This document shows, in pieces, positions 1-64,000 of a stretch of DNA of 64,000 nucleotides (position 1 is the stretch's first letter; every line of letters begins with the position of its first letter). The notes beneath the pieces are model-generated. The model ran no database searches and was not told the origin of the DNA. It worked only from the letters and a program-made list of their open reading frames with translations. Position numbers and translations under genes: made by a program. The stretch is from Dioscorea cayenensis subsp. rotundata (Eukaryota > Streptophyta > Magnoliopsida > Dioscoreales > Dioscoreaceae). The DNA lies in NCBI RefSeq assembly GCF_009730915.1, contig NC_052489.1, positions 124,001-188,000 of the forward strand. Direction: 5' to 3'.

Positions 1-1274
1 TGCTGCTGCTTTGGATGAATATCGATCACTCCGTGGCGTAAAGAAAGAGCTGCAAAACCTATCCGGCACGCTCTCTATGGTGCAGGCTGTGCTTGAAGAT
101 GCAGAGGAGAAACAACTGACAGAAAAACCAGTGCGGCTTTGGCTCATGAAGCTCAAGGACATTGCATATGAGATTGATGATTTGCTGGATAAGTACGCAG
201 CAGCCGATCTACATTCAAAGTTGGAAAATCAAAAGGTCAGTAGTAATTTCCGTTTCACTTGCTATTGCTGGAAAAAGTGTTTGCTTGACCATAAAATAGC
301 ACACAAGATAAAAGGTGTCCACGAGAAGTTAGAAAAAATTGCTAGAGAACGAGATGTTCTTGGCTTGCAAGTGTTGGGCAGCATGAACAGGCTTGGAATT
401 GAACAGCGGCCGCAGACCAGCTCCTTGGTTGATGGATCAAATGTTTTTGGAAGAGAAGAAGATAGACAGAAGATTGTGAGGTTGTTGCTCGGAAGTGAAG
501 GATCTACTGCTTTTAATAATGTTTCCATTCTCCCTATTGTTGGTATGGGGGGACTTGGGAAGACCACCCTCACCCAGCTTGTCTATAATGACAGTAGAAT
601 CAAGGAACACTTTCAGCTGAGGATGTGGGTGTGTGTCTCTGAGCACTTTGATGAAAGGAAGCTGACCAGAGAAACATTGGAGTCAACTGTGAGTGGCTAC
701 TCAACCACCACAACAAACATGAACCTTTTGCAAGAAGAGCTGTTTGAGAAGTTGAAAGGGAAGCGATATTTGCTTGTTTTGGATGATGTTTGGAACGAGA
801 ACCATGAGAAATGGCGAAGTTACTATGCTGCATTGGTTGCTGGAGATAGAGGGAGCAAGATCATTGTGACAACTCAGAATGAAAATGTTGGGAGGATCAT
901 GGGTGGTTTGCCACCATACCATTTGAAGCGGTTGTCTGATGATGACTGCTGGTCATTGTTCAGAAATTGTGCTTTTGTTGGTGGCAACTCAAGCGGCCAC
1001 CATAAATTGGAGGAAATTGGCAAGGAGATCGTCAAGAAGCTGAAGGGATTGCCCCTGGCAGCGAAGGCACTGGGAAGTCTATTATATTCCAAACTAGATG
1101 AAGATGCATGGAGAAATATACTAAGAAGTGAAATTTGGGAGCTGCCAACAGATCAGAACAACATATTGCCGGCTCTCAGACTGAGTTACAAGCATTTACC
1201 ACCAAATCTAAAGCAATGTTTTGCATTTTGTGCTGTGTTTCACAAAGATTATGTGTTTGAAAGGGATAATTTGG
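1..1274 (+). pseudogene. CNL-1 disease-resistance gene, 5' part, interrupted by a LINE
   Basis: Coiled-coil NB-ARC part of a CNL (RGA-type) immune receptor. The frame is already open at base 2 and reads AALDEYRSLR, so about 20 N-terminal residues lie left of the window, judging from the three paralogues here. The Rx-type coiled coil includes an EDAEEKQ motif. The NB-ARC motifs follow: P-loop GMGGLGKTT (about 542-568), kinase-2 LLVLDDVWNE (about 770-799), GLPLAAKALGSLL, and RNBS-D CFAFCAVFHKDYVF. The gene stops making sense after the codons ERDNL at 1274, where a LINE begins; the remainder resumes at 7370 in the same frame. Reading through adds about 77 LINE-encoded residues up to a stop at 1504, so any protein made from here would be a CC-NB fragment without LRRs. 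No other stop or frameshift is seen, so the disruption looks recent. Confidence 0.95.
1260..1274 (+). repeat. Left target-site duplication of the full-length LINE
   Basis: AAAGGGATAATTTGG, 15 bp, identical to 7355-7369. These are CNL codons, copied when the LINE integrated. Confidence 0.93.
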
Positions 1275-1391
1275 GGCATTGTGACCAAGGATCTCAACAC
1301 AGCTGGGCTCGCGAGCAACCGTCCTCTCTCTTTGAGTTAGCTTTGCTTTCAGCCCTGCTCTGCTCCTCTCTCTTAGTCGCTCCCCCTTGCC

Positions 1392-3143
1392 ATGGCAAGC
1401 GGGGACCGACATTCGGTCCCTCCTCCTTCCCCGGCGCAACCCAAGTCTTGGGCTCAAGTCGCCTCTTCCCTTCGTCAACCTTCAGACAATTCCCCCTTGC
1501 ATAATCCCCATATTCTCTCCAAACTCAAAGAAAACACTTCAGCTTTCATCAAACTTGATGGTGATTCTTTGAACAGAGCCTGTCTGAAGTTCCAGCATGC
1601 TCTTTATGGGAAGCTCTTCGGCAAGTCCCCCCCTTTCGCCGAAGTCAAAGCTGATCTTCTTGCTAAATGGAGTTCCTTCGGTGAAATTTCTATATCTGAT
1701 CTTCCCAATGGCTTCCTTCTTATTCGTTGTTCTTCGCAGAAAGCAATGCAAAGCCTTCTTCTTGATGGACCTTGGTCGGTCAACGGAATTATCTTGCAAC
1801 TCTCGCCGTGGAAGCCGTTCTTCGAGCCCACATTTGCTAAGCTTTCCTCTGCAGCTATTTGGATACAACTTCACAACCTTCCTGTTGAGTTCTGGGAAGG
1901 AGAGACCTTGGAAGCCATTGCTAGTCAGTTTAGGACCCTTCTGAAAGTTGATGAATTTACCGCTGCTCTTACCCGATCCAAATTTGCTCGCATCTGTGTT
2001 GATGTCGATCTGTCCAAACCTCTCAGTAGAGGTTTTTGGATAGGCGACGATCACCATCGAGTCTTTGTCATCGTTTTGTATGAGCGCTTACCTACCTTTT
2101 GCTATTCCTGTGGTTTGATCGGTCATGGGACCAACTCTTGTAATTCTTCTGCGACTCCCGGTGCTACTAGACCTAATCCGTCTCGCCCAGTGTGGCAGAC
2201 TGGAACTGGATCTAGTTTGGTATCAGGAGTCGAGGATCAACAAATGGATGACTCTGACCCCTCTTCGGACGCTCCCCCGTCGGCTCTTCTGGACGGCAAG
2301 AATTCTGATACTGATTATGGCCCTTGGCTCTTGGTTTCTGCCGGGCGTGGTAACACTTTCGCGGTCGTGGCGGTGGCGCTCGCTCCATTCGCACGACCAG
2401 CGGTGTTGCGACCCGATCCGAGTCCCGAGATTGTCGCCCCCCGAGGATCCGCTCCTCGCAGCCTACGTGGCGGTAGATCCTTCACCCATAGTGGGCGGCC
2501 CCCCACTACTCACATCAATCCTACAGTGGAGACAGCTGTTTCCCCAGACCCTTCACTCATTGATCCCTCGGTTCAGAGATCGCCCGTTATCTCCCCCTCG
2601 ATTTTCGCTCCCACTCCCCTCTCCGAGTCCCAAGATGAGACCTTGCTTACTTCCAAAGTCCCTCCGCCCAGCTTGACCAAGTCCCAAGACGGGACCTTAC
2701 TTGCTCCCAAAGCCTCACCGCCCATCATGACCAATCAAATCACCTCCTTTCACCCTCCCCCAGAAAAAGCAGAGCGCTTCATTCCAAGGCGTCAGACCTC
2801 CCCACCTCCCACTCTTCGGTCCTCTCTCCAGCCCCCTTTCACCTCCTCTTCCCATCCAAACCCTTGTTCTCATTCAGTTCTAGTCGAGAAAATTTCTGCT
2901 GCTCTTGAGGTGGAGGGCACGGAAGAAGATGACTGTCAGGATGAGGATTTCTCTGATGAAGATGATGACGATGAGATGTCGGAGGAAGAGATCCTTCCTG
3001 ATAGTCCGGATGATGATATGACTTTAGCTCAATACCAAACCGAGGCCAGACGTGATTCTCTTGTTCGGAAAGGGTCTAACATTCCCAGTTCGTCTCCCAA
3101 GAAGGGGAGAGTGGAACCCGGAGAAATCGAACCCTGCTCCTAG
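1392..3143 (+). CDS. LINE ORF1 protein (DUF4283 and zinc knuckle)
   Basis: 583-residue RNA-binding (gag-like) protein expected to coat LINE RNA. Residues of roughly 60-200 resemble the DUF4283 domain common in plant LINE ORF1 (PNGFLLIRCSS, DGPWSVNG, AAIWIQLHNLPVEFW). A CCHC zinc knuckle follows (CYSCGLIGHGTNSC). The C-terminal half is low complexity, rich in Pro and Ser, with an acidic tract (EDEDDDDEMSEEE type) and a basic end. The start is the first ATG after the leader and gives MASGDRHSVPP. It is followed after 39 bp by ORF2. The identification rests on motif and context, not on a database search. Confidence 0.9.
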   Translation: MASGDRHSVPPPSPAQPKSWAQVASSLRQPSDNSPLHNPHILSKLKENTSAFIKLDGDSLNRACLKFQHALYGKLFGKSPPFAEVKADLLAKWSSFGEISISDLPNGFLLIRCSSQKAMQSLLLDGPWSVNGIILQLSPWKPFFEPTFAKLSSAAIWIQLHNLPVEFWEGETLEAIASQFRTLLKVDEFTAALTRSKFARICVDVDLSKPLSRGFWIGDDHHRVFVIVLYERLPTFCYSCGLIGHGTNSCNSSATPGATRPNPSRPVWQTGTGSSLVSGVEDQQMDDSDPSSDAPPSALLDGKNSDTDYGPWLLVSAGRGNTFAVVAVALAPFARPAVLRPDPSPEIVAPRGSAPRSLRGGRSFTHSGRPPTTHINPTVETAVSPDPSLIDPSVQRSPVISPSIFAPTPLSESQDETLLTSKVPPPSLTKSQDGTLLAPKASPPIMTNQITSFHPPPEKAERFIPRRQTSPPPTLRSSLQPPFTSSSHPNPCSHSVLVEKISAALEVEGTEEDDCQDEDFSDEDDDDEMSEEEILPDSPDDDMTLAQYQTEARRDSLVRKGSNIPSSSPKKGRVEPGEIEPCS

Positions 3144-3182
3144 GGAGTCTTTCTCTTCCCTCCTTATTTATCTTGTTTTTCC

Positions 3183-6100
3183 ATGAATACAACTAAAATC
3201 ATTTGCTGGAATTGCAGGGGTATTTCTGCGCGTGATACCTCCACTCGTGTCTTCCGTCTTATGCGTTCTCACAAACCAACTGTTGTTTGTCTTGTTGAAA
3301 CCAGAGCTAACACTGATCGTCTTTTTCGCTTCTGCAGGAAACTTCCCAAAAACTGGGATTGGGCCGCCATTCTTTCCGATGGTTTCTCTGGCGGCATTAT
3401 TGTCCTTTGGCTTAAATCTGTTGGGGTTGTCACCCCTATCTCTGTGTCTAAACGCGCTCTCCATCTCATTATTACTATTAACTCCTCTAAAACCTTTCTT
3501 ATTTCAGCTATCTATAACTCTTTGCGTTTTCGTAAACAATGTTGTTTGTGGAGTGAGCTTTCGAAACTTTCTGCTTTACATATCCCCTGGCTCATCCTGG
3601 GAGACTTTAACTCTATTCTCCACAGGTTCGAGCATAAAGGTGGCACATTTGCTTACTATGATCGTAAAGCTAGATTTTTTAGAAATTTTATTGAGCTTAA
3701 TAACCTGATTGACAGTAATTTTTCTGGCCCTCATTTTACTTGGTGTAACAATCAGATGGGTCTTGCTCGTCGCTGGGCCAGACTTGATAGATGTCTGTTT
3801 AACCTTGATTGGGCCAATTCCTTTGCTTCTAACTCTCTTAATCATCTTCCCCGGTCTTTCTCCGATCACTCGCCTCTTCTTCTCTCCTCTTCCCCGTTCC
3901 CTACCCGTACTTCTAGAATTTTTCGCTTCGATATTAATTGGTTGAATTTTGTTGGTTGCCACGATGCTGTTTGTGATGCTTGGAACTGTCATCCCCATGG
4001 GAATCCCTTACAAGCTTTCTCGCATCTCCTCTCTCGCGCTCGTTATCAACTCTCCAACTGGCATAGATCGGGTGTCAATTCGCTTGAGACGGACCTTTTA
4101 TCCAGTGAAATCACCATTAGTAATCTTGAGAATTCTGATTTCAATTCTATTTCCCAATCTCTCTTAATGCAAGAATATGCTAATTTCGCTTCTTTGCAGA
4201 ATCAATGTAGTATTAAATGGGCCCAGCGTGCCCGCATGCTTTGGATCAATGATGGCGACCGGAACACCAGTTTTTTCCATGCCTCTACTCGCATTCGCGC
4301 TCACACTAATTTCATCTCTCAGGTTATCGATGCTAATGGCTCCCGCTGTCAAAATCACTCTAGTATTGAAGATGCTTTTTTGGACTTCTACAAAAACCTT
4401 TGGTCAGCCCCCACCACTGATAACGACATCTTAATCGATCTTCTACCGGTCAATTTCCCCCGCCTCACTGACTCAATCGCTCGCTCTCTAATCCGGGAGG
4501 TTACCAAGGAGGAAGTATATCTCACTCTTCTTGATCTTCCCACAGGTAAGTCTCCTGGTCCTGATGGTTTCAGCGCTGAGTTTTATCGTAGTTTTTGGCC
4601 CATTGTTGGGGACCATTTGTTCATGGCTGTTCGCTGTTTTTTAGAAAGATCCATTCTCCCTCCGTCTTGGGGTAAAACTTTCATCACTCTCATTCCTAAG
4701 AAAGATCGCCCCCTTTGTGTTTCTGATTTTAGACCCATATCTCTTTGCAATGTTAATTTCAAAATTATTTCCAAACTTTTAGCGAATCGAATGCAGCTTG
4801 TTCTCCCTAGTTTAATCGGTCGAGAGCAGGCTGGCTTTGTTTCCAATCGTTGCTCTTTCGATAACATTATTGCTGTGCAAGAGATTGCCCATACTTTAGA
4901 ATCTGATATCAAAAACCCCCCCAGGATGCTTATCAAACTTGACATTGAGAAAGCCTACGATACTGTTAATTGGAATGCAATTCTTGCTGTTTTTGCCCGC
5001 ATGAATTTTCCTGCACTCTGGATTTCTTGGATTTCGGCTTGCCTTCACTCTTGCTCCTTCTCTCTTCTTATTAATGGTAATCCTTCCCCCTGGTTCCCCT
5101 CGTCCCGGGGTGTCCGTCAGGGGGACCCTATTTCTTCTTACCTTTTTATCCTGGTTTCCCAGATCCTAACCACCAATCTCAACCACGGTCTCTCTTCTGG
5201 CTTGATCCCTGGTTTTCTCCCGAATCACAATCATAATTTTAACCACCTTATGTTTGCTGATGATTTAATTCTTATAACTAATGCCTCTAGGAAAGCTGCT
5301 AGGAATATCAACCAGTGTTTAGAGTTGTATAATCACATTTCCGGTCAACGACCCAATCGCACCAAATCTCAAATTTTCTTTCCAACCTGGTGTAACAAAC
5401 ATGTTTCCTCCCGTATCTGCTCTATTCTCAATCTCACTCAATCTTCCTTTCCTTTTAAATACCTTGGTATTTTAATTTCCCCTAAGCGTCTTGCTGCTTC
5501 CTCATTTAACCCCTTGGTTGATAAGATTCGTCACCTTTGCTCTAGATGGAGCAACTACAACCTCTCTCAAGCAGCTAAAACCATTCTGATTAATACTACT
5601 ATTCTTTCTATCCCCATCTTTACCCTTTCAGTCTATCCCATTCCTGACTTCATTGTCTCTGAGATTTCCAGAGTTGTGCGAAAATTTTTTTGGTGTAGAA
5701 GCAGCAATGGAAAGGGCATTCATAACTTGAATTGGAACACTGTCACTGATAGTAAGGCTGAGGGGGGTATTGGTATTAGAAATCTTTCTCTTGCTAAATA
5801 TTCTCTGATGGCTAAACACTTTTTTAATTTTCTTAACAATGGTGATGCTATTTGGGTGGACATTTTGCGGTCTAAATATGGTGATTTTAATTTTTGGAGA
5901 AACAATCCTCCTTCCAAGTGCTCCTGGTTTTTTCGCTACCTCACGAGGATTGCTACTCGAATTAAGCCTAATTGTCGTATTAACTCCATTAATCCGGACA
6001 GAACATCTTTTTTATGGGACCCTTGGTGCTTTGAGATCCCCATTGCCCTCAAGCCTACCTTTCTTAATGTTGATACTGATATTGATTCTCTTGCTATTTC

Positions 6101-7265
6101 TGATTTCATTAGTGGTGATTGCTGGAATGAGCCTCTGTTATTCCATGTTTTTGGCCAGAACTTTAATTTTCATGATCTCTCCTCCAGTATTATTGATTCC
6201 AATTCCTGCAATCATTGGGTTTGGAACCCCTCCACTAAACAGCACAAGATTGCTGCCACTGTCTATAAGCATTTGAATAAGTCTGGTATTCTGTCTGAAT
6301 CTTGGTCTGGTTGGCATGTCCTCTGGAAACTGTTTATTGCCCCTCGGGCTAAACATTTCCTTTGGCTCTTATTTCATGGGCGCCTCTCTACTTCTAATTT
6401 CTTATTTCAATTGAGATTGGGCCCTGATAACCCTTGTATTTTGTGTGGCTTATTCCCTGAAACAATCGAGCACCTTTTTTGTCAATGCAGTCTTACTAAA
6501 CAGGTTTGGAACTTCCTCGGCTTGAAGCTTAATGCTAGTATTTATTTCCCTAATGGGTTTGCTGAGGGCTCCTGGCTCACTAATGGGAACTTCTCTATGC
6601 ATTACATCTCTGTCATTGCTGCTGTCGCTTGGTTCATTTGGAAATCCCGCTGTGATGCCATCTTTCGAGATACTCCTATTAACATTCCTGTCATTGTCTG
6701 TCGAGCTCTTTCCCATGTTCAGGAATACACCACTTGTCACAGTGGCCTTGCCGGACAAAAACTCATCCTTCACAACTTTACCATTGCTGACGAGCTGTTC
6801 TTGTTCTCCCATTCCAATTTCAATCCGGCTTCTTCGGTAAGTTCTGCAGGTTTTTTCCTATCAAACTCTAATTATGTTGTGTCTCTTGCAGGTTGCTGCA
6901 CTTTGATTCAATCCAATTCTGCTGTTGATGAGATCTCTGCCCTTGCTGTTGCACTTCAGTCTGTTCTGGATAATTCTCTGAGCATCAAGCACATCTTCAT
7001 CAATTCGAATGAAACTATCTCTTTGCTCAGACATCCTGATCTTGTCACCCAATGGAGATTCAGCTCTCAGTTTACCCATATTCGATCTCTTCTCGCTGAT
7101 TTAAACTTTCCTAAAGTCCATTGTATTCCCTCTACTTGGATGATTCCCGCAGTCACTCTTGCCGCCCACGGAGCCAACTTCTCTAACCTTAACTTGTTTC
7201 TTTTTGGTCGCGACCTCCCTCGCTGGGTTATGAAATCGTTCATCGATTCTGGTTTTATATTTTAA
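3183..7265 (+). CDS. LINE ORF2 protein: endonuclease, reverse transcriptase, RNase H-like tail
   Basis: 1360 residues, uninterrupted. The N-terminus is an APE-type endonuclease (IICWNCRGIS, VETRA, LGDFNSIL, FSDHSPLL). The reverse transcriptase core carries SPGPDGFSAEFYR, LIPKKDRP, FRPISLCNV, KLDIEKAYDTVNW, GVRQGDPISSYLF and the catalytic FADDLIL around residue 690. A zinc-binding RVT segment (CILCGLFPETIEHLFCQC) follows, then an RNase H-like tail (AGFFLSNSNY, EISALAVAL, FINSNETISLL). In that tail the expected acidic residues look partly replaced, so its catalytic activity is doubtful. The enzyme would nick DNA and prime reverse transcription at the target site. The same tail is recognisable in the truncated LINE at 18632-19428. 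Confidence 0.95.
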   Translation: MNTTKIICWNCRGISARDTSTRVFRLMRSHKPTVVCLVETRANTDRLFRFCRKLPKNWDWAAILSDGFSGGIIVLWLKSVGVVTPISVSKRALHLIITINSSKTFLISAIYNSLRFRKQCCLWSELSKLSALHIPWLILGDFNSILHRFEHKGGTFAYYDRKARFFRNFIELNNLIDSNFSGPHFTWCNNQMGLARRWARLDRCLFNLDWANSFASNSLNHLPRSFSDHSPLLLSSSPFPTRTSRIFRFDINWLNFVGCHDAVCDAWNCHPHGNPLQAFSHLLSRARYQLSNWHRSGVNSLETDLLSSEITISNLENSDFNSISQSLLMQEYANFASLQNQCSIKWAQRARMLWINDGDRNTSFFHASTRIRAHTNFISQVIDANGSRCQNHSSIEDAFLDFYKNLWSAPTTDNDILIDLLPVNFPRLTDSIARSLIREVTKEEVYLTLLDLPTGKSPGPDGFSAEFYRSFWPIVGDHLFMAVRCFLERSILPPSWGKTFITLIPKKDRPLCVSDFRPISLCNVNFKIISKLLANRMQLVLPSLIGREQAGFVSNRCSFDNIIAVQEIAHTLESDIKNPPRMLIKLDIEKAYDTVNWNAILAVFARMNFPALWISWISACLHSCSFSLLINGNPSPWFPSSRGVRQGDPISSYLFILVSQILTTNLNHGLSSGLIPGFLPNHNHNFNHLMFADDLILITNASRKAARNINQCLELYNHISGQRPNRTKSQIFFPTWCNKHVSSRICSILNLTQSSFPFKYLGILISPKRLAASSFNPLVDKIRHLCSRWSNYNLSQAAKTILINTTILSIPIFTLSVYPIPDFIVSEISRVVRKFFWCRSSNGKGIHNLNWNTVTDSKAEGGIGIRNLSLAKYSLMAKHFFNFLNNGDAIWVDILRSKYGDFNFWRNNPPSKCSWFFRYLTRIATRIKPNCRINSINPDRTSFLWDPWCFEIPIALKPTFLNVDTDIDSLAISDFISGDCWNEPLLFHVFGQNFNFHDLSSSIIDSNSCNHWVWNPSTKQHKIAATVYKHLNKSGILSESWSGWHVLWKLFIAPRAKHFLWLLFHGRLSTSNFLFQLRLGPDNPCILCGLFPETIEHLFCQCSLTKQVWNFLGLKLNASIYFPNGFAEGSWLTNGNFSMHYISVIAAVAWFIWKSRCDAIFRDTPINIPVIVCRALSHVQEYTTCHSGLAGQKLILHNFTIADELFLFSHSNFNPASSVSSAGFFLSNSNYVVSLAGCCTLIQSNSAVDEISALAVALQSVLDNSLSIKHIFINSNETISLLRHPDLVTQWRFSSQFTHIRSLLADLNFPKVHCIPSTWMIPAVTLAAHGANFSNLNLFLFGRDLPRWVMKSFIDSGFIF

Positions 7266-7354
7266 TGTCTGTCTTGTTTTTTCAGTTCTTCTCCTTGTAT
7301 TTTTGTTCTATTTACTTCTTTTCAATAAAACAGCCCCTGCGGTTCTTTTTTTAA

Positions 7355-7369
7355 AAAGGGATAATTTGG
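7355..7369 (+). repeat. Right target-site duplication of the full-length LINE
   Basis: AAAGGGATAATTTGG, identical to 1260-1274. The CNL frame resumes through it. Confidence 0.93.
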
Positions 7370-9369
7370 TGCAGATCTGGATGGCGCTTGGTTTTATTCA
7401 GCCTCAGCGAAGGAGAAGGATGGAAGACATTGGTTACAGTTATTTTGATGATTTAGTTAGCAGGTCCTTCTTTCAAGCACACAAAGGCAATTATGTGATG
7501 CATGATGCAATCCATGAGCTGGCACAATACATCTCTATCGAAGAATGTGTTAGATTAGAGGATGGGCTGCGAACCATTGGCTCAAGAAAAGCTCGCCATT
7601 TATCCTTTTCCTGCAGTAACTCAGTGAACACTTCATTTGAGCAGTTTTACAATTTTAAACAGCTGCGAACTCTCCTACTCTTGCAAGGATACAAATCTAA
7701 GACTTGCTTGGTTTCTGACGATTTGTTCTTAAAGCTGAAATTTCTTCGAGTGTTGGACCTGCATCGGCGAGACATTGATAAGCTGCCAGACTCCATTGGG
7801 AGTTTACAACAACTACGGTATCTATGCCTATCAGGTACAGGAATCAACACATTGCCCTTATCTATTTGCAGGTTGTACAATCTGCAGACTTTGAGACTGA
7901 AACATTGTGATGGATTGAGAGAGCTGCCGAAAGATGTGACTAACCTGATCAACCTAAGACATCTGGAGGCAAGAACTTCACTGATCACAGAAATATCAGG
8001 TATAGGGAAACTAACCTGCCTCCAGAAATTGGATGAATTTGTTGTTCGACAGAGCAAAGGTTTCCAGGTGACTGAACTCAAGGGCATGGTGGAGCTCCAG
8101 GGAAACCTTCGAGTCTCCTGTCTCGAGAATGTGACAAGTGTTGAAGAGGCAATTGATGCTGATTTGAGTAACAAGAGATCCCTCATTGCGTTGGAGCTTG
8201 TATGGTCCGATAAAAGCCAGTATGGTGCACAAGAATGTCTTCAAGAGGAGGTGCTTGGAGGCCTCCAACCACAAACTGAAATTAGAGAGCTTACAATCAA
8301 GGGCTATTCAGGATTCTACTTTCCGAAATGGCTAGGCAGTTCATCATTCTCCAGCCTGCACACCATTCGCCTGTCCAACTGTGAGAACTGCAAGTTCCTC
8401 CCACCTCTTGGACAGCTGCCGTTCCTGAGATCTCTAGATATCGGTGGAATGTACAGTTTGACACACATTGGGCAAGAGTTTTCAAGCAATGGTGAAATTA
8501 TTAGCTTTCCATCACTGAATGAACTAGTGCTCGAAGACATGCCATATTTGGAGGAATGGCAAATTTCAGAAGGCCATAAGGCACAATTCCCCTGCATAAC
8601 TGACATCTGGATTAGCCAATGCCCATTTCTGAGAGAGCTGCCACAACTTCCATTGACAGTGACCAGGTTAACAATATCAGAAGCTGGATTGACCTGCCTT
8701 CCAGAGTTGAGGCCGTCATCAACTTACTCAGCAGCACTTTCATTCTTGAATGTCTATGACTGTCCCAACCTGACATCTTTACAGGGAGGATTGTTAAGCC
8801 AAAATCTGGGTTCTCTCAAGGAGTTGACAATTGCTAATTGTCAAGAGTTGGTCTCATTGCCAGCTGAATGCTTCAGGCCACTTGTTTCACTGAAAAACCT
8901 TCACATCTACAACTGCCCCAAACTTAGTTGCGCTCATATGGAGTTTGATGCCAGCATGCTTCCAGGAACACTGGAAGGCCTGGGGATCAGCTCATGCAGT
9001 CTGGAGTTCGTCAACCCAATGCTAAAATCTCTGACCAGTCTCACATCACTGACTCATTTGAAGATTGATGAATGCCCTGAACTATATTGTTTTCCTGCTG
9101 GGGAGGTGTTACCAAGGATGCTCAAGTCCCTGGTACTGTGTAATTGTGCCAACCTCCAGTCTGTTCCTCCACTGTGGCATGTTTTGAAGCTGCAGAGCTT
9201 GTTGATCAGCAATTGTCCGATGGTGATGTGCCTGCCTGAAGACGGCCTGCCAGTGGAGCTTCAAGAAGTGAACATCAATGGGTGCCCAATGCTGAAGGGC
9301 GTGCTGGAATGCGAGAAACACGAGTGGGACAAGATTGCTCATGTACCCAAAGTGGAGATTGATGATTAG
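7355..9369 (+). pseudogene. CNL-1 disease-resistance gene, 3' part (end of ARC2 and LRRs)
   Basis: Continues the CNL-1 frame from RDNLVQIWMALGF to a TAG at 9367-9369 (ending VEIDD). The MHD switch motif (YVMHDAIHELA) is at 7498-7506, followed by about 20 irregular leucine-rich repeats (RVLDLHRRDIDKLP, LRYLCLSGTGI, LRSLDIGGM, LTIANCQELVSLP). With the LINE removed the whole protein would be about 1,110 residues, matching the 1,113-1,148 of the paralogues. An apparent start near 7303 lies in the LINE 3' end and is an artefact. CNL-1 ends 242 bp from the end of CNL-2, tail to tail. Confidence 0.93.
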
Positions 9370-9611
9370 ATGAGATGAGCAGACAAAGAGGAAGTTGAAT
9401 GCTTATGTTTTTAGTAAGATTATTTGTTGAATCATTTTCAAAATTTTAAGATTAAGATTATTTAATACAATTGTAGAATTCATAGGCACGAGAATTTATG
9501 AACTATGATTTGATTATTCATTTATAATTTTAAAATGGACAAGCAAACTTTGATGCGTCTGAAAACAAATTAAGTTGAAATCCACTTCACCGGTACCCTT
9601 GCGCAAGTGAT

Positions 9612-12600
9612 TCAACTCCGAGTTCCAAGCCTCCACTTGATAGAGCCAAATGCTGCCTTGCCATCCATTCCTGCTCTCCGGACATGATCAATCTCCACCT
9701 TGGATACAGGGGCAATCTTAGCCCATTCCCTCCCACTGTCATCTTCAAGCAGGTCAATCAACAATGGACAGCCATTGATGCACAATTCTTGGAGCTCCGC
9801 AGGGAGGCCCTCTTCCGGAAGGCAGCTCACTAATGGACAGTTGCTGATGACCAAGCTCTCGAGGCCTGAAACATGCAGCAACGGAGGCAACCGCCAGAGC
9901 TTAACGCAGTTCCAGAAAACCAAGAACTTGAGCATGTTTGGCAGCTGGGCTTCCTCAGGAAAATGGCTGAGCTGAGAGCAATCGGTCAAGTTCAAGTGCG
10001 TTAGTGATGTGAGACACGATAAACATTTGAGCATTGGGTTGATCAGCTCTGTACTGCATGAGCTGATTCTCAGGTCTTCAAGTGATTCTGGAAGCAGATC
10101 TGTGGCCTCCGGAAGACCACACTTGAGCTTTGGGCAGTTGTAGATGTGAAGGTTTGTTAATGAGACAAGCGGTTTGAAGCCATCCATTGGCAGTGACACC
10201 AGCTCTTCACAGTTGGCAATTGTCAATTCCCTGAGAGAGTTCAGCTCCTGGCTCAGCAATCCATTACTCAGTGATTTCAAACTGGAGCATTCATGTACAT
10301 ATAAGGATGAGAGTGCAGTACTAGTAGTATTTGCTGATGTCTTCTTGAGTTGAGGAAGGCAGTTCACTCCCACTTCTGATATTGTCAACCTGTTTACCGT
10401 CGGAGGTACTGGTGGTAGCCTTCTCAGCTTGGGACATTCACTAACCTGGATTTCGGTGATGCAAGGCAACACTATTTGGCCTTCTGCCACCGACCATTCC
10501 TCCAAGTAAGTCATGTCTTGGAGCACTAGTACATTCAATGATGGAAATCCCATGATTTCACCTTGGCCTAAAATCTCTTGCCCAATGTGTGTGACTGCTT
10601 GCAATCCATCTATGTCCAGGCGTTTGAGGAAGGGGAGCTGCCCAAGAGGTGGGAGGAGCATGCACTTGTTGCAGTTTGACAGCTGGATGGTGTGTAGACT
10701 GGACAGTGACGAACTCCCCAGCCATCCCGGAAAGCGGAATCCTGAGTATCCCTTGATTATAAGCTCTCTCAATTCTACATGCGGATGGAGGCCTCTGAGG
10801 ACATCTTGCTGGATTGACTGGCCGTCCATGAGGCTTTCATTGCACCAAACAAGCTCCAGTGAGGAAAGGGAACTCTTGGCACTCAACATAGCCTCAACAG
10901 CCTCATCACCACTGGTCACATTCTCAAGACCAGAGATGCGAAGATGACCCCGAAGTTCCGCCATGTGCTTTAGCTCTGTTATCCTGAATCCATTGCTCCG
11001 GCGAACCAAGAATTCAGCGAGTTTTTGAAGGTGGGCGAGCTTCCCAATTCTGGCAATATCCAAGATCAGTGAGCTGTTTACTTCAAGATGTCTGAGGTTG
11101 ATTAGGTTAGTCACATCAACTGGTAGATGGCTCAGTTCGGTGCAATATTTCAGCTTGAGCGTCTGCAAACCGCACAGCCTGGTAAGGGATGATGGCAGTG
11201 CTTTAATACCAGTTCGAGATAGGCAGAGATATCGCAGTTGTTGCAGATTTTCAATTGAGGATGGCAGCTTATCGATGTCTCTGCGCTGCAGGTCCAACAC
11301 TCGCAGGAATTTCAGCTTTAAGAATAGATCATTTGGAATTGGCCTAGTCCTGGATTTGTATCCTTCCAGGACCAACAGAGTTCTTAGGCTTTTGAACCCA
11401 TAAAACTGTTCAAAGGAAGTGTCCATTGTGTTACTGCAGGAAAACGAGGAATGGCGGGCTTTCTTCGAGAAGGTAGTGTTTTGCCAACCATCTTCCAATC
11501 TAACACATTCCATTGCAGCGACTGATCGCGCCAGCTCATGGATTGCATCATGCATGAAATAACTGCCATTTTGGGCTTCAAAAAAGGATCTGCTTACTAA
11601 ATCATCTAAATAACCATTTCCTATGTCTTCCATGCTTTTCCTTCCTTGAGGCTGAATGAAACCAAGGGCCATCCACATCTGCACCAAATTATCCTTTTCA
11701 AACACGTAATCTTTGTGAAACACTGCACAAAATGCAAAGCACTGTTTCAGATTTGGGGATAAATGCTTGTAGCTCAGTCTAAGAGCTGGCAATATGTTGT
11801 TGTTCTGGTCTGGCTGCAGCTCCCAAATTTCACTTCTCAAGATGTTTTTCCAATCATTTTCATCTAATTTGGAATACAAGAGACTCCCCAGGGCCTTTGC
11901 TGCAAGGGGAAATCCTTTGAGATTTTTGACAATCTCCTTTCCAATCTCCTCCAGTTTCGGATGCCCGCTTGAGTTACCATCAACAAAAGCACAATTCCTG
12001 AACACAGACCAACAATCATGGTCTGACAATGGTTTCAAATGGTAGGCCGGCAAGCCACCCATAATCCTCCCAACATTTTCATTCTGGGTTGTCACCATGA
12101 TCTTGCTCCCTATGTCTCCAGCGGTCAATGCGGCATAGTACCTCTGCCATCTCTGATGGTCCTCATTCCAAACATCATCCAAAACGAGCAAAAACCGCTT
12201 CCCCTTCAACCTCTTGAAAAGATCTTCTTGCAGCATGTTCATGTTTGTGGTAGTGGTGGTGGTGGTGGTGGTGCTGTGGTTGCTGTTGTTGTGGTTGTAG
12301 TCAACTAGAGTCCCCTCCAGTGTTTCTCTGGTCAGCTTCCTCTCATCAAAGTTCTCAGAGACACACACCCACATTCTCAGCTGGAAGTGTTCCTTGACTC
12401 TGCTGTCATTGTAGACAAGCTGTGTGAGTGTGGTCTTGCCTAGCCCACCCATGCCAACAACAGGGAGGATTACAACTTTACGACGATTGTTGAATCCCAA
12501 TCCTTCACTAGAGGTTAGCAGCAATTTGACTACATTTTCTTTATCTTGTTCTCTTCCGAAAACATGAGAACCATCAACCAGCGAGCTTGTCTGAGGCCTC

Positions 12601-13058
12601 TCTTCAATTTCATTTTCAATTTCAATTTCAATTCTTCTGCCCAACACTTGAAGACCGAGAACATCTCGTTCTCTAAAGATATTTTCTAACCTCTTATTGA
12701 TGCCTTTGATCTTGCGTGCTATTTTAGAAGTAAGCAAAGCTTCGTTGACGCAAAAATTGCAAGTGAGAAGATGTCTTGTTACCTTTGGACGTGGAGTTGC
12801 CGCTGTGTACTCGTCTAGCAGGTCATCGATGTCATAGGCCACATCTTTGAGCTTCATAAGCCAACGCCGCACCTGCTTCTCCTTCACCTGCTTATTCTCT
12901 GCATCCTCAAGCAAGTCTTGTATTGATGACAATGTGTTGCGGAGGCTTCGCAGTTCTTTCTTTGTGTTCCGGAGAGATTTGTATTCATCCAAAGCAGCAA
13001 CAGCCAACTTCTCAAATAGAACCTGCATGAAAGCAGATAGAACTGCTTCTCCTGCCAT
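9612..13058 (-). CDS. CNL-2, coiled-coil NBS-LRR immune receptor
   Basis: 1148 residues in a single exon, starting MAGEAVLSAFMQVLFEK. In this family an Rx-type coiled coil, an ATP-binding NB-ARC switch and LRRs detect pathogen effectors and trigger immunity, usually at membranes or in the cytoplasm. Visible motifs are the P-loop GMGGLGKTT (residues about 202-210), kinase-2 LLVLDDVWNE, GFPLAAKALGSLL (GLPL motif with F), CFAFCAVFHKDY and YFMHDAIHELA (MHD at 502-504), then about 20 LRRs to the C-terminus. Odd point: a Thr/Asn/His-rich run (NSNHSTTTTTTTTTNMN) from a trinucleotide repeat at 12247-12300 sits before kinase-2. The gene is head-to-head with CNL-3 and tail-to-tail with CNL-1. The start is supported by alignment with MAGAAVVSAFLQ in CNL-3 and CNL-4. 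Confidence 0.96.
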   Translation of the reverse strand: MAGEAVLSAFMQVLFEKLAVAALDEYKSLRNTKKELRSLRNTLSSIQDLLEDAENKQVKEKQVRRWLMKLKDVAYDIDDLLDEYTAATPRPKVTRHLLTCNFCVNEALLTSKIARKIKGINKRLENIFRERDVLGLQVLGRRIEIEIENEIEERPQTSSLVDGSHVFGREQDKENVVKLLLTSSEGLGFNNRRKVVILPVVGMGGLGKTTLTQLVYNDSRVKEHFQLRMWVCVSENFDERKLTRETLEGTLVDYNHNNSNHSTTTTTTTTTNMNMLQEDLFKRLKGKRFLLVLDDVWNEDHQRWQRYYAALTAGDIGSKIMVTTQNENVGRIMGGLPAYHLKPLSDHDCWSVFRNCAFVDGNSSGHPKLEEIGKEIVKNLKGFPLAAKALGSLLYSKLDENDWKNILRSEIWELQPDQNNNILPALRLSYKHLSPNLKQCFAFCAVFHKDYVFEKDNLVQMWMALGFIQPQGRKSMEDIGNGYLDDLVSRSFFEAQNGSYFMHDAIHELARSVAAMECVRLEDGWQNTTFSKKARHSSFSCSNTMDTSFEQFYGFKSLRTLLVLEGYKSRTRPIPNDLFLKLKFLRVLDLQRRDIDKLPSSIENLQQLRYLCLSRTGIKALPSSLTRLCGLQTLKLKYCTELSHLPVDVTNLINLRHLEVNSSLILDIARIGKLAHLQKLAEFLVRRSNGFRITELKHMAELRGHLRISGLENVTSGDEAVEAMLSAKSSLSSLELVWCNESLMDGQSIQQDVLRGLHPHVELRELIIKGYSGFRFPGWLGSSSLSSLHTIQLSNCNKCMLLPPLGQLPFLKRLDIDGLQAVTHIGQEILGQGEIMGFPSLNVLVLQDMTYLEEWSVAEGQIVLPCITEIQVSECPKLRRLPPVPPTVNRLTISEVGVNCLPQLKKTSANTTSTALSSLYVHECSSLKSLSNGLLSQELNSLRELTIANCEELVSLPMDGFKPLVSLTNLHIYNCPKLKCGLPEATDLLPESLEDLRISSCSTELINPMLKCLSCLTSLTHLNLTDCSQLSHFPEEAQLPNMLKFLVFWNCVKLWRLPPLLHVSGLESLVISNCPLVSCLPEEGLPAELQELCINGCPLLIDLLEDDSGREWAKIAPVSKVEIDHVRRAGMDGKAAFGSIKWRLGTRS

Positions 13059-13742
13059 TGTGCTCTTCGTGTTGACAGAGTTGACTTGGCCGGAGGAGGT
13101 TAGAGATGGGTGATGGTAATTCTTTTAAGTCTGGATATTGATAAGCTTGAGTTGTTGTTGACTGACCCTTAATCGAGCACTTGACTTCCATTGCCATGTA
13201 ATTTCGAGAGTTTTGTTTCCATTACCATATGATTTCGACGTAACTAGTTTATAATGTTTTGTTATTTAAATATTAGAGTATGACCTTTGTTCTGTTAGAA
13301 AAGGACGAAAAGGGCCCTGCTGCTGACACGCTGAGGCTGAGCTGCCGCGGAGCACATGTGCTCTTAGTCTTATAGGCTAATAAGTAAAAAAACCCTGCAT
13401 CATAATGTAATTTTGCTAATGTTTAATGCAAGGAAGTCTTTGTTTCATACTCCACCAACCATAATAGATCCACCTTTGTGACTTGTCACTCAAAAAAATT
13501 TGGCCACCTGTAAACTGGTGTGTATGTGTGTATATATATATGCATACATATACATATACATATGTATAAAAATAACCTGAGACATGTAGACACCATAGGC
13601 AACCAAAGTTGACTAAGAAACTATCCAGGCAGGACTCGATCAACAAGTCAAGCTTATCAAATTTCACACAGAAATAGGCACCATCTCTCTTTCTCTCTCC
13701 CTGTGTGTGTGTGTCTGCCCCGATCGAACAGCACAAATCACA
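13059..13742. promoter_or_regulatory. Divergent promoter shared by CNL-2 and CNL-3
   Basis: 684 bp between two start codons pointing away from each other. It contains TTGACT W-box cores (WRKY-binding type) at 13081-13086, 13158-13163 and 13609-13614, the last 134 bp before the CNL-3 ATG. Also visible are a TG/TA-rich microsatellite (about 13519-13565) and a pyrimidine-rich leader (about 13683-13710). The region is clearly homologous to 25696-26272, including the GAGCACATGTGCTC-like block and the AAAGTTGACTAAG block. That a WRKY factor acts here is inference from the motif. Confidence 0.75.
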
Positions 13743-16431
13743 ATGGCAGGAGCAGCAGTTGTATCTGCTTTCCTGCAGATTCTGTTTGAGAAATTGGCTG
13801 TTGCTGCCTTGGACGAATACCAATCCCTCCGGAATGCTAAGAAAGAGTTTCAGTACCTGTCCAATACGCTGTCATCCATACAAGACCTGCTTGAAGATGC
13901 AGAGGAAAAACAGTTGAAGGATAAACCAGTCAGAGGTTGGCTCGTGAAGCTCAAGGATGTCGCCGTTGACATTGATGACTTGCTGGACAAAAACAAAACT
14001 GCAGTTCAACGTTCAAAATTGAAGAACCAAAAGGCAAGCAGGTATCTCTCTTGCTATTTCTTCAACAAAGTTTTTCTTGATTATAAATTGGCACACAAAA
14101 TCAAAGGCATCAATGAGAGATTAGACAAGATATCTAGAGAACGAAATGTTCTTGGCCTGCAAGTGCTGAACAACCACGCGAGCAGGCTTGAAATCGAAGA
14201 GAAACCTCAGACCAGCTCACTGGTTGATGATTCTCGTGTTTTTGGTAGAGAACAAGATAAAGAGAATATAGTGAAATTGTTGTTAGCCACGGGTGACGGA
14301 TTCAACAATCATTTTAATGTTCCAATCCTCCCTGTTGTTGGTATGGGGGGGCTTGGGAAGACCACTCTTACCCAGCTTGTCTACAATGATAATAGAGTCA
14401 AGGAACACTTCCAGCTAAGGATGTGGTTGTGTGTCTCTGAGAATTTTGATGAAAGGAAGCTGACCAGAGAGACATTAGAGTGCACTCTGAGCGACTACTC
14501 TAACACCAACACAAACACCACAAACCTGAACTTGTTACAAGAGGATCTGTTTCAAAAGCTGAAAGGGAAGAAGTTTCTACTTGTTTTGGATGATGTTTGG
14601 AATGAGAACCGGGAGAAATGGAGCAGGTACTATGCCGCTTTAGCTGCAGGAGAAAGAGGAAGCAAAATTCTGATGACAACTCGAAATGAAAACGTCGGAC
14701 TGATCATGGGTGCTTTGAAGCCGTACTACTTGAATCAATTATCAGACGAGGATTGCTGGTTATTGTTCAGAAGTTGTGCATTTGTGAATGGCAGCTCAAG
14801 TGGGCATCCGAAGTTGGAGATAATTGGCAAGATGATTGTCAAGAAGCTCAAGGGATTGCCCTTAGCAGCAAAGACACTGGGGAGCCTCTTATATTCCAAA
14901 CTCGATGAAGATGAATGGGAAAACATCTTGAGAAGTGAAATTTGGGAGCTGCCAACTGACCAGAACAACATAATGCCAGCTCTTAGATTGAGTTACAAAC
15001 ATTTGCCACCGAATCTCAAGCAGTGTTTCGCATTTTGTTCTGTCTTTCATAAAGATTATGTGTTTGGAAGAGATGATCTGGTGCACATGTGGATGGCTCT
15101 CGGTTTCATTCAGCATCAAGGAAGGAAAAGGATGGAGGACGTTGGTTACAGTTATTTTGACGAGCTAGTAAGCAGGTCCTTCTTTCAAGCTCAAAAAGGC
15201 AATTATGTAATGCATGATGCCATCCATGATCTAGCACAATCTATCTCCATTGGTGAATGTGTTAGATTGGAGGATAAGTTGCAGAATGATATGACTGATA
15301 AAGCTCTTCATTCATCATTCTCATGCAGTCACACAATGCATACTTCATTTGTGCCATTCTACAGGTTCAATCGACTAAGAACACTACTGCTCTTGCAAGG
15401 TTACAAATCTAGTACTGGCCTGATCCCAGATGATCTATTCATGAGACTAAAATTTCTGCGAGTTCTGGACCTAAACCGCCGAGATATTGATGAGTTGCCA
15501 AACTCGATTGGCAATTTAGATCAGCTAAGGTATCTAGGTCTCTCTGGCACTGGAATCAGAGCGTTGCCTTCTTCTATCAGCAAGTTATACAATTTACAAA
15601 CACTGAGACTGAAACATTGCAATGAACTGAGCCGTCTGCCAAGAGGAATCACTGGTCTGGTCAATTTAAGGCATCTGGAAGCAAACAGACTACTCATATC
15701 AGAGATAGCAGGAATAGGGAAACTAACCTGCTTGCAGAAGCTTGGGGAATTCAACGTTCGCCAGAGGATGGGATTCCACATAACTGAGCTGAAGGACATG
15801 ACAGAGCTTCGGGGACATCTTTGCATCTCTGATCTTGAGAATGTGATCAGTGGAGAAGAGGCGAGAGAAGCTATGCTGAACGCCAAAGCATCACTCACTT
15901 CACTAGAGCTTATATGGTCTGAGGAAATACATGTTGCTAGTTTAGAAGAATGTATCCAAGTAGAGGTGCTCAGATATCTGCAACCACAGAATGAGATCAG
16001 AGAGCTCTCAATCAAGGGCTATTCAGGATTCCTCTTTCCAGATTGGCTAGGCAGCTCATCACTCTCCAGTCTACACACCATTCACTTATCCAACTGCAAG
16101 AATAGCAAGTTCCTCCCACCTCTGGGGCAGCTCCCATTCCTCAGATATCTAGACATTGGTGGAATGGATAGTGTCACACACATTGGGCAAGAGTTCTTGG
16201 GTTTTGAAGGATTTCCATCATTGATCGAACTAGTGCTTGAAGACATGCCTTGTTTGGAGGAATGGGTGATTGCACAAGGTGAAGGCGTGTTCCCTTGCAT
16301 CACGGAAATTCAGATAAGAGAATGTCCGGAGTTGAGAGAGCTGCCACAACTTCCTCCAACACTGATGAAGCTAACTGTATTGGAAGCAGGAGTGAGCTGC
16401 CTTCCGCAACTCAAGACAGCAATCTCATCAT

Positions 16432-16462
<31 letters not shown>

Positions 16463-17138
16463 AGCAGCACTCTCATATATGTACATACATGATTGTCCGA
16501 ATCTGACATCGCTGAGAAATGGATTGCTGAGCCAGGAGCTGAAGTCTCTAAGGGAATTGACTATTGCCAACTGTGAAGAGCTTGTATCACTGCCAATGGA
16601 TTTGTTCAAACCACTTGTTTCATTAAAAAACCTCCACATATACAATTGTCCAAAGGTCAGCTGCAGTTTTCAGGAGGCCACAGGCCTGCTCCCAGCATCA
16701 CTAGAAGACCTCAGGATCAGCTCATGTAGTGTGGAGCTCATCAACCCAATGCTCAAATGTTTAGGGAGCCTGACAACATTAAGACATTTGAAGATTTGTG
16801 ACTACTCTGAGCTCAACTATTTTCCAAAGGAGACCAGGCTGCCAGACATGCTCAAGCTTTTGACGTTGTGCAACTGTGCTAATCTCTTGTGCTTGCCTCC
16901 ACTGCTACATGTCTCAGGCCTCGAGACTTTGGTTATTAGTGACTGTCCATTGGCGATGTTACCTGTAGATGGACTGCCTGCAGAGCTGCAGGAGCTGCAC
17001 ATTGACGGCTGCCCAGTCTTAAAGAACCTGTTGGAACAGGATGATGGAAGAGAATGGGCTAAGATCGTTCATGTACCCAAGGTAGTGATTGATAGTGAAA
17101 GGAGGACGATAACTGGGAACACTTCCAAACATATCTGA
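13743..17138 (+). CDS. CNL-3, coiled-coil NBS-LRR immune receptor
   Basis: 1131 residues, one exon, starting MAGAAVVSAFLQILFEK. The upstream in-frame GTG at 13707 is not used as the start because all paralogues begin at MAG. The order is an Rx-type coiled coil (residues about 1-150), P-loop GMGGLGKTT (200-208), kinase-2 LLVLDDVWNE (about 279-288), GLPLAAKTLGSLL, CFAFCSVFHKDYVF, YVMHDAIHDLA (MHD 490-492), then LRRs to about residue 1100. An in-frame trinucleotide repeat at 16424-16469 encodes a Ser run then an Ala run between two LRRs; CNL-4 has a much shorter version. CNL-4 is its closest relative in the window. A Ty1-copia element sits 21 bp after the stop codon, so the 3' UTR and polyadenylation are probably supplied by the element. 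Confidence 0.96.
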
Positions 17139-17159
17139 CATCCCAGCAACTGGCAGAGC

Positions 17160-17576
17160 TGTTGGTGATGAAGAGTTTCAGATTGAGGGTTCTTTACTCT
17201 GCTATGGAATCAGAAGGATTGAAGAAATTGTCAGGCTGAGGTTACTCTGAAGCTACTCTGATTTTCGGAGAGGATTTTGAAGACTTGAAGCTGAAACGGT
17301 TAACTTGGTTGATGCTGAGTCAGCCTCCAGATCAGCAGAGTTTTTTCTGTTTCATTGGTCGACGTCATCATAAGTTTGTTATAACTGTAGCCACGTTAGC
17401 TAAATTACTTATGCTTGTACTTATAAATATCATTGTATTCACTTCAGAGTTCAGACAGCGATTAAACAATGAGAATTTTGAATCCATTCTCCTTCCTTTC
17501 ACTCTGATTTTTCATTTGATTTGCTCTTCCTTCATCTAAACAATGGATTCTGCATTGTTTTTCTCAAAAATCATCA
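17160..17576 (+). repeat. 5' LTR of the copia element
   Basis: 417 bp. Its right half (from about 17360) matches 19652-19846: both contain ATAAGTTTGTTATAACT, AAATATCATTGTATTCAC and TGAGAATTTTGAAT. Confidence 0.88.
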
Positions 17577-17705
17577 TGTTATCAGAGCTACAGGGGTGAA
17601 TTTTTTGGTTTTTGTACTGAATTTTCTTCAATAGTTGTTCTTTTTCTGCTGCTGGTTTCTTGGTTTCCTGGTTTCTTGGTGTTCTTGTTGTTCAATCTCG
17701 CTTCA

Positions 17706-19651
17706 ATGGCTGATGTGAATGATCCTTCTAGCCCTTTGTTCTTAAATCCTTCTGATTATCCTGGAAACATTCTTGTTTCTCAAAGCTTTGATGGGACTGG
17801 TTTTGGTCCATGGAAAAGAGCAAGGACTATAGCTTTATCTTCAAAGAATAAACTAGTGTTTGTAGATGGATCTTGCCTGAAGCCTGATGATAGTTCACCA
17901 TATTTACAGCAATGGATTCGGTGTAATAATATGGTGATTTCCTGGATTTTGAATTATTTAACAAAAGAGAAATCAGAGAGTGTTCTCTTTCAAGTTTGTC
18001 TTATCAGATTTGGATAGAACTTGAAGACAGATATGGACAATCTAATGGGGCTCAACTCAATGAAATCCAAAAGGAATTATCTCAGACTTCCCAGGCTGCA
18101 AGCAGTATTGCAGCAAACTATACAAAGATCAAAAGATTATGGGATAGAGTACAATTTTTATGGGTCTTTCCTCCTTGTTCTTTTGGTTCAGTTGCTATTT
18201 TACTGAAATTTGAAGAAGAACAGAAGTTAATATAATTCTTGATGGCTTTAAATGAGCAATATACCACTGTAAGAGGCAATATATTGATGATGAAACCATT
18301 ACCATCTGTCACACAGGCTTATTCTTTTTTTAATTCAAGAGGATCAACAAAGAGAGATATATTCAAATTCTAGGAAGAAAAAGTTGATATGTGATTATTG
18401 TAAGAAACCAGGACATGCAAAGGAAAGATGTGTTACAAGTTACATGGGCATCCAATGTGGTGTTGAAGGTCCCAAGGAAAGGAAGTTTGCATCTCAGGTT
18501 CATGCTGAGGTCTCTAAAGACACTGCAGGAGTACTCACATACCTGAACTCACAGAGGCTCAGTATGCTAAATTGCTGCAATTCTTGAATCAAACAACATG
18601 AGGGGAGTCATCATCACAGCTCACTGGTTCTTTTTTTTTTTTTTTGATAAAGAACTTCTCAACTGAGAAGCTGATTTATTAAGAAATAAAGGACAGAGCT
18701 GAACAAAAAAACTACAAAAAACACCAATATAAACAACTAGAAACAAACAGAATTAAAAAAACAAAACCAAAATCAAAGAAGGATTTCATAATCCAATAGG
18801 GAAGATCTTTTCCAAACAAGAAGAGGTTAAGAGATTGATGCACGAGACCATAAGAAGCAAACAAAGTTGCTGGAGCCATCCAGGAGTGAGGAATTTCATG
18901 AATGTGAGCATTGCCAGTCATAGCCAGAAGAAACCTGATATTGGAAATTTGAGAGTGTAGACGCCAAGCTATAACATGATCAGGTCTCTTCAACATGGCT
19001 AAATCAGTATGATAGGCGCTAAAAATATGCTTGACAGGAAGTTGAAAGTCCAGCGCAAATTGGAGAGCAACATCCAAAGCGAGCAAGGCTTCTGAAGAGT
19101 TATCATCTGCAGGCTGAGAGAGGCAACCTGCAAATGAAACAAGGAGATTAGCACTGGATAAGAAAAAACCAATTGCTCTTACCCGTCTGCTCTCATTGAG
19201 AATCGCATGGGTGAATAGAAAATGATCATCAGCTCCAGAGAAGTTGTATAGAATGAGTTTTTTGCCAAGGAGGCATCTGTTGCTGTTAGAATGTTCTCTA
19301 GCATGAGCAATAGATCGGTTAACAATGGCAGAGAAATTTGGAGGGGAATTGTTGAAAATAGCATCACAGCGGCTCTTCCAAATAAACCAAGCACCCGCCA
19401 CAATAACAGCAAGAGTAAACTGTGAATAACTGGTTCTGAAAATTTTGCTTGTATAATTACTAATACTTGTGAGCATTTGCCCTCTTCACATAACCTTTGG
19501 ACCCTAGACACGGGTGCTAGTGACCATATATGCCATGATCCTAGCATTTTCATGAACCTATCAATCACCAATAACAAAAACCTTCAAAATTAATAACCTT
19601 ACCAACTGGATACAAGGTCACAGTCACTCATTGTGGAAATGTTCAAGTAGC
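17706..19651 (+). pseudogene. Copia gag-protease remnant
   Basis: Begins MADVNDPSSPLFLNPSDYPG, the N-terminus of a copia gag. Frameshifts near 18010 and 18230 break it. A zinc knuckle (CDYCKKPGHAKERC, about 18387-18430) follows. After the nested LINE the frame resumes and shows the aspartic-protease motif LDTGASDHICHD (about 19503-19538), and stops at VTHCGNVQVA. The protein cannot be functional. Confidence 0.85.
18632..19428 (-). mobile_element. 5'-truncated LINE nested in the copia element
   Basis: Antisense LINE 3' end. The poly(A) appears as a T run at 18631-18645. An open stretch (18712-19428 on the minus strand) encodes the C-terminal RNase H-like tail (GAWFIWKSRCDAIFNN, RAIGFFLSSANL, LNLFLFGKDLPYWIMKSF). 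It is clearly the same lineage as the full-length LINE at 1275-7354. It is flanked by ACTGGTTCT (18623-18631 and 19429-19437), and removing it rejoins the copia protein. Its 3' terminus can fold into a perfect hairpin (CTTCTCA...TGAGAAG, about 18655-18670). Confidence 0.9.
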
Positions 19652-19846
19652 ATCCACGTCAGCATAAGTTTGTTATAACTATGGCCATGTCAGCTACATT
19701 GCCTATGCTTGTACTAATAAATATCATTGTATTCACCACTTCAGACAGCGATTGATGAATGAGAATTTTGAATTCATTCTCCGTCTTTTCACGCTGATTT
19801 TTCATTTAAACAATGGATTCTTCATCGTTTTTCTCAAAGATCAACA
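19652..19846 (+). repeat. Truncated 3' LTR of the copia element
   Basis: About 195 bp matching the right half of the 5' LTR. The left half was lost with the internal deletion. Confidence 0.85.
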
Positions 19847-19851
19847 AGAGC

Positions 19852-20239
19852 GGGTATGGATGGATGATCAAACGAGTCATCATTTTTTGCCCGGGTTTTC
19901 TTCCAGTTACTAGTACCTTTTATGTTATCTTTCCAGTACTCCTCTCTTTTTTTACTGCATTCCATTTACCTTTTATTTGTAGCAGCTGTATTTTTAATAT
20001 GTTTTGTGTGATTTATTTAAGCTTGAGCTGATGAGACCCTTCTCCCCTTGAACATGAGCTGATGATTTCACGAGCTTGGTTGACAACAGCATTTATACCA
20101 TCGTCATAACAATGAATGATAAGGTCATTAACTCTAATGTTGAAGATCAAGAGTTCATTTTTTTTTTAAAACAAAACTACAGATTTAAAATATTTGTATC
20201 GAATGGCTTGCTACTTTGTCATTAAAAAAAAATTCATGT
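19852..20239. other. Former 3' flank of CNL-3
   Basis: No gene seen. It carries short blocks also found after CNL-4 (AAGCTTGAGCTGATGA and GGTTGACAACA, compare 29680-29765), so it is the original downstream DNA of CNL-3, displaced by the copia insertion. Confidence 0.65.
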
Positions 20240-20250
20240 AATAGTTTATC

Positions 20251-21247
20251 TTTTTGAATAAGGTGGATAAACCACTAATTTATTAAAAAAGAAATACAGG
20301 GAAGTACATGAGTACAAAAGTAGCAGTGAGAAAAAAGCTAGAAAGATATAAATCAGTAAAACCCTCACCGGAGATGAGGAGAGCAGAGAGCGGAGGAAAC
20401 ATGAAAAAAACACACAATAAAAGGGAAAAAAATCTAGAGCTGCAAGTCAATCATCTGAAGACATAGGCCTGTCCAGAAACGGATGTAACAGATTACTCCT
20501 GGTTTCGGCTGGGCGCCAGCTCGCTGGAGAAGTCGGTGGATCTGGAGCTCGTGAAGCTTAGGAGCGCTTGATCTTCCGAATGTCCTCTCAAGCTTCCTGC
20601 GGATGAGATTCGAGTCCGCAGATAACCAAGTAAGAACCAAGTTAGCTGTTTTGTATAAGATAGAAGAAATAGTAGAACAACTATGATTAAAAATACGATT
20701 GTTGCGTTCCAGCCAAATAATCCAGAAAATGGCTCTGGTACAAAGATCCCAGAGATTTCTAATGGAGGGATTCAAAGAGGTAATCCAGTTGGTCCAGATA
20801 ATTGAGACTGAGGAAGGTAGGGTTTCAGAATCAAAAAGGCACTTGAAAAAGGACCAAATACGAGAAGAGAAGATACAGTTTATCAATAGGTGATCCACTG
20901 ATTCAGAATTATTGTGACAAAGAATGCATGTGTCAGTGGCGTTCGGATTGCAACCTTTCTTGAATAAGTTTTCAAGTGTAAGAATCTTGTTATCCTAGGC
21001 TAGCCAACAGAATAAAGTAATTTTGCTAGGAGATTTAGATTTCCAAAAATTGGAATAGAGTTGGGAGCGGAGACCTCCGTCTATTAAGAAATTATAGAAA
21101 GATTTGACGGAGAAATTTCCGTTTTTATCTAAAGACCAGGAGTATGAGCCTTCAGTATCCATTGCACAATCCGGTAAAAAATGTGATAAAAAGTCATAAT
21201 CTTCAGTTGTGGCTGTTCGAAAAGGATTAACATGGGAATTAATCATG
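20251..21247 (-). mobile_element. LINE 3' fragment (second LINE family)
   Basis: Antisense, 5'-truncated. It encodes an ORF2 C-terminus: YSWSLDKNGNFSVKSFYNFLIDGG, then a zinc-binding RVT segment (CILCHNNSESVDHLLINC), with one in-frame stop near 20995. It lacks the RNase H-like tail of the first family. It is flanked by AATAGTTTATCTTT (20240-20253 and 21248-21261). The 3' end carries the GTGGATAAACCAC hairpin motif at 20263-20275, shared with many short insertions in this window. Confidence 0.9.
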
Positions 21248-21281
21248 AATAGTTTATCTTTCTTTATCACTCTATTATTTT

Positions 21282-21351
21282 ATTTTTTTTTTTGAATAAA
21301 GTGGATAAACCACTAATTTATTAAAAAGAAGGAATCAGAAGAGTACAGTAG
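21282..21351 (-). mobile_element. 70-bp LINE 3'-end insertion
   Basis: T run, GTGGATAAACCAC (21301-21313) and AATTTATTA, then the host sequence resumes. It is flanked by 14-bp copies of CACTCTATTATTTT (21268-21281 and 21352-21365), showing true integration of a severely truncated LINE. Confidence 0.85.
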
Positions 21352-21379
21352 CACTCTATTATTTTTTTATTTAATTTTT

Positions 21380-21460
21380 TTTAAAAGATGGATAAACTAT
21401 TTTAAATTTTTTTAAAAAAAAGGCAAGGTACAAAGAGCGCACCACAAAGAAGTGATACGA
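21380..21460 (-). mobile_element. Degenerate LINE 3' end
   Basis: AAAGATGGATAAACTATTT resembles the terminal LINE motif with several changes. An older relic, boundaries uncertain. Confidence 0.45.
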
Positions 21461-21551
21461 ACTTTATCACTCTGTTGAACTTGGAATTTGTTTTTTATTT
21501 TTGACTTTTTTTTTTATATGCCTATTATTTAACAATTTTATATAAAAAATA

Positions 21552-21850
21552 ATTTTTTTTTTTTTGAAAAAGTGGATGAACCACATTTATTAAAATAGAA
21601 AACATACAAAAAAAGACAAAGCTCTTCAAAAGCACCACCAGGAATGGTAAGAGGAAAAAGACCAAGGTCCTACAAAAGGAGAAAGAAAAAGAGAAAAGAG
21701 AGGGAAGACCCTAGAGGAGGAGGAGATCCTTTAGGGGTACATGACAGAAGTGCTAAGTCTCGCCCGGGGAAGGAGGCCTCGGCGGCAGAACAGTCTGCTC
21801 AGCAACTCTGGGGCTCAGAAACTCCAGACTTCTCTTGATCTTGGAAACGG
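21552..21850 (-). mobile_element. LINE 3' fragment, about 300 bp
   Basis: A T run, then GTGGATGAACCAC (21572-21584) and TTTATTAAAAT, and about 260 bp of LINE 3' sequence ending near GATCCTCAAG. No open frame of note. Boundaries are approximate because no clean duplication was found. Confidence 0.65.
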
Positions 21851-21919
21851 GATCCTCAAGTTTTGCCTTTTTAGGCTCGCAAATCCCAAAAAGGATTTTT
21901 TTTTTGTCTATTAGATGTT

Positions 21920-21960
21920 TTTTTTTTGAAAAAAATGGATAAACCACAAATTTATATGTG
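21920..21960 (-). mobile_element. 41-bp LINE 3'-end insertion
   Basis: Only the T run, ATGGATAAACCAC (21935-21947) and a few bases remain, between two copies of TATTAGATGTT (21909-21919 and 21961-21971). One of the shortest recognisable LINE insertions possible. Confidence 0.8.
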
Positions 21961-22205
21961 TATTAGATGTTAAAAATTAATTTAAAGTTGAAGATCCGTC
22001 CCAATATAAATGGTGGGAGAAGAATGAGGCTGGACTAGGAGTTTGCTAATCTTATTTTTTATTTTTTATTTTTTTACATCGTATTTGAGATTTCATAAAG
22101 TGATAATTTCTATTATGTAATATATATATACAAATGTGATAAACCTAATTTGATAATTTTGTACTTGTTTTGATTTGAATTTCTATAACTGTTTTTTTAT
22201 ATATT

Positions 22206-22305
22206 TTTTTTTTTTGAAAAGGTGAATAAACCACTTCAATTAAAGATAAAGACCCTCCATAACTTAGAAATTACAGAAACAACCACAAGAAGTGGAGAAA
22301 CAGCC
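22206..22305 (-). mobile_element. About 100-bp LINE 3'-end insertion
   Basis: T run, GTGAATAAACCAC (22222-22234), then LINE 3' UTR. Imperfect TTTTTATATA / TTTTTATGTA flanks suggest a target duplication. Confidence 0.65.
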
Positions 22306-22309
22306 TTTT

Positions 22310-22544
22310 TATGTAATTTTATGTTTGATTTTTAAAAAAAAAATGTTTGATTTTTTTTAAAAAAAAAAACATGAATATATCATTGAAAATTAAAAAAAAA
22401 TCAGCTGAAATATTAAAAAATTAAGAGAAATAACCCTTAAAAAGAGAATTTTTGGCCACATGTTATTGGCGCCATAAAAAAAAATTTAAATGGTCTGTTC
22501 ATGTTTTTTTTTTTATCAGAAAGAAATATTTTTAAAAAAATCAA
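22310..22544. other. AT-rich stretch with A and T runs
   Basis: No coding potential. Repeated poly(A)/poly(T) blocks, probably decayed retroelement tails. Confidence 0.5.
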
Positions 22545-22740
22545 CCATTAGATAGCCCAATGGTATGACACCAAAGTATAAGGGGGAGGTCATGGGTTCA
22601 AATTCCTCCCCTGACAGTACTGTTCATCGTACTGTTTATATACTGTTTATCCAGGATTCTTATACTATTCTCACACTGTACATATACTGTACATCCGAGT
22701 TCCAGTACTGTTTGGTACTGTTTATATTCATATAAAAAGG
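22545..22740 (+). repeat. tRNA-like (SINE-like) repeat
   Basis: Contains a Pol III A-box-like TAGCCCAATGGTA (22553-22565) and a B-box-like GGGTTCAAATTCC (22594-22606) at tRNA spacing of about 40 bp. A tail follows with repeated TACTGTTTAT / TACTGTACAT. It does not form a full tRNA with paired acceptor arms, so a tRNA-derived SINE is the better reading. 3' boundary approximate. Confidence 0.6.
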
Positions 22741-22791
22741 GCGCTTGTCATCTATTATTATTCAAAATATTTTAAAAAAGTAATAAATGTA

Positions 22792-24194
22792 GGCTTTTTT
22801 TAAAAAATATTGTAGAAAAAATAAAAAATTACCGAAATACGCATGTTCTGTATTATTCACCGAAATGCGCATATTTGGGGAAAACGGAAAAAATTTTCCC
22901 GTTTTCTATTTTTTATTTTTTTTAATTATTAAATAGGAAAATGGGAGAGTTTCTCCCGTTTTCGTTTTTAAAAAGAAAATAAAAATTGGAAAACGGGATT
23001 TTCTCTCCCGTTTTTCATTTTTTTATTAAAAAAAATTGGAAAACGGGAGAAAATCTCCCGTTTTCCACTTTTTGATTTAAAAAAATATAATATATATATA
23101 TATAACCCTTGCTTTTAAGTCAGGAACCCATATTATTTATTTAATGGCTATAATTATTTCCATTGAATTTTATTATTATTATTATTATTTTTATATAATA
23201 CCCACTTCCCACTTCATATCATCTCCCCTCCATTCTCATTTTATCCCATTTTAGTTTTATTTCAACTTTTAATTACTGATTGGTGCAGATTTGATTGATC
23301 TACTTTGTACTAATTATTGACCGGTGCAAATTTGACCAACCTACTTTGTGCTAAAGTCATCGACCGTCGCAGGGTTTCACAGTCCCTACTTTGTGCTAAT
23401 TACAAACCGGGTCAGGGTTTGACCGACCGCTTTAGTATTAATTCATCGACCGGCAGAGTTTGATCGACCTACTTTGATGCATTATCGACGTGCGGCAGTT
23501 TGATCGACCCTACTTGATAGTAATTACATACAAGTGTAAGTACTTAGTACAAAGTAGGACTGGCCAAACCCTACACCGATCAATAATCAAGACAAAGTAG
23601 GTCCTGGAAATTTGCGACCCCGACAAGAATTAGTACAAAATAGATCGGTCAAACTTGTACCGTTTGTAATTAGCACAAAGTAGGACTGTGAAACCCCGCG
23701 ACCTGGCCAAGATCTTAGCACAAAGTAGGGTTGATCAAACTTAGACGGCTCAATAATTAGTACAAATTAGATCGATCAAATCGCACCCATCAAGAATTAA
23801 AAAGTTGAAATAAAATTAAAATGGATAAAATGAGAATTGATGAGATTAGATGAGTGAAGTGGATTATATAAATAATAATAATAATAATAATAATAAAATT
23901 CAATGGAAATAATTAAAGCCATTAAATAAATAATATCGGTCCTGATTTAAAAGTGAGGGTTATATATATATATATAATATTATTTTAAAATCAAAAAGTG
24001 GAAAACGGTAGATTTTCTGCCGTTTTTCAATTTTTTTTTTTAATAAATAATGAAAAACGGGTGAGAGAATCCCGTTTTCAACGGGGAAATTTTTTCCGTT
24101 TTCTTCAAATATGCGCATTTCGGTAAATAATACAGAACATGTGTATTTCAGTAATTTTTTATTTTTTTTTACAATATTTATAAAAAAAAAAGCC
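22792..24194. mobile_element. 1.4-kb foldback element (giant inverted repeat) with 10-bp target duplication
   Basis: The left arm (22792 to about 23530) and right arm (about 23531-24194) are inverted copies of each other over nearly their entire length, diverged by scattered changes. Matching landmarks are GGCTTTTTTTT at both ends, CGAAATGCGCATAT, AACCCTT/AAGTGAGGGTT, ATTTCCATTGAATTTTATTATT, and TTTCACAGTCC. It is flanked by AATAAATGTA on both sides (22782-22791 and 24195-24204). A 10-bp duplication with long inverted repeats fits a non-autonomous Mutator-like/foldback transposon. No ORF of note lies inside. A transcript would fold into a hairpin of about 700 bp, a plausible small-RNA source (inference). 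Confidence 0.88.
23275..23780. repeat. Diverged tandem repeats of about 42 bp at the centre of the foldback element
   Basis: Units carry the pattern CGACCGG...GTTTGATCGACCTACTTTGTGCTAATTA: about six on the left arm and about six inverted on the right. Within the arms, other short units are self-palindromic (GGAAAACGGGAG ... CTCCCGTTTTCC at 22975-23070). Confidence 0.75.
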
Positions 24195-24204
24195 AATAAA
24201 TGTA

Positions 24205-24630
24205 TAGTGTCTTGTTTTCCATTAAATCAAGGTGTTAACTTACGAATCAGAGAGAGAGCCGTCGGACAGAAGCGTGAAGTTTCTGCCGAACTCTGCGTCG
24301 CTGGCCGAGGCCCGGTGTCGCGTGATTGATTTCTTTAAGAACGCACGCCGATCGATCCCTACCATAATGGAGATCGATGTCATCACGGTCCCCCAGCTTC
24401 GCTAAACCATCTCCTCCAGGATCCGCAAAAACGCCCACCTCTCTAACCCCAACCCCAAGGTATCTAATCCGTCAAAATTCCATCTTTTGTTTTACTTCTC
24501 TCAATTACTTATAAGTTCTAGGTCGAGTTCATCTATATTCGTTCAGATTGTGTTTTCATATTTAGAAATTACGAAACTTTTTGAAGTTTTAGGCTGAATT
24601 TGAACAATTAAGCTTGATTGGAGGAAATTA
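24205..24630 (+). pseudogene. Truncated NDUFA6 copy (exon 1 plus start of intron 1)
   Basis: Homologous to about 32150-32727 of the intact NDUFA6 gene, including 5' UTR, exon 1 and about 170 bp of intron. Shared text includes CTCTGCGTC, GATTGATTTCTTTAAGAA and CCGTCAAAATTCCATCTTTTG. The start codon region is altered, about 12 bp (the Tyr-Asn-Leu-His codons) are missing, and a TAA interrupts the exon near 24403. Intron sequence is kept, so this is a DNA-level duplicate and not a retrocopy. It ends abruptly at about 24628-24636, where minus-strand CNL sequence begins. Confidence 0.9.
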
Positions 24631-25695
24631 CAAAACAAACAGAAACTGCTTCCCCTTCAACCTCTTGAAGATATCTTCTTGCAGCTTGTTCATGTTTGTG
24701 GTGGTGGTGTGGTTATTGTTGTTGTGGTTGTAGTCAGCTGGATGTATTCCTTGACTCTTCTGTCATTGTAGACGAGCTGTGTGAGTGTGGTACCCATGCC
24801 AACAACAGGGTGGATTACAAATTTACGAGGATTGCTGAATTCTAATGCTTATATTCTCTTTATCTTGCTCTCTTCCAAAAACATGAGAACCAGCAACCAG
24901 TGAGCTGGTTTGAGGCCTCTCTTCAATTTCATTTTTAATTTCAAGTTCAACCCGGTTGTGCCTGCTTCTGCCCAACACTTGAAGACCAAGAACACCTTGT
25001 TCTTTAAGAGATACTTTCTAACCTCTTATCGATGATGCCTTTGATCTTTCGTGGAAGCAAGCAAACCTTTGTTGACGCAATAATATCAAATGAGAAGATG
25101 CCTTGTTACCTTTGGACGTGGAGCTGCCGCTGTGTACCCGTCTAGCAGGCCATCGTTGTCATAGGCCACATCTTTGAGCTTCATGAGCCAACGCGGCACC
25201 GGCTTAAGGGGTTGTTTGGATTGGTTTTTAAAAAAAGTGTTTTTTTTTAATTTTGCAGAAGCACTTTTGGAAAAAGTACTTTAAGAATAAGTTAAGTGCT
25301 TATGCATATTTTTTCGTTTAGATGTATTAGTTTCAGAAACACTTCTGTAGTTGTGAAAATGTTTGGATGTTTATTTAAAAATTATTTTTACAGCAAAAAA
25401 ATTACTAAAATACTTTTTTACTGGATTGACTGAGGGTATTTTAATAAATGCACTTAACCAAATAGCTTATCAAAAACAGCTTATTTCCATAAGCTAGTCT
25501 TTGGCAGCTTATAAAATAAGCTGTATTTGAGTTTATTTCACAGCATGAGCTTATTCAAAAAAGCCCATCCAAACATAATATAAAATCTCATAAGCACTTA
25601 ACTTATAAAATAAGTGTAGCTGATCCAAACAACATCTAATTATCCTCTGCATCCTCAAGCAAGTCTTGTATGGAACCATTATGCTCTTCTTGACA
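24631..25695 (-). pseudogene. Truncated minus-strand CNL relic
   Basis: Homologous to the 5' half of CNL-2 (12181-13058), from kinase-2 back to the N-terminus: the kinase-2 side at 24640-24720, the P-loop region damaged at about 24785, and the coiled coil at about 25080-25205. A MITE then interrupts it at 25207-25639, after which the first codons are mostly deleted. Multiple frameshifts and deletions are present. It lacks all sequence downstream of kinase-2, so it has no ARC or LRR part. It sits head-to-head with CNL-4 exactly as CNL-2 does with CNL-3. Confidence 0.9.
25207..25639. mobile_element. MITE inside the CNL relic
   Basis: About 430 bp with terminal inverted repeats GGTTGTTTGGAT (left) and ATCCAAACAAC (right), AT-rich with no ORF. 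A TTA/TAA-type target site is plausible. It splits CNL sequence that is continuous in CNL-2. The end sequences and internal style resemble the element at 42491-43064. Confidence 0.75.
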
Positions 25696-26036
25696 GAGTT
25701 GAATTGGTCGGGCGAGCTTCGAAATACTGGTTATTCTTGAAAGTCTGGCAAATGATAACCTTGGGCTGTTGACTGACCCCTCCAGCACTTGACTTCCATT
25801 GCCACTTGGCTCCTACAGTTTTGTTTATATCAATATGAGCTTTGTTCTGTTGGAACGGACGAAATGGACACTGCTGCTGACACGCTGAGCTGCTGCTGAG
25901 CACATGTGCTCTTTTAGGCTAAAAAGTTTCAAACCATCGCATCATTATGTAATTCTGCTGATGTTGAACGTAAGGAAGTCCCTGTAGACACTATAGACAG
26001 CCAATAAATTGTGGCCAGCGGTAGGTGGTGTATGTA

Positions 26037-26079
<43 letters not shown>

Positions 26080-26272
26080 ACTAACATTCATACATTCATA
26101 GAAATGTTATGTGGACACTATGGGCAGCCAAAGTTGACTAAGTAACCAACCATCCAGGACTCGATCAAAGCCAAGCTTCTCAGTTTTCAAAGGAAAATAG
26201 CCATCATCAGCCTCAGGAAAATAAGCATCATCTCTCTCTCTCTCGGCCCCGGTGAGCACAGCACAAATCACA
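25696..26272. promoter_or_regulatory. Duplicated divergent promoter, now driving CNL-4
   Basis: Homologous to 13059-13742. It keeps the W-box TTGACT at 26134-26139 (139 bp before the CNL-4 ATG) and another at 25769-25774. The third one nearest the minus-strand gene has become TTGAAT (near 25690). The microsatellite at the matching position has become a pure (GT)n run (26041-26076). The leader before the ATG is nearly identical to that of CNL-3 (GCACAAATCACAATGGCAGG). Confidence 0.75.
26041..26076 (+). repeat. (GT)n microsatellite
   Basis: A run of GT dinucleotides in the CNL-4 promoter, about 200 bp before the start codon. Confidence 0.9.
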
Positions 26273-29200
26273 ATGGCAGGAGCAGCAGTTGTATCTTCGT
26301 TCCTGCAGATTCTGTTTGAGAAATTGGCTGTTGCTGCCTTGGACGAATACCGATCCCTCCGGAATGTTAAGAAAGAGTTTCAATGCCTGTTCAGCACGCT
26401 GTCATCCATACAAGACCTACTTGAAGATGCAGAGGAAAAGCAGTTGAAGGATAAACCAGTCAGACGTTGGCTCGTGAAGCTCAAGGATGTAGCTGTTGAC
26501 ATTGATGACTTACTGGACAAACACACAGCTGCAGTTCAACGTTCAAAATTGATGGTCCAAAAGACAAAGGTACGCAGGCATCTCTCTTACCATTTCTTCA
26601 ACAGAGTTTTTCTTGATTATAAATTGGCACACAATATCAAAGACATCAATGAGAGATTAGACAAGATATCTAGAGAACGAGATGTCCTTGGCCTGCAAGT
26701 GCTGAACAACGGCACAAGCAGGCTTGAAATTGAAGAGAAACCTCAGACAAGCTCACTGGTTGATGGTTCTCGTGTTTTTGGAAGAGAACAAGATAAAGAG
26801 AATATAGTGAAATTGTTGTTAGCCACCGGTGACGGATTCAGCAATCCTTTTAATGTTGCAATCCTCCCTATTGTTGGTATGGGGGGACTTGGGAAGACCA
26901 CTCTCACACAGCTTGTCTACAATGACCATAGAGTCAAGGAACACTTCCAGCTGAGGATGTGGTTGTGCGTCTCTGAGAATTTTGATGAAAGGAAGCTGAC
27001 CAGAGAGACATTAGAGTACACTCAGAGTGACTACACAAACACCAACACCAACACAACAAACCTGAACTTGTTGCAAGAGGATCTGTTTCATAAGCTGAAA
27101 GGGAAGAGGTTTCTACTTGTTTTGGACGACGTTTGGAATGAGAACCGGGAGAAATGGAGCAGGTACTATGTCGCTTTAGCTGCAGGAGACAGAGGGAGCA
27201 AAATTCTGGTGACGACTCGTAATGAAAATGTCGGACTGATCATGGGTGGTTTAAGGCCCTACTATTTGAAGCAATTATCAGACGAAAACTGCTGGTCATT
27301 GTTCAGGAGTTGTGCATTCGTGAATGGCAACTCGAGTGGGCATCCAAAGTTGGAGGAAATTGGGAAGGAGATAGTCAAGAAGCTCAAGGGATTACCCCTG
27401 GCAGCAAAGACACTGGGAAGCCTCTTATATTCCAAACTTGATGAAGATGACTGGAAGAACATCTTGAGAAGTGAAATTTGGGAACTGCCAACAGACCAGA
27501 ACAACATAATGCCAGCTCTTAGATTGAGTTACAAACATTTGCCACCCCATGTCAAGCAATGTTTTGCATTCTGTGCTGTGTTTCATAAAGATTATGTGTT
27601 TGGAAGGGATGATCTGGTGCAGATGTGGATGGCTCTCGGTTTCGTTCAGCCTCAAGGAAGGAAAAGGATGGAGGACGTTGGTTACAGTTATTTTGATGAG
27701 CTAGTAAGCAGGTCCTTCTTTCATGCTCACAAAGGCAACTATGTAATGCATGATGCCATCCATGATCTAGCACAATCCATCTCCATTGATGAATGTGTTA
27801 GATTGGGGGATAAGTTGCAGAGCAATACGACTGATAAAGCTCTTCATTCATCCTTCTCGTGCAGTCACTCAATGCATACTTCATTTGAGCCATTCTACAG
27901 GTTCAAAAGACTAAGAACACTCCTGCTCTTGCAAGGATACAAATCTAGGACTGGCCTGATTCCAGATGATCTATTCTCAAGGCTGAAATTTCTGCGAGTT
28001 TTGGTCCTAAACCGCCGAGATATTGATAAGGTGCCAAACTCCATTGACAATTTACATCAGTTAAGGTATTTAGGCCTCTCTGGTACGGGAATCAAAATGT
28101 TGCCATCTTCTATCAGCAGGTTGTACAATTTACAGACACTGAGACTGAAACATTGCAATGAACTGAGCTACCTGCCAAGAGGAATCACTGGCCTGATCAA
28201 TTTAAGGCATATGGAAGCAAACAGTTTACTCATATCAGAGATAGCAGGAATAGGGAAACTAACCTGCTTGCAGAATCTTGGGGAATTCATAGTTCGCCAG
28301 AGGATGGGATTCCACATAACTGAGCTGAAGGACATGACACAGCTTCGGGGGCATCTTTGCATCTCTGATCTTCAGAATGTGATCAGTGGAGAAGAGGCGC
28401 GCAAAGCCAAGTTGCACACCAAAGAATTACTAACGTCACTAGAGCTTGTTTGGTCCGCTGGAAACCGTGTTGCTAGTTCAGAAGAATGTATCCCAGAAGA
28501 GGTGCTCAGATGTCTGGAACCACAGAGAGAGATCAGAGAACTCTCAGTCAAGGGCTATTCAGGATTTCACTTTCCAGATTGGCTAGGCAGTTCATCACTC
28601 TCCAGTCTACACACCATCCACCTATCCAATTGCAAGAACTGCAAGTTCCTCCCACCTCTCGGACAGCTTCCATTCCTCAGATATCTTGATATTGGTGGAA
28701 TGGATAGTGTCACACACATTGGGAAAGAGTTCTTGGGTGTCAAAGGATTTCCATCATTGATCGAATTAGTGATTGAAGACATGCCTTGTTTGGAGGAATG
28801 GGCGATTGCACAAGGTGGAGTGTTCCCTTGCATCACTGAAATCCAGGTGAGAGACTGTCCGGAGCTGAGAGAGCTGCCACAACTTCCTCCAACACTGACA
28901 AAGCTAACAGTATCAGAAGCAGGAGTGAGCTGCCTTCCACAACTCAAGTCACCAACCTCATCATCATTAGCAACAGCAGCACTCTCATCCATGTTCATAC
29001 ATGATTGTCCCAATCTGACATCACTAAGAAATGGATTGCTGAGCCAGGAGCTGAGTTCTCTAACGGAATTGACTATTGCCAACTGTGAAGAGCTGGTATC
29101 ACTGCCGATGTACTTGTTCAAACCACTTGTTTCATTAAAAAACCTCCACATATACAATTGTCCAAAGCTCACCTGCAGTTATCAGGAGGCCACAGGCCTG

Positions 29201-29614
29201 CTTCCAGCATCACTGGAAGACCTCAGAATTAGCTCATGTAGTGTGGAGCTCATCAACCCAATGCTCAAATGTTTAGGAAGCCTGACAACATTAAGGCATT
29301 TGAAGATTTCTGACTGCTCTGAGCTCAACTATTTTCCAGAGGAAACCAGGTTGCCTGACATGCTCAAGCTCTTGGTGTTAAGCAACTGTGCTAATCTCTT
29401 GTGCTTGCCACCATTGCTGCATGTCTCAGCCCTTGAGACCTTGGTTATTTGGCATTGCCCGTTGGTGATGTTACCTGTAGATGGACTGCCTGCAGAACTG
29501 CAGGAGCTGCATATTAACGGCTGCCCAGTTTTGAAGAACCTGTTGGAACAGGATGATGGCAGGGAATGGGCTAAGATCGCTCGAGCACCCAAGACAAAGA
29601 TCGATTGTAGATGA
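26273..29614 (+). CDS. CNL-4, coiled-coil NBS-LRR immune receptor
   Basis: 1113 residues in one exon, starting MAGAAVVSSFLQILFEK. An in-frame GTG seven codons upstream is rejected as a start. Motifs are an EDAEEKQ coiled coil, P-loop GMGGLGKTT (202-210), kinase-2 LLVLDDVWNE, GLPLAAKTLGSLL, CFAFCAVFHKDYVF, YVMHDAIHDLA (MHD 492-494), then LRRs ending near LLEQDDGREWAKIA. It is highly similar to CNL-3 along its length, with most differences in LRR surface positions and in the short Ser/Ala insert (CNL-3 has a longer one). It is the downstream partner of the tandem duplication whose minus-strand partner is dead. Nothing in the sequence argues against function. Confidence 0.96.
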   Translation: MAGAAVVSSFLQILFEKLAVAALDEYRSLRNVKKEFQCLFSTLSSIQDLLEDAEEKQLKDKPVRRWLVKLKDVAVDIDDLLDKHTAAVQRSKLMVQKTKVRRHLSYHFFNRVFLDYKLAHNIKDINERLDKISRERDVLGLQVLNNGTSRLEIEEKPQTSSLVDGSRVFGREQDKENIVKLLLATGDGFSNPFNVAILPIVGMGGLGKTTLTQLVYNDHRVKEHFQLRMWLCVSENFDERKLTRETLEYTQSDYTNTNTNTTNLNLLQEDLFHKLKGKRFLLVLDDVWNENREKWSRYYVALAAGDRGSKILVTTRNENVGLIMGGLRPYYLKQLSDENCWSLFRSCAFVNGNSSGHPKLEEIGKEIVKKLKGLPLAAKTLGSLLYSKLDEDDWKNILRSEIWELPTDQNNIMPALRLSYKHLPPHVKQCFAFCAVFHKDYVFGRDDLVQMWMALGFVQPQGRKRMEDVGYSYFDELVSRSFFHAHKGNYVMHDAIHDLAQSISIDECVRLGDKLQSNTTDKALHSSFSCSHSMHTSFEPFYRFKRLRTLLLLQGYKSRTGLIPDDLFSRLKFLRVLVLNRRDIDKVPNSIDNLHQLRYLGLSGTGIKMLPSSISRLYNLQTLRLKHCNELSYLPRGITGLINLRHMEANSLLISEIAGIGKLTCLQNLGEFIVRQRMGFHITELKDMTQLRGHLCISDLQNVISGEEARKAKLHTKELLTSLELVWSAGNRVASSEECIPEEVLRCLEPQREIRELSVKGYSGFHFPDWLGSSSLSSLHTIHLSNCKNCKFLPPLGQLPFLRYLDIGGMDSVTHIGKEFLGVKGFPSLIELVIEDMPCLEEWAIAQGGVFPCITEIQVRDCPELRELPQLPPTLTKLTVSEAGVSCLPQLKSPTSSSLATAALSSMFIHDCPNLTSLRNGLLSQELSSLTELTIANCEELVSLPMYLFKPLVSLKNLHIYNCPKLTCSYQEATGLLPASLEDLRISSCSVELINPMLKCLGSLTTLRHLKISDCSELNYFPEETRLPDMLKLLVLSNCANLLCLPPLLHVSALETLVIWHCPLVMLPVDGLPAELQELHINGCPVLKNLLEQDDGREWAKIARAPKTKIDCR

Positions 29615-29876
29615 TGTGCCGTATATCAGAATCACTCTTTTTTAGTCAGAACTACATACTATTTGTCCTATTTAATTTTAAGCTTGAGCTGATGATTTTC
29701 TTTTTTACTTTCCTTTTTCCTGAATATCAGCTAATAATGATTGTATCAGCCAGGTTGACAACAATTATCTAATGGTTTATCCTTGCTTTATCATTCTGAT
29801 AAATTTGGAAAATAATTATTTCTTGTAGTTTGTAACTCACTTTTTATTAATATATGATTTTGATTTATCAATTTTT

Positions 29877-30129
29877 TTTTTTTTTTGAGTAAAGTGGATA
29901 AACCACAAATTTATTGAAAAGGAGCAAACTGAAAGCAACAAAGTACAAAAGAAAGTACAACAAGCATAGGAGCTAAGCAGAAGTCTGTTATCCTCACCAG
30001 AGATGAGAGTAATAGAAAACAAGGAAAGCAAAAAGAAAGATAAAAGAGGAGCGATCTGAAGCCGGCGAAGTCAACCATATGGAGGCACAGGCCAGCTCAG
30101 AGGAGGAGGAGACGGACTACTCCTGAATC
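29877..30129 (-). mobile_element. LINE 3' fragment, about 250 bp
   Basis: T run, GTGGATAAACCAC (29894-29906), then LINE 3' UTR. Flanked by 16-bp duplications TGATTTATCAATTTTT (29861-29876 and 30130-30145). It lies about 260 bp after the CNL-4 stop. Confidence 0.88.
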
Positions 30130-30145
30130 TGATTTATCAATTTTT

Positions 30146-30454
30146 ATTTAAAAATTTAAAAAATAATTACTTCTCTTGTTATTAGATTTTAATAGTAAAA
30201 AATTGATTTTCAGTATCCTGTTTTGACGAATAAAATTATCGAAATATAGGTTAGAACTTATTGTAACATGTGTGAGTTGTAAAGAACATGGGTGAGAAAA
30301 GATTTTCCATAATTTTAAAAATAAGAAAAAAAATTTGTTATTTAAATTTAAATAGGTTACATATTAAAATATTAAAATGTAGAATTTTTGGGCATATCTT
30401 AAAAATTTATGGTCAAATGATATTGCTTCTTTGCAATCAATATCATACATAATT
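30146..30454. other. AT-rich spacer
   Basis: No coding or repeat structure recognised beyond AT richness. Confidence 0.5.
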
Positions 30455-31765
30455 TTTTTTTATAAAAAATAAATAAACCACATTCATTAAAAAAACATAA
30501 GATTCAATTCAACTATGGTATGCAATGTTGGAACTTGTACCCTAGGCAGTCGGGTCGTGTGTCCTTCTTTTGGAAAGGGGTGATGAGCTGTCTGCCGGCT
30601 CTTAGAGGTTGTGTTTTGCATGGAGTTAATTCTGGAACGGAGACCCTGTTTTGGAAAGATCGGTGGGTTAATGGCAAGGCACCTATGTACATCTAGCCGG
30701 AGGAATTCAGTAGGACACGGGCGCCCAATGGTACTATAAGTGAGCTCTTGAGCTTCTTTGATACTGCCCCCTTCTCGGCTGATCTTGATATTCAGGCAAT
30801 TAGCACACGTATTAGGGGGTCTGTTGGTTGGGTGGGGGACAGAAAATGGTGGAGACTCACAGGAAATGGAACATTTACTGTGAAATCCTTTTATTATTTC
30901 CTGATTGATGGGGGGGTTCGGTGTCCGGTTACGAGATTCTTCTGGCGTAATCTCTGTCCCAAAAAGATTACTGTCTTCAACTGGCTAGCGTGGAATGATC
31001 GTATTCTCACCCTTGAGAATTTAGAAAAGCGTAGATGCAACAAACTCCCTACGGCTACTTGTGTTTTATGTCATGCTGGCTTGGAAACGGTTGATCATCT
31101 CTTCCTGCATTGTGATTTTACAAAGCAGGTGTGGAGTCATTATGTGGAGATTTTGCGACTCCCGGAACCTCCCAGTTCTTTGAGTTTGATCTGGGGTTCT
31201 TGGAGATATTCAGTTAGACCTGCATGTAGGGATATGGGGGATCTTGTGGTCAAGGCTGTTGTGTGGAATATTTGGATTGCTAGAAATGATTGCATTTTTA
31301 ATGCTACTTGCTTGTCTGCACATGCTCTTATGATTAAAATTGATCGTATGTTATTGGCGTGGTTCTCTACAGTGGCGGAGGGACCTAGAGCGAAGTTGGT
31401 GGAGTCTTGTGATGCCATCCGGCGCAGTCTAGACTTTGCTGGACCTCGGGCGGAGGTGGATAGAGGGGGTCTTCCCCCTAACGAGGATGGAGGAGATATT
31501 CCTTCTGAGGAGACGCAGATGCAATCCACGGGCTAGCTAGTTGCTCTCTCCAGGCTCGTTGTGGTGGCCTGTTTTTCCGTTGTGTTGTCCTGTTTTTCTC
31601 TTTTGGTTCTGTCCCTTTTGGTTTCTTGTGCCACTTCTTGTGGTTTGTTCAGTTTCGCTTTTGTCCTGCGGTTGTTTGTGTGACGCTATGGGGTGCTGTT
31701 TTTTGTACTTCGTTTATGTTTCTTTCTAATTGAAGTGGTTTATCCACCTTTTCAAAAGACAACCA
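30455..31765 (+). mobile_element. LINE ORF2 C-terminal fragment, plus strand (with a small older LINE relic at its left edge)
   Basis: From about 30521 the sequence encodes the ORF2 C-terminus of the second LINE family: SFFWKGVMSCLPALRG, then (after one stop near 30696) KWWRLTGNGTFTVKSFYYFLIDGG, a zinc-binding segment CVLCHAGLETVDHLFLHC, VVWNIWIARND, and a Gly-rich end at 31536. The 3' UTR ends TGAAGTGGTTTATCCACCTTTTC (hairpin motif at 31735-31747), confirming orientation and family. At 30455-30520 a minus-strand relic (AAATAAACCACATTCATTA) precedes it. The frame from 30748 to 31536 is open but is only a transposon remnant. Confidence 0.85.
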
Positions 31766-32213
31766 TATCACTAATACATAAATTTTAAAATAATAAATTT
31801 AAATTTTGTTTGATATGATAATGATAATGATAATGAATTTCGGATTGTAGGTTGGAATTTACTATCAAAACCGGTATCACCATGTGTGGATTCATATTAT
31901 TGTTCAAGTACCACATGCACAATTCACTTTTATTTTTTACAAATGTCCACACATTCATGAATGATGAATTCATTTTATATATATATATATATATAGATAT
32001 ATATAATATTTAAATAAAGAGAATACATGATTATATATAATATAATATTATTTTAAAAATAATATTTTTTTAAAAAAAATTAAAAAATAGATAAATTATA
32101 AATTCATTGCAAGGAAAAGTAATAAATTTTAAACCAATGATTTATATTTATACAAGCATCTTGTTTTCGGTGAAGTCAAGGGGTTTTTCAATATATGTAG
32201 AAAGAATGAGGGG
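31766..32213. other. AT-rich spacer upstream of NDUFA6
   Basis: Holds a (TA)n run (about 31976-31996) and a degenerate LINE 3' end (about 32060-32120, TAGATAAATTATAAATTCATT). Its right end (from about 32150) is homologous to 24205 onward, the promoter side of the duplicated NDUFA6 fragment. Confidence 0.55.
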
Positions 32214-32270
32214 CTATTTGTAAGCTACCCAACCCCGATTAAGGCCAGCCCAAATCCGATTCCGCTTACA

Positions 32271-32273
<3 letters not shown>

Positions 32274-32304
<31 letters not shown>
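32274..32304 (+). repeat. (GA)n microsatellite in the NDUFA6 leader
   Basis: A GA run about 35 bp before the start codon, a common plant 5' UTR feature. The truncated duplicate has only a short GAGAGAG here. Confidence 0.85.
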
Positions 32305-32307
<3 letters not shown>

Positions 32308-32337
32308 CCGGAGAGAAAGAAGACGAAGAGAAGAGGG

Positions 32338-35300
32338 ATGGCGTTCACTATGAGAAGCGTGAAGGTGCCGCCCAACTCTGCGTCTCTGGCCGAAGCCCGA
32401 AGTCGCGTTATTGATTTCTTTAAGAAGTCATGCCGATCGATCCCTGCCATAATGGAGATCTACAATCTCCACGATGTCGTCACGGTCTCCCAGCTCCGCT
32501 CCACCATCTCCTCCGAAATCCGCAAAAACGCCCACCTTTCTAACCCCAAGGTATCCAATCCGTCAAAATTCCATCTTTTGTTCTATTTCTTCCATTTACT
32601 TGTACGTTCTGGGTCGAGTTCATCTATATCTGTCCAGATTGTGTTGTTTATTTTAGAAATCATGAAACTTTCCGAAGTTTTATAGCTAAATTTGAACCAT
32701 TAAGCTTCTTCGGATGAAATCGCAAACATATTTTGAGTAAAGATGGTGCATTGCCGTCAAGTTATGACAGAGCCTTATGACTAATCCTTTTTAACCAGGA
32801 TAACTGGTCCTTATGATGGAATATATTGATTTTCATTCAGTGGTAGGAATCGGTAGATTTGGGTGATTAGGCTGCCATCAACGGTGGTCCATTTATGGTT
32901 GGAATGTTATATAAGCTGATAATGGAATTAAGAACCATGAAATTAATGTGGTCTTGATCCACATTGTTCACCATCTTGCCCAAAGACAGGAAGATCTCAT
33001 GTGGCTCTCACTTTTGAGTGCTGGTCAAATGTGTTGTATTCTTCGTGCTATTTACATGTCTGCCTGCCAAGTACTGTGATTCACCTGGGTTTACTTCAAG
33101 ACACTTAAGTAGCAATACATATTGATAGCAAATAATTATGATAAAGCCTAAATGCTATATTGCTATCATAGAAAATCTAGTAAGATAGGCTATACCATTG
33201 CTGTTGACTGGTAGTTTGTAGTTGCAATCATGACAGTTGTGGTATTTCTATGAACACCAATAATGAGGATCTTCTCGTTCTTGTATGTTTCATGGTTCAA
33301 AGGCAAATAGAAATCATGCCTTCGGCTGTTTTTAATCAAAACAATTCCTTTTTACATCTGTATCCAAAGTTAGGTCGTTGTCCTTCTCTGAGAATGACCC
33401 TTTAGTTCTAAGTTTCTTAGGAGTTTGATGATTCAATACCCAAGGTATTGTATCACTGTGAAATTTTGACTTAGTGTTCATGTACTTGAAGGCTGAATTC
33501 AGTTCTTAATCTAAGTTCATGACTTGAATTGCCAAGTTCAAGAGAATTTGAGAATGCAATCCAGAATCTTAAATCTTAACTTTTCTCGAATTAGGTTGTT
33601 AAGAGTTTAAATAAACAATGTAAGTCAAGTACTGAATTCCACAAGTTGCTTATTAGTTATTAGAACAAATTAAAAATCCTTATGCAGCATCCTTTACAAT
33701 GGGGTTGCTAACTACTAACATGGTGAAAGGAGTGATAAACTTTGATATAAAATTAGTAAAATTTAAATTTGTGATTTATTAAAATTATAGATTTACTGTA
33801 CTATTTACTTGTCACTGCATCACTTACTAGTTCTGAGTCAGCTACACAAGCCACAAGCTAACATTTTCTACTAGGTGATCAGTTATAAAGTTGTCCTTTC
33901 TGATGCTAAGGTATGGGAATATTCTTTTATAAGTTATCTTGTTCTTGACACTTTGTAGACAAGATTTCAACACTTTTCCTACTGCCAATGCAAACTGGGC
34001 AATGGACCATATAGCGTGTTGATCTGAATTTGTAATTACATAAATGCATAAGAAGAATAACCAATCTTTTCAAAGTCTTCCTATATGTGTAAAGGATGTT
34101 TTCAAAGATATGATTGATTATGTTGTTACAATCATCTAGCCTAAGAACTTAATCCTTTTTTCAGGCATCTTGAAACATGTCTCAATGTCTCATTTACTTT
34201 TGTTTTGACGGATTTGAAGCTTTTATAATTGCATTTCCTGAGAATATATTTTGTTAGGAGTTATATCCATATAATTATGTAATGTCAAAGCTTGTCATTG
34301 ATTTCTTAAAAAAAAAAAAATGATCAATGACATGAATTTTTCATTTCCCCTAACTGCTAATATTTTGTCCTGGATCCTTTTTTTTTTTATTTTTTTATTT
34401 TGCATTCTAGTTTTCCAATAATTTTTATTGATATTTTGCCACAGACTATCTAGATTTTGGTTCAGCTACAATTGATCTGGTGGGTTATTTATATCTCTTG
34501 GCTACTAGTAGTTGTGTTATGTTATGTTATATTTAAATGAATTTGCACAGGGGTATTGAATATATACTTCATTGCCTGCTTTAAAAACCAGAGAGGACTG
34601 AATTTGCATAATTTTTTACTTACAATTCATACCTCTTTAACGTGAACTGCATTTGCATCTAACTTTTGGAAATAAACAAGAATACTTGATGGTGTGTCAT
34701 TGTAGTTTGAACCCTTGTTTGCACATTCTTGCATCCAAATCTCCCAATTCATTTACATCTGGCTTTTGTTATATTTTGGAGAAACTATTAGTGGTGTATG
34801 TGTGTCCTCAGTTGCACATTCTTCTTAGGGATGGAATGCATTCAAATACATTAGCTTTGTGGCATCTGTTTATTCATATCTTGGAACCATGATTGCTGAA
34901 ACTTCGTTTCCATAGAAGTCAATCAGAGTTTTGGGAAGGCTAAATTTGAGTTTTTCTAGACCAATTGTGTAGACTAACTTAAGTAAATTTTTCTTCAACC
35001 TCTGTGCCCCTGTACCCTTTCTCTTCCTGGTCCTCCTTTTCCTTCCATGATTGGGAGTGTGAGTGAGTAATATCTTCTAAAAGATTCTTGATGACTCTCC
35101 ATTCTTCTTTCGTTTTGTTTGATGTCATCATGATCATAGATAATGACTTAAAATAGGATGCCATAATGATCGGTGGTTGGTGGGAGTTTTCAGTTATTAA
35201 TGCACCTCCGCAATAGGTGAGATATTAGTAAGCAGTTACCTTAAAGGCAGTGAGGCTTGAGCAAATGCATTTGTAAATGAAAACTTAAGAATATTTGTTG

Positions 35301-35521
35301 TGGGATTGACTTTGTATTTATTTTTCTAAAAACAGGTCATTGACATGCTGCTGTTTAAAGGCATGGAGGAACTGGGCAACATTGTCGAACATGCAAAGCA
35401 GCGACACCACATCATTGGCCAATATGTTGTTGGGCGTGAAGGGCTCATGCAGGATGTGAGCCCGAAAGACCAGGGGGCATCCGAATTTCTTAAGCAGTTT
35501 TACACCAGTAATTATTTCTGA
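32338..35521 (+). CDS. NDUFA6: NADH dehydrogenase 1 alpha subcomplex subunit 6 (complex I B14)
   Basis: Two coding exons: 32338-32550 (ends ...SNPK, donor GTATCC) and 35336-35521 (begins VIDMLLFKGMEELGN, ends NYF and TGA). The intron is 2,785 bp and in phase 0. The product is 132 residues, matching plant B14 (about 133), an accessory LYR-family subunit of mitochondrial respiratory complex I on the matrix side. The N-terminus MAFTMRSVKVPPNSASLAEAR and C-terminal HAKQRHHIIGQYVVGREG are strongly plant-like. The usual LYR tripeptide position reads FFK here, as is typical of plant versions having a Phe-Phe pair. A truncated copy lies at 24205-24630. The long intron holds no recognised gene; a small T/A-run inverted repeat is at about 34288-34330. 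Confidence 0.95.
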
Positions 35522-37262
35522 GCAGGCAGGATTTCGACGGACAGTGTATCTGCGCTTGTGTCTGCCAGTCCTCTGTTTTTCTCTGTAAAACAAGAAATAA
35601 GCATCCCAAAGTATCAAAACCAGTGTTTCTATCTTGTTATGTTATTCTTAGACTGTAGAAACTGGAGCAAAAGAGCAAGAATCTCGTGCATTTCTTGAAC
35701 TAATTTCCTTTGTGATCAGAAGAATTGTTTTAAGTTGAGTTGAAGACTGAAAAATGTTCCAGTGGGTTCCATGCGTTGTTCATCTGGTTTTTGTTGATTC
35801 ATGAATCATGATTATATTAATTACAATTTCAAAGATTAACTCTGTACTAAGGGGAGCTGAGCCGGGTTAATTATCTTAATGAGTTACATATAAGCTAACA
35901 GTAAATTTGCCTTATTTAAAAATAAGGAAAGTGATTTATTTTTGGAACAGATCAAATTATAAGAGGACCTTTATATATAATTTTCACTTGTGGTGAACAT
36001 CACCTTATTTCTAAAGTAAAATAGACAAGAAAATGGAACTGGATGGCCTTCATTTCTTTTTTATAATAGTACTAATTACAATGGCAAAGAAGACAACCGA
36101 AGGTGACTCCAAAACAATGATAAAAGGGTCCATAGATTTCATTTTAATAATAATAATAATAATAATAATGAAAAAAAGACCAGACAACCCAAGGTATAAA
36201 ACAATGACTAGGAGGGAGTCGGGACCGAGGCGGCGGCGAAAAGACCCACGCGGGTGAAAAAGATATCCCCAATCTTAACACGTAATATCAAATCCTTGCT
36301 GGAATTGATAAAATCAATACATAGCAACTTTGGATTACTAAATTAATTGACAAACAAAACAAAATTTGCATTCTGCTACTTAATCCAAATCACATGTCTA
36401 TTACTTTCTAGCATTTCTGGTCCATTCTTTATTCTTTAAGCACGCTTGATAAAATCTCAAATCACTAAACTTCATTCAATATTTTAAAAACACTGATATA
36501 AGCTATGTTGCAATGAGCAATCACAACTTAATGCACCGTATCCGTGACCGGGCCTATGTGATGAGATAAAAACAAGGTCCAACATAATTATAATAATACT
36601 AAAAATTAATTTGGGTTGCATAATGGGGCCACTGATTGCTGGTTGTGCGGCGCATTTACTTGTTGGAACCACCGTCAATATAATTGTCAGGTCTTGTCTT
36701 GCCTTGCTTTTTGCCTTGTCCTCAAGGTTGGAAAAAAATATTCCCAGAAGGAGAAGGCGCACATTACATACAGTTATGTTCCTCAGGTCAGTTTGGCCAA
36801 CTCCCACCATCCAACAACTACTTCCCACCATTTTTTTTTTATTCAAACCATCTTCTTCCACATTTTTTTTTCATTTTCCATTTTCTTTTTGAATTTCCAT
36901 TGCTTGTAAGACCAGAATTTGTGAGTTGCTGTTTATTGTTGAAGTTTGGAAGGAGTTTCTGGGTGATAAAACACAATTTCGATTGTTTTCGTGTTTCGTT
37001 TGATGTGTCCATTCTCAACCACTTGTATGATTATTATTATTATTATTTGGAGTAACTTCATTTTATGCTGTCTGTCCTGACACAGTTGCAGCTTCTGTTC
37101 ACCAACTTTCCAACCCACTTCCCAACAATACATATTATTTAGTACCCATCTTCTCTTTATTAACTACCAGTGCAATGTTCCTTCGTATATCAACTGGAAC
37201 TGGAACTGGAACTGGAAAGTTGAGCTTGCATTTGCTATAGTTAATCACCAAGCATTACTAGT
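35522..37262. other. Intergenic region between NDUFA6 and the F-box gene
   Basis: No convincing gene. It contains the NDUFA6 3' UTR (to about 35,750), a (TAA)n run near 36150-36170, a short GC-rich patch (about 36210-36255), and the likely promoter and leader of the F-box gene from about 36,600. Near 37195 a GGAACT unit is repeated several times. Confidence 0.5.
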
Positions 37263-37848
37263 ATGTTGGCTTTCTTAGTTTCATTTCTGCCCTTCTTGTT
37301 CCTCCTCTCCAGCCCTCTGCCTCTGAAGCCTTTGCCTTCATGGGTGAATGAGCTCAGGTTGGTGTTCTTCCTGTTTTGGCAAGAACTCATATACTACTCC
37401 TTCCAAGGGTTGAGGAATTATGCTGAGGATATGCCCAGCAACCTTATCAATATGTTTGCAGTGCGACCTTCCACTGCTAGAATTACTGCCCATGTGGAGG
37501 AAATGCAAGAGAGGACAATATTGGATTTGCCTGAACTGGCTTTGGACTGCATCTTGGAGAAACTGTCACCTGTTGGGCTGTGTAACATGGCTGGTGTCTG
37601 CCATGCTCTCAGGGATAGGTGTGCAAGTGACCATCTCTGGAAGAGACACATGAGGGAAAAGTGGGACAGAGTGTTTGCCTTTACAGCAAATAAAGATTTA
37701 AGCTTGAATTTACCTTCAAGGAGAGTGGAAGCTAGTGATAAAGAGAAGAGTCTTGCTCAACCAGAGGGTTACATTGGATCCCTGTCTCATCTCTGGCCTC
37801 TATCCTGGTTCAAACCAAGGACTGATGATGGTGGTAACAACAAGTCTC

Positions 37849-37879
<31 letters not shown>

Positions 37880-39451
37880 TACTGCTCTGCCCGTTGATTC
37901 AATCATGTCCTGCTATTTGGCTCTTCAAAGTGGCAGGATTTGGTTCCCTGCACAGGTTTACAACCGTGAGGTATATGATTCTTTCATCATCCATGCTCCA
38001 TTTGTTTTCCATCTTACCATTCTTGTTCAATGTGCTTGATTTATTTTAATTTCAATTCCCCATTTTTTTGTTATCTACCTCTCACCAGTAATACATTGTT
38101 TATGTAGAATGGCAGTGTGGGGTTTTTGCTGTCATGTTATGATGCAGAACTCAGTTATGACTCGAGGACAGATTCGTTCTATGCAAGGTATATAAACACT
38201 TGTTCCTTGGTAGAAATTTTTATACCCCCTTAAGAAGAAATCAGCCAAGTGAGAATATGATCAAGCATATTAATTAAAGATCTGAATGGCTGGTATGGAA
38301 ATCAGGAGCTGGATATGTTTGCTAACTCTTTAGTAGCTTCTTGCTGCTCAGGTATCCACCTCATGGAATAAGGACAACAAATATAGAGGATGGAGTGAAA
38401 TGGGACAGAATTAGAGTATCACCAGTTGATACTTCTGCGCATGATCTTCATGTGTCCGATTGTTTGAATGACTTGCACCCTGGTGATCATATTGAGATTC
38501 AATGGAGAAAAAGCAAAGAATATCCATATGGTATGAACTAATAGACAGTATATTGATGTTTCTATACTTTTTTTTTTTTTTACTGATTTAATTGCCATCA
38601 CTTGTAATGTCTACTCTTCACCAATTCTTGATATTATTATGGTGCTAAATTTTGAACTTATAATTCAAATATTTTTGGCAGGTTGGTGGTATGGAGTTGT
38701 TGGCCATTTGGCTTCATGCAATGGAAATAAGCATTTTTGCCACTGTCACGATAATGGTAAGGAACAAAATACATTGGCTTCATGTTATTTCTCCTTTGTG
38801 ACAATTTGCGTATGTAACTAAACATAACACTTGCTGCATAATTGTTATTCCTTCAAGTTTGATATTTTGAATTACTAGACAAATCCACATTGCCTTTTAT
38901 ACCTGAGTATTATCAGAGAGGTTAAGAATTTGCTAATGTTTTTCATGTCTTCTAACCATCTGATTTCATCCTCATCTCTGTTTAATAGTAAAATTGTTGT
39001 TTAATGAAATAAGATATGTGTCAGGCTTTGTTTATGCACCAGTTGGCATAATAACCACAGGAGCAACATAACCTTTTGATCTCATCTTTGAGCACAGTTG
39101 ATAGTGAATATCATAATGTTTTATGATCAATATATTTGTGAACGGGTTCCATTTTATTGAGTAGAAGAATTATAATCATCCAATTGTGAAGCATGCTTTA
39201 CTGCAAGCTCTTATGTTGCAATGGCACTCCTATGTGATATATATGCTCCTCATCTCTTCACAGAAAGCATCATATTAGAATTCAACCAATACACTCCCAG
39301 TTCAAGATGGAGGCAGGTTGCCATAGACAGAAAAGATCATCGGGAATTTGGGAATGAAACCAATGGATTCTATGGAGGAATTAGGAAACTACATAGCAAG
39401 GACGAGATCTCCGCATGGAGGAGTATGTGGCCCACCAAGACATTAGAATAG
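37263..39451 (+). CDS. F-box protein (At2g26850-like)
   Basis: Five coding exons: 37263-37970, 38108-38187, 38352-38530, 38682-38756 and 39264-39451. All have GT-AG borders and join in frame to 409 residues ending KTLE. Residues 1-50 are hydrophobic ([17 protein letters not shown]...), a feature I recall for this plant F-box group. The F-box is at about 86-130 ([28 protein letters not shown]). F-box proteins bring substrates to SCF ubiquitin ligases through SKP1; the substrate is unknown. A Ser run at about 195-204 comes from a TCT repeat (37852-37879). The C-terminal part ([36 protein letters not shown]) is the conserved domain of this subfamily. The homology call is from memory of Arabidopsis At2g26850/At2g32560. 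Confidence 0.88.
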
Positions 39452-40871
39452 ATCTTGTCTCTAGTTCATTGCTTGGTATCAGCATTCCTCTATGTTGTCT
39501 GAGTTGCTAGTGCCAAGTATCAAAAGTTTGATCGGTTTGTGTTGACCCAACACGGTTTAATGCACAATTGTACATAATCCATAGATTAATTTTGATTGAT
39601 GTTTTGAGATTGAGGGGACATGTAGTGATTTTATATCATCGCTCATCGCTGCCACCTCCTTTATTTTTTTATGAGATTGTATAGAAAGTTGTTGCTTGGT
39701 TCCTTGTTGGAATAATGTCATAGAACTTGTCACACATTTATATATGGCAGATAGATGGATGAACTTGTGAAAATTTCAAGATGGAAATGACAACTTTATC
39801 ACTCACTGATGTACACTCTGTTCTTGTACTCTTTGATTTTCACCAATATTGAGCATGATTTATGGACTTCACCTTAAAACTAAAGTGTATAACTGGTGCT
39901 CATTTTTTATGCAGTTCAACTTAGCTTTATCAGTTATCAAGTTTTTGTTTGTTATGTTGGACATGTTAGTCTCCAGAAATGAAACATTGATGATCATCTG
40001 AAAAATTTTATATACTGATGCCAGAGTCACAATGTTTGTCAAGTGCAATATATAATACCCGTTGTGGCCTATGGGTTATAACATATTCGAGCAACTTAAT
40101 ACCATGATGAAGATATGGATTTTATCTTTTTCTTTTTATACTCAATTCTCTGTATCATTTCAGAGTTGAATTTTAGGATGAAACACATGTGATTGATTAA
40201 CAATTTATTCCAAAAAGAGTTCCAATTGGAATCATGGCGACTAAACAACAATCAATAATTCGTTTTGTTCATTTGAAAACTGAAAAACTGAATACTTGTT
40301 TGAGGAAAGCAGAACAATACATGAGGATCTGTTTTGTTTATTGTTACAGAAAGTCATACAACAAAGTAAATGTTAGAATAAATGTGAAATATATCAAACC
40401 ATAGTAGCAGATTGGCTCAGGCATTGATGGTGGCAAGTGGATAATAGTAGATCATTAAGAGATCCAAAATTTAAGATGAGGTCAAGTGGCAGCAGAGAAT
40501 CTAAAAGCAGATGGTCTGCATGTGCTTGGCAGCTGCTTGAAGGACCATTCCCTGTTCATGCTGCCTCTGTTTTCATTTCTCATTATTACATCAGACAAAC
40601 ACATCCTGCTTCAACATCCAGAGCTGAAAAGTCTCTCTTCTTACCTTAAAACATCTTCAAATCTAAACAACAAAAGATATACAGTCCTTAAATTTTCGCC
40701 AGTCATACTAACCATCCCATGGTTTGTTATTGTTTTAAAACGAAGAATGTTTAGAAGGAGGTTGTAACACAAATTAAGCACCATTACATTACTAGTAGAA
40801 ACATTAACTGATTCTAGATAATGGAAGATTAACCACAACAAAACTAAAGTTACTGAAGTTGCAGAGGATGA
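39452..40871. other. Intergenic region
   Basis: 3' flanks of the F-box gene and of the convergent gene at 40872-41708. No RNA gene, repeat or ORF that I can support. Confidence 0.5.
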
Positions 40872-41708
40872 TCACTCAAGAGAAATCGAAGCATTCCTGA
40901 AACAACCAAAGAGATTTGAACATGGAAGACTAGTTTGTCTGCCAAGATAACCTGATGATGCATCATCTCTATTGATCTTCTTCTTAACTTGTGGTTTTCC
41001 TAATCTGTTATGATGAACAAGAAGTCTCCCAGTTGACTCATATTTCTTCTTCTTCATGGTAGAAACTATAATTCTGACTTGGTCCTTAACCAACCTCAAT
41101 CCATTCCTTGCTTTTGATTCAATAACTGATCCAATGATCTTCATTTTCCTCGGCATATTGTTGAAGTTGAGAGGCAGCATTTGTTGGTTATATGATCTCC
41201 ATTCTTCTCTGCTGGTTATAAATGGTTGATCCATTGACATGGTTCTACAATGATGATGATGATGATGACGATGAGGTTGTGAGCATCTCCATGGCATGTC
41301 CTCTTTCTTAACCAACTCAGCTGCAGCCATAAAAGGATCAACATCCTTCTTCAAGGTAAGGCTGGAGAAGCCCCACCTTAGCACTGAACCTTGTGTTTTA
41401 TATGAAGAAGCACAAGGCCTTGGAATTTGAAGACGGGGCGGGAGAGGGAGCAGATGACCTTCTTGAAAGAGCTCATCAGCACAAGCCATCATCTCTGAAG
41501 GTTGATGATCATGATCATGACCATTTGCATGATCATAGTTTTCTTCACTTGCCATCTTGTCGAAGCTGAGACTGGTTATCAACTCAAAACTGTTGAATTG
41601 CAATGATGATGATGATGATGATGATGTTGTAGATGATGATGATGATGAGTTGCTCATTGTTGTGCTCAACTTGGATTCACAAGAAGCAACAAATTCTGAA
41701 ATTCTCAT
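40872..41708 (-). CDS. Uncharacterised plant protein with LLPLPPRL motif (paralogue A)
   Basis: 278 residues, single exon, starting MRISEFVASCESKL. Ser-rich (residues about 18-36) and His-rich (HRHHHHHHC) tracts come from trinucleotide repeats. A central ADELFQEGHLLPLPPRLQ segment and DPFMAAAELVKKED are followed by a basic C-terminal half (PRKMKIIGSVIESKARNGLRLVKDQVR) and a Cys-containing end. The motif ADELF..G.LLPL..PPR resembles plant membrane-associated kinase regulator-like proteins, but this is tentative. It shares LLPLPPRL and DPF-AA-E with the protein at 48627-49379. No signal peptide or membrane segment. Function unknown. Confidence 0.75.
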   Translation of the reverse strand: MRISEFVASCESKLSTTMSNSSSSSSTTSSSSSSSLQFNSFELITSLSFDKMASEENYDHANGHDHDHQPSEMMACADELFQEGHLLPLPPRLQIPRPCASSYKTQGSVLRWGFSSLTLKKDVDPFMAAAELVKKEDMPWRCSQPHRHHHHHHCRTMSMDQPFITSREEWRSYNQQMLPLNFNNMPRKMKIIGSVIESKARNGLRLVKDQVRIIVSTMKKKKYESTGRLLVHHNRLGKPQVKKKINRDDASSGYLGRQTSLPCSNLFGCFRNASISLE

Positions 41709-42490
41709 TCTTGTTGTTGGACTTGTTGGAAAGCTGTTCTACTGTTATATACTGATGTCATGAAAACACAGGGACATGTTAATATGTTTAATTTGTAAGT
41801 TGAAGCATTGATGTATAGTTATGGCGGGAGACAAAGGTGGGTCCAAGAGACATATGTAAGGTGGCAGAGGAAAGCAGAGGGGATAAGTTTGCATGTCTTT
41901 CACGGCATTACTTTTTTGTTAATTGATTGGGAAAGTGTTAAGTGTTAACAAGATACAACTGTATATGAGGTCACAAACCATTTGTACAAGTTAAAATTTT
42001 CAAGGTTGATTAGCTCTTGACTAAGTCTCACTCAACAAGCATTCAATTAAATGCTTGTTTTTCTGTCTCTTCTTTTTAAAATATCAATATCTATTTCATG
42101 AAGTCTTGCATGAGAGCGACTGGTCAAGTCTGCTGCTTAATTAAGAGGTCATCACCAAGTCTTGTTCTTGTTTTTGTTTCAATATTTTTATCTATTGACA
42201 AATTCCTACTATTTCCTGGTTGATGTACCTCCATTTGTAGTCATTCCCACACATATTATTGGTTGCCTTCTTTTTTACTTCAAGGATCATAATACCAATA
42301 TAACATCAAGGAAACCAGGGAAAAAGCTACTTACAAAAAAGAAAACACTATGGTTCATCCATTCAGAATAAGATGAAAACAATTCCAATCATCTATCTAA
42401 CTTCTATTGCAATTAGACCACAAAATCCTTATGGATGAACACAAAATGTGTGTGTATATATATTTATATATTTGATTATTAAGATTTAAC
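41709..42490. other. Intergenic region
   Basis: Presumed promoter of paralogue A on its right side. Nothing else recognised. Confidence 0.45.
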
Positions 42491-43064
42491 TTAGAACTTG
42501 TTTGGATTGGCTTGAAAAAAAAATGCTTTTTTTTTTCAATTTAGTAGAAGCATTTTTTTTTAAAAAAAATCCTTCTCATAAGTTAAGTGTTTCTCTATAT
42601 TTTATGTTTGGATAAGTTAATACAAAAGCACTTTTATATGTTTAAAGTTGTTTGGATGTGCATTCTGAAAATAACTTTTTCAATGTCAAATTATTAAAAT
42701 GAGCGTTCATTGAGTTACTAAATACCTCGACTATTATGTATTGAAAATGTAGTAATTGCTATTAATAATGATAATAACAACACTAATAATAATAATAATA
42801 ATAATAATAATAGGGTTGTGAAAAGATTGGGGAAATTCTTTATTTCATAAGGTTAACATAGTAATTTCATAACCCAAAACAGCTTCTGAATCAGAGCACC
42901 ACATGACCCGTTTCTTAAAAAAAAAACAGTATTTCAGTTTATTTTTTCAACTTCTGCTTCTTTAAAAAAAAATCAATACAAATATGTTTTTCTTAACCCA
43001 GAAGTACTTAATTTATAAAAAAACACTTCTAGGCTTTTCGGAAGCCAATCCAAATAAATCCTAA
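42491..43064. mobile_element. MITE with TTAG...CTAA ends
   Basis: About 574 bp. The left end TTAGAACTTGTTTGGATTGG and right end CCAATCCAAATAAATCCTAA are imperfect inverted copies. The interior is AT-rich with poly(A)/(T) blocks and a (TAA)n run (about 42783-42812). No ORF. It is likely the same superfamily as the MITE at 25207-25639 (shared TTTGGATTGG end and AAGCACTTTT-like inner text). Confidence 0.72.
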
Positions 43065-43314
43065 AACAAGACAGCTAATTTGACTATACAGATGATCAAA
43101 TACAAAGCATTTCAACTTTTTTAGCATATCAAACTCAAGGAAAATCAAATTATCATCTTTAATGAAAAGCAAGCCCAAAATCTTCACTGTTCCACTCATC
43201 TGAGAGCTTAAAAATATATTGATTTCTTATTATTCTTTTTTTTTTCTTTTTTTTTCTTTTTTTTTTTGGCTATTGTTCACAAATAGACCTCTTAATCCTC
43301 TAAGTCTATTGGCT

Positions 43315-44430
43315 CAAGAAAACTCTCTATGGCCTTAAATAGGCACCCAGAGCATGGTGCTCTAAAATAGATCATCATTTTAGAGTTCAGGAGTTTAGCA
43401 GAATTGAAAGTGAGCACACACTCTATAAGAAGGTGAGCAAGGATGGTGATATACTGATAATTAGTTTGTATGTGGATGATATAGTTTATACAAATTCTTC
43501 TGTTACTCTAATTAGGGAGTTAAAAGGTGACATGATGAGGACATTTAACATGTCTGATCTTGGGGTCATGAGCTACTTCCTTCGATTGGAAGTGAGGCAG
43601 TGTTTGAGTGGAATTTCATTGTCTAGAGGAACTACATTTCAAGATATATTGCAACAATTCAATATGATGCACTGCAAACCAGTGACAACACCAATGGAGG
43701 TGATTGGAAAACTACAAGATGATGGAGGGGAAGATTTCATTGATCCAAGCATTTACAAAAAATTAATTGGCAAGCTATTGTATGTAATTCACATACGACC
43801 TGATATTAATTTTCTTGTGAGCTATTTATCAAGGTTCATGAGTAGACCTACCAAGGATCAGTTCAATGCTGCAAAACGAATTGTTAGGTATCTTGTTGGT
43901 ACTAAGGAGCTTGGATTGTGGTACACCTGAGGAGACGAAGGTGGTTTAGAAGCTTATTTTGACAGTGATTGGGGTGGGACTGTTGTTGATCACAAGAGCA
44001 CGACAGGATTGTTGTTTCAATTGGGTTCAAACCCAATTTCGTGGGGCTCAAAGAAGCAGGAGATCGTTGCATTATCTATAACGGAGGCTGAGTACATTGC
44101 AATCACTAGAACTACATGCCAAATTGTTTGGCTCAAGAGAATCTTACAGGATTGTGGTAGAAAAAATGCAGAACCAACTAAGATATGGTGTGATAATCTA
44201 TCATCTATAGCAGTGGCGCAAATTCTAGCACATCATGGGAGAACCAAGCACATCGTCGTGAGGTTCCACTTCATTCGAAACTTGGTTACTAATAAGGTGC
44301 TATTTATGCACCATTGTTTTACTGAAAATAAACTTGGTGATATTTCAACCGAAGCATTGCCAGCATAGAAACATCTCAAGCTAAGAAATCTTCTTGGTTT
44401 GTGTACTCTTCAATCAATGGGATGTGGGGA
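43315..44430 (+). pseudogene. Ty1-copia pol remnant (reverse transcriptase and RNase H)
   Basis: Begins at KTLYGLK*APRAW (near 43318) and continues through the RT active site YVDDIVYTN (about 43470), MSDLGVMSYFLRLEV, KLIGKLLYVIHIRPDI, and RNase H (YFDSDWGG, KSTTGLLFQLG, EAEYIAITRTTCQIVWLKRIL, KHIVVRFHFIRNLV) to DISTEALPA. Stops near 43350, 43928 and 44366 disable it. A polypurine-like GATGTGGGGA (44421-44430) precedes TGTTGAGAG, the probable LTR start. Gag, integrase and the 5' LTR are not present. Confidence 0.9.
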
Positions 44431-44606
44431 TGTTGAGAGTTGATTGAAGGTATAGGTGTAGCATGGTTCCCGGCGGTGGCAGCTGGCGGAGCATGGCAAG
44501 AAGCGTGGTGTACAAGGTTCTGGTCATGTACATGGATATGTGCAGGTTAAGGTTTTTTGTGTACTAGAGTATCAAGTTAAGGTTGTGTGTTGGTGGATGA
44601 GAGTAT
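44431..44606 (+). repeat. Probable partial 3' LTR of the copia remnant
   Basis: Begins TGTTGAGAGTTGATTG directly after the polypurine tract. The other LTR is missing, so its end cannot be set; an inverted-repeat element starts at 44607. Confidence 0.5.
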
Positions 44607-45180
44607 GGGTGGCAAAAATTCGGGTCCGGACAAAACCGGGTCCGGACAACTACTAATATAAATAGAAAAAAACATGATCCGGATCCCGTCCGGGTTTTAA
44701 ATCCGGACAAACATGGCATGTCCAAACCCGGTTTATTTTTAAAAACCGGGTTGTCTGAGATCTCAAATTTGTCCGAATTCTATAAAAGTTTATTTTTTTA
44801 AGTTCGACTCAAATATTAAATTATACAAAAAAATAATTTAATTCACATTAAATGCAAAAAAAACATCAATAATCCAAAACTCAACTCAAATTATAGAAAA
44901 ATTTAAGTCTTAATAGAAAAAAACAATATATGTTTAAAGTTTTTTTAGAAAAAAATGGAACTTAAAAACAAATGGGCTAAGGGTTGTGAGACTTTTTAAA
45001 GTTTTAGGGGTTAAAAAGTCGGGTTGTCCGAATTTCTATGTCCGGACCCGGCCCGGATTTTATACCGGACAACCAAGCCATGTCCGGACCCGACCCGCAT
45101 TTGCAAACCTTATGTCCAAATCTTTTTTATTCCGGGCCGGACAAAATCGGGCCGGTGGGTCCGGACAGATTATTGCCAAC
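44607..45180. mobile_element. Inverted-repeat element rich in CCGGAC motifs
   Basis: Begins GGGTGGCAAAAATTCGGG and ends ATTATTGCCAAC, imperfect inverted ends. TCCGGAC and CCCGG motifs recur at both flanks (about 44622-44720 and 45017-45165) around an AT-rich core. Flanks GAGAGTAT and GAGTGTTG are only a weak 8-bp match. A hAT-like non-autonomous element is possible but unproven. Confidence 0.5.
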
Positions 45181-45293
45181 GAGTGTTGAATGCTCAAATC
45201 CTTTGTTCTCTGGGCCCAACTAATAAGGATGGGTCTTAGGGGGTGTTTGGATGCCAAGATTGGAGTGGGAGTGAGGGGGGAGTGGTTGTAAGC

Positions 45294-46190
45294 AAGGTTG
45301 TCAGACCCGGCCCGGACAATGACCCGGCTAAGCCCAGGGGTCAGGGGTCAATGGGTTCGACCCAGGGTCGAGCCCAGGGTTGAACCCAAGGGTCAATAAT
45401 TAAATATAAAAAAATATAATAATAATTAATAATAAGCAAATATAATATTAAACCCATAATTATATTATAAAAACCTACTCAAATTTGATATTTAAATTGA
45501 TAAATTACCTATATCTGATGAGAGTTTTTCTAATTATGTCATTTATTTTTTTACATTTTTTTAAATATTTACAAATTTAATATATTAATATATAATTATT
45601 GAACTTCTCTCGATGTTATTTATTTATTTATTTGTTTATTGGTTGATTTTGTTAAAATAAATAAGAAATTTAATTCACTAATTCTTATATCTCAATTGAG
45701 TTTTTTTATTTTTGTTTTTAGATTTTTCTTATATTTTTTTATTTAATTAGAATACTTTTAATTTTTATATTTTTTTATAATAAAATTACACTCATTTATT
45801 GTTTTATTTTTTTAATAAATTAAATTTTTTTAGAAAGTATTTACATAACACATTAATATATTTTTATTTTTTTAAATGTTAATTTTTTTGTAATATATAT
45901 ATTGTAATTCTATTTATTGATTATAAATTATAAATTAATATTAATAAATATACACGATTTTTGTGATTTTAATGAGAAAAATAATAATAAATTATTAAAT
46001 AATGTAAAAATTAAACATTGTGACCCTGATTGACCCGTACGGGTCAACCGGGTTCCCGGTTGAACCGCCCGGGTCACCGGGTTAACACCGGGTTTTTTAA
46101 TACCCGGGTCGATGAGAGTATCCCGGTAGGCCACATGGCCGGTTCCCGATTCCGGTTGAGCCGTAGGGCCGGTCCGGGTCTGACAACCTT
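45294..46190. mobile_element. 897-bp transposon with GC-rich inverted ends and 10-bp duplication
   Basis: Ends AAGGTTGTCAGACCCGG and CCGGGTCTGACAACCTT are perfect 17-bp inverted repeats. The flanks are GGTTGTAAGC at 45284-45293 and 46191-46200, identical. GGGTC-rich segments inside both ends continue the symmetry; the middle (45400-46010) is very AT-rich with no ORF. A 9-11-bp duplication suggests a Mutator-like non-autonomous element. It sits within another sequence beginning GGGGGTGTTTGGATGCC (about 45240), possibly an older MITE end. Confidence 0.85.
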
Positions 46191-46439
46191 GGTTGTAAGC
46201 CCTTGTTTGGGCATACATCAGTGGGAATGAGGGTGGATTGTGGAAGGAGTGAGACTCACCCATGTGAGTGAGTCTCACTCCCCAAGAATCAGGGCGGATT
46301 GGCCAAGATTGGACGGAAATGACATATATGCCCTTCTTTGTCTTTTTTTGCTTTGGAAACATGATTATTCTATCGCTATATATGGCAAGAGAAAATAAAA
46401 GAGATAGCGAGGAAAAAAATTTTTCATATTATTATTATT

Positions 46440-46960
46440 TTCAATGTTATTACACATATTTATTTTTGATAATTAATTAGTTAATTTTTTATGTGTTACA
46501 CAAATATAATTAAAAAAATAACTCATTATAGTTAATACCATTAATTCCTTGCTAATTAATAATATTAATATTTGAATATAATACTTATAATAAAATTATA
46601 GTATTATAAAATTAAATAGTTATTTCTTATAATTAATTAGTTACATTTTTTCAATGTTTTAAAAATTATAATTAAAAACAACTCATTATATTTAACACCA
46701 TTAATTAATAGCTAATTAATGATATTAAAATCTCATCCCAAAAATTAGAATGAAATTATATTATAATAAAATTAAATATTTATTTTTGATAATTAAAAAA
46801 TATATATAACTAAAAATAACTCATTATTATATATACAATATCATTTATATGGATGAGGGACATAAGTATCATTTTACCATATATATATATATAACTAAAA
46901 ATAACTCATTATTATATATTTATTTTTACCAAAACTCAACGTGATTATTTATATGTATGG
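46440..46960. repeat. AT-rich diverged tandem repeats
   Basis: The phrase AACTCATTATA...ACCATTAATT...GCTAATTAAT recurs at about 46520, 46680 and (partly) 46815 and 46905, suggesting units of roughly 100-190 bp. No gene. Confidence 0.55.
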
Positions 46961-47295
46961 CCAATAGTATGGGTGTTTGAAAAGTCAGGTCAACAGGGAT
47001 GGCTGCTGAGTGTGTTTTGTTCCCTTGCTTTTTGAATATATAATGAATGGAAGTGGTGCTTTGCGGTTGGCCGGTTTGCAATCTCTGAAAAGTCTTCCAC
47101 TAACTTTGCCTTGCTTTCGAAACCGGTACGTTCTTTTGATTATTCAGCTTCCTAACAAGCATTTCATCAAACACTTCAGTTTTTTTCCCCGATTTTAGCT
47201 CATCTTTGATCTAACAGAATTAACTCCTCTCATGCACTTGCACACCCCTTGCCATAACTTGTTCACATTGTAACAAAAAAAAAAACCATTTATTA

Positions 47296-48453
47296 TGTTA
47301 GTGCAACCGCACTATTTATTGGCATGATTTGACACCTAGACCAAGTGACATGGCAACCAAGGTGACAAAGCATAATTGATGATGTAGCAGACGTGGTGAC
47401 ATAGCAAGGGAGACTTGGAGTGCAAGGCAAACATCTTGAAGATCTTGATGGAGCTATTTTTTTAGTAAGTCTCTAACATGGAGTCAAATATCTTGAAGAT
47501 CGTGGTGAAAGCTTTATCTTAAAGATCTTGGTGGAGTTATTTTTAAGCAATGCATTACATTTGAAGACAAGATCATATCAAGACCATATTTAGGTGATTT
47601 GATTGAAGACTAAATATGGTGGAGCTAAATTAAAGAAAGATCTATTCATGGCATGAAGGAGATATGATTTGAAGAATCCTCGATGAGAATCATTGAAGTC
47701 TATTAACTGAAGATTTGAGGACCAAACTTGGGTGAATTGAAGATCAAGTTTGGAGAATCTTTGAAGACCAAATTTAGGAGAATTTGGCAAGTTTCATGGA
47801 AGACGCACAGGACGTGCGCCCCTTGCGAGGGGACTGCGTGATGAGGAGGCGAGGAGGTAGGCTAGTTCTTGGGCGATCAAGATCGGGAGATTTGGGTCGC
47901 ATCGACTCGGACTAAGCATGACCGGGAGGTTGATGGGTCTTGAGGTCGTCCGCAATGTAACGGAACTCGGTCAAGTCGCTGATCGAGGGCCATGTTAGCA
48001 ACTTATGTTACAACGGGGAGTTGCAATGACTAATTTCAGCGGGTTTTTAAATTAGTAGCCTGGAGATTCTAAAAGAGGTATGTGCTATATTTGGGACGTT
48101 GAGGCGTCTATATAAGCTCACCTTGCTCGTAGATTGTAAGGTGTGACTCTTGAGTGACTCTTTGAGGAGAGTGTGTGAGCACCAAACAATCTAGAGAGGG
48201 TAGTGATCTTCATTGTTGAGAGTGTGGGTGACAAGTGTTTGTACTCATCTATTTTTTTACCTCTTTTTAGTGGATTGTTTATCTCCGGGCTTGGCCCCCA
48301 GACGTAGCGAGTGGGCCTTGAACCCGGGTTATCAACGTTGTGTGTCTCCTTGTGTTTGTTTGTGTGCTTTTTTTTCTTTATTGGTTTGTGTGAGACTTCT
48401 ATGAGTGATTAAGTGTTACTTAATACCCACAAACCACACCGGAGGAACTAACA
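47296..48453 (+). repeat. Solo LTR, about 1.16 kb
   Basis: Begins TGTTAGT and ends ACTAACA (perfect inverted ends). Flanked by the 5-bp duplication TATTA (47291-47295 and 48454-48458). No internal retrotransposon genes, so it is what remains after LTR-LTR recombination. The sequence CTCCGGGCTTGGCCCCCAGA near the right end is of a kind I recall from large copia (SIRE-like) LTRs; that family assignment is tentative. Confidence 0.88.
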
Positions 48454-48626
48454 TATTATTTTTTTTTTATATATATCCATGAATTAATATTTGTTACAAG
48501 ATTCCATGACTTCAAACTAATGAATGAATAACCAAGAAAAAGTACTCCAATGGCATCATAGCTTAGAGCCTTTATTATATATATCACAAGTAAAAACAGA
48601 GAAAAAGCTTTATGGATGAACACTTG

Positions 48627-49222
48627 TTAATAATTCAAATGACACCCTTGTGGTGGTTTCTTAGCTGATCCAAACCATGCAGTGAGACTAGTAGGGTGAG
48701 TGCTTCTCACGCATCTTGCTAGTGATTCCCATCTCAATCCAGCAGTACTAGACCTATTTCTAGTAATTGTAAGTACTACTTTATTTTTTATACCAATCAT
48801 CTTTGAATCCAGCAACTGATCAAATGATTTTGTTTTGCTTTTAATTAACTTGTTGGAGGAGCACTTGTTTTTACTAAGAGCATTCTTAAGTTGCTGCTGT
48901 TGCTGCTTTTGTTGCTGCATGAACTCATCATGCACGTCTTGTTTTCTTATGTTCTCCACTGCAGCTGTGAAAGGATCAAAAGCACCCTTGTTACTAAAAC
49001 TCATGAGTGATGATGGCAATGATGCTGCAACAGATGACAACAGCTTTCGATACTTGTTGGCCGGTGAATTTCCTGTTGATCCTCTGGAACAAGAGATTGG
49101 GGATGATGTTAAAGACCGCAGGCGAGGTGGGAGGGGGAGGAGACTTGTGCCATTCATCAAAGTTGATGGAGAGCTTAGAGCAATATTCTCTTTGAAGTAC
49201 TGAAAGTCATTATACTGATCAC

Positions 49223-49254
<32 letters not shown>

Positions 49255-49379
49255 GTAGTAGTAGTAGTATGATGATGATCAGTTGTTGACAGGGGAGTAG
49301 ACGGTATTGCATAGATGTAGTGTGGGAATGAACTGATGATCATATGGCTTCTTGGAGTACTCTGCTCAGGAGCTTCCAT
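48627..49379 (-). CDS. Uncharacterised plant protein with LLPLPPRL motif (paralogue B)
   Basis: 250 residues, single exon, starting MEAPEQSTPRSHMIISS. An acidic Asp run (DDDDDDDDDD, repeat at about 49221-49256) is followed by NGTSLLPLPPRLRS, then NKGAFDPFTAAVENIRKQD, a Gln run, and a basic C-terminal half (KSKTKSFDQLLDSKMIGIKNKVVLTITRNR). The order of motifs matches paralogue A at 40872-41708 (LLPLPPRL, then DPF-AA-E). Lowercase repeats make alignment elsewhere uncertain. No membrane segment. Function unknown; a distant link to membrane-associated kinase regulators is only a resemblance. Confidence 0.72.
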
Positions 49380-49949
49380 TGAAAAGGGAGTGATTAATTT
49401 GTATATCTCATTTACAAGAAATCATGTATATATATACATACACACACACACACACATACATGCATGGTCAAACTCTTTGATTATGGGAGAAGATTGAAGT
49501 AATTAAGGTTGATAATGGTTGTTTTTTGAAGACTTGGTGCTCTTTAATTCATTAGTCCATGTATGCCAACTTGTTTGACCAGTTAAGGATGTGTAGTATG
49601 TAATTAAACATTGTATGAGAAGAAAAACTGTCTTCATATGCAAATTTATGTACGTAAATTCAAGAAGCTAAAAAATAAAAATGGAATATCAATTTTGAAC
49701 ACTAGCTAGAAAGATAAAGTCAATAAAAGCAATTAAGAAACTGATGATGAGTTATAAATTAAACTATTTATTAATGTCTGGTTTCTTTGGAACTCCATTG
49801 TTGACACTTTGACAGATATGGAATTAGTTTGGATAAAATAACTGGCAACTAATGACAGCATTAACAGAAGATATAGATGAATTAATATTACACAATACTT
49901 TGAATATGGTTATGTGTGTTTTCCTAATGAAAACCATCCCATTCTATAA
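49380..49949. other. Promoter side of paralogue B
   Basis: Contains a CA/TA microsatellite (about 49425-49465). Nothing else recognised. Confidence 0.45.
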
Positions 49950-50262
49950 AATTGTGGCGCTAAGGCGAGATTAGAAGATATCATGGCTACTGTAAGGTGC
50001 AGCCTAGAGTTCCTTGAGTCGAGGAGCCAGCGGGACAGGGGAGATAGTACGGCCGAGGAGGCACCAGATCGGAGCACGGAGTGATCTTTTTGTCTATCAG
50101 TATTGGAGGATGATCTTTCATTCTCGTGGGTGTACCGTTTTGTTTCTCTTGTATCACTTCTTGTGGTATGAGTGGGTTTTGTTCGCCAGATTTTTCTAGT
50201 TGGTGCTATGTACGATATTTTATTAATAGAAGTGGTTTATCCACTTTTTCAAAAAAAAAATA
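49950..50262 (+). mobile_element. LINE 3' fragment, plus strand
   Basis: 3' UTR of the second LINE family ending TAATAGAAGTGGTTTATCCAC (motif at 50233-50245) TTTTTC and an A run. The text CTTGTATCACTTCTTGTGGT parallels the 3' UTR of the fragment ending at 31765. Left boundary approximate. Confidence 0.78.
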
Positions 50263-50461
50263 ATAATAATAAAATAAAAATGAAAATAAAAATGGTTAGT
50301 TGTGTGAAAGTACAAGTTCATTTGATATAATGCGTAATTGCTCAAATTTAATTAGAGCTCAACCTGTCCACTTTTTTCACTGAACATTAATTATACTCAT
50401 TCGAGATGCTTCAATTTTATTTTTATTTTTATTTTTATTTTTTATTTTATTTTATTTTATT

Positions 50462-50580
50462 TTTTTTGAGAAAGTGGATAAACCACATGCCATAGATAAA
50501 AGTGAAAGAACCACAGAAACACAAAATCCCACTAGAAGTGGGAGCAAAACAAACCAGTCAAACACCCGACTGGCCAAGAC
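50462..50580 (-). mobile_element. LINE 3' fragment, minus strand, about 120 bp
   Basis: T run, GTGGATAAACCAC (50475-50487), then LINE 3' UTR ending near ACCCATAC. It sits in a (TTTTA)n/(TTTTAT)n tract, so duplications cannot be separated from the simple repeat. Confidence 0.75.
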
Positions 50581-50589
50581 CCATACATT

Positions 50590-53377
50590 TTTATTTTTAT
50601 TTTATCATTTTACAATATTCATTAGATTTAAATTATGATTTGGTTTTTTATGTTTTTATTTATTTTATTTTATATAATATGGACAACTCCACACATTTTA
50701 TAAATTTTTTATTATGTTTTGAATGAGAGTCGAATCATCAACTTAGTTTTTTTTTTTTTTTTTACAAACTAAAGTTTTGCATGAATTTGTATTAAAAACA
50801 AAATAATTTATGATTAATTTGTTTTCTAATTAGTTAAAAATAAAAATGCATTACATAAAAACTAATATTATTAGTTTTAAAATTATTACTGAATTTATAT
50901 GTATGCATATGTATATATGACTAATAACATCTAGATTTATCAAATGAGCCTAGTTATGTTAAAATTTGGCTCGTTTATGTGTCTAACATAAAAAAATATT
51001 ACTAGTTTGTATGTAGCTTTATTTTTTTAAAAAAAATATAGATAAATTGCCTATCAAGATTCAAAACCAAAAAATAAAAAACAAAACAAAATATCAACTC
51101 TGCATTGATAAGACTCATAAGAGTAATACTGTGCATGATAAAAAAAAACCCCCTAAATTTATAAATATGCGTGCCTTCGCAATATTTTTTTAAAAATCAA
51201 AATTATAAAATACTCACATCATTATTTTGACTCGTTCTCAAAATTTATAAACAGACTCAAATATTTAATTTATAATAAATTTTTCAGACAAATTGCCTTC
51301 CACATCTTCCAACTAACCAACCGGGCTATTATTGATGAGTAACATGAAAGAGTTCTTTTGAAGATCTAACTTGATGAAGGACAGACAGCTTGGGTGTTAT
51401 TTTCAAAAGTATGTATTTAATTTATTGGTGTTAAAACATTGCTTTCTCTAACTTTTTCTTTTTAACATAAAAATAACTTTCTTTAATTATGTATTGTTTT
51501 TTTAAGTTTTTTTAGCGGATAACCCATTAAAATTAATATTAAAAAAAAGTCAATGAGATTACACGGAGAGGAGACGAAGATAAATAAAATCCAATAATAT
51601 GAGAGGTACTAACTAAAAAAAGAGCTCAATGAATAAAAAATAGTTGAGACTTGTTGTTTCTTCTCCGTTGTATTACTCCATATTCTTCTTATTTTAATAA
51701 ATTTGTAGTTTATTCATTTTATTTCAAAAAAAAAAAAAGTTGAGATACAAACTTAAAAAAATGACTTTTTTCAAGATGGTAAGATTGAGTTTGTCTACAT
51801 AATTAATTGGATCCCAAGTTGACGAACTCCTTTCAGAATCACTCATACTACTCATATCGGACCCAATAAACTTTAATTATTTTTTTTCTCCGTAATAATC
51901 AAATCCTCTGACTTTTGTCTTTTCTCACCGGGAGATTCAACCACCTAAAGTAAAAATATATGATTAACTTTGATTGTAATGTAGATAATTGCTCTAGTTG
52001 AGAATTCCAAGTTCTCCTCCAGTGGGATATGCATGGAAGATATCTTCAAAATTTCTATAGATCACCTAAGGAGTTGGGGATTAGAAGTCTGTTACATCTC
52101 ATAATAGTAAAGTTATGTAGTGGTTTGAAGTTTGTTACATCTTATAATAGCAAGGTTATTTAGTGCGAGAATTTCTCAGGGTACATTGCAGCAGGCTGCT
52201 TCTTCTTAGCTTTCATTTATTTCATTTATTGAAGAGGGAATCAAGTCAAGCATTGGAGAAACATGGAATCCAAAGATTTGAAGCATATTGAGAGAAAAAA
52301 AGAATAAATGAAAACAAACTTCTCTATTGGACAAACAGAGGAAATTAATTATTGAGTCCAAAGATATTTTTTTTTTATTGATATGCTTATGACCAAACAA
52401 ATGGCATCACCTGTGTCTCATTTTATTTGGGTGGACCAGCAATTTCTTCATTGTCGCTTCCCGCTATTTGTTTTCTTCCCCCTCACAATTTTTAGTGATT
52501 CAATTATATATATTATGATCAATAAATTCCAAAGTGTGGCATGGAATTTATTCTAAAGTGTGGTCTAATTATTTCTAATGAGAAGTTTATTTTCGCATTA
52601 ATTTGTATTTTTTAAATTTTTAATGGAAATGGATTGATGCTGAGTACAACTACACCATTTTTAATCAAAATATTAAATGCTTAATCAATTTTATATGAAT
52701 CATTCTACTAACTAAAAAGAAATAATAACTTAAACACTTTATTAACTTTATTTTTTTTACCATATATAAAATAAATTTTTTATTAAATAAAACACAGATT
52801 CTTCAAATACAAAACATAAGTTACACACCATACAATACAATGGTGTAAAATAAAAAAAAAACAATAACTAGTATGAAATAAAACAATAAAACCATACAAA
52901 CCAAACAAAAAATAAAAATAAAAATAAAAATAAAAATAAAAGACTAAATTTGAATAGGGGAGATTGTTTTTCTTTTTCTTTTTTTTTTTGACAAATAATA
53001 GGGGAGATTGTAGATATCCAAACATGCAGCAAATTATAGGGTGTGAACAAAAATTAATTTACCTATAATTTTATTTTAAAAATTAAAAAAAAATCTTTAG
53101 AAGAACATAACAATGAACCAAGTCTTTTGTGAATAATCATATATATCTATATCTATATATATATATATATATATTGGGGGAGCTATGAAAGACTTGGAGT
53201 ATGAGTGGTCCGCTAATGAGTAATGACTGAGTGGTGAATGAAGAAATGGAATAAATTGAAAAGACCACACTACCAACACTGCCCACAACCATTTTAACAT
53301 TTTTATTAAAAAAGCAATTCGTGTGGCGTATGATCACCGCAACCAATCCAATGGTGGTGGATGAATTGAGTTGAGTC
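50590..53377. other. Long AT-rich gene-free region
   Basis: No gene supported. It contains old LINE 3' ends: one minus-strand at about 51505-51560 (GCGGATAACCCATTAAAATTA) and one plus-strand at about 51640-51735 (AATTTGTAGTTTATTCATTTTATTTC plus A run). It also contains simple repeats (AAATA-type at about 52910-52938, TA-type at about 53135-53172). Confidence 0.55.
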
Positions 53378-53428
53378 AAACCCAAACCCAAACCCAAACC
53401 TAAACCCAAATCTGAACCCGAACCCAAC
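53378..53428 (+). repeat. (AAACCC)n array, telomere-like
   Basis: About seven units of AAACCC with variants (AAACCTAAACCC, GAACCC). Similar to, but not, the plant telomere repeat AAACCCT. It lies about 1.1 kb before the HMG-CoA lyase coding region, likely near its promoter. Confidence 0.75.
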
Positions 53429-54517
53429 TCTATTTATTTTTCTCTTTCTGACATACACCTACCCAAAGACTCAAAAACTGACAGACAGACAGACAAACAG
53501 ACAGGCGCTGTTTAGCTACCGAAACTTCTTCAAGCGATGTCCTTCTTTTGACGCCATTCAAAGTCCTTTACGTTTCCCCTCCCCAACTACCCCCCATTCA
53601 CACCTTCTGCTTGGGTTTCTCTTTCCTTTCTCCGGTGATCTTCTGAATTGCTTCGATTTTCAGGTCAGTGGCTCGTGCTTTTCCTTGGATTTCCAGCTGA
53701 GGGGGTTGCAGCTGTTTTTATCAATGTTTACTTTCTTTTTTATGATGATTTGTTTGGTTTTGTAATTAATTATTATTATGTTTTTAATTTGGTTGTTGTT
53801 CATGGTTTTGCTGTATTAAGATCATCTTGTGGTTGTTTTTTGATGTTGAAGATCAATACCAAAAAGTTGATTTTTAACAGGAAAAAATTGGATAAACTAC
53901 ATTCATTGAATTAATATAAAGTTGCTGCAATTTGGAAAGTTTTGGTCAGGTGTAATGCAACTCTAATTTGTTTGGTTAAATATCGGGAAGATTGGAAGAA
54001 CTAATAAGCCAAAATTTATTAGATAAAAGTTGAACTTTTTTTCTTTTTTTTTCTTTTGGGACAAGATATTAGAAGATCCTGTGGGTCAATGTGGTGATTG
54101 TTATGATGCAATTTCAATTTAAAAATTGGTGTTGCTGTTAGATGGTAACTTATGTGTATTGATGCATGGCAAGTGGTCACCTTCCTATCTTCTTGTTCTT
54201 GTTTGTTGCTTAACTATGATGTTTGGATTTATTTCTTTCACTTCTTTAAAAAATTTAAGCGTCATGATGACAAAATTTGTTACATTGTTTAATGGGATTT
54301 ATTTTCTCAAATGATTCTCTTCTTATTGTTACAATATGAAAATGGTCTATTCACTTATTTCATATATATTTTTTAAAATTAGTTCTTACACATCTTTTGC
54401 TTTTCTGTATTCAGGTATTTGAATTATTGTGTTATGCTTTTTTATTTTATTTTTCTGAGATGCATCAATCTGTCCTGATTTGCTGTTTGAGATGCTGACA
54501 TCAAACATTTTGTCACC
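53429..54517 (+). promoter_or_regulatory. Promoter, leader and leader intron of HMG-CoA lyase
   Basis: A pyrimidine-rich leader (about 53570-53663) ends at a possible splice donor (CAG|GTCAGT, 53664), and an acceptor-like TATTCAG|GT is near 54415. A non-coding first exon and an intron of about 750 bp are inferred. A degenerate LINE 3' end (TTGGATAAACTACATTCATTGA, about 53880-53915) lies in it. Confidence 0.45.
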
Positions 54518-57500
54518 ATGCCTGCGGTGGGCTACCCATCTTTCGGCTGCACTTGTTCCATTTTCCCTTTCGACTTTGTTTCAGCAATGTCGAGTTTGGA
54601 GGAGCCACTGAGTCTGGAGAATTTTCCAAGCTTGAGTGTTGTTGGGAGGCTGCAAAGAGTTACTTCTGATGCTTGTAGACCTAGAGTTGATGAAGCAGAA
54701 CTTGATAATTGCATGGCTGAATGCAGGCAGTGCAGCTCTTCTAACAGCTGCCAGTAAGTGCTCCTATAGCAACTGACGCTTATTCTCTTCCCTTATGATT
54801 TGCATTTGAAAGTTTTCTTATTTTATGAGATTCATGACCTTATGGTTCCATAGACCTCACATTATTTTTTCTTTGGGTAAGTTTTGAAATCTTGCCGCCT
54901 ACAAGATATGCCATTTATGTTCTTTTACCCATGCATATGTGTCTCATCTTTAATTTGTTTCAAACTTTAATATTCTTTATAAACAGTAGTTCTGTTTGAA
55001 GCTTAAAAGTCTTTGAGATTTGAGAATGTGACACTTCCATAACTTTTCCTCCTCCTTCACACTGGACAAACTCTAAGCTTTTATTGCATTATCAAATGGT
55101 TGCATTTGCCAGATTTTAAAGGAAACAATCTTGGACGTGTGGTTGCAAGTATTTTGTACAGCTGCATGGCTGAGTCATTTTATCAATCATGTCATATGCT
55201 TGATGTCTTCCATTATAATCAAATTAAGAAGCTTTTGCTAATTAATGCCTCTACTCTTCACTTGAGGTGAGCTATGATGCTCCATTAACTCCCAACTGGA
55301 GCATGAATCTGCTTTCTTGAGCCATATGAAAGGAATTTCTGATCTTCATGAAAGACATTGGTGCTTGATTATTAATTGGTTTGGGCAGAGTGGAATAAAT
55401 TGCACCAAAGCTTAATTAATACTTGCATAAGATCCTGTTTTTTAAATTGCACAGAATTGGGAAGGCCATGGCTCTGGCTTACCTCAGGCCCTGCTTGAGC
55501 CCATACCCCTTCCTTATTATTATAATACCACTTAATACTATGTTTGTGGAAGGCATAGATATCTAAGTGTTTCTTGTATCTGCAGAGACTTTGACATGTA
55601 TGCTTGGAGAAGGCAAAAAAGGGACATGCTATTCTCAGACACCATCAATTTGAGGAGAACATGCTTTTGTCGGGATCGCGGTGTAATGGACAATGCCTGC
55701 CATTCATGGTATTCACAAGATCGTGGGTATTGCTCATCTTGCAATCACATGGAAATAAGAGATATTGCTCACAAGGTGCCTGAACATTGTCACACACTCT
55801 ATTCCTAGTTCATTTTATACAATATTTTACTTTGACATGCTTATCTGAATAATTTCAAAATCAAAGGTTGTTGTCAAATATTACATCACATCATTTAAAA
55901 GCTTAAAATGGTCTTGTACAGTTCTTCAGAGGCTTGCCTAGGTTTGTAAAGATTGTGGAAGTTGGGCCAAGGGACGGCTTGCAAAATGAAAAATCTACTG
56001 TGCCTACAATGGTGAAAGTAGAATTAATACAACGGCTGGCTGTCACTGGGTTGTCTGTTGTTGAGGCTACCAGTTTTGTTTCGCCAAAATGGGTACCTCA
56101 GGTAATTTTATTTGTTTTTCTAGTGTTAGATTTGTTTTTTGTGTTGACAACTTTGATTTTTAATTTGATCTGTCAACAATACAATTAACATGTTGTTCTA
56201 TGTCAGTGTCTCAACTCCTACCAGAATGAAACACCATGTTCAAGTCGTATTCGCATAACTAAATCTTGCACCTAGACCATTGTTAGCTAATTTTAGCTTC
56301 ATGAATTGTAGCTGGCAGATGCGAAGGATGTCATGAAAGCAATCCGTAACACACAGGGTGCCAGGTTTCCTGTGTTGACCCCTAATCTTAAGGTAAATTA
56401 TATGTTCTAAACTGCATCTTCATGCGGACATAATTCTTTGCTAGGGAAGGTAATAGGTTATCGCATTTGGCAGGGATTTAACGCAGCTGTTGCAGCTGGT
56501 GCAAAGGAAGTTGCCATATTTGCATCAGCATCTGAAGCCTTTTCTATGTCAAATATCAACTGCAGCATTAAAGATAGCCTTGCTCGCTATCAAGAAGTTG
56601 TGTTTGCTGCTAAAAAACTTGGAATGCCAATTCGTGGGTATGTTTAATGAACAGGAAAAAAAGCTAATATGATTCCATTGTCTTCTAGAAACTTATAATG
56701 GGAAATTAATAATCAAGTAATAAATAAATCAAAATAGGATAAGATAATATGCCAAACAGAATCTCAACTACAACCACTAAGAGAAACATTTCTAACACTT
56801 GTTTTATTAAGATAAATATATGTATGTATGTGTGTGTGTGTGTGTTGCTTGATCACCTTAGGAACAATGAGATCAACTGCTACTAGAAATTATAACATTA
56901 ATTGAATGAAAAGCTAATGGTAATTTAGAAGGTGACAATAATAGGTAATCATCATATGCTTGCCTGGTTGTTATAAAATTGTTAATGGAAGAATGTGAGA
57001 GATAAATGATATTCATTAATTATTAGTTAATATTTTGAAATTATTTGTTCCCTGTTATTTTCGAATTATATTTTCATTGGACCCAGGTAGTTGTCTTTGG
57101 CAGGATATTTTTCACTCTTATTTTTGTCCTTTCGCATCATGTGGGCTCTAACAGATATCAGCATATCTCGGCCAGCTAACAAATCACAAAATTGTGTTTA
57201 GCATCTTGACGAGTTCTCAGGGTAGAACGCAATTTCCATGATATACTTAACAATTTTGCATTTCCTCTAGATTGAATTTCTCCTTCTTTACTTTTAGAAA
57301 GGTTTCCAACTGGTTAAAAATCTACCTGACTGGATTTTGGCTAATATGATTATATAAGTGATTAGTAAAGTGATTTGTATGTTTTTCCTTTCATATTTGT
57401 GAGCAAACATCAGAATGACTCAGGTAAGCCCTCTGCAGTTAAATATTGCACATAAAATTTTGGCAATGCAATCCGTTAAATGTTTAACCAACAAATTCAT

Positions 57501-58706
57501 TATCTTTATGATGTCATACACCATAAACTTAGGACTAATTTATCCTTTTAATACCAATGCTTGTTCATTAATTCTCCATTAGGTATGTGTCATGTGTCGT
57601 GGGCTGTCCTGTAGAAGGAGCGGTGCCTCCTTCTAAGGTGGCATTTGTGGCAAAAGAGCTTTATGACATGGGATGCTATGAAATATCACTTGGTGATACA
57701 ATTGGTGTTGGCACTCCAGGTATGATTACCTTTTCAGCTCAAATGCAGTTCTTTTCTGTATATACTTGACAAAAGAGTACATTGATGATCTTAGGATTTT
57801 GTATTCGAAGCTTCTTAAGAATTCTAGGATCATAGATACATTTTAATTTTCCATCATCACTCAATCTGTTGTGGCTGGACAGTTGATAAAAGTTCGAGAC
57901 ATATCTTAGCATGTATGAAAATTCATTTGAGAAATATCATATATTGAAGAAGAAAGTTCCTTTTCAACCCGCTGCCTTCTTGAACTAGTTTTAATATTGG
58001 CCTACTCATAGTTGATGCATGAGAAATGAGAAACTCTGCAGCACTTGCAACATGTGGGTCATTTTGATATGTTTGTGATTGTGAAGGAACAACTGAAAGA
58101 TGAATTATAAGAAACAGAGGAACAGTAACAAGGATAACTTGATTACTTATAGACAAGCAAGATCAGGATTCTGAATTTATATCTAGCGCATATCTATTTC
58201 TAATACGTCATTGGTATGATCTCTTGTATGGTATAGGCACGGTCATTCCAATGCTTGAAGCTGTCATGTCTGTCGTTCCCAGGGAAAAGATTGCAGTTCA
58301 TTTTCATGATACATATGGGCAATCTCTTGCCAATATACTGATCTCTCTCCAAGTAAGTAACCTCCTTGAAGAGTGTTGGTGCATGAGAGGCTTTCCAAGC
58401 CATGTAATACAACCAGCCTTCTAACGGAACGCCTTTTTTTTTCCTTAATTTTATCAGATGGGGATCAGTGCAGTGGATTCCTCAGTTGCCGGCCTTGGGG
58501 GTTGCCCTTATGCAAAAGGTGCTTCAGGAAATGTGGCAACTGAAGATGTTCTGTACATGCTCAATGGACTTGGAATAAAGACCAATGTGGATCTAAACAA
58601 GCTCATGGCAGCTGGTGATTTCATCTGCAAGCATTTAGGGCGTCAATCTGGGTCGAAGACCGTCATTGCTCTGAGTAAAATTACTCCAGATGCCTCCAAG
58701 ATATAG
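54518..58706 (+). CDS. HMGCL: Hydroxymethylglutaryl-CoA lyase
   Basis: Splits 3-hydroxy-3-methylglutaryl-CoA into acetyl-CoA and acetoacetate, the last step of leucine breakdown, in mitochondria. Coding exons: 54518 (or 54587)-54753, 55586-55775, 55922-56101, 56312-56392, 56474-56637, 57583-57719, 58237-58352 and 58458-58706. They join in frame to 450 residues, or 427 from the second ATG, which matches plant proteins starting MSSLEEPL. The barrel begins [24 protein letters not shown] and the signature [23 protein letters not shown] with the catalytic Cys are present. It ends DASKI. The exon 3 acceptor at 55921 is chosen because the next AG breaks the frame. The N-terminal 140 residues are the poorly conserved plant extension with a Cys-rich part. 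Plant orthologue recalled: At2g26800. Confidence 0.94.
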
Positions 58707-60050
58707 CTCTGAATTGTGGAGGACAATTATATTCCAATGAATAAGATGTGATTATCCCTTTAAAGACTGATAAATAAACTATGTTGTACTGCTCTTTGTA
58801 TTATCGATCCAGTTCTCGCACTGCAGCCCTGTGATCATCCTGTGATATCTGGATGTTCACATGAGATGTGACGAGTAATATCTTGAAATATCGATATATT
58901 GTTCTATTAAAATCAATTTCATATACAAGTATAAGTCATTGTATCAGTTATGTTATCTCCATGCTTCAATAAAAAATTATTACGGTTTGGTACCTGCAAA
59001 TGCAGAGCGCCTCTGGTTCAGCTGTTGTGTGTAATTGAAGTAGCTTAACATCTTTTTAATGCGAAAGTGGATGAATGGGTTTTTGATGAAATTCAGATCC
59101 ATATTTAATTTTTTTGGAATCTTCCCTCCCAAACAAACCTCTGCTTTATTTTATTTTTTATTTTTAAATAGAACAAAATGTGCAAAAAAAAAAAAAGAAA
59201 GAAAGAAAAAGAAAATCTCATTGACTGTAGAAACGTTTGCCAAAAAAGAGAATTTGGCAGGACATAGGTCACCACTCCGTTGCTTAAACCTTTACATCTT
59301 TCCAATTCCAAAAGGAATTGACCTTTTCCCTTTTGAAATCTAGACAACACACAGCAGGGAACTCATTTTTCAGAAGCACACACAGCTCAGTTCTCAATGT
59401 GAGAAACAGGACAAAGATTTCTGAAATGAAAGTGGTGATCACATTTAGAAACCTTTTGAATCTTTTGTACTGGAGAACATGATGACCACCCCAGAACGTA
59501 TCCAATGGTCACAGATATTCACCATTGTCCGATTGATTGTCTTCCAATTCAGCTGCCTTTTTCTGCTTTTTGTTGTTGGTGGATGATGGATGGTTCATGG
59601 CCTTTCAACTTGTCAGTGTCTCCATTTTTTGTCTGATTTGGGACTGTTTTTTATGTGACACTAGCTTTCTTCAAAAGTATTATTATTATTAATAATTCCA
59701 TTTTACATTTATCTAATTTATTAACATTGATTAAACATCAGAAATAAAGAATTTCATTAATCTCCAACATCTGTTTCCCTTCAATTCAAAGAAAACAAAA
59801 ATTTCCATTGATAGAAAACAAAGGTGGCAACAAGCCAACAACAACACATACATGAATCAAACACACAAATAAACACCAAGAAACAAAAATGTATGGAAAC
59901 TATATGCATGGATCAGCTTACAATGTAATCAAAAACTTCAAAAGAAGTGAAAAATGCTTAGATTTACACCACTCTTTTCATACCTTGATATTTTTTTTTA
60001 AAATAAAATAAAAATAAATAAAAACAAAAAAGACTCTTCCAGTCTTCCTC

Positions 60051-60081
<31 letters not shown>
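58707..60081. other. Intergenic region between HMGCL and CLE genes
   Basis: 3' flanks of both convergent genes. Poly(A)/(T)-rich patches and a (TTTA)n run (about 60054-60075). No further gene supported. Confidence 0.5.
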
Positions 60082-60315
60082 TTATCTGTTGTGAAGAGGA
60101 TTAGAGCCACTATAGACCTTCCTCTTATCATCAGCAAAAGCTCCACCTCCAACAAAACCAGCTTTAGTAGATCCAGTAGTAGAACCAAAATGAGAACCAT
60201 GGCCAGGCCTATGATGAGAAGCAGAATACCTGACAGATAGCAACTGGAACAGCATGATCATGAGTAAGATGATGATGATGAAACAGCAGGAGGAGGAGAT
60301 ATTCTTGCAAGCCAT
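60082..60315 (-). CDS. CLE-family secreted signalling peptide precursor
   Basis: 77 residues, intronless: MACKNISSSC then a hydrophobic stretch (residues about 11-27, FIIIILLMIMLFQLLSV) acting as signal sequence, a variable Gly/His/Ser-rich middle, and the C-terminal peptide RKVYSGSNPLHN at residues 65-76 followed by Arg and stop. This fits the CLE consensus R-x-V-x-x-G-x-N-P-L-H-N. It is most like the PLHN(R) subgroup that includes CLE19-CLE22. The fourth position, often Pro, is Tyr. CLE peptides are cut out, secreted and perceived by CLV1-type receptor kinases to control meristem and vascular cell fate. Which receptor or tissue applies is unknown. Size, architecture and terminal position of the peptide all match the family. 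Confidence 0.9.
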   Translation of the reverse strand: MACKNISSSCCFIIIILLMIMLFQLLSVRYSASHHRPGHGSHFGSTTGSTKAGFVGGGAFADDKRKVYSGSNPLHNR

Positions 60316-61120
60316 TATTGATCTTCTCTCATATCATTTCTCAACACCAAGTGTGTTGATCATTTGATTATAATTTCTCAAGTAGTGGTAGTAGTAGTGG
60401 CAGTGGTGGTGGTCGTCGTCGTACCAAGTGCATGTGATCCCTAGAGGAGAAACAGAGCTGACATTAATGGCTTGGTGGTGGGATAATGGGGGCAAAGATG
60501 ACAATTTGGTCAAAATGAGATGCATAGAGTCCACTGCTACAAGGATTAAACTATTTCTTTTGTAGCAGGCTTTGTTGGAAACTTCTCCTTAGTTTAGTTT
60601 GGATGCTAAATATACAACTTGAGAGAGAGAAACAGCAACTAGCTCTTGCTTTTCTTCTTCTTCTTCTTCTTCTTCTTCTTCATTCATGTGCAAACAATCA
60701 TTTATATAGTTGAGAAAAGAAATTTTATTAATATTATTATTATTATTTTTTGTATAATATATATATATATATATTATTTATAAATAATATAAATTTGTTA
60801 TAGTGGAAGTAAATAGGAGAGCATTTCTAAGATTATTCTATAAATGAAGAAAAATATCTAATTTATATATTATATTAATTTATACTACAACTAGCCACAT
60901 TGTGAGTGAAACATCAATTATTTGTTTTAGCATAATTATTTTATAATTTTAAATATTATAAAAAGAATCAAATTAGTACCCTTTGATTTTTTTAAAAAAA
61001 TAATTAAATAATTAAATAAATATTTCTCTGTTCTCCCTCACCGACCCTAGTCTCTTTCTCATTCGTGCTTGTTTTGGCAGCGGTGGAGAAGACGAAGCCA
61101 AGTCGGTGGTGTCTCGGAGG
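60316..61120. other. Region between CLE gene and RBL18-like gene (divergent)
   Basis: Divergent promoters of the two genes. It contains (GTA/GTG)n near 60382-60422, a (TTC)n run (60651-60680) and a TA run (about 60757-60773). No gene seen. Confidence 0.5.
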
Positions 61121-63390
61121 ATGAACGGCGGGCCTTCTGGTTTCCGTAAGCATTGCATTCCTCTCTTGCCCTAATTTTTCAATTTATTACCAAATCCAAG
61201 TCTTGCTCTCCATCTCCTTCAATCCTAGACAATGCTCCGGTCACGAGAACCTTTGTTGTCGCCAGCGCGCTCCTCACGGTCCTCTTGAGCCATTCTCTTC
61301 GTCTCGGATTATCCTATGAGGTACCTTTCTGTTTCTTTCGATTAGATCTATTCTATTCTGCTTCATTTGTTCAGCTTTCTACTTTCAATCAGTGCTGCTG
61401 TTGGCTTGGAAGTCATTATTAAATCAGTGCTTGTGTTTTTCCGTCTACATTTGTTGCCTTTCTTTGAAATTGTTGTTCAAGAGTCCGCTTACTATAAGCC
61501 TTTGCTGTGAATGCAGGACATTTTTGAAAAGTTTCGATTTTGGAGGTTAATTGTTTCATCTCTTGCCTTCTCATCTACGCCGGAGTTGATGTTTGGGCTG
61601 TATCTGCTCTATTATTTCAGGGTGTTTGAGAGACAGATTGGTTCTAACAAGCATTCGGTAAATTTTGTTGTTTCTTCTTTAACTCTTGGTAAAGGGAAAA
61701 AAATCATTACTTTCTAGTGCTTGCTTGAGAAATTATAATCTAGCAATAGTTTTTCTTGCTATTTATTGCTAATTGCGGTGCTTTAGATTTGCTTTGTTAC
61801 TTTCATTGCACCATTTTAGCTTCTAAAACAAACGGCTGTTGTCTGATGCACTGTGATATGTGTGACCTTAGAAATATTGCTAACTTGTTTCTATGAATTC
61901 GCAGGTGTTCATTGTATTCTCTATGATGGTGTCATTATTACTAGAGATGCTTACTTTGACATATCTTCCAGGTATGCCTTTCTAAATAAGACTCTATCAT
62001 TTTAACTTGTTCTGAACCTTGTTCATCGCTTTTGTCATCGTTTTATCTTCCTAGTGATGTGTTCTGTAATTCATAGCATATTTTATATATACAGTGTCAT
62101 ATTTCTTAAGTATCTTATAACCTTCATTACACTGGATCAATCTCAGTCAGCAAAGACCACCTGTTAATGTTTTGTTGTCTTACATTTTTTTTTTGGATTT
62201 AACTGCCAATGGACAAATATTGAGAAAGAGATTGTATTAAGTAATTTATTGTTTGTTACTCACAGTTGTTTGCCATGTGATGGTAAATCTCTACTTGAAA
62301 TAGCTAATCAAATTTTATTGCTTTCTCTGCTGGTAGCTTAGTTCTGTATTCCCTTTTGATTCAGCAGATCTCTCTTGAAGTCTGCTGGTATCACCAAACA
62401 AATTCCACTATTTTCTCTAATAATATTCTGCTTTTGATTTCTGCAGATCCGTCTTTAAAGATACTTGTATCTGGACCATACGGACTTATATTTGCCTCTT
62501 TTGTGCCTTTCTACTTTGATATTCCTGTTTCATCTCGGTTTACTATATTCAGCTTACAGTTAAGTGACAAGTCATTCATATATTTGGCTGGTCTTCAGGT
62601 CAGGCATTGATCAAATCTTTATCTGTTATAGAGTGGTGGTGTTGTACATGTCTACTGCTGCATGTCTTACCTTTGATTTTTTATTCAGCTTCTTTTTTCA
62701 TCCTGGAAACGGTCTCTTATACCTGGCATATGCGGTGTATTGGCTGGTTCCTTATACCGTCTAAATGCTTTTGGCATACGTAGAGTAAAGGTTAGTGTAA
62801 CCATCACTATAAATTTACAAACTCCTGTACTTTCTCCTTTGTTTGAACTAATGCCAAACTCTTATACATTGCATGCATGATTTTATTGTCTCGAGCATAT
62901 TTAAAAATCGGTGATTTCATCTAACCGGAAATTGGCTCCAATCATTAATTCCTAGGAGGAAAGAATTAAGGGTTATTGCTTGGGCAACTTCTGTTGATGA
63001 TTTACTCTCATAGCAACAGAAAATGCCTTTTGGAGGTAACTTTATTTTGTATGATAGGCACGTTTTAAACATGACATTCTTAGCCAATTCTTTAGTTAAA
63101 TCCTTGGTGCAATATCGGGCCTACTGGATTGTTTCTTGGGATTCTCTTCAGTAAAATTTGTGCTCTCTGCCTCTCTACACACACACGCACATTTTCTTTT
63201 TTAACAGAAAGGATTTATCAACTTCTTTTGCTGAATATGCCTTCCTGAACCATGTGAGTGCTCACAGTTTCCAGATGCTTTTACGGATTCTCTGTCAAGG
63301 CTATCATGGCCTTCTGGTAATTCAAGGCAGACTTCATCAAGTGCCAATGTTATAGGAAGCATACCATCTTATCCTGGTCATCAAGTGGAG
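61121..63390 (+). CDS. RBL18: Rhomboid-like UBA protein (UBAC2/RBL18 type), 3' end beyond the window
   Basis: Seven visible exons: 61121-61145, 61229-61320, 61517-61657, 61905-61971, 62447-62598, 62689-62790 and 63268-63390. All are GT-AG and in frame, giving 234 residues from MNGGPSGF. Several hydrophobic segments form a rhomboid-like membrane domain ([95 protein letters not shown]). The family ends in a UBA ubiquitin-binding domain, whose exons are expected right of 64000. In animals UBAC2 is an ER factor in lipid-droplet/ERAD control; plant function is less clear. The catalytic Ser/His of active rhomboids is not evident, so a pseudoprotease is likely. An earlier AG (63208) is rejected because only TTTCCAGATGC at 63268 keeps the family frame. 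Confidence 0.9.
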
Positions 63391-64000
63391 GTTAGTTATT
63401 TGTATCATTTTTTAGTTGCACTTGTTTTGCCACTATTGCTCTTGATTACCAGAGAAAGTATATAATTACAGGCAGTAAAAAAATATTTTCCTTTGTAGTC
63501 TCACTTATCATTTTGTTTTTAATGTTGATTACATTGACATTTTGTCTTTTTTAGATGTTCAAGAGCACTACTGCCACCTAAATGGCACCTTCCCGCATGT
63601 CAGCTAAAATTAAAAAAAGAAAAAGAAAAAGAAAAATAGCCTATGCTTATCCCCATATCCAGCTTTAATGTTTGATAGGAATTAAAGTTGATAGAAAACA
63701 GAAAGATATATTTCAAAAATAAAAGTAACTTATGGAGTTTCTGTTTGAATGAAGGAATGCTGAAAGCGCTTCATGATTTAATTACAGTGAATGAATAGAT
63801 GTAAAGGGTCTCCACTGATAGAATGGATTTCTGTTTCTATCAAAACTGACTCTGAAGTGCTTGTTTGAATGATACCTGTACAATGAAAGAGCTTGGTATA
63901 AGAAATACCCCAGGTCTGTCTCCAGACTGAGATTTAGCTGATTCTGGTGCATGCCTGATGCATGATAGATGTACCACAAGTTGGTTGCTAGCTGATTTGA
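63391..64000. other. Intron of the RBL18-like gene up to the window edge
   Basis: No exon matching a UBA domain is seen here, so it is read as intron. Confidence 0.5.

Follow-up and report, generated by a model that had tools for sequence, protein, structure and literature searches.

Two truncated genes in an NLR cluster of yam were most probably produced by one event, a tandem duplication running from the middle of a minus-strand CNL gene to the first intron of NDUFA6, which would have made both the seam between the copies and the two gene fragments. The locus lies within the window, i.e., the whole stretch of 64,000 nucleotides analysed here, and its features are collected in Table 1. An earlier note, made from the letters of the DNA, had placed one tandem duplication behind both truncated genes, and the flush ends and internal homology of the two copies agree with that proposal to the base.

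Table 1. Coordinates of the duplicated block and of the genes, fragments and insertions in and around it (positions in the window; A, left copy; B, right copy).
Feature	Position	Strand	Details
Left block copy A	12180–24634	+	12,455 bp with later insertions; flush homology to 24631–32726
Right block copy B	24631–32726	+	8,096 bp with later insertions; flush homology to A
A~B match 1	12377–12878~24734–25205	+	Self-BLAST
A~B match 2	13055–17081~25676–29593	+	Self-BLAST
A~B match 3	24268–24634~32353–32726	+	Self-BLAST
Duplication junction CAAA	24631–24634	+	Overlap of two homologies; CAAA also at 12180–12183 and 32723–32726
CNL-2	9612–13058	−	Intact 1148-aa CC-NB-ARC-LRR; open reading frame, domains
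Divergent promoter CNL-2/CNL-3	13059–13742	+	Copy in B at 25680–26272
CNL-3	13743–17138	+	Intact frame; listed ORF 13707–17138, first ATG 13743
Copia-like LTR element	17359–19847	+	A only; LTRs 17359–17576 and 19653–19847
Hairpin element	22782–24204		Element 22792–24194; perfect 10-bp target-site duplication AATAAATGTA; A only
NDUFA6 pseudogene	24268–24634	+	Exon 1 from codon 6 (24268–24459), donor GT 24460–24461, start of intron 1
CNL relic	24631–25679	−	N-terminal part of CNL-2 copy; deletions; start-codon site 25677–25679
MITE-like insert in relic	about 25208–25640		B
CNL-4	26273–29614	+	Intact frame; listed ORF 26252–29614, first ATG 26273; sister of CNL-3
Intact NDUFA6 (complex I B14)	32338–35521	+	PDB match for exon 1; tblastn for exon 2
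NDUFA6 parts			Coding exon 1 32338–32550; intron 1 32551–35335 (GT...AG); exon 2 35336–35521 including stop

A self-BLAST of the window gave three collinear plus-strand matches between A and B. Local alignment pushed the first of these back to 12180~24631, and the third finishes at 24634~32726. The left end of B pairs with the left end of A from the first base, and the right end of A pairs with the right end of B to the last; the copies are adjacent, lie in direct orientation and meet with flush ends at a single junction, which is the arrangement of a tandem duplication. The block start had earlier been put at 12181, which is off by one base. The gene order was found as had been described, with CNL-2(−), CNL-3(+) and a broken NDUFA6 followed by a broken CNL(−), CNL-4(+) and an intact NDUFA6. 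Net of the named insertions, A amounts to 8,553 bp and B to 6,202 bp, two of the insert borders in B being approximate. The match had been expected to be broken only by transposons; transposons do break it, but so do deletions in the CNL relic and the unmatched stretch 17097–17358, whose match in B is no better than chance (its score was reached by 56 of 300 shuffles).

At the seam, the homologies coming from the left and right edges of the block overlap by exactly 4 bp, CAAA, and local alignment bears out the possible microhomology of the earlier note. In the ~570 bp outside each end of the block, no homology beyond the edges was found at E values up to 1; the sole match, 11 bp on the left side (E 0.97), is at chance level, and the right side gave zero. 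The parental breakpoints thus have 4 bp in common, within the 0–10 bp looked for in microhomology-mediated or non-homologous joining, and no extended homology. Among 200,000 random joins made within ~500 bp of both parental sites, 1.9% shared at least 4 bp, and for this reason an origin of the CAAA join by microhomology-mediated joining is likely rather than proven. The two bases preceding the overlap are TA at the junction and CG in the NDUFA6 intron, a mismatch that leaves room for at most 2 bp of filler at the seam. Flush ends, direct orientation, parental sites without homology and a 4-bp microhomology fit either end joining or replication template switching, the latter of which would leave the same 4-bp mark. 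The end joining suggested earlier therefore fits the seam, but to name it as the route was stronger than the data.

Both parental breakpoints lie inside genes, where the earlier note had located them. The left one is at CNL-2 codon 293, the L of LDDVW in kinase 2, and the right one is 176 bp into NDUFA6 intron 1. CNL-2, CNL-3 and CNL-4 each carry Rx_N, NB-ARC, WH_DRP and LRR_R13L1-DRL21 domains in a single frame, all above Pfam cut-offs. The exon-1 peptide of the intact NDUFA6 matches plant NDUA6/B14 in the PDB (6x89, 7a23; E 5.7e-26). Its truncated counterpart is 86.7% identical to 32353–32726 (360 sites, K 0.149) and is damaged in exon 1 by an in-frame stop, a 12-bp deletion and a 6-bp insertion. 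A start at 24205 had been claimed for this fragment; strong homology begins only at 24268, at codon 6, with the start codon outside it, and 24195–24267 just before aligns weakly. The second exon of the intact gene was found by tblastn (E 1.8e-30) with a query taken to be a fragment of B14.

The second fragment, the minus-strand CNL relic, is 90.5% identical to 12180–12878 (559 sites; K 0.102, se 0.014), and its 5′ remnant is identical at 36 of 39 sites. It has suffered deletions of 18, 76, 12, 26 and 8 bp, and a further ~140 bp have been lost near the 5′ end, where 39 bp are left of 180. Differences between CNL-2 and the relic number 59, with 28 placed on the relic, 23 on CNL-2 and 8 on neither. 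By codon position 1/2/3, the relic-derived changes are distributed 7/16/5, as against 19/20/29 for the 68 changes pooled from CNL-2, CNL-3 and CNL-4, in which the CNL-3 and CNL-4 counts span the whole region, beyond the relic's columns. The contrast is modest (Fisher p 0.033), the relic counts are uneven themselves (p 0.025, with an excess at position 2), and the relic branch was longer than that of CNL-2 in just 83.5% of bootstraps. Changes that lack third-position enrichment suggest that the relic died early, and nothing in this weak test suggests a long period of selection on it. The earlier claim that the fragments were born truncated thus goes further than the data: the codon positions of the relic favour it only modestly, and the layout would be equal under a later deletion.

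Relationships and ages within the block were compared on the N-terminal CNL region, where a five-row tree recovered two sister pairs, CNL-2/relic and CNL-3/CNL-4, apart from CNL-1, with a bootstrap of 100 for both internal branches. Over the columns that the relic covers, the CNL-2/relic pair shows third-position differences at 19 of 186 sites, and the CNL-3/CNL-4 pair at 18 of 180. Branch lengths on 529 gap-free columns were 0.044 for CNL-2, 0.062 for the relic, 0.045 for CNL-3 and 0.032 for CNL-4, and the CNL-2 branch minus the mean of CNL-3 and CNL-4 ranged from −0.018 to 0.029 over 200 bootstraps, spanning zero. The two pairs are of equal age in these shared columns. Over 1111 codons, CNL-3 and CNL-4 show a Ks of 0.222 (se 0.019), a Ka of 0.065 and a Ka/Ks of 0.29, both frames being open; Ks varies within the genes, from 0.114 in the CC part to 0.285 in NB-ARC. 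Gene conversion with CNL-1 or CNL-2 was considered as a source of this unevenness, and no large tract of it was seen: 215 informative sites in the 1,062 codons common to the four genes support CNL-3 with CNL-4, against 16 and 22 for the alternatives, and the sites favouring other pairings appear by eye to be spread along the gene, the comparison covering paralogues within the window.

Elsewhere in the block the values are less uniform. The NDUFA6 pair differs at 11 of 62 exon-1 third positions and 26 of 174 intron sites, with a K of 0.129 (se 0.028) for the exon-1 part and 0.171 (se 0.036) for the intron. The copies of the divergent promoter are 79.9% identical over 547 aligned sites, with a K of 0.235 (se 0.024) that rises to 0.251 when stiffer gaps are used. 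Divergence is therefore uneven along the block (K 0.10–0.24). Constraint and alignability are not the same from region to region, and the figures are compatible with one age for the block without being proof of it. Clearly different divergence among the pairs had been named as evidence against a single duplication; it is absent from the shared CNL region, but values do differ elsewhere in the block.

A and B do not align over most of the spacer, and insert-like sequence recognised in a single copy makes up much of what remains. The LTR element of copy A, judged by eye to be copia-like and to have a primer-binding-like site after its first LTR, has an LTR pair with a K of 0.129 (se 0.028, 194 sites). 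This is lower than the values for CNL-3/CNL-4, the promoter and the intron but higher than that for the relic, and insertion after the duplication is likely, though not established by K. The hairpin element is presumably Mutator-like, going by the length of its target site. In the spacer of B there is a LINE piece that carries a zf-RVT domain. LINE-like pieces occur in similar places in both spacers, at 20232 and 29863, and appear unequal in length; as a shared insertion proving spacer homology they were rejected, the piece in B having its own 26-bp flanking repeat (88% identity), and by eye the two were judged independent.

A complete want of spacer homology would have spoken against the duplication, and homology was in fact recognisable where the spacers adjoin the CNL genes and, less strongly, where they adjoin NDUFA6. 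On the CNL side, the score of A 19848–20230 against B 29609–29875 was reached by 0 of 300 shuffles and 0 of 402 control windows. CNL 3′ flanks were tried as references and set aside: a single one of 300 shuffles reached the score of the CNL-1 flank against A, in an alignment that starts inside the coding end, and the figures for the other comparisons were 29 of 300 (CNL-1/B), 195 of 300 (CNL-2/A) and 224 of 300 (CNL-2/B). Next to NDUFA6, 0 of 300 shuffles reached the score of A 24195–24290 and 0 of 404 control windows that of A 24195–24267. To the left of the hairpin, A 22560–22791 alone was matched by 2 of 200 shuffles. When the hairpin was removed and both target-site copies were kept, 0 of 200 shuffles reached the score of the joined stretch; when one of the copies was taken out too, 9 of 398 control windows did. 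The evidence for spacer homology around the hairpin is accordingly weak.

The history that would account for these features starts from an ancestral locus in which CNL(−) was followed by CNL(+) and then by NDUFA6(+). About 6–8.5 kb would have been duplicated directly in tandem, linking a break in the first intron of NDUFA6 with one in the kinase-2 codons of CNL(−) through a join that used, or by chance shared, CAAA. Sister chromatids might have been joined by microhomology-mediated end joining, or replication might have switched template. The outer sites would have stayed unbroken. In the left copy, CNL-2 would thereby have remained complete and NDUFA6 have lacked its 3′ part; in the right copy, NDUFA6 would have remained complete and the CNL(−) have been reduced to its N-terminal part. 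The complete CNL(+) within the block would have been doubled into CNL-3 and CNL-4, both of which stayed open, and the two fragments would then have decayed.

The same layout would result if a complete duplication were followed by a single deletion, and one event is therefore the simpler account rather than a demonstrated one. Under such a two-step course, which is rather unlikely, a larger tandem duplication, e.g., by unequal crossing over, would first have made two complete CNL(−)/CNL(+)/NDUFA6 units, and one deletion would then have removed everything between NDUFA6 intron 1 in the first unit and the kinase-2 codons of the second CNL(−). Microhomology of this kind would be predicted at the seam here too, and CNL genes in direct orientation that could pair do exist in the cluster (CNL-1 and CNL-3, 77% over 1,296 columns). 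Two events are required, however, and the relic lacks third-position enrichment, weak as that test is. An outer duplication edge is not expected to have left a trace under this course, so its absence is uninformative.

Other origins of the seam are less credible still. A misjoining of unlinked or haplotypic copies at 24631 during assembly is very unlikely: a K of 0.10–0.24 and different transposons in each copy do not suit a haplotype duplicate, and both genes would have had to be cut for the false join, at places with just 4 bp in common. Formation of the block by non-allelic homologous recombination or by a transposon could draw on the several CNL paralogues and the transposon sequence in the cluster. 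It is nonetheless extremely improbable, as the parental sites share 4 bp with no homology across the edges, where such recombination would use long homology, and the recognised inserts nearest the seam, the hairpin (to 24194) and the MITE-like insert (from ~25208), stop short of it.

If the single duplication is accepted, there is a slight chance that the NDUFA6 promoter drove CNL-4 at its birth through a spliced leader exon. Exon 1 of the NDUFA6 fragment, with its donor GT intact, has the orientation of CNL-4 and lies ~1.8 kb upstream of it; the region upstream of the fragment is now weakly alignable and carries the hairpin insertion. Such a leader, if real, could have aided the retention of CNL-4 after the loss of its head-to-head partner.

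The locus offers a base-resolved seam of an old duplication (CNL-3/CNL-4 Ks about 0.2) in an NLR cluster, at which an NLR gene and a housekeeping gene would have been cut together by a single event. It suggests that an NLR cluster can grow when two sites that have hardly any homology are joined, and that pieces of neighbouring genes can mark such a duplication, a useful example by which no principle is changed.

Comparable cases have been described. In the Co-2 NLR cluster of common bean, segmental duplications include one whose junction has a microhomology of three identical nucleotides and where identity falls abruptly, which the authors read as likely NHEJ (PMC6102362). The yam block resembles it as a duplication in an NLR cluster with microhomology at the junction. 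The duplications at Co-2 are subtelomeric and segmental, one being compared between genotypes (PMC6102362), whereas the present one is tandem within one window, with more diverged copies and breakpoints inside two genes. The RGA08 NLR cluster of wild banana contains copies of sequence adjoining a non-NLR gene, and unequal recombination between similar stretches was inferred there (PMC3017797), unlike the 4 bp shared by the parental sites here. Gene duplications among copy-number variants (CNVs) in Oryza have been assigned to NHEJ where the breakpoints had micro-homology or lacked homology, with 14 cases by NHEJ, 12 by TEs and 1 by NAHR (PMC4812662), although these counts cover non-co-linear CNV genes and not a tandem block. 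The yam duplication is thus a further example of a well-known kind, with an ordinary mechanism and an unusually well preserved junction.

The LINE-type element interrupts CNL-1, a CC-NB-ARC-LRR resistance gene of the cluster, and divides it in two. A 15-bp repeat, AAAGGGATAATTTGG, occurs on either side of the insert, at 1260 and 7355. Within the window, the reading frame stays open in both parts of the gene as far as the insert.

Past the end of the homology between the sister genes CNL-3 and CNL-4, positions 17097-17358 of the left copy of the duplicated block had no above-chance match in the right copy, and this could reflect either loss from the right copy or gain in the left. A relative of the left part (25212-25392) of the MITE-like element lies further right in the window, at 42498-42682, with 71% identity over 189 columns.

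Inserts and other features in and around the duplicated block
Feature	Position	Strand	Remarks
CNL-1	1-9369	+	5′ end cut off by window edge
LINE-type element in CNL-1	within 1392-7265		DUF4283/zinc-knuckle and reverse-transcriptase frames
Long imperfect hairpin, left copy	22782-24204		Internal subrepeats; perfect 10-bp target-site duplication
MITE-like element	25208-25640		Within CNL relic (partial CNL-2 copy)
F-box domain reading frame	37263-38039		258 aa
Tandem repeat	46456-46796		AT-rich 160-bp unit; ~2 copies, 80% matches
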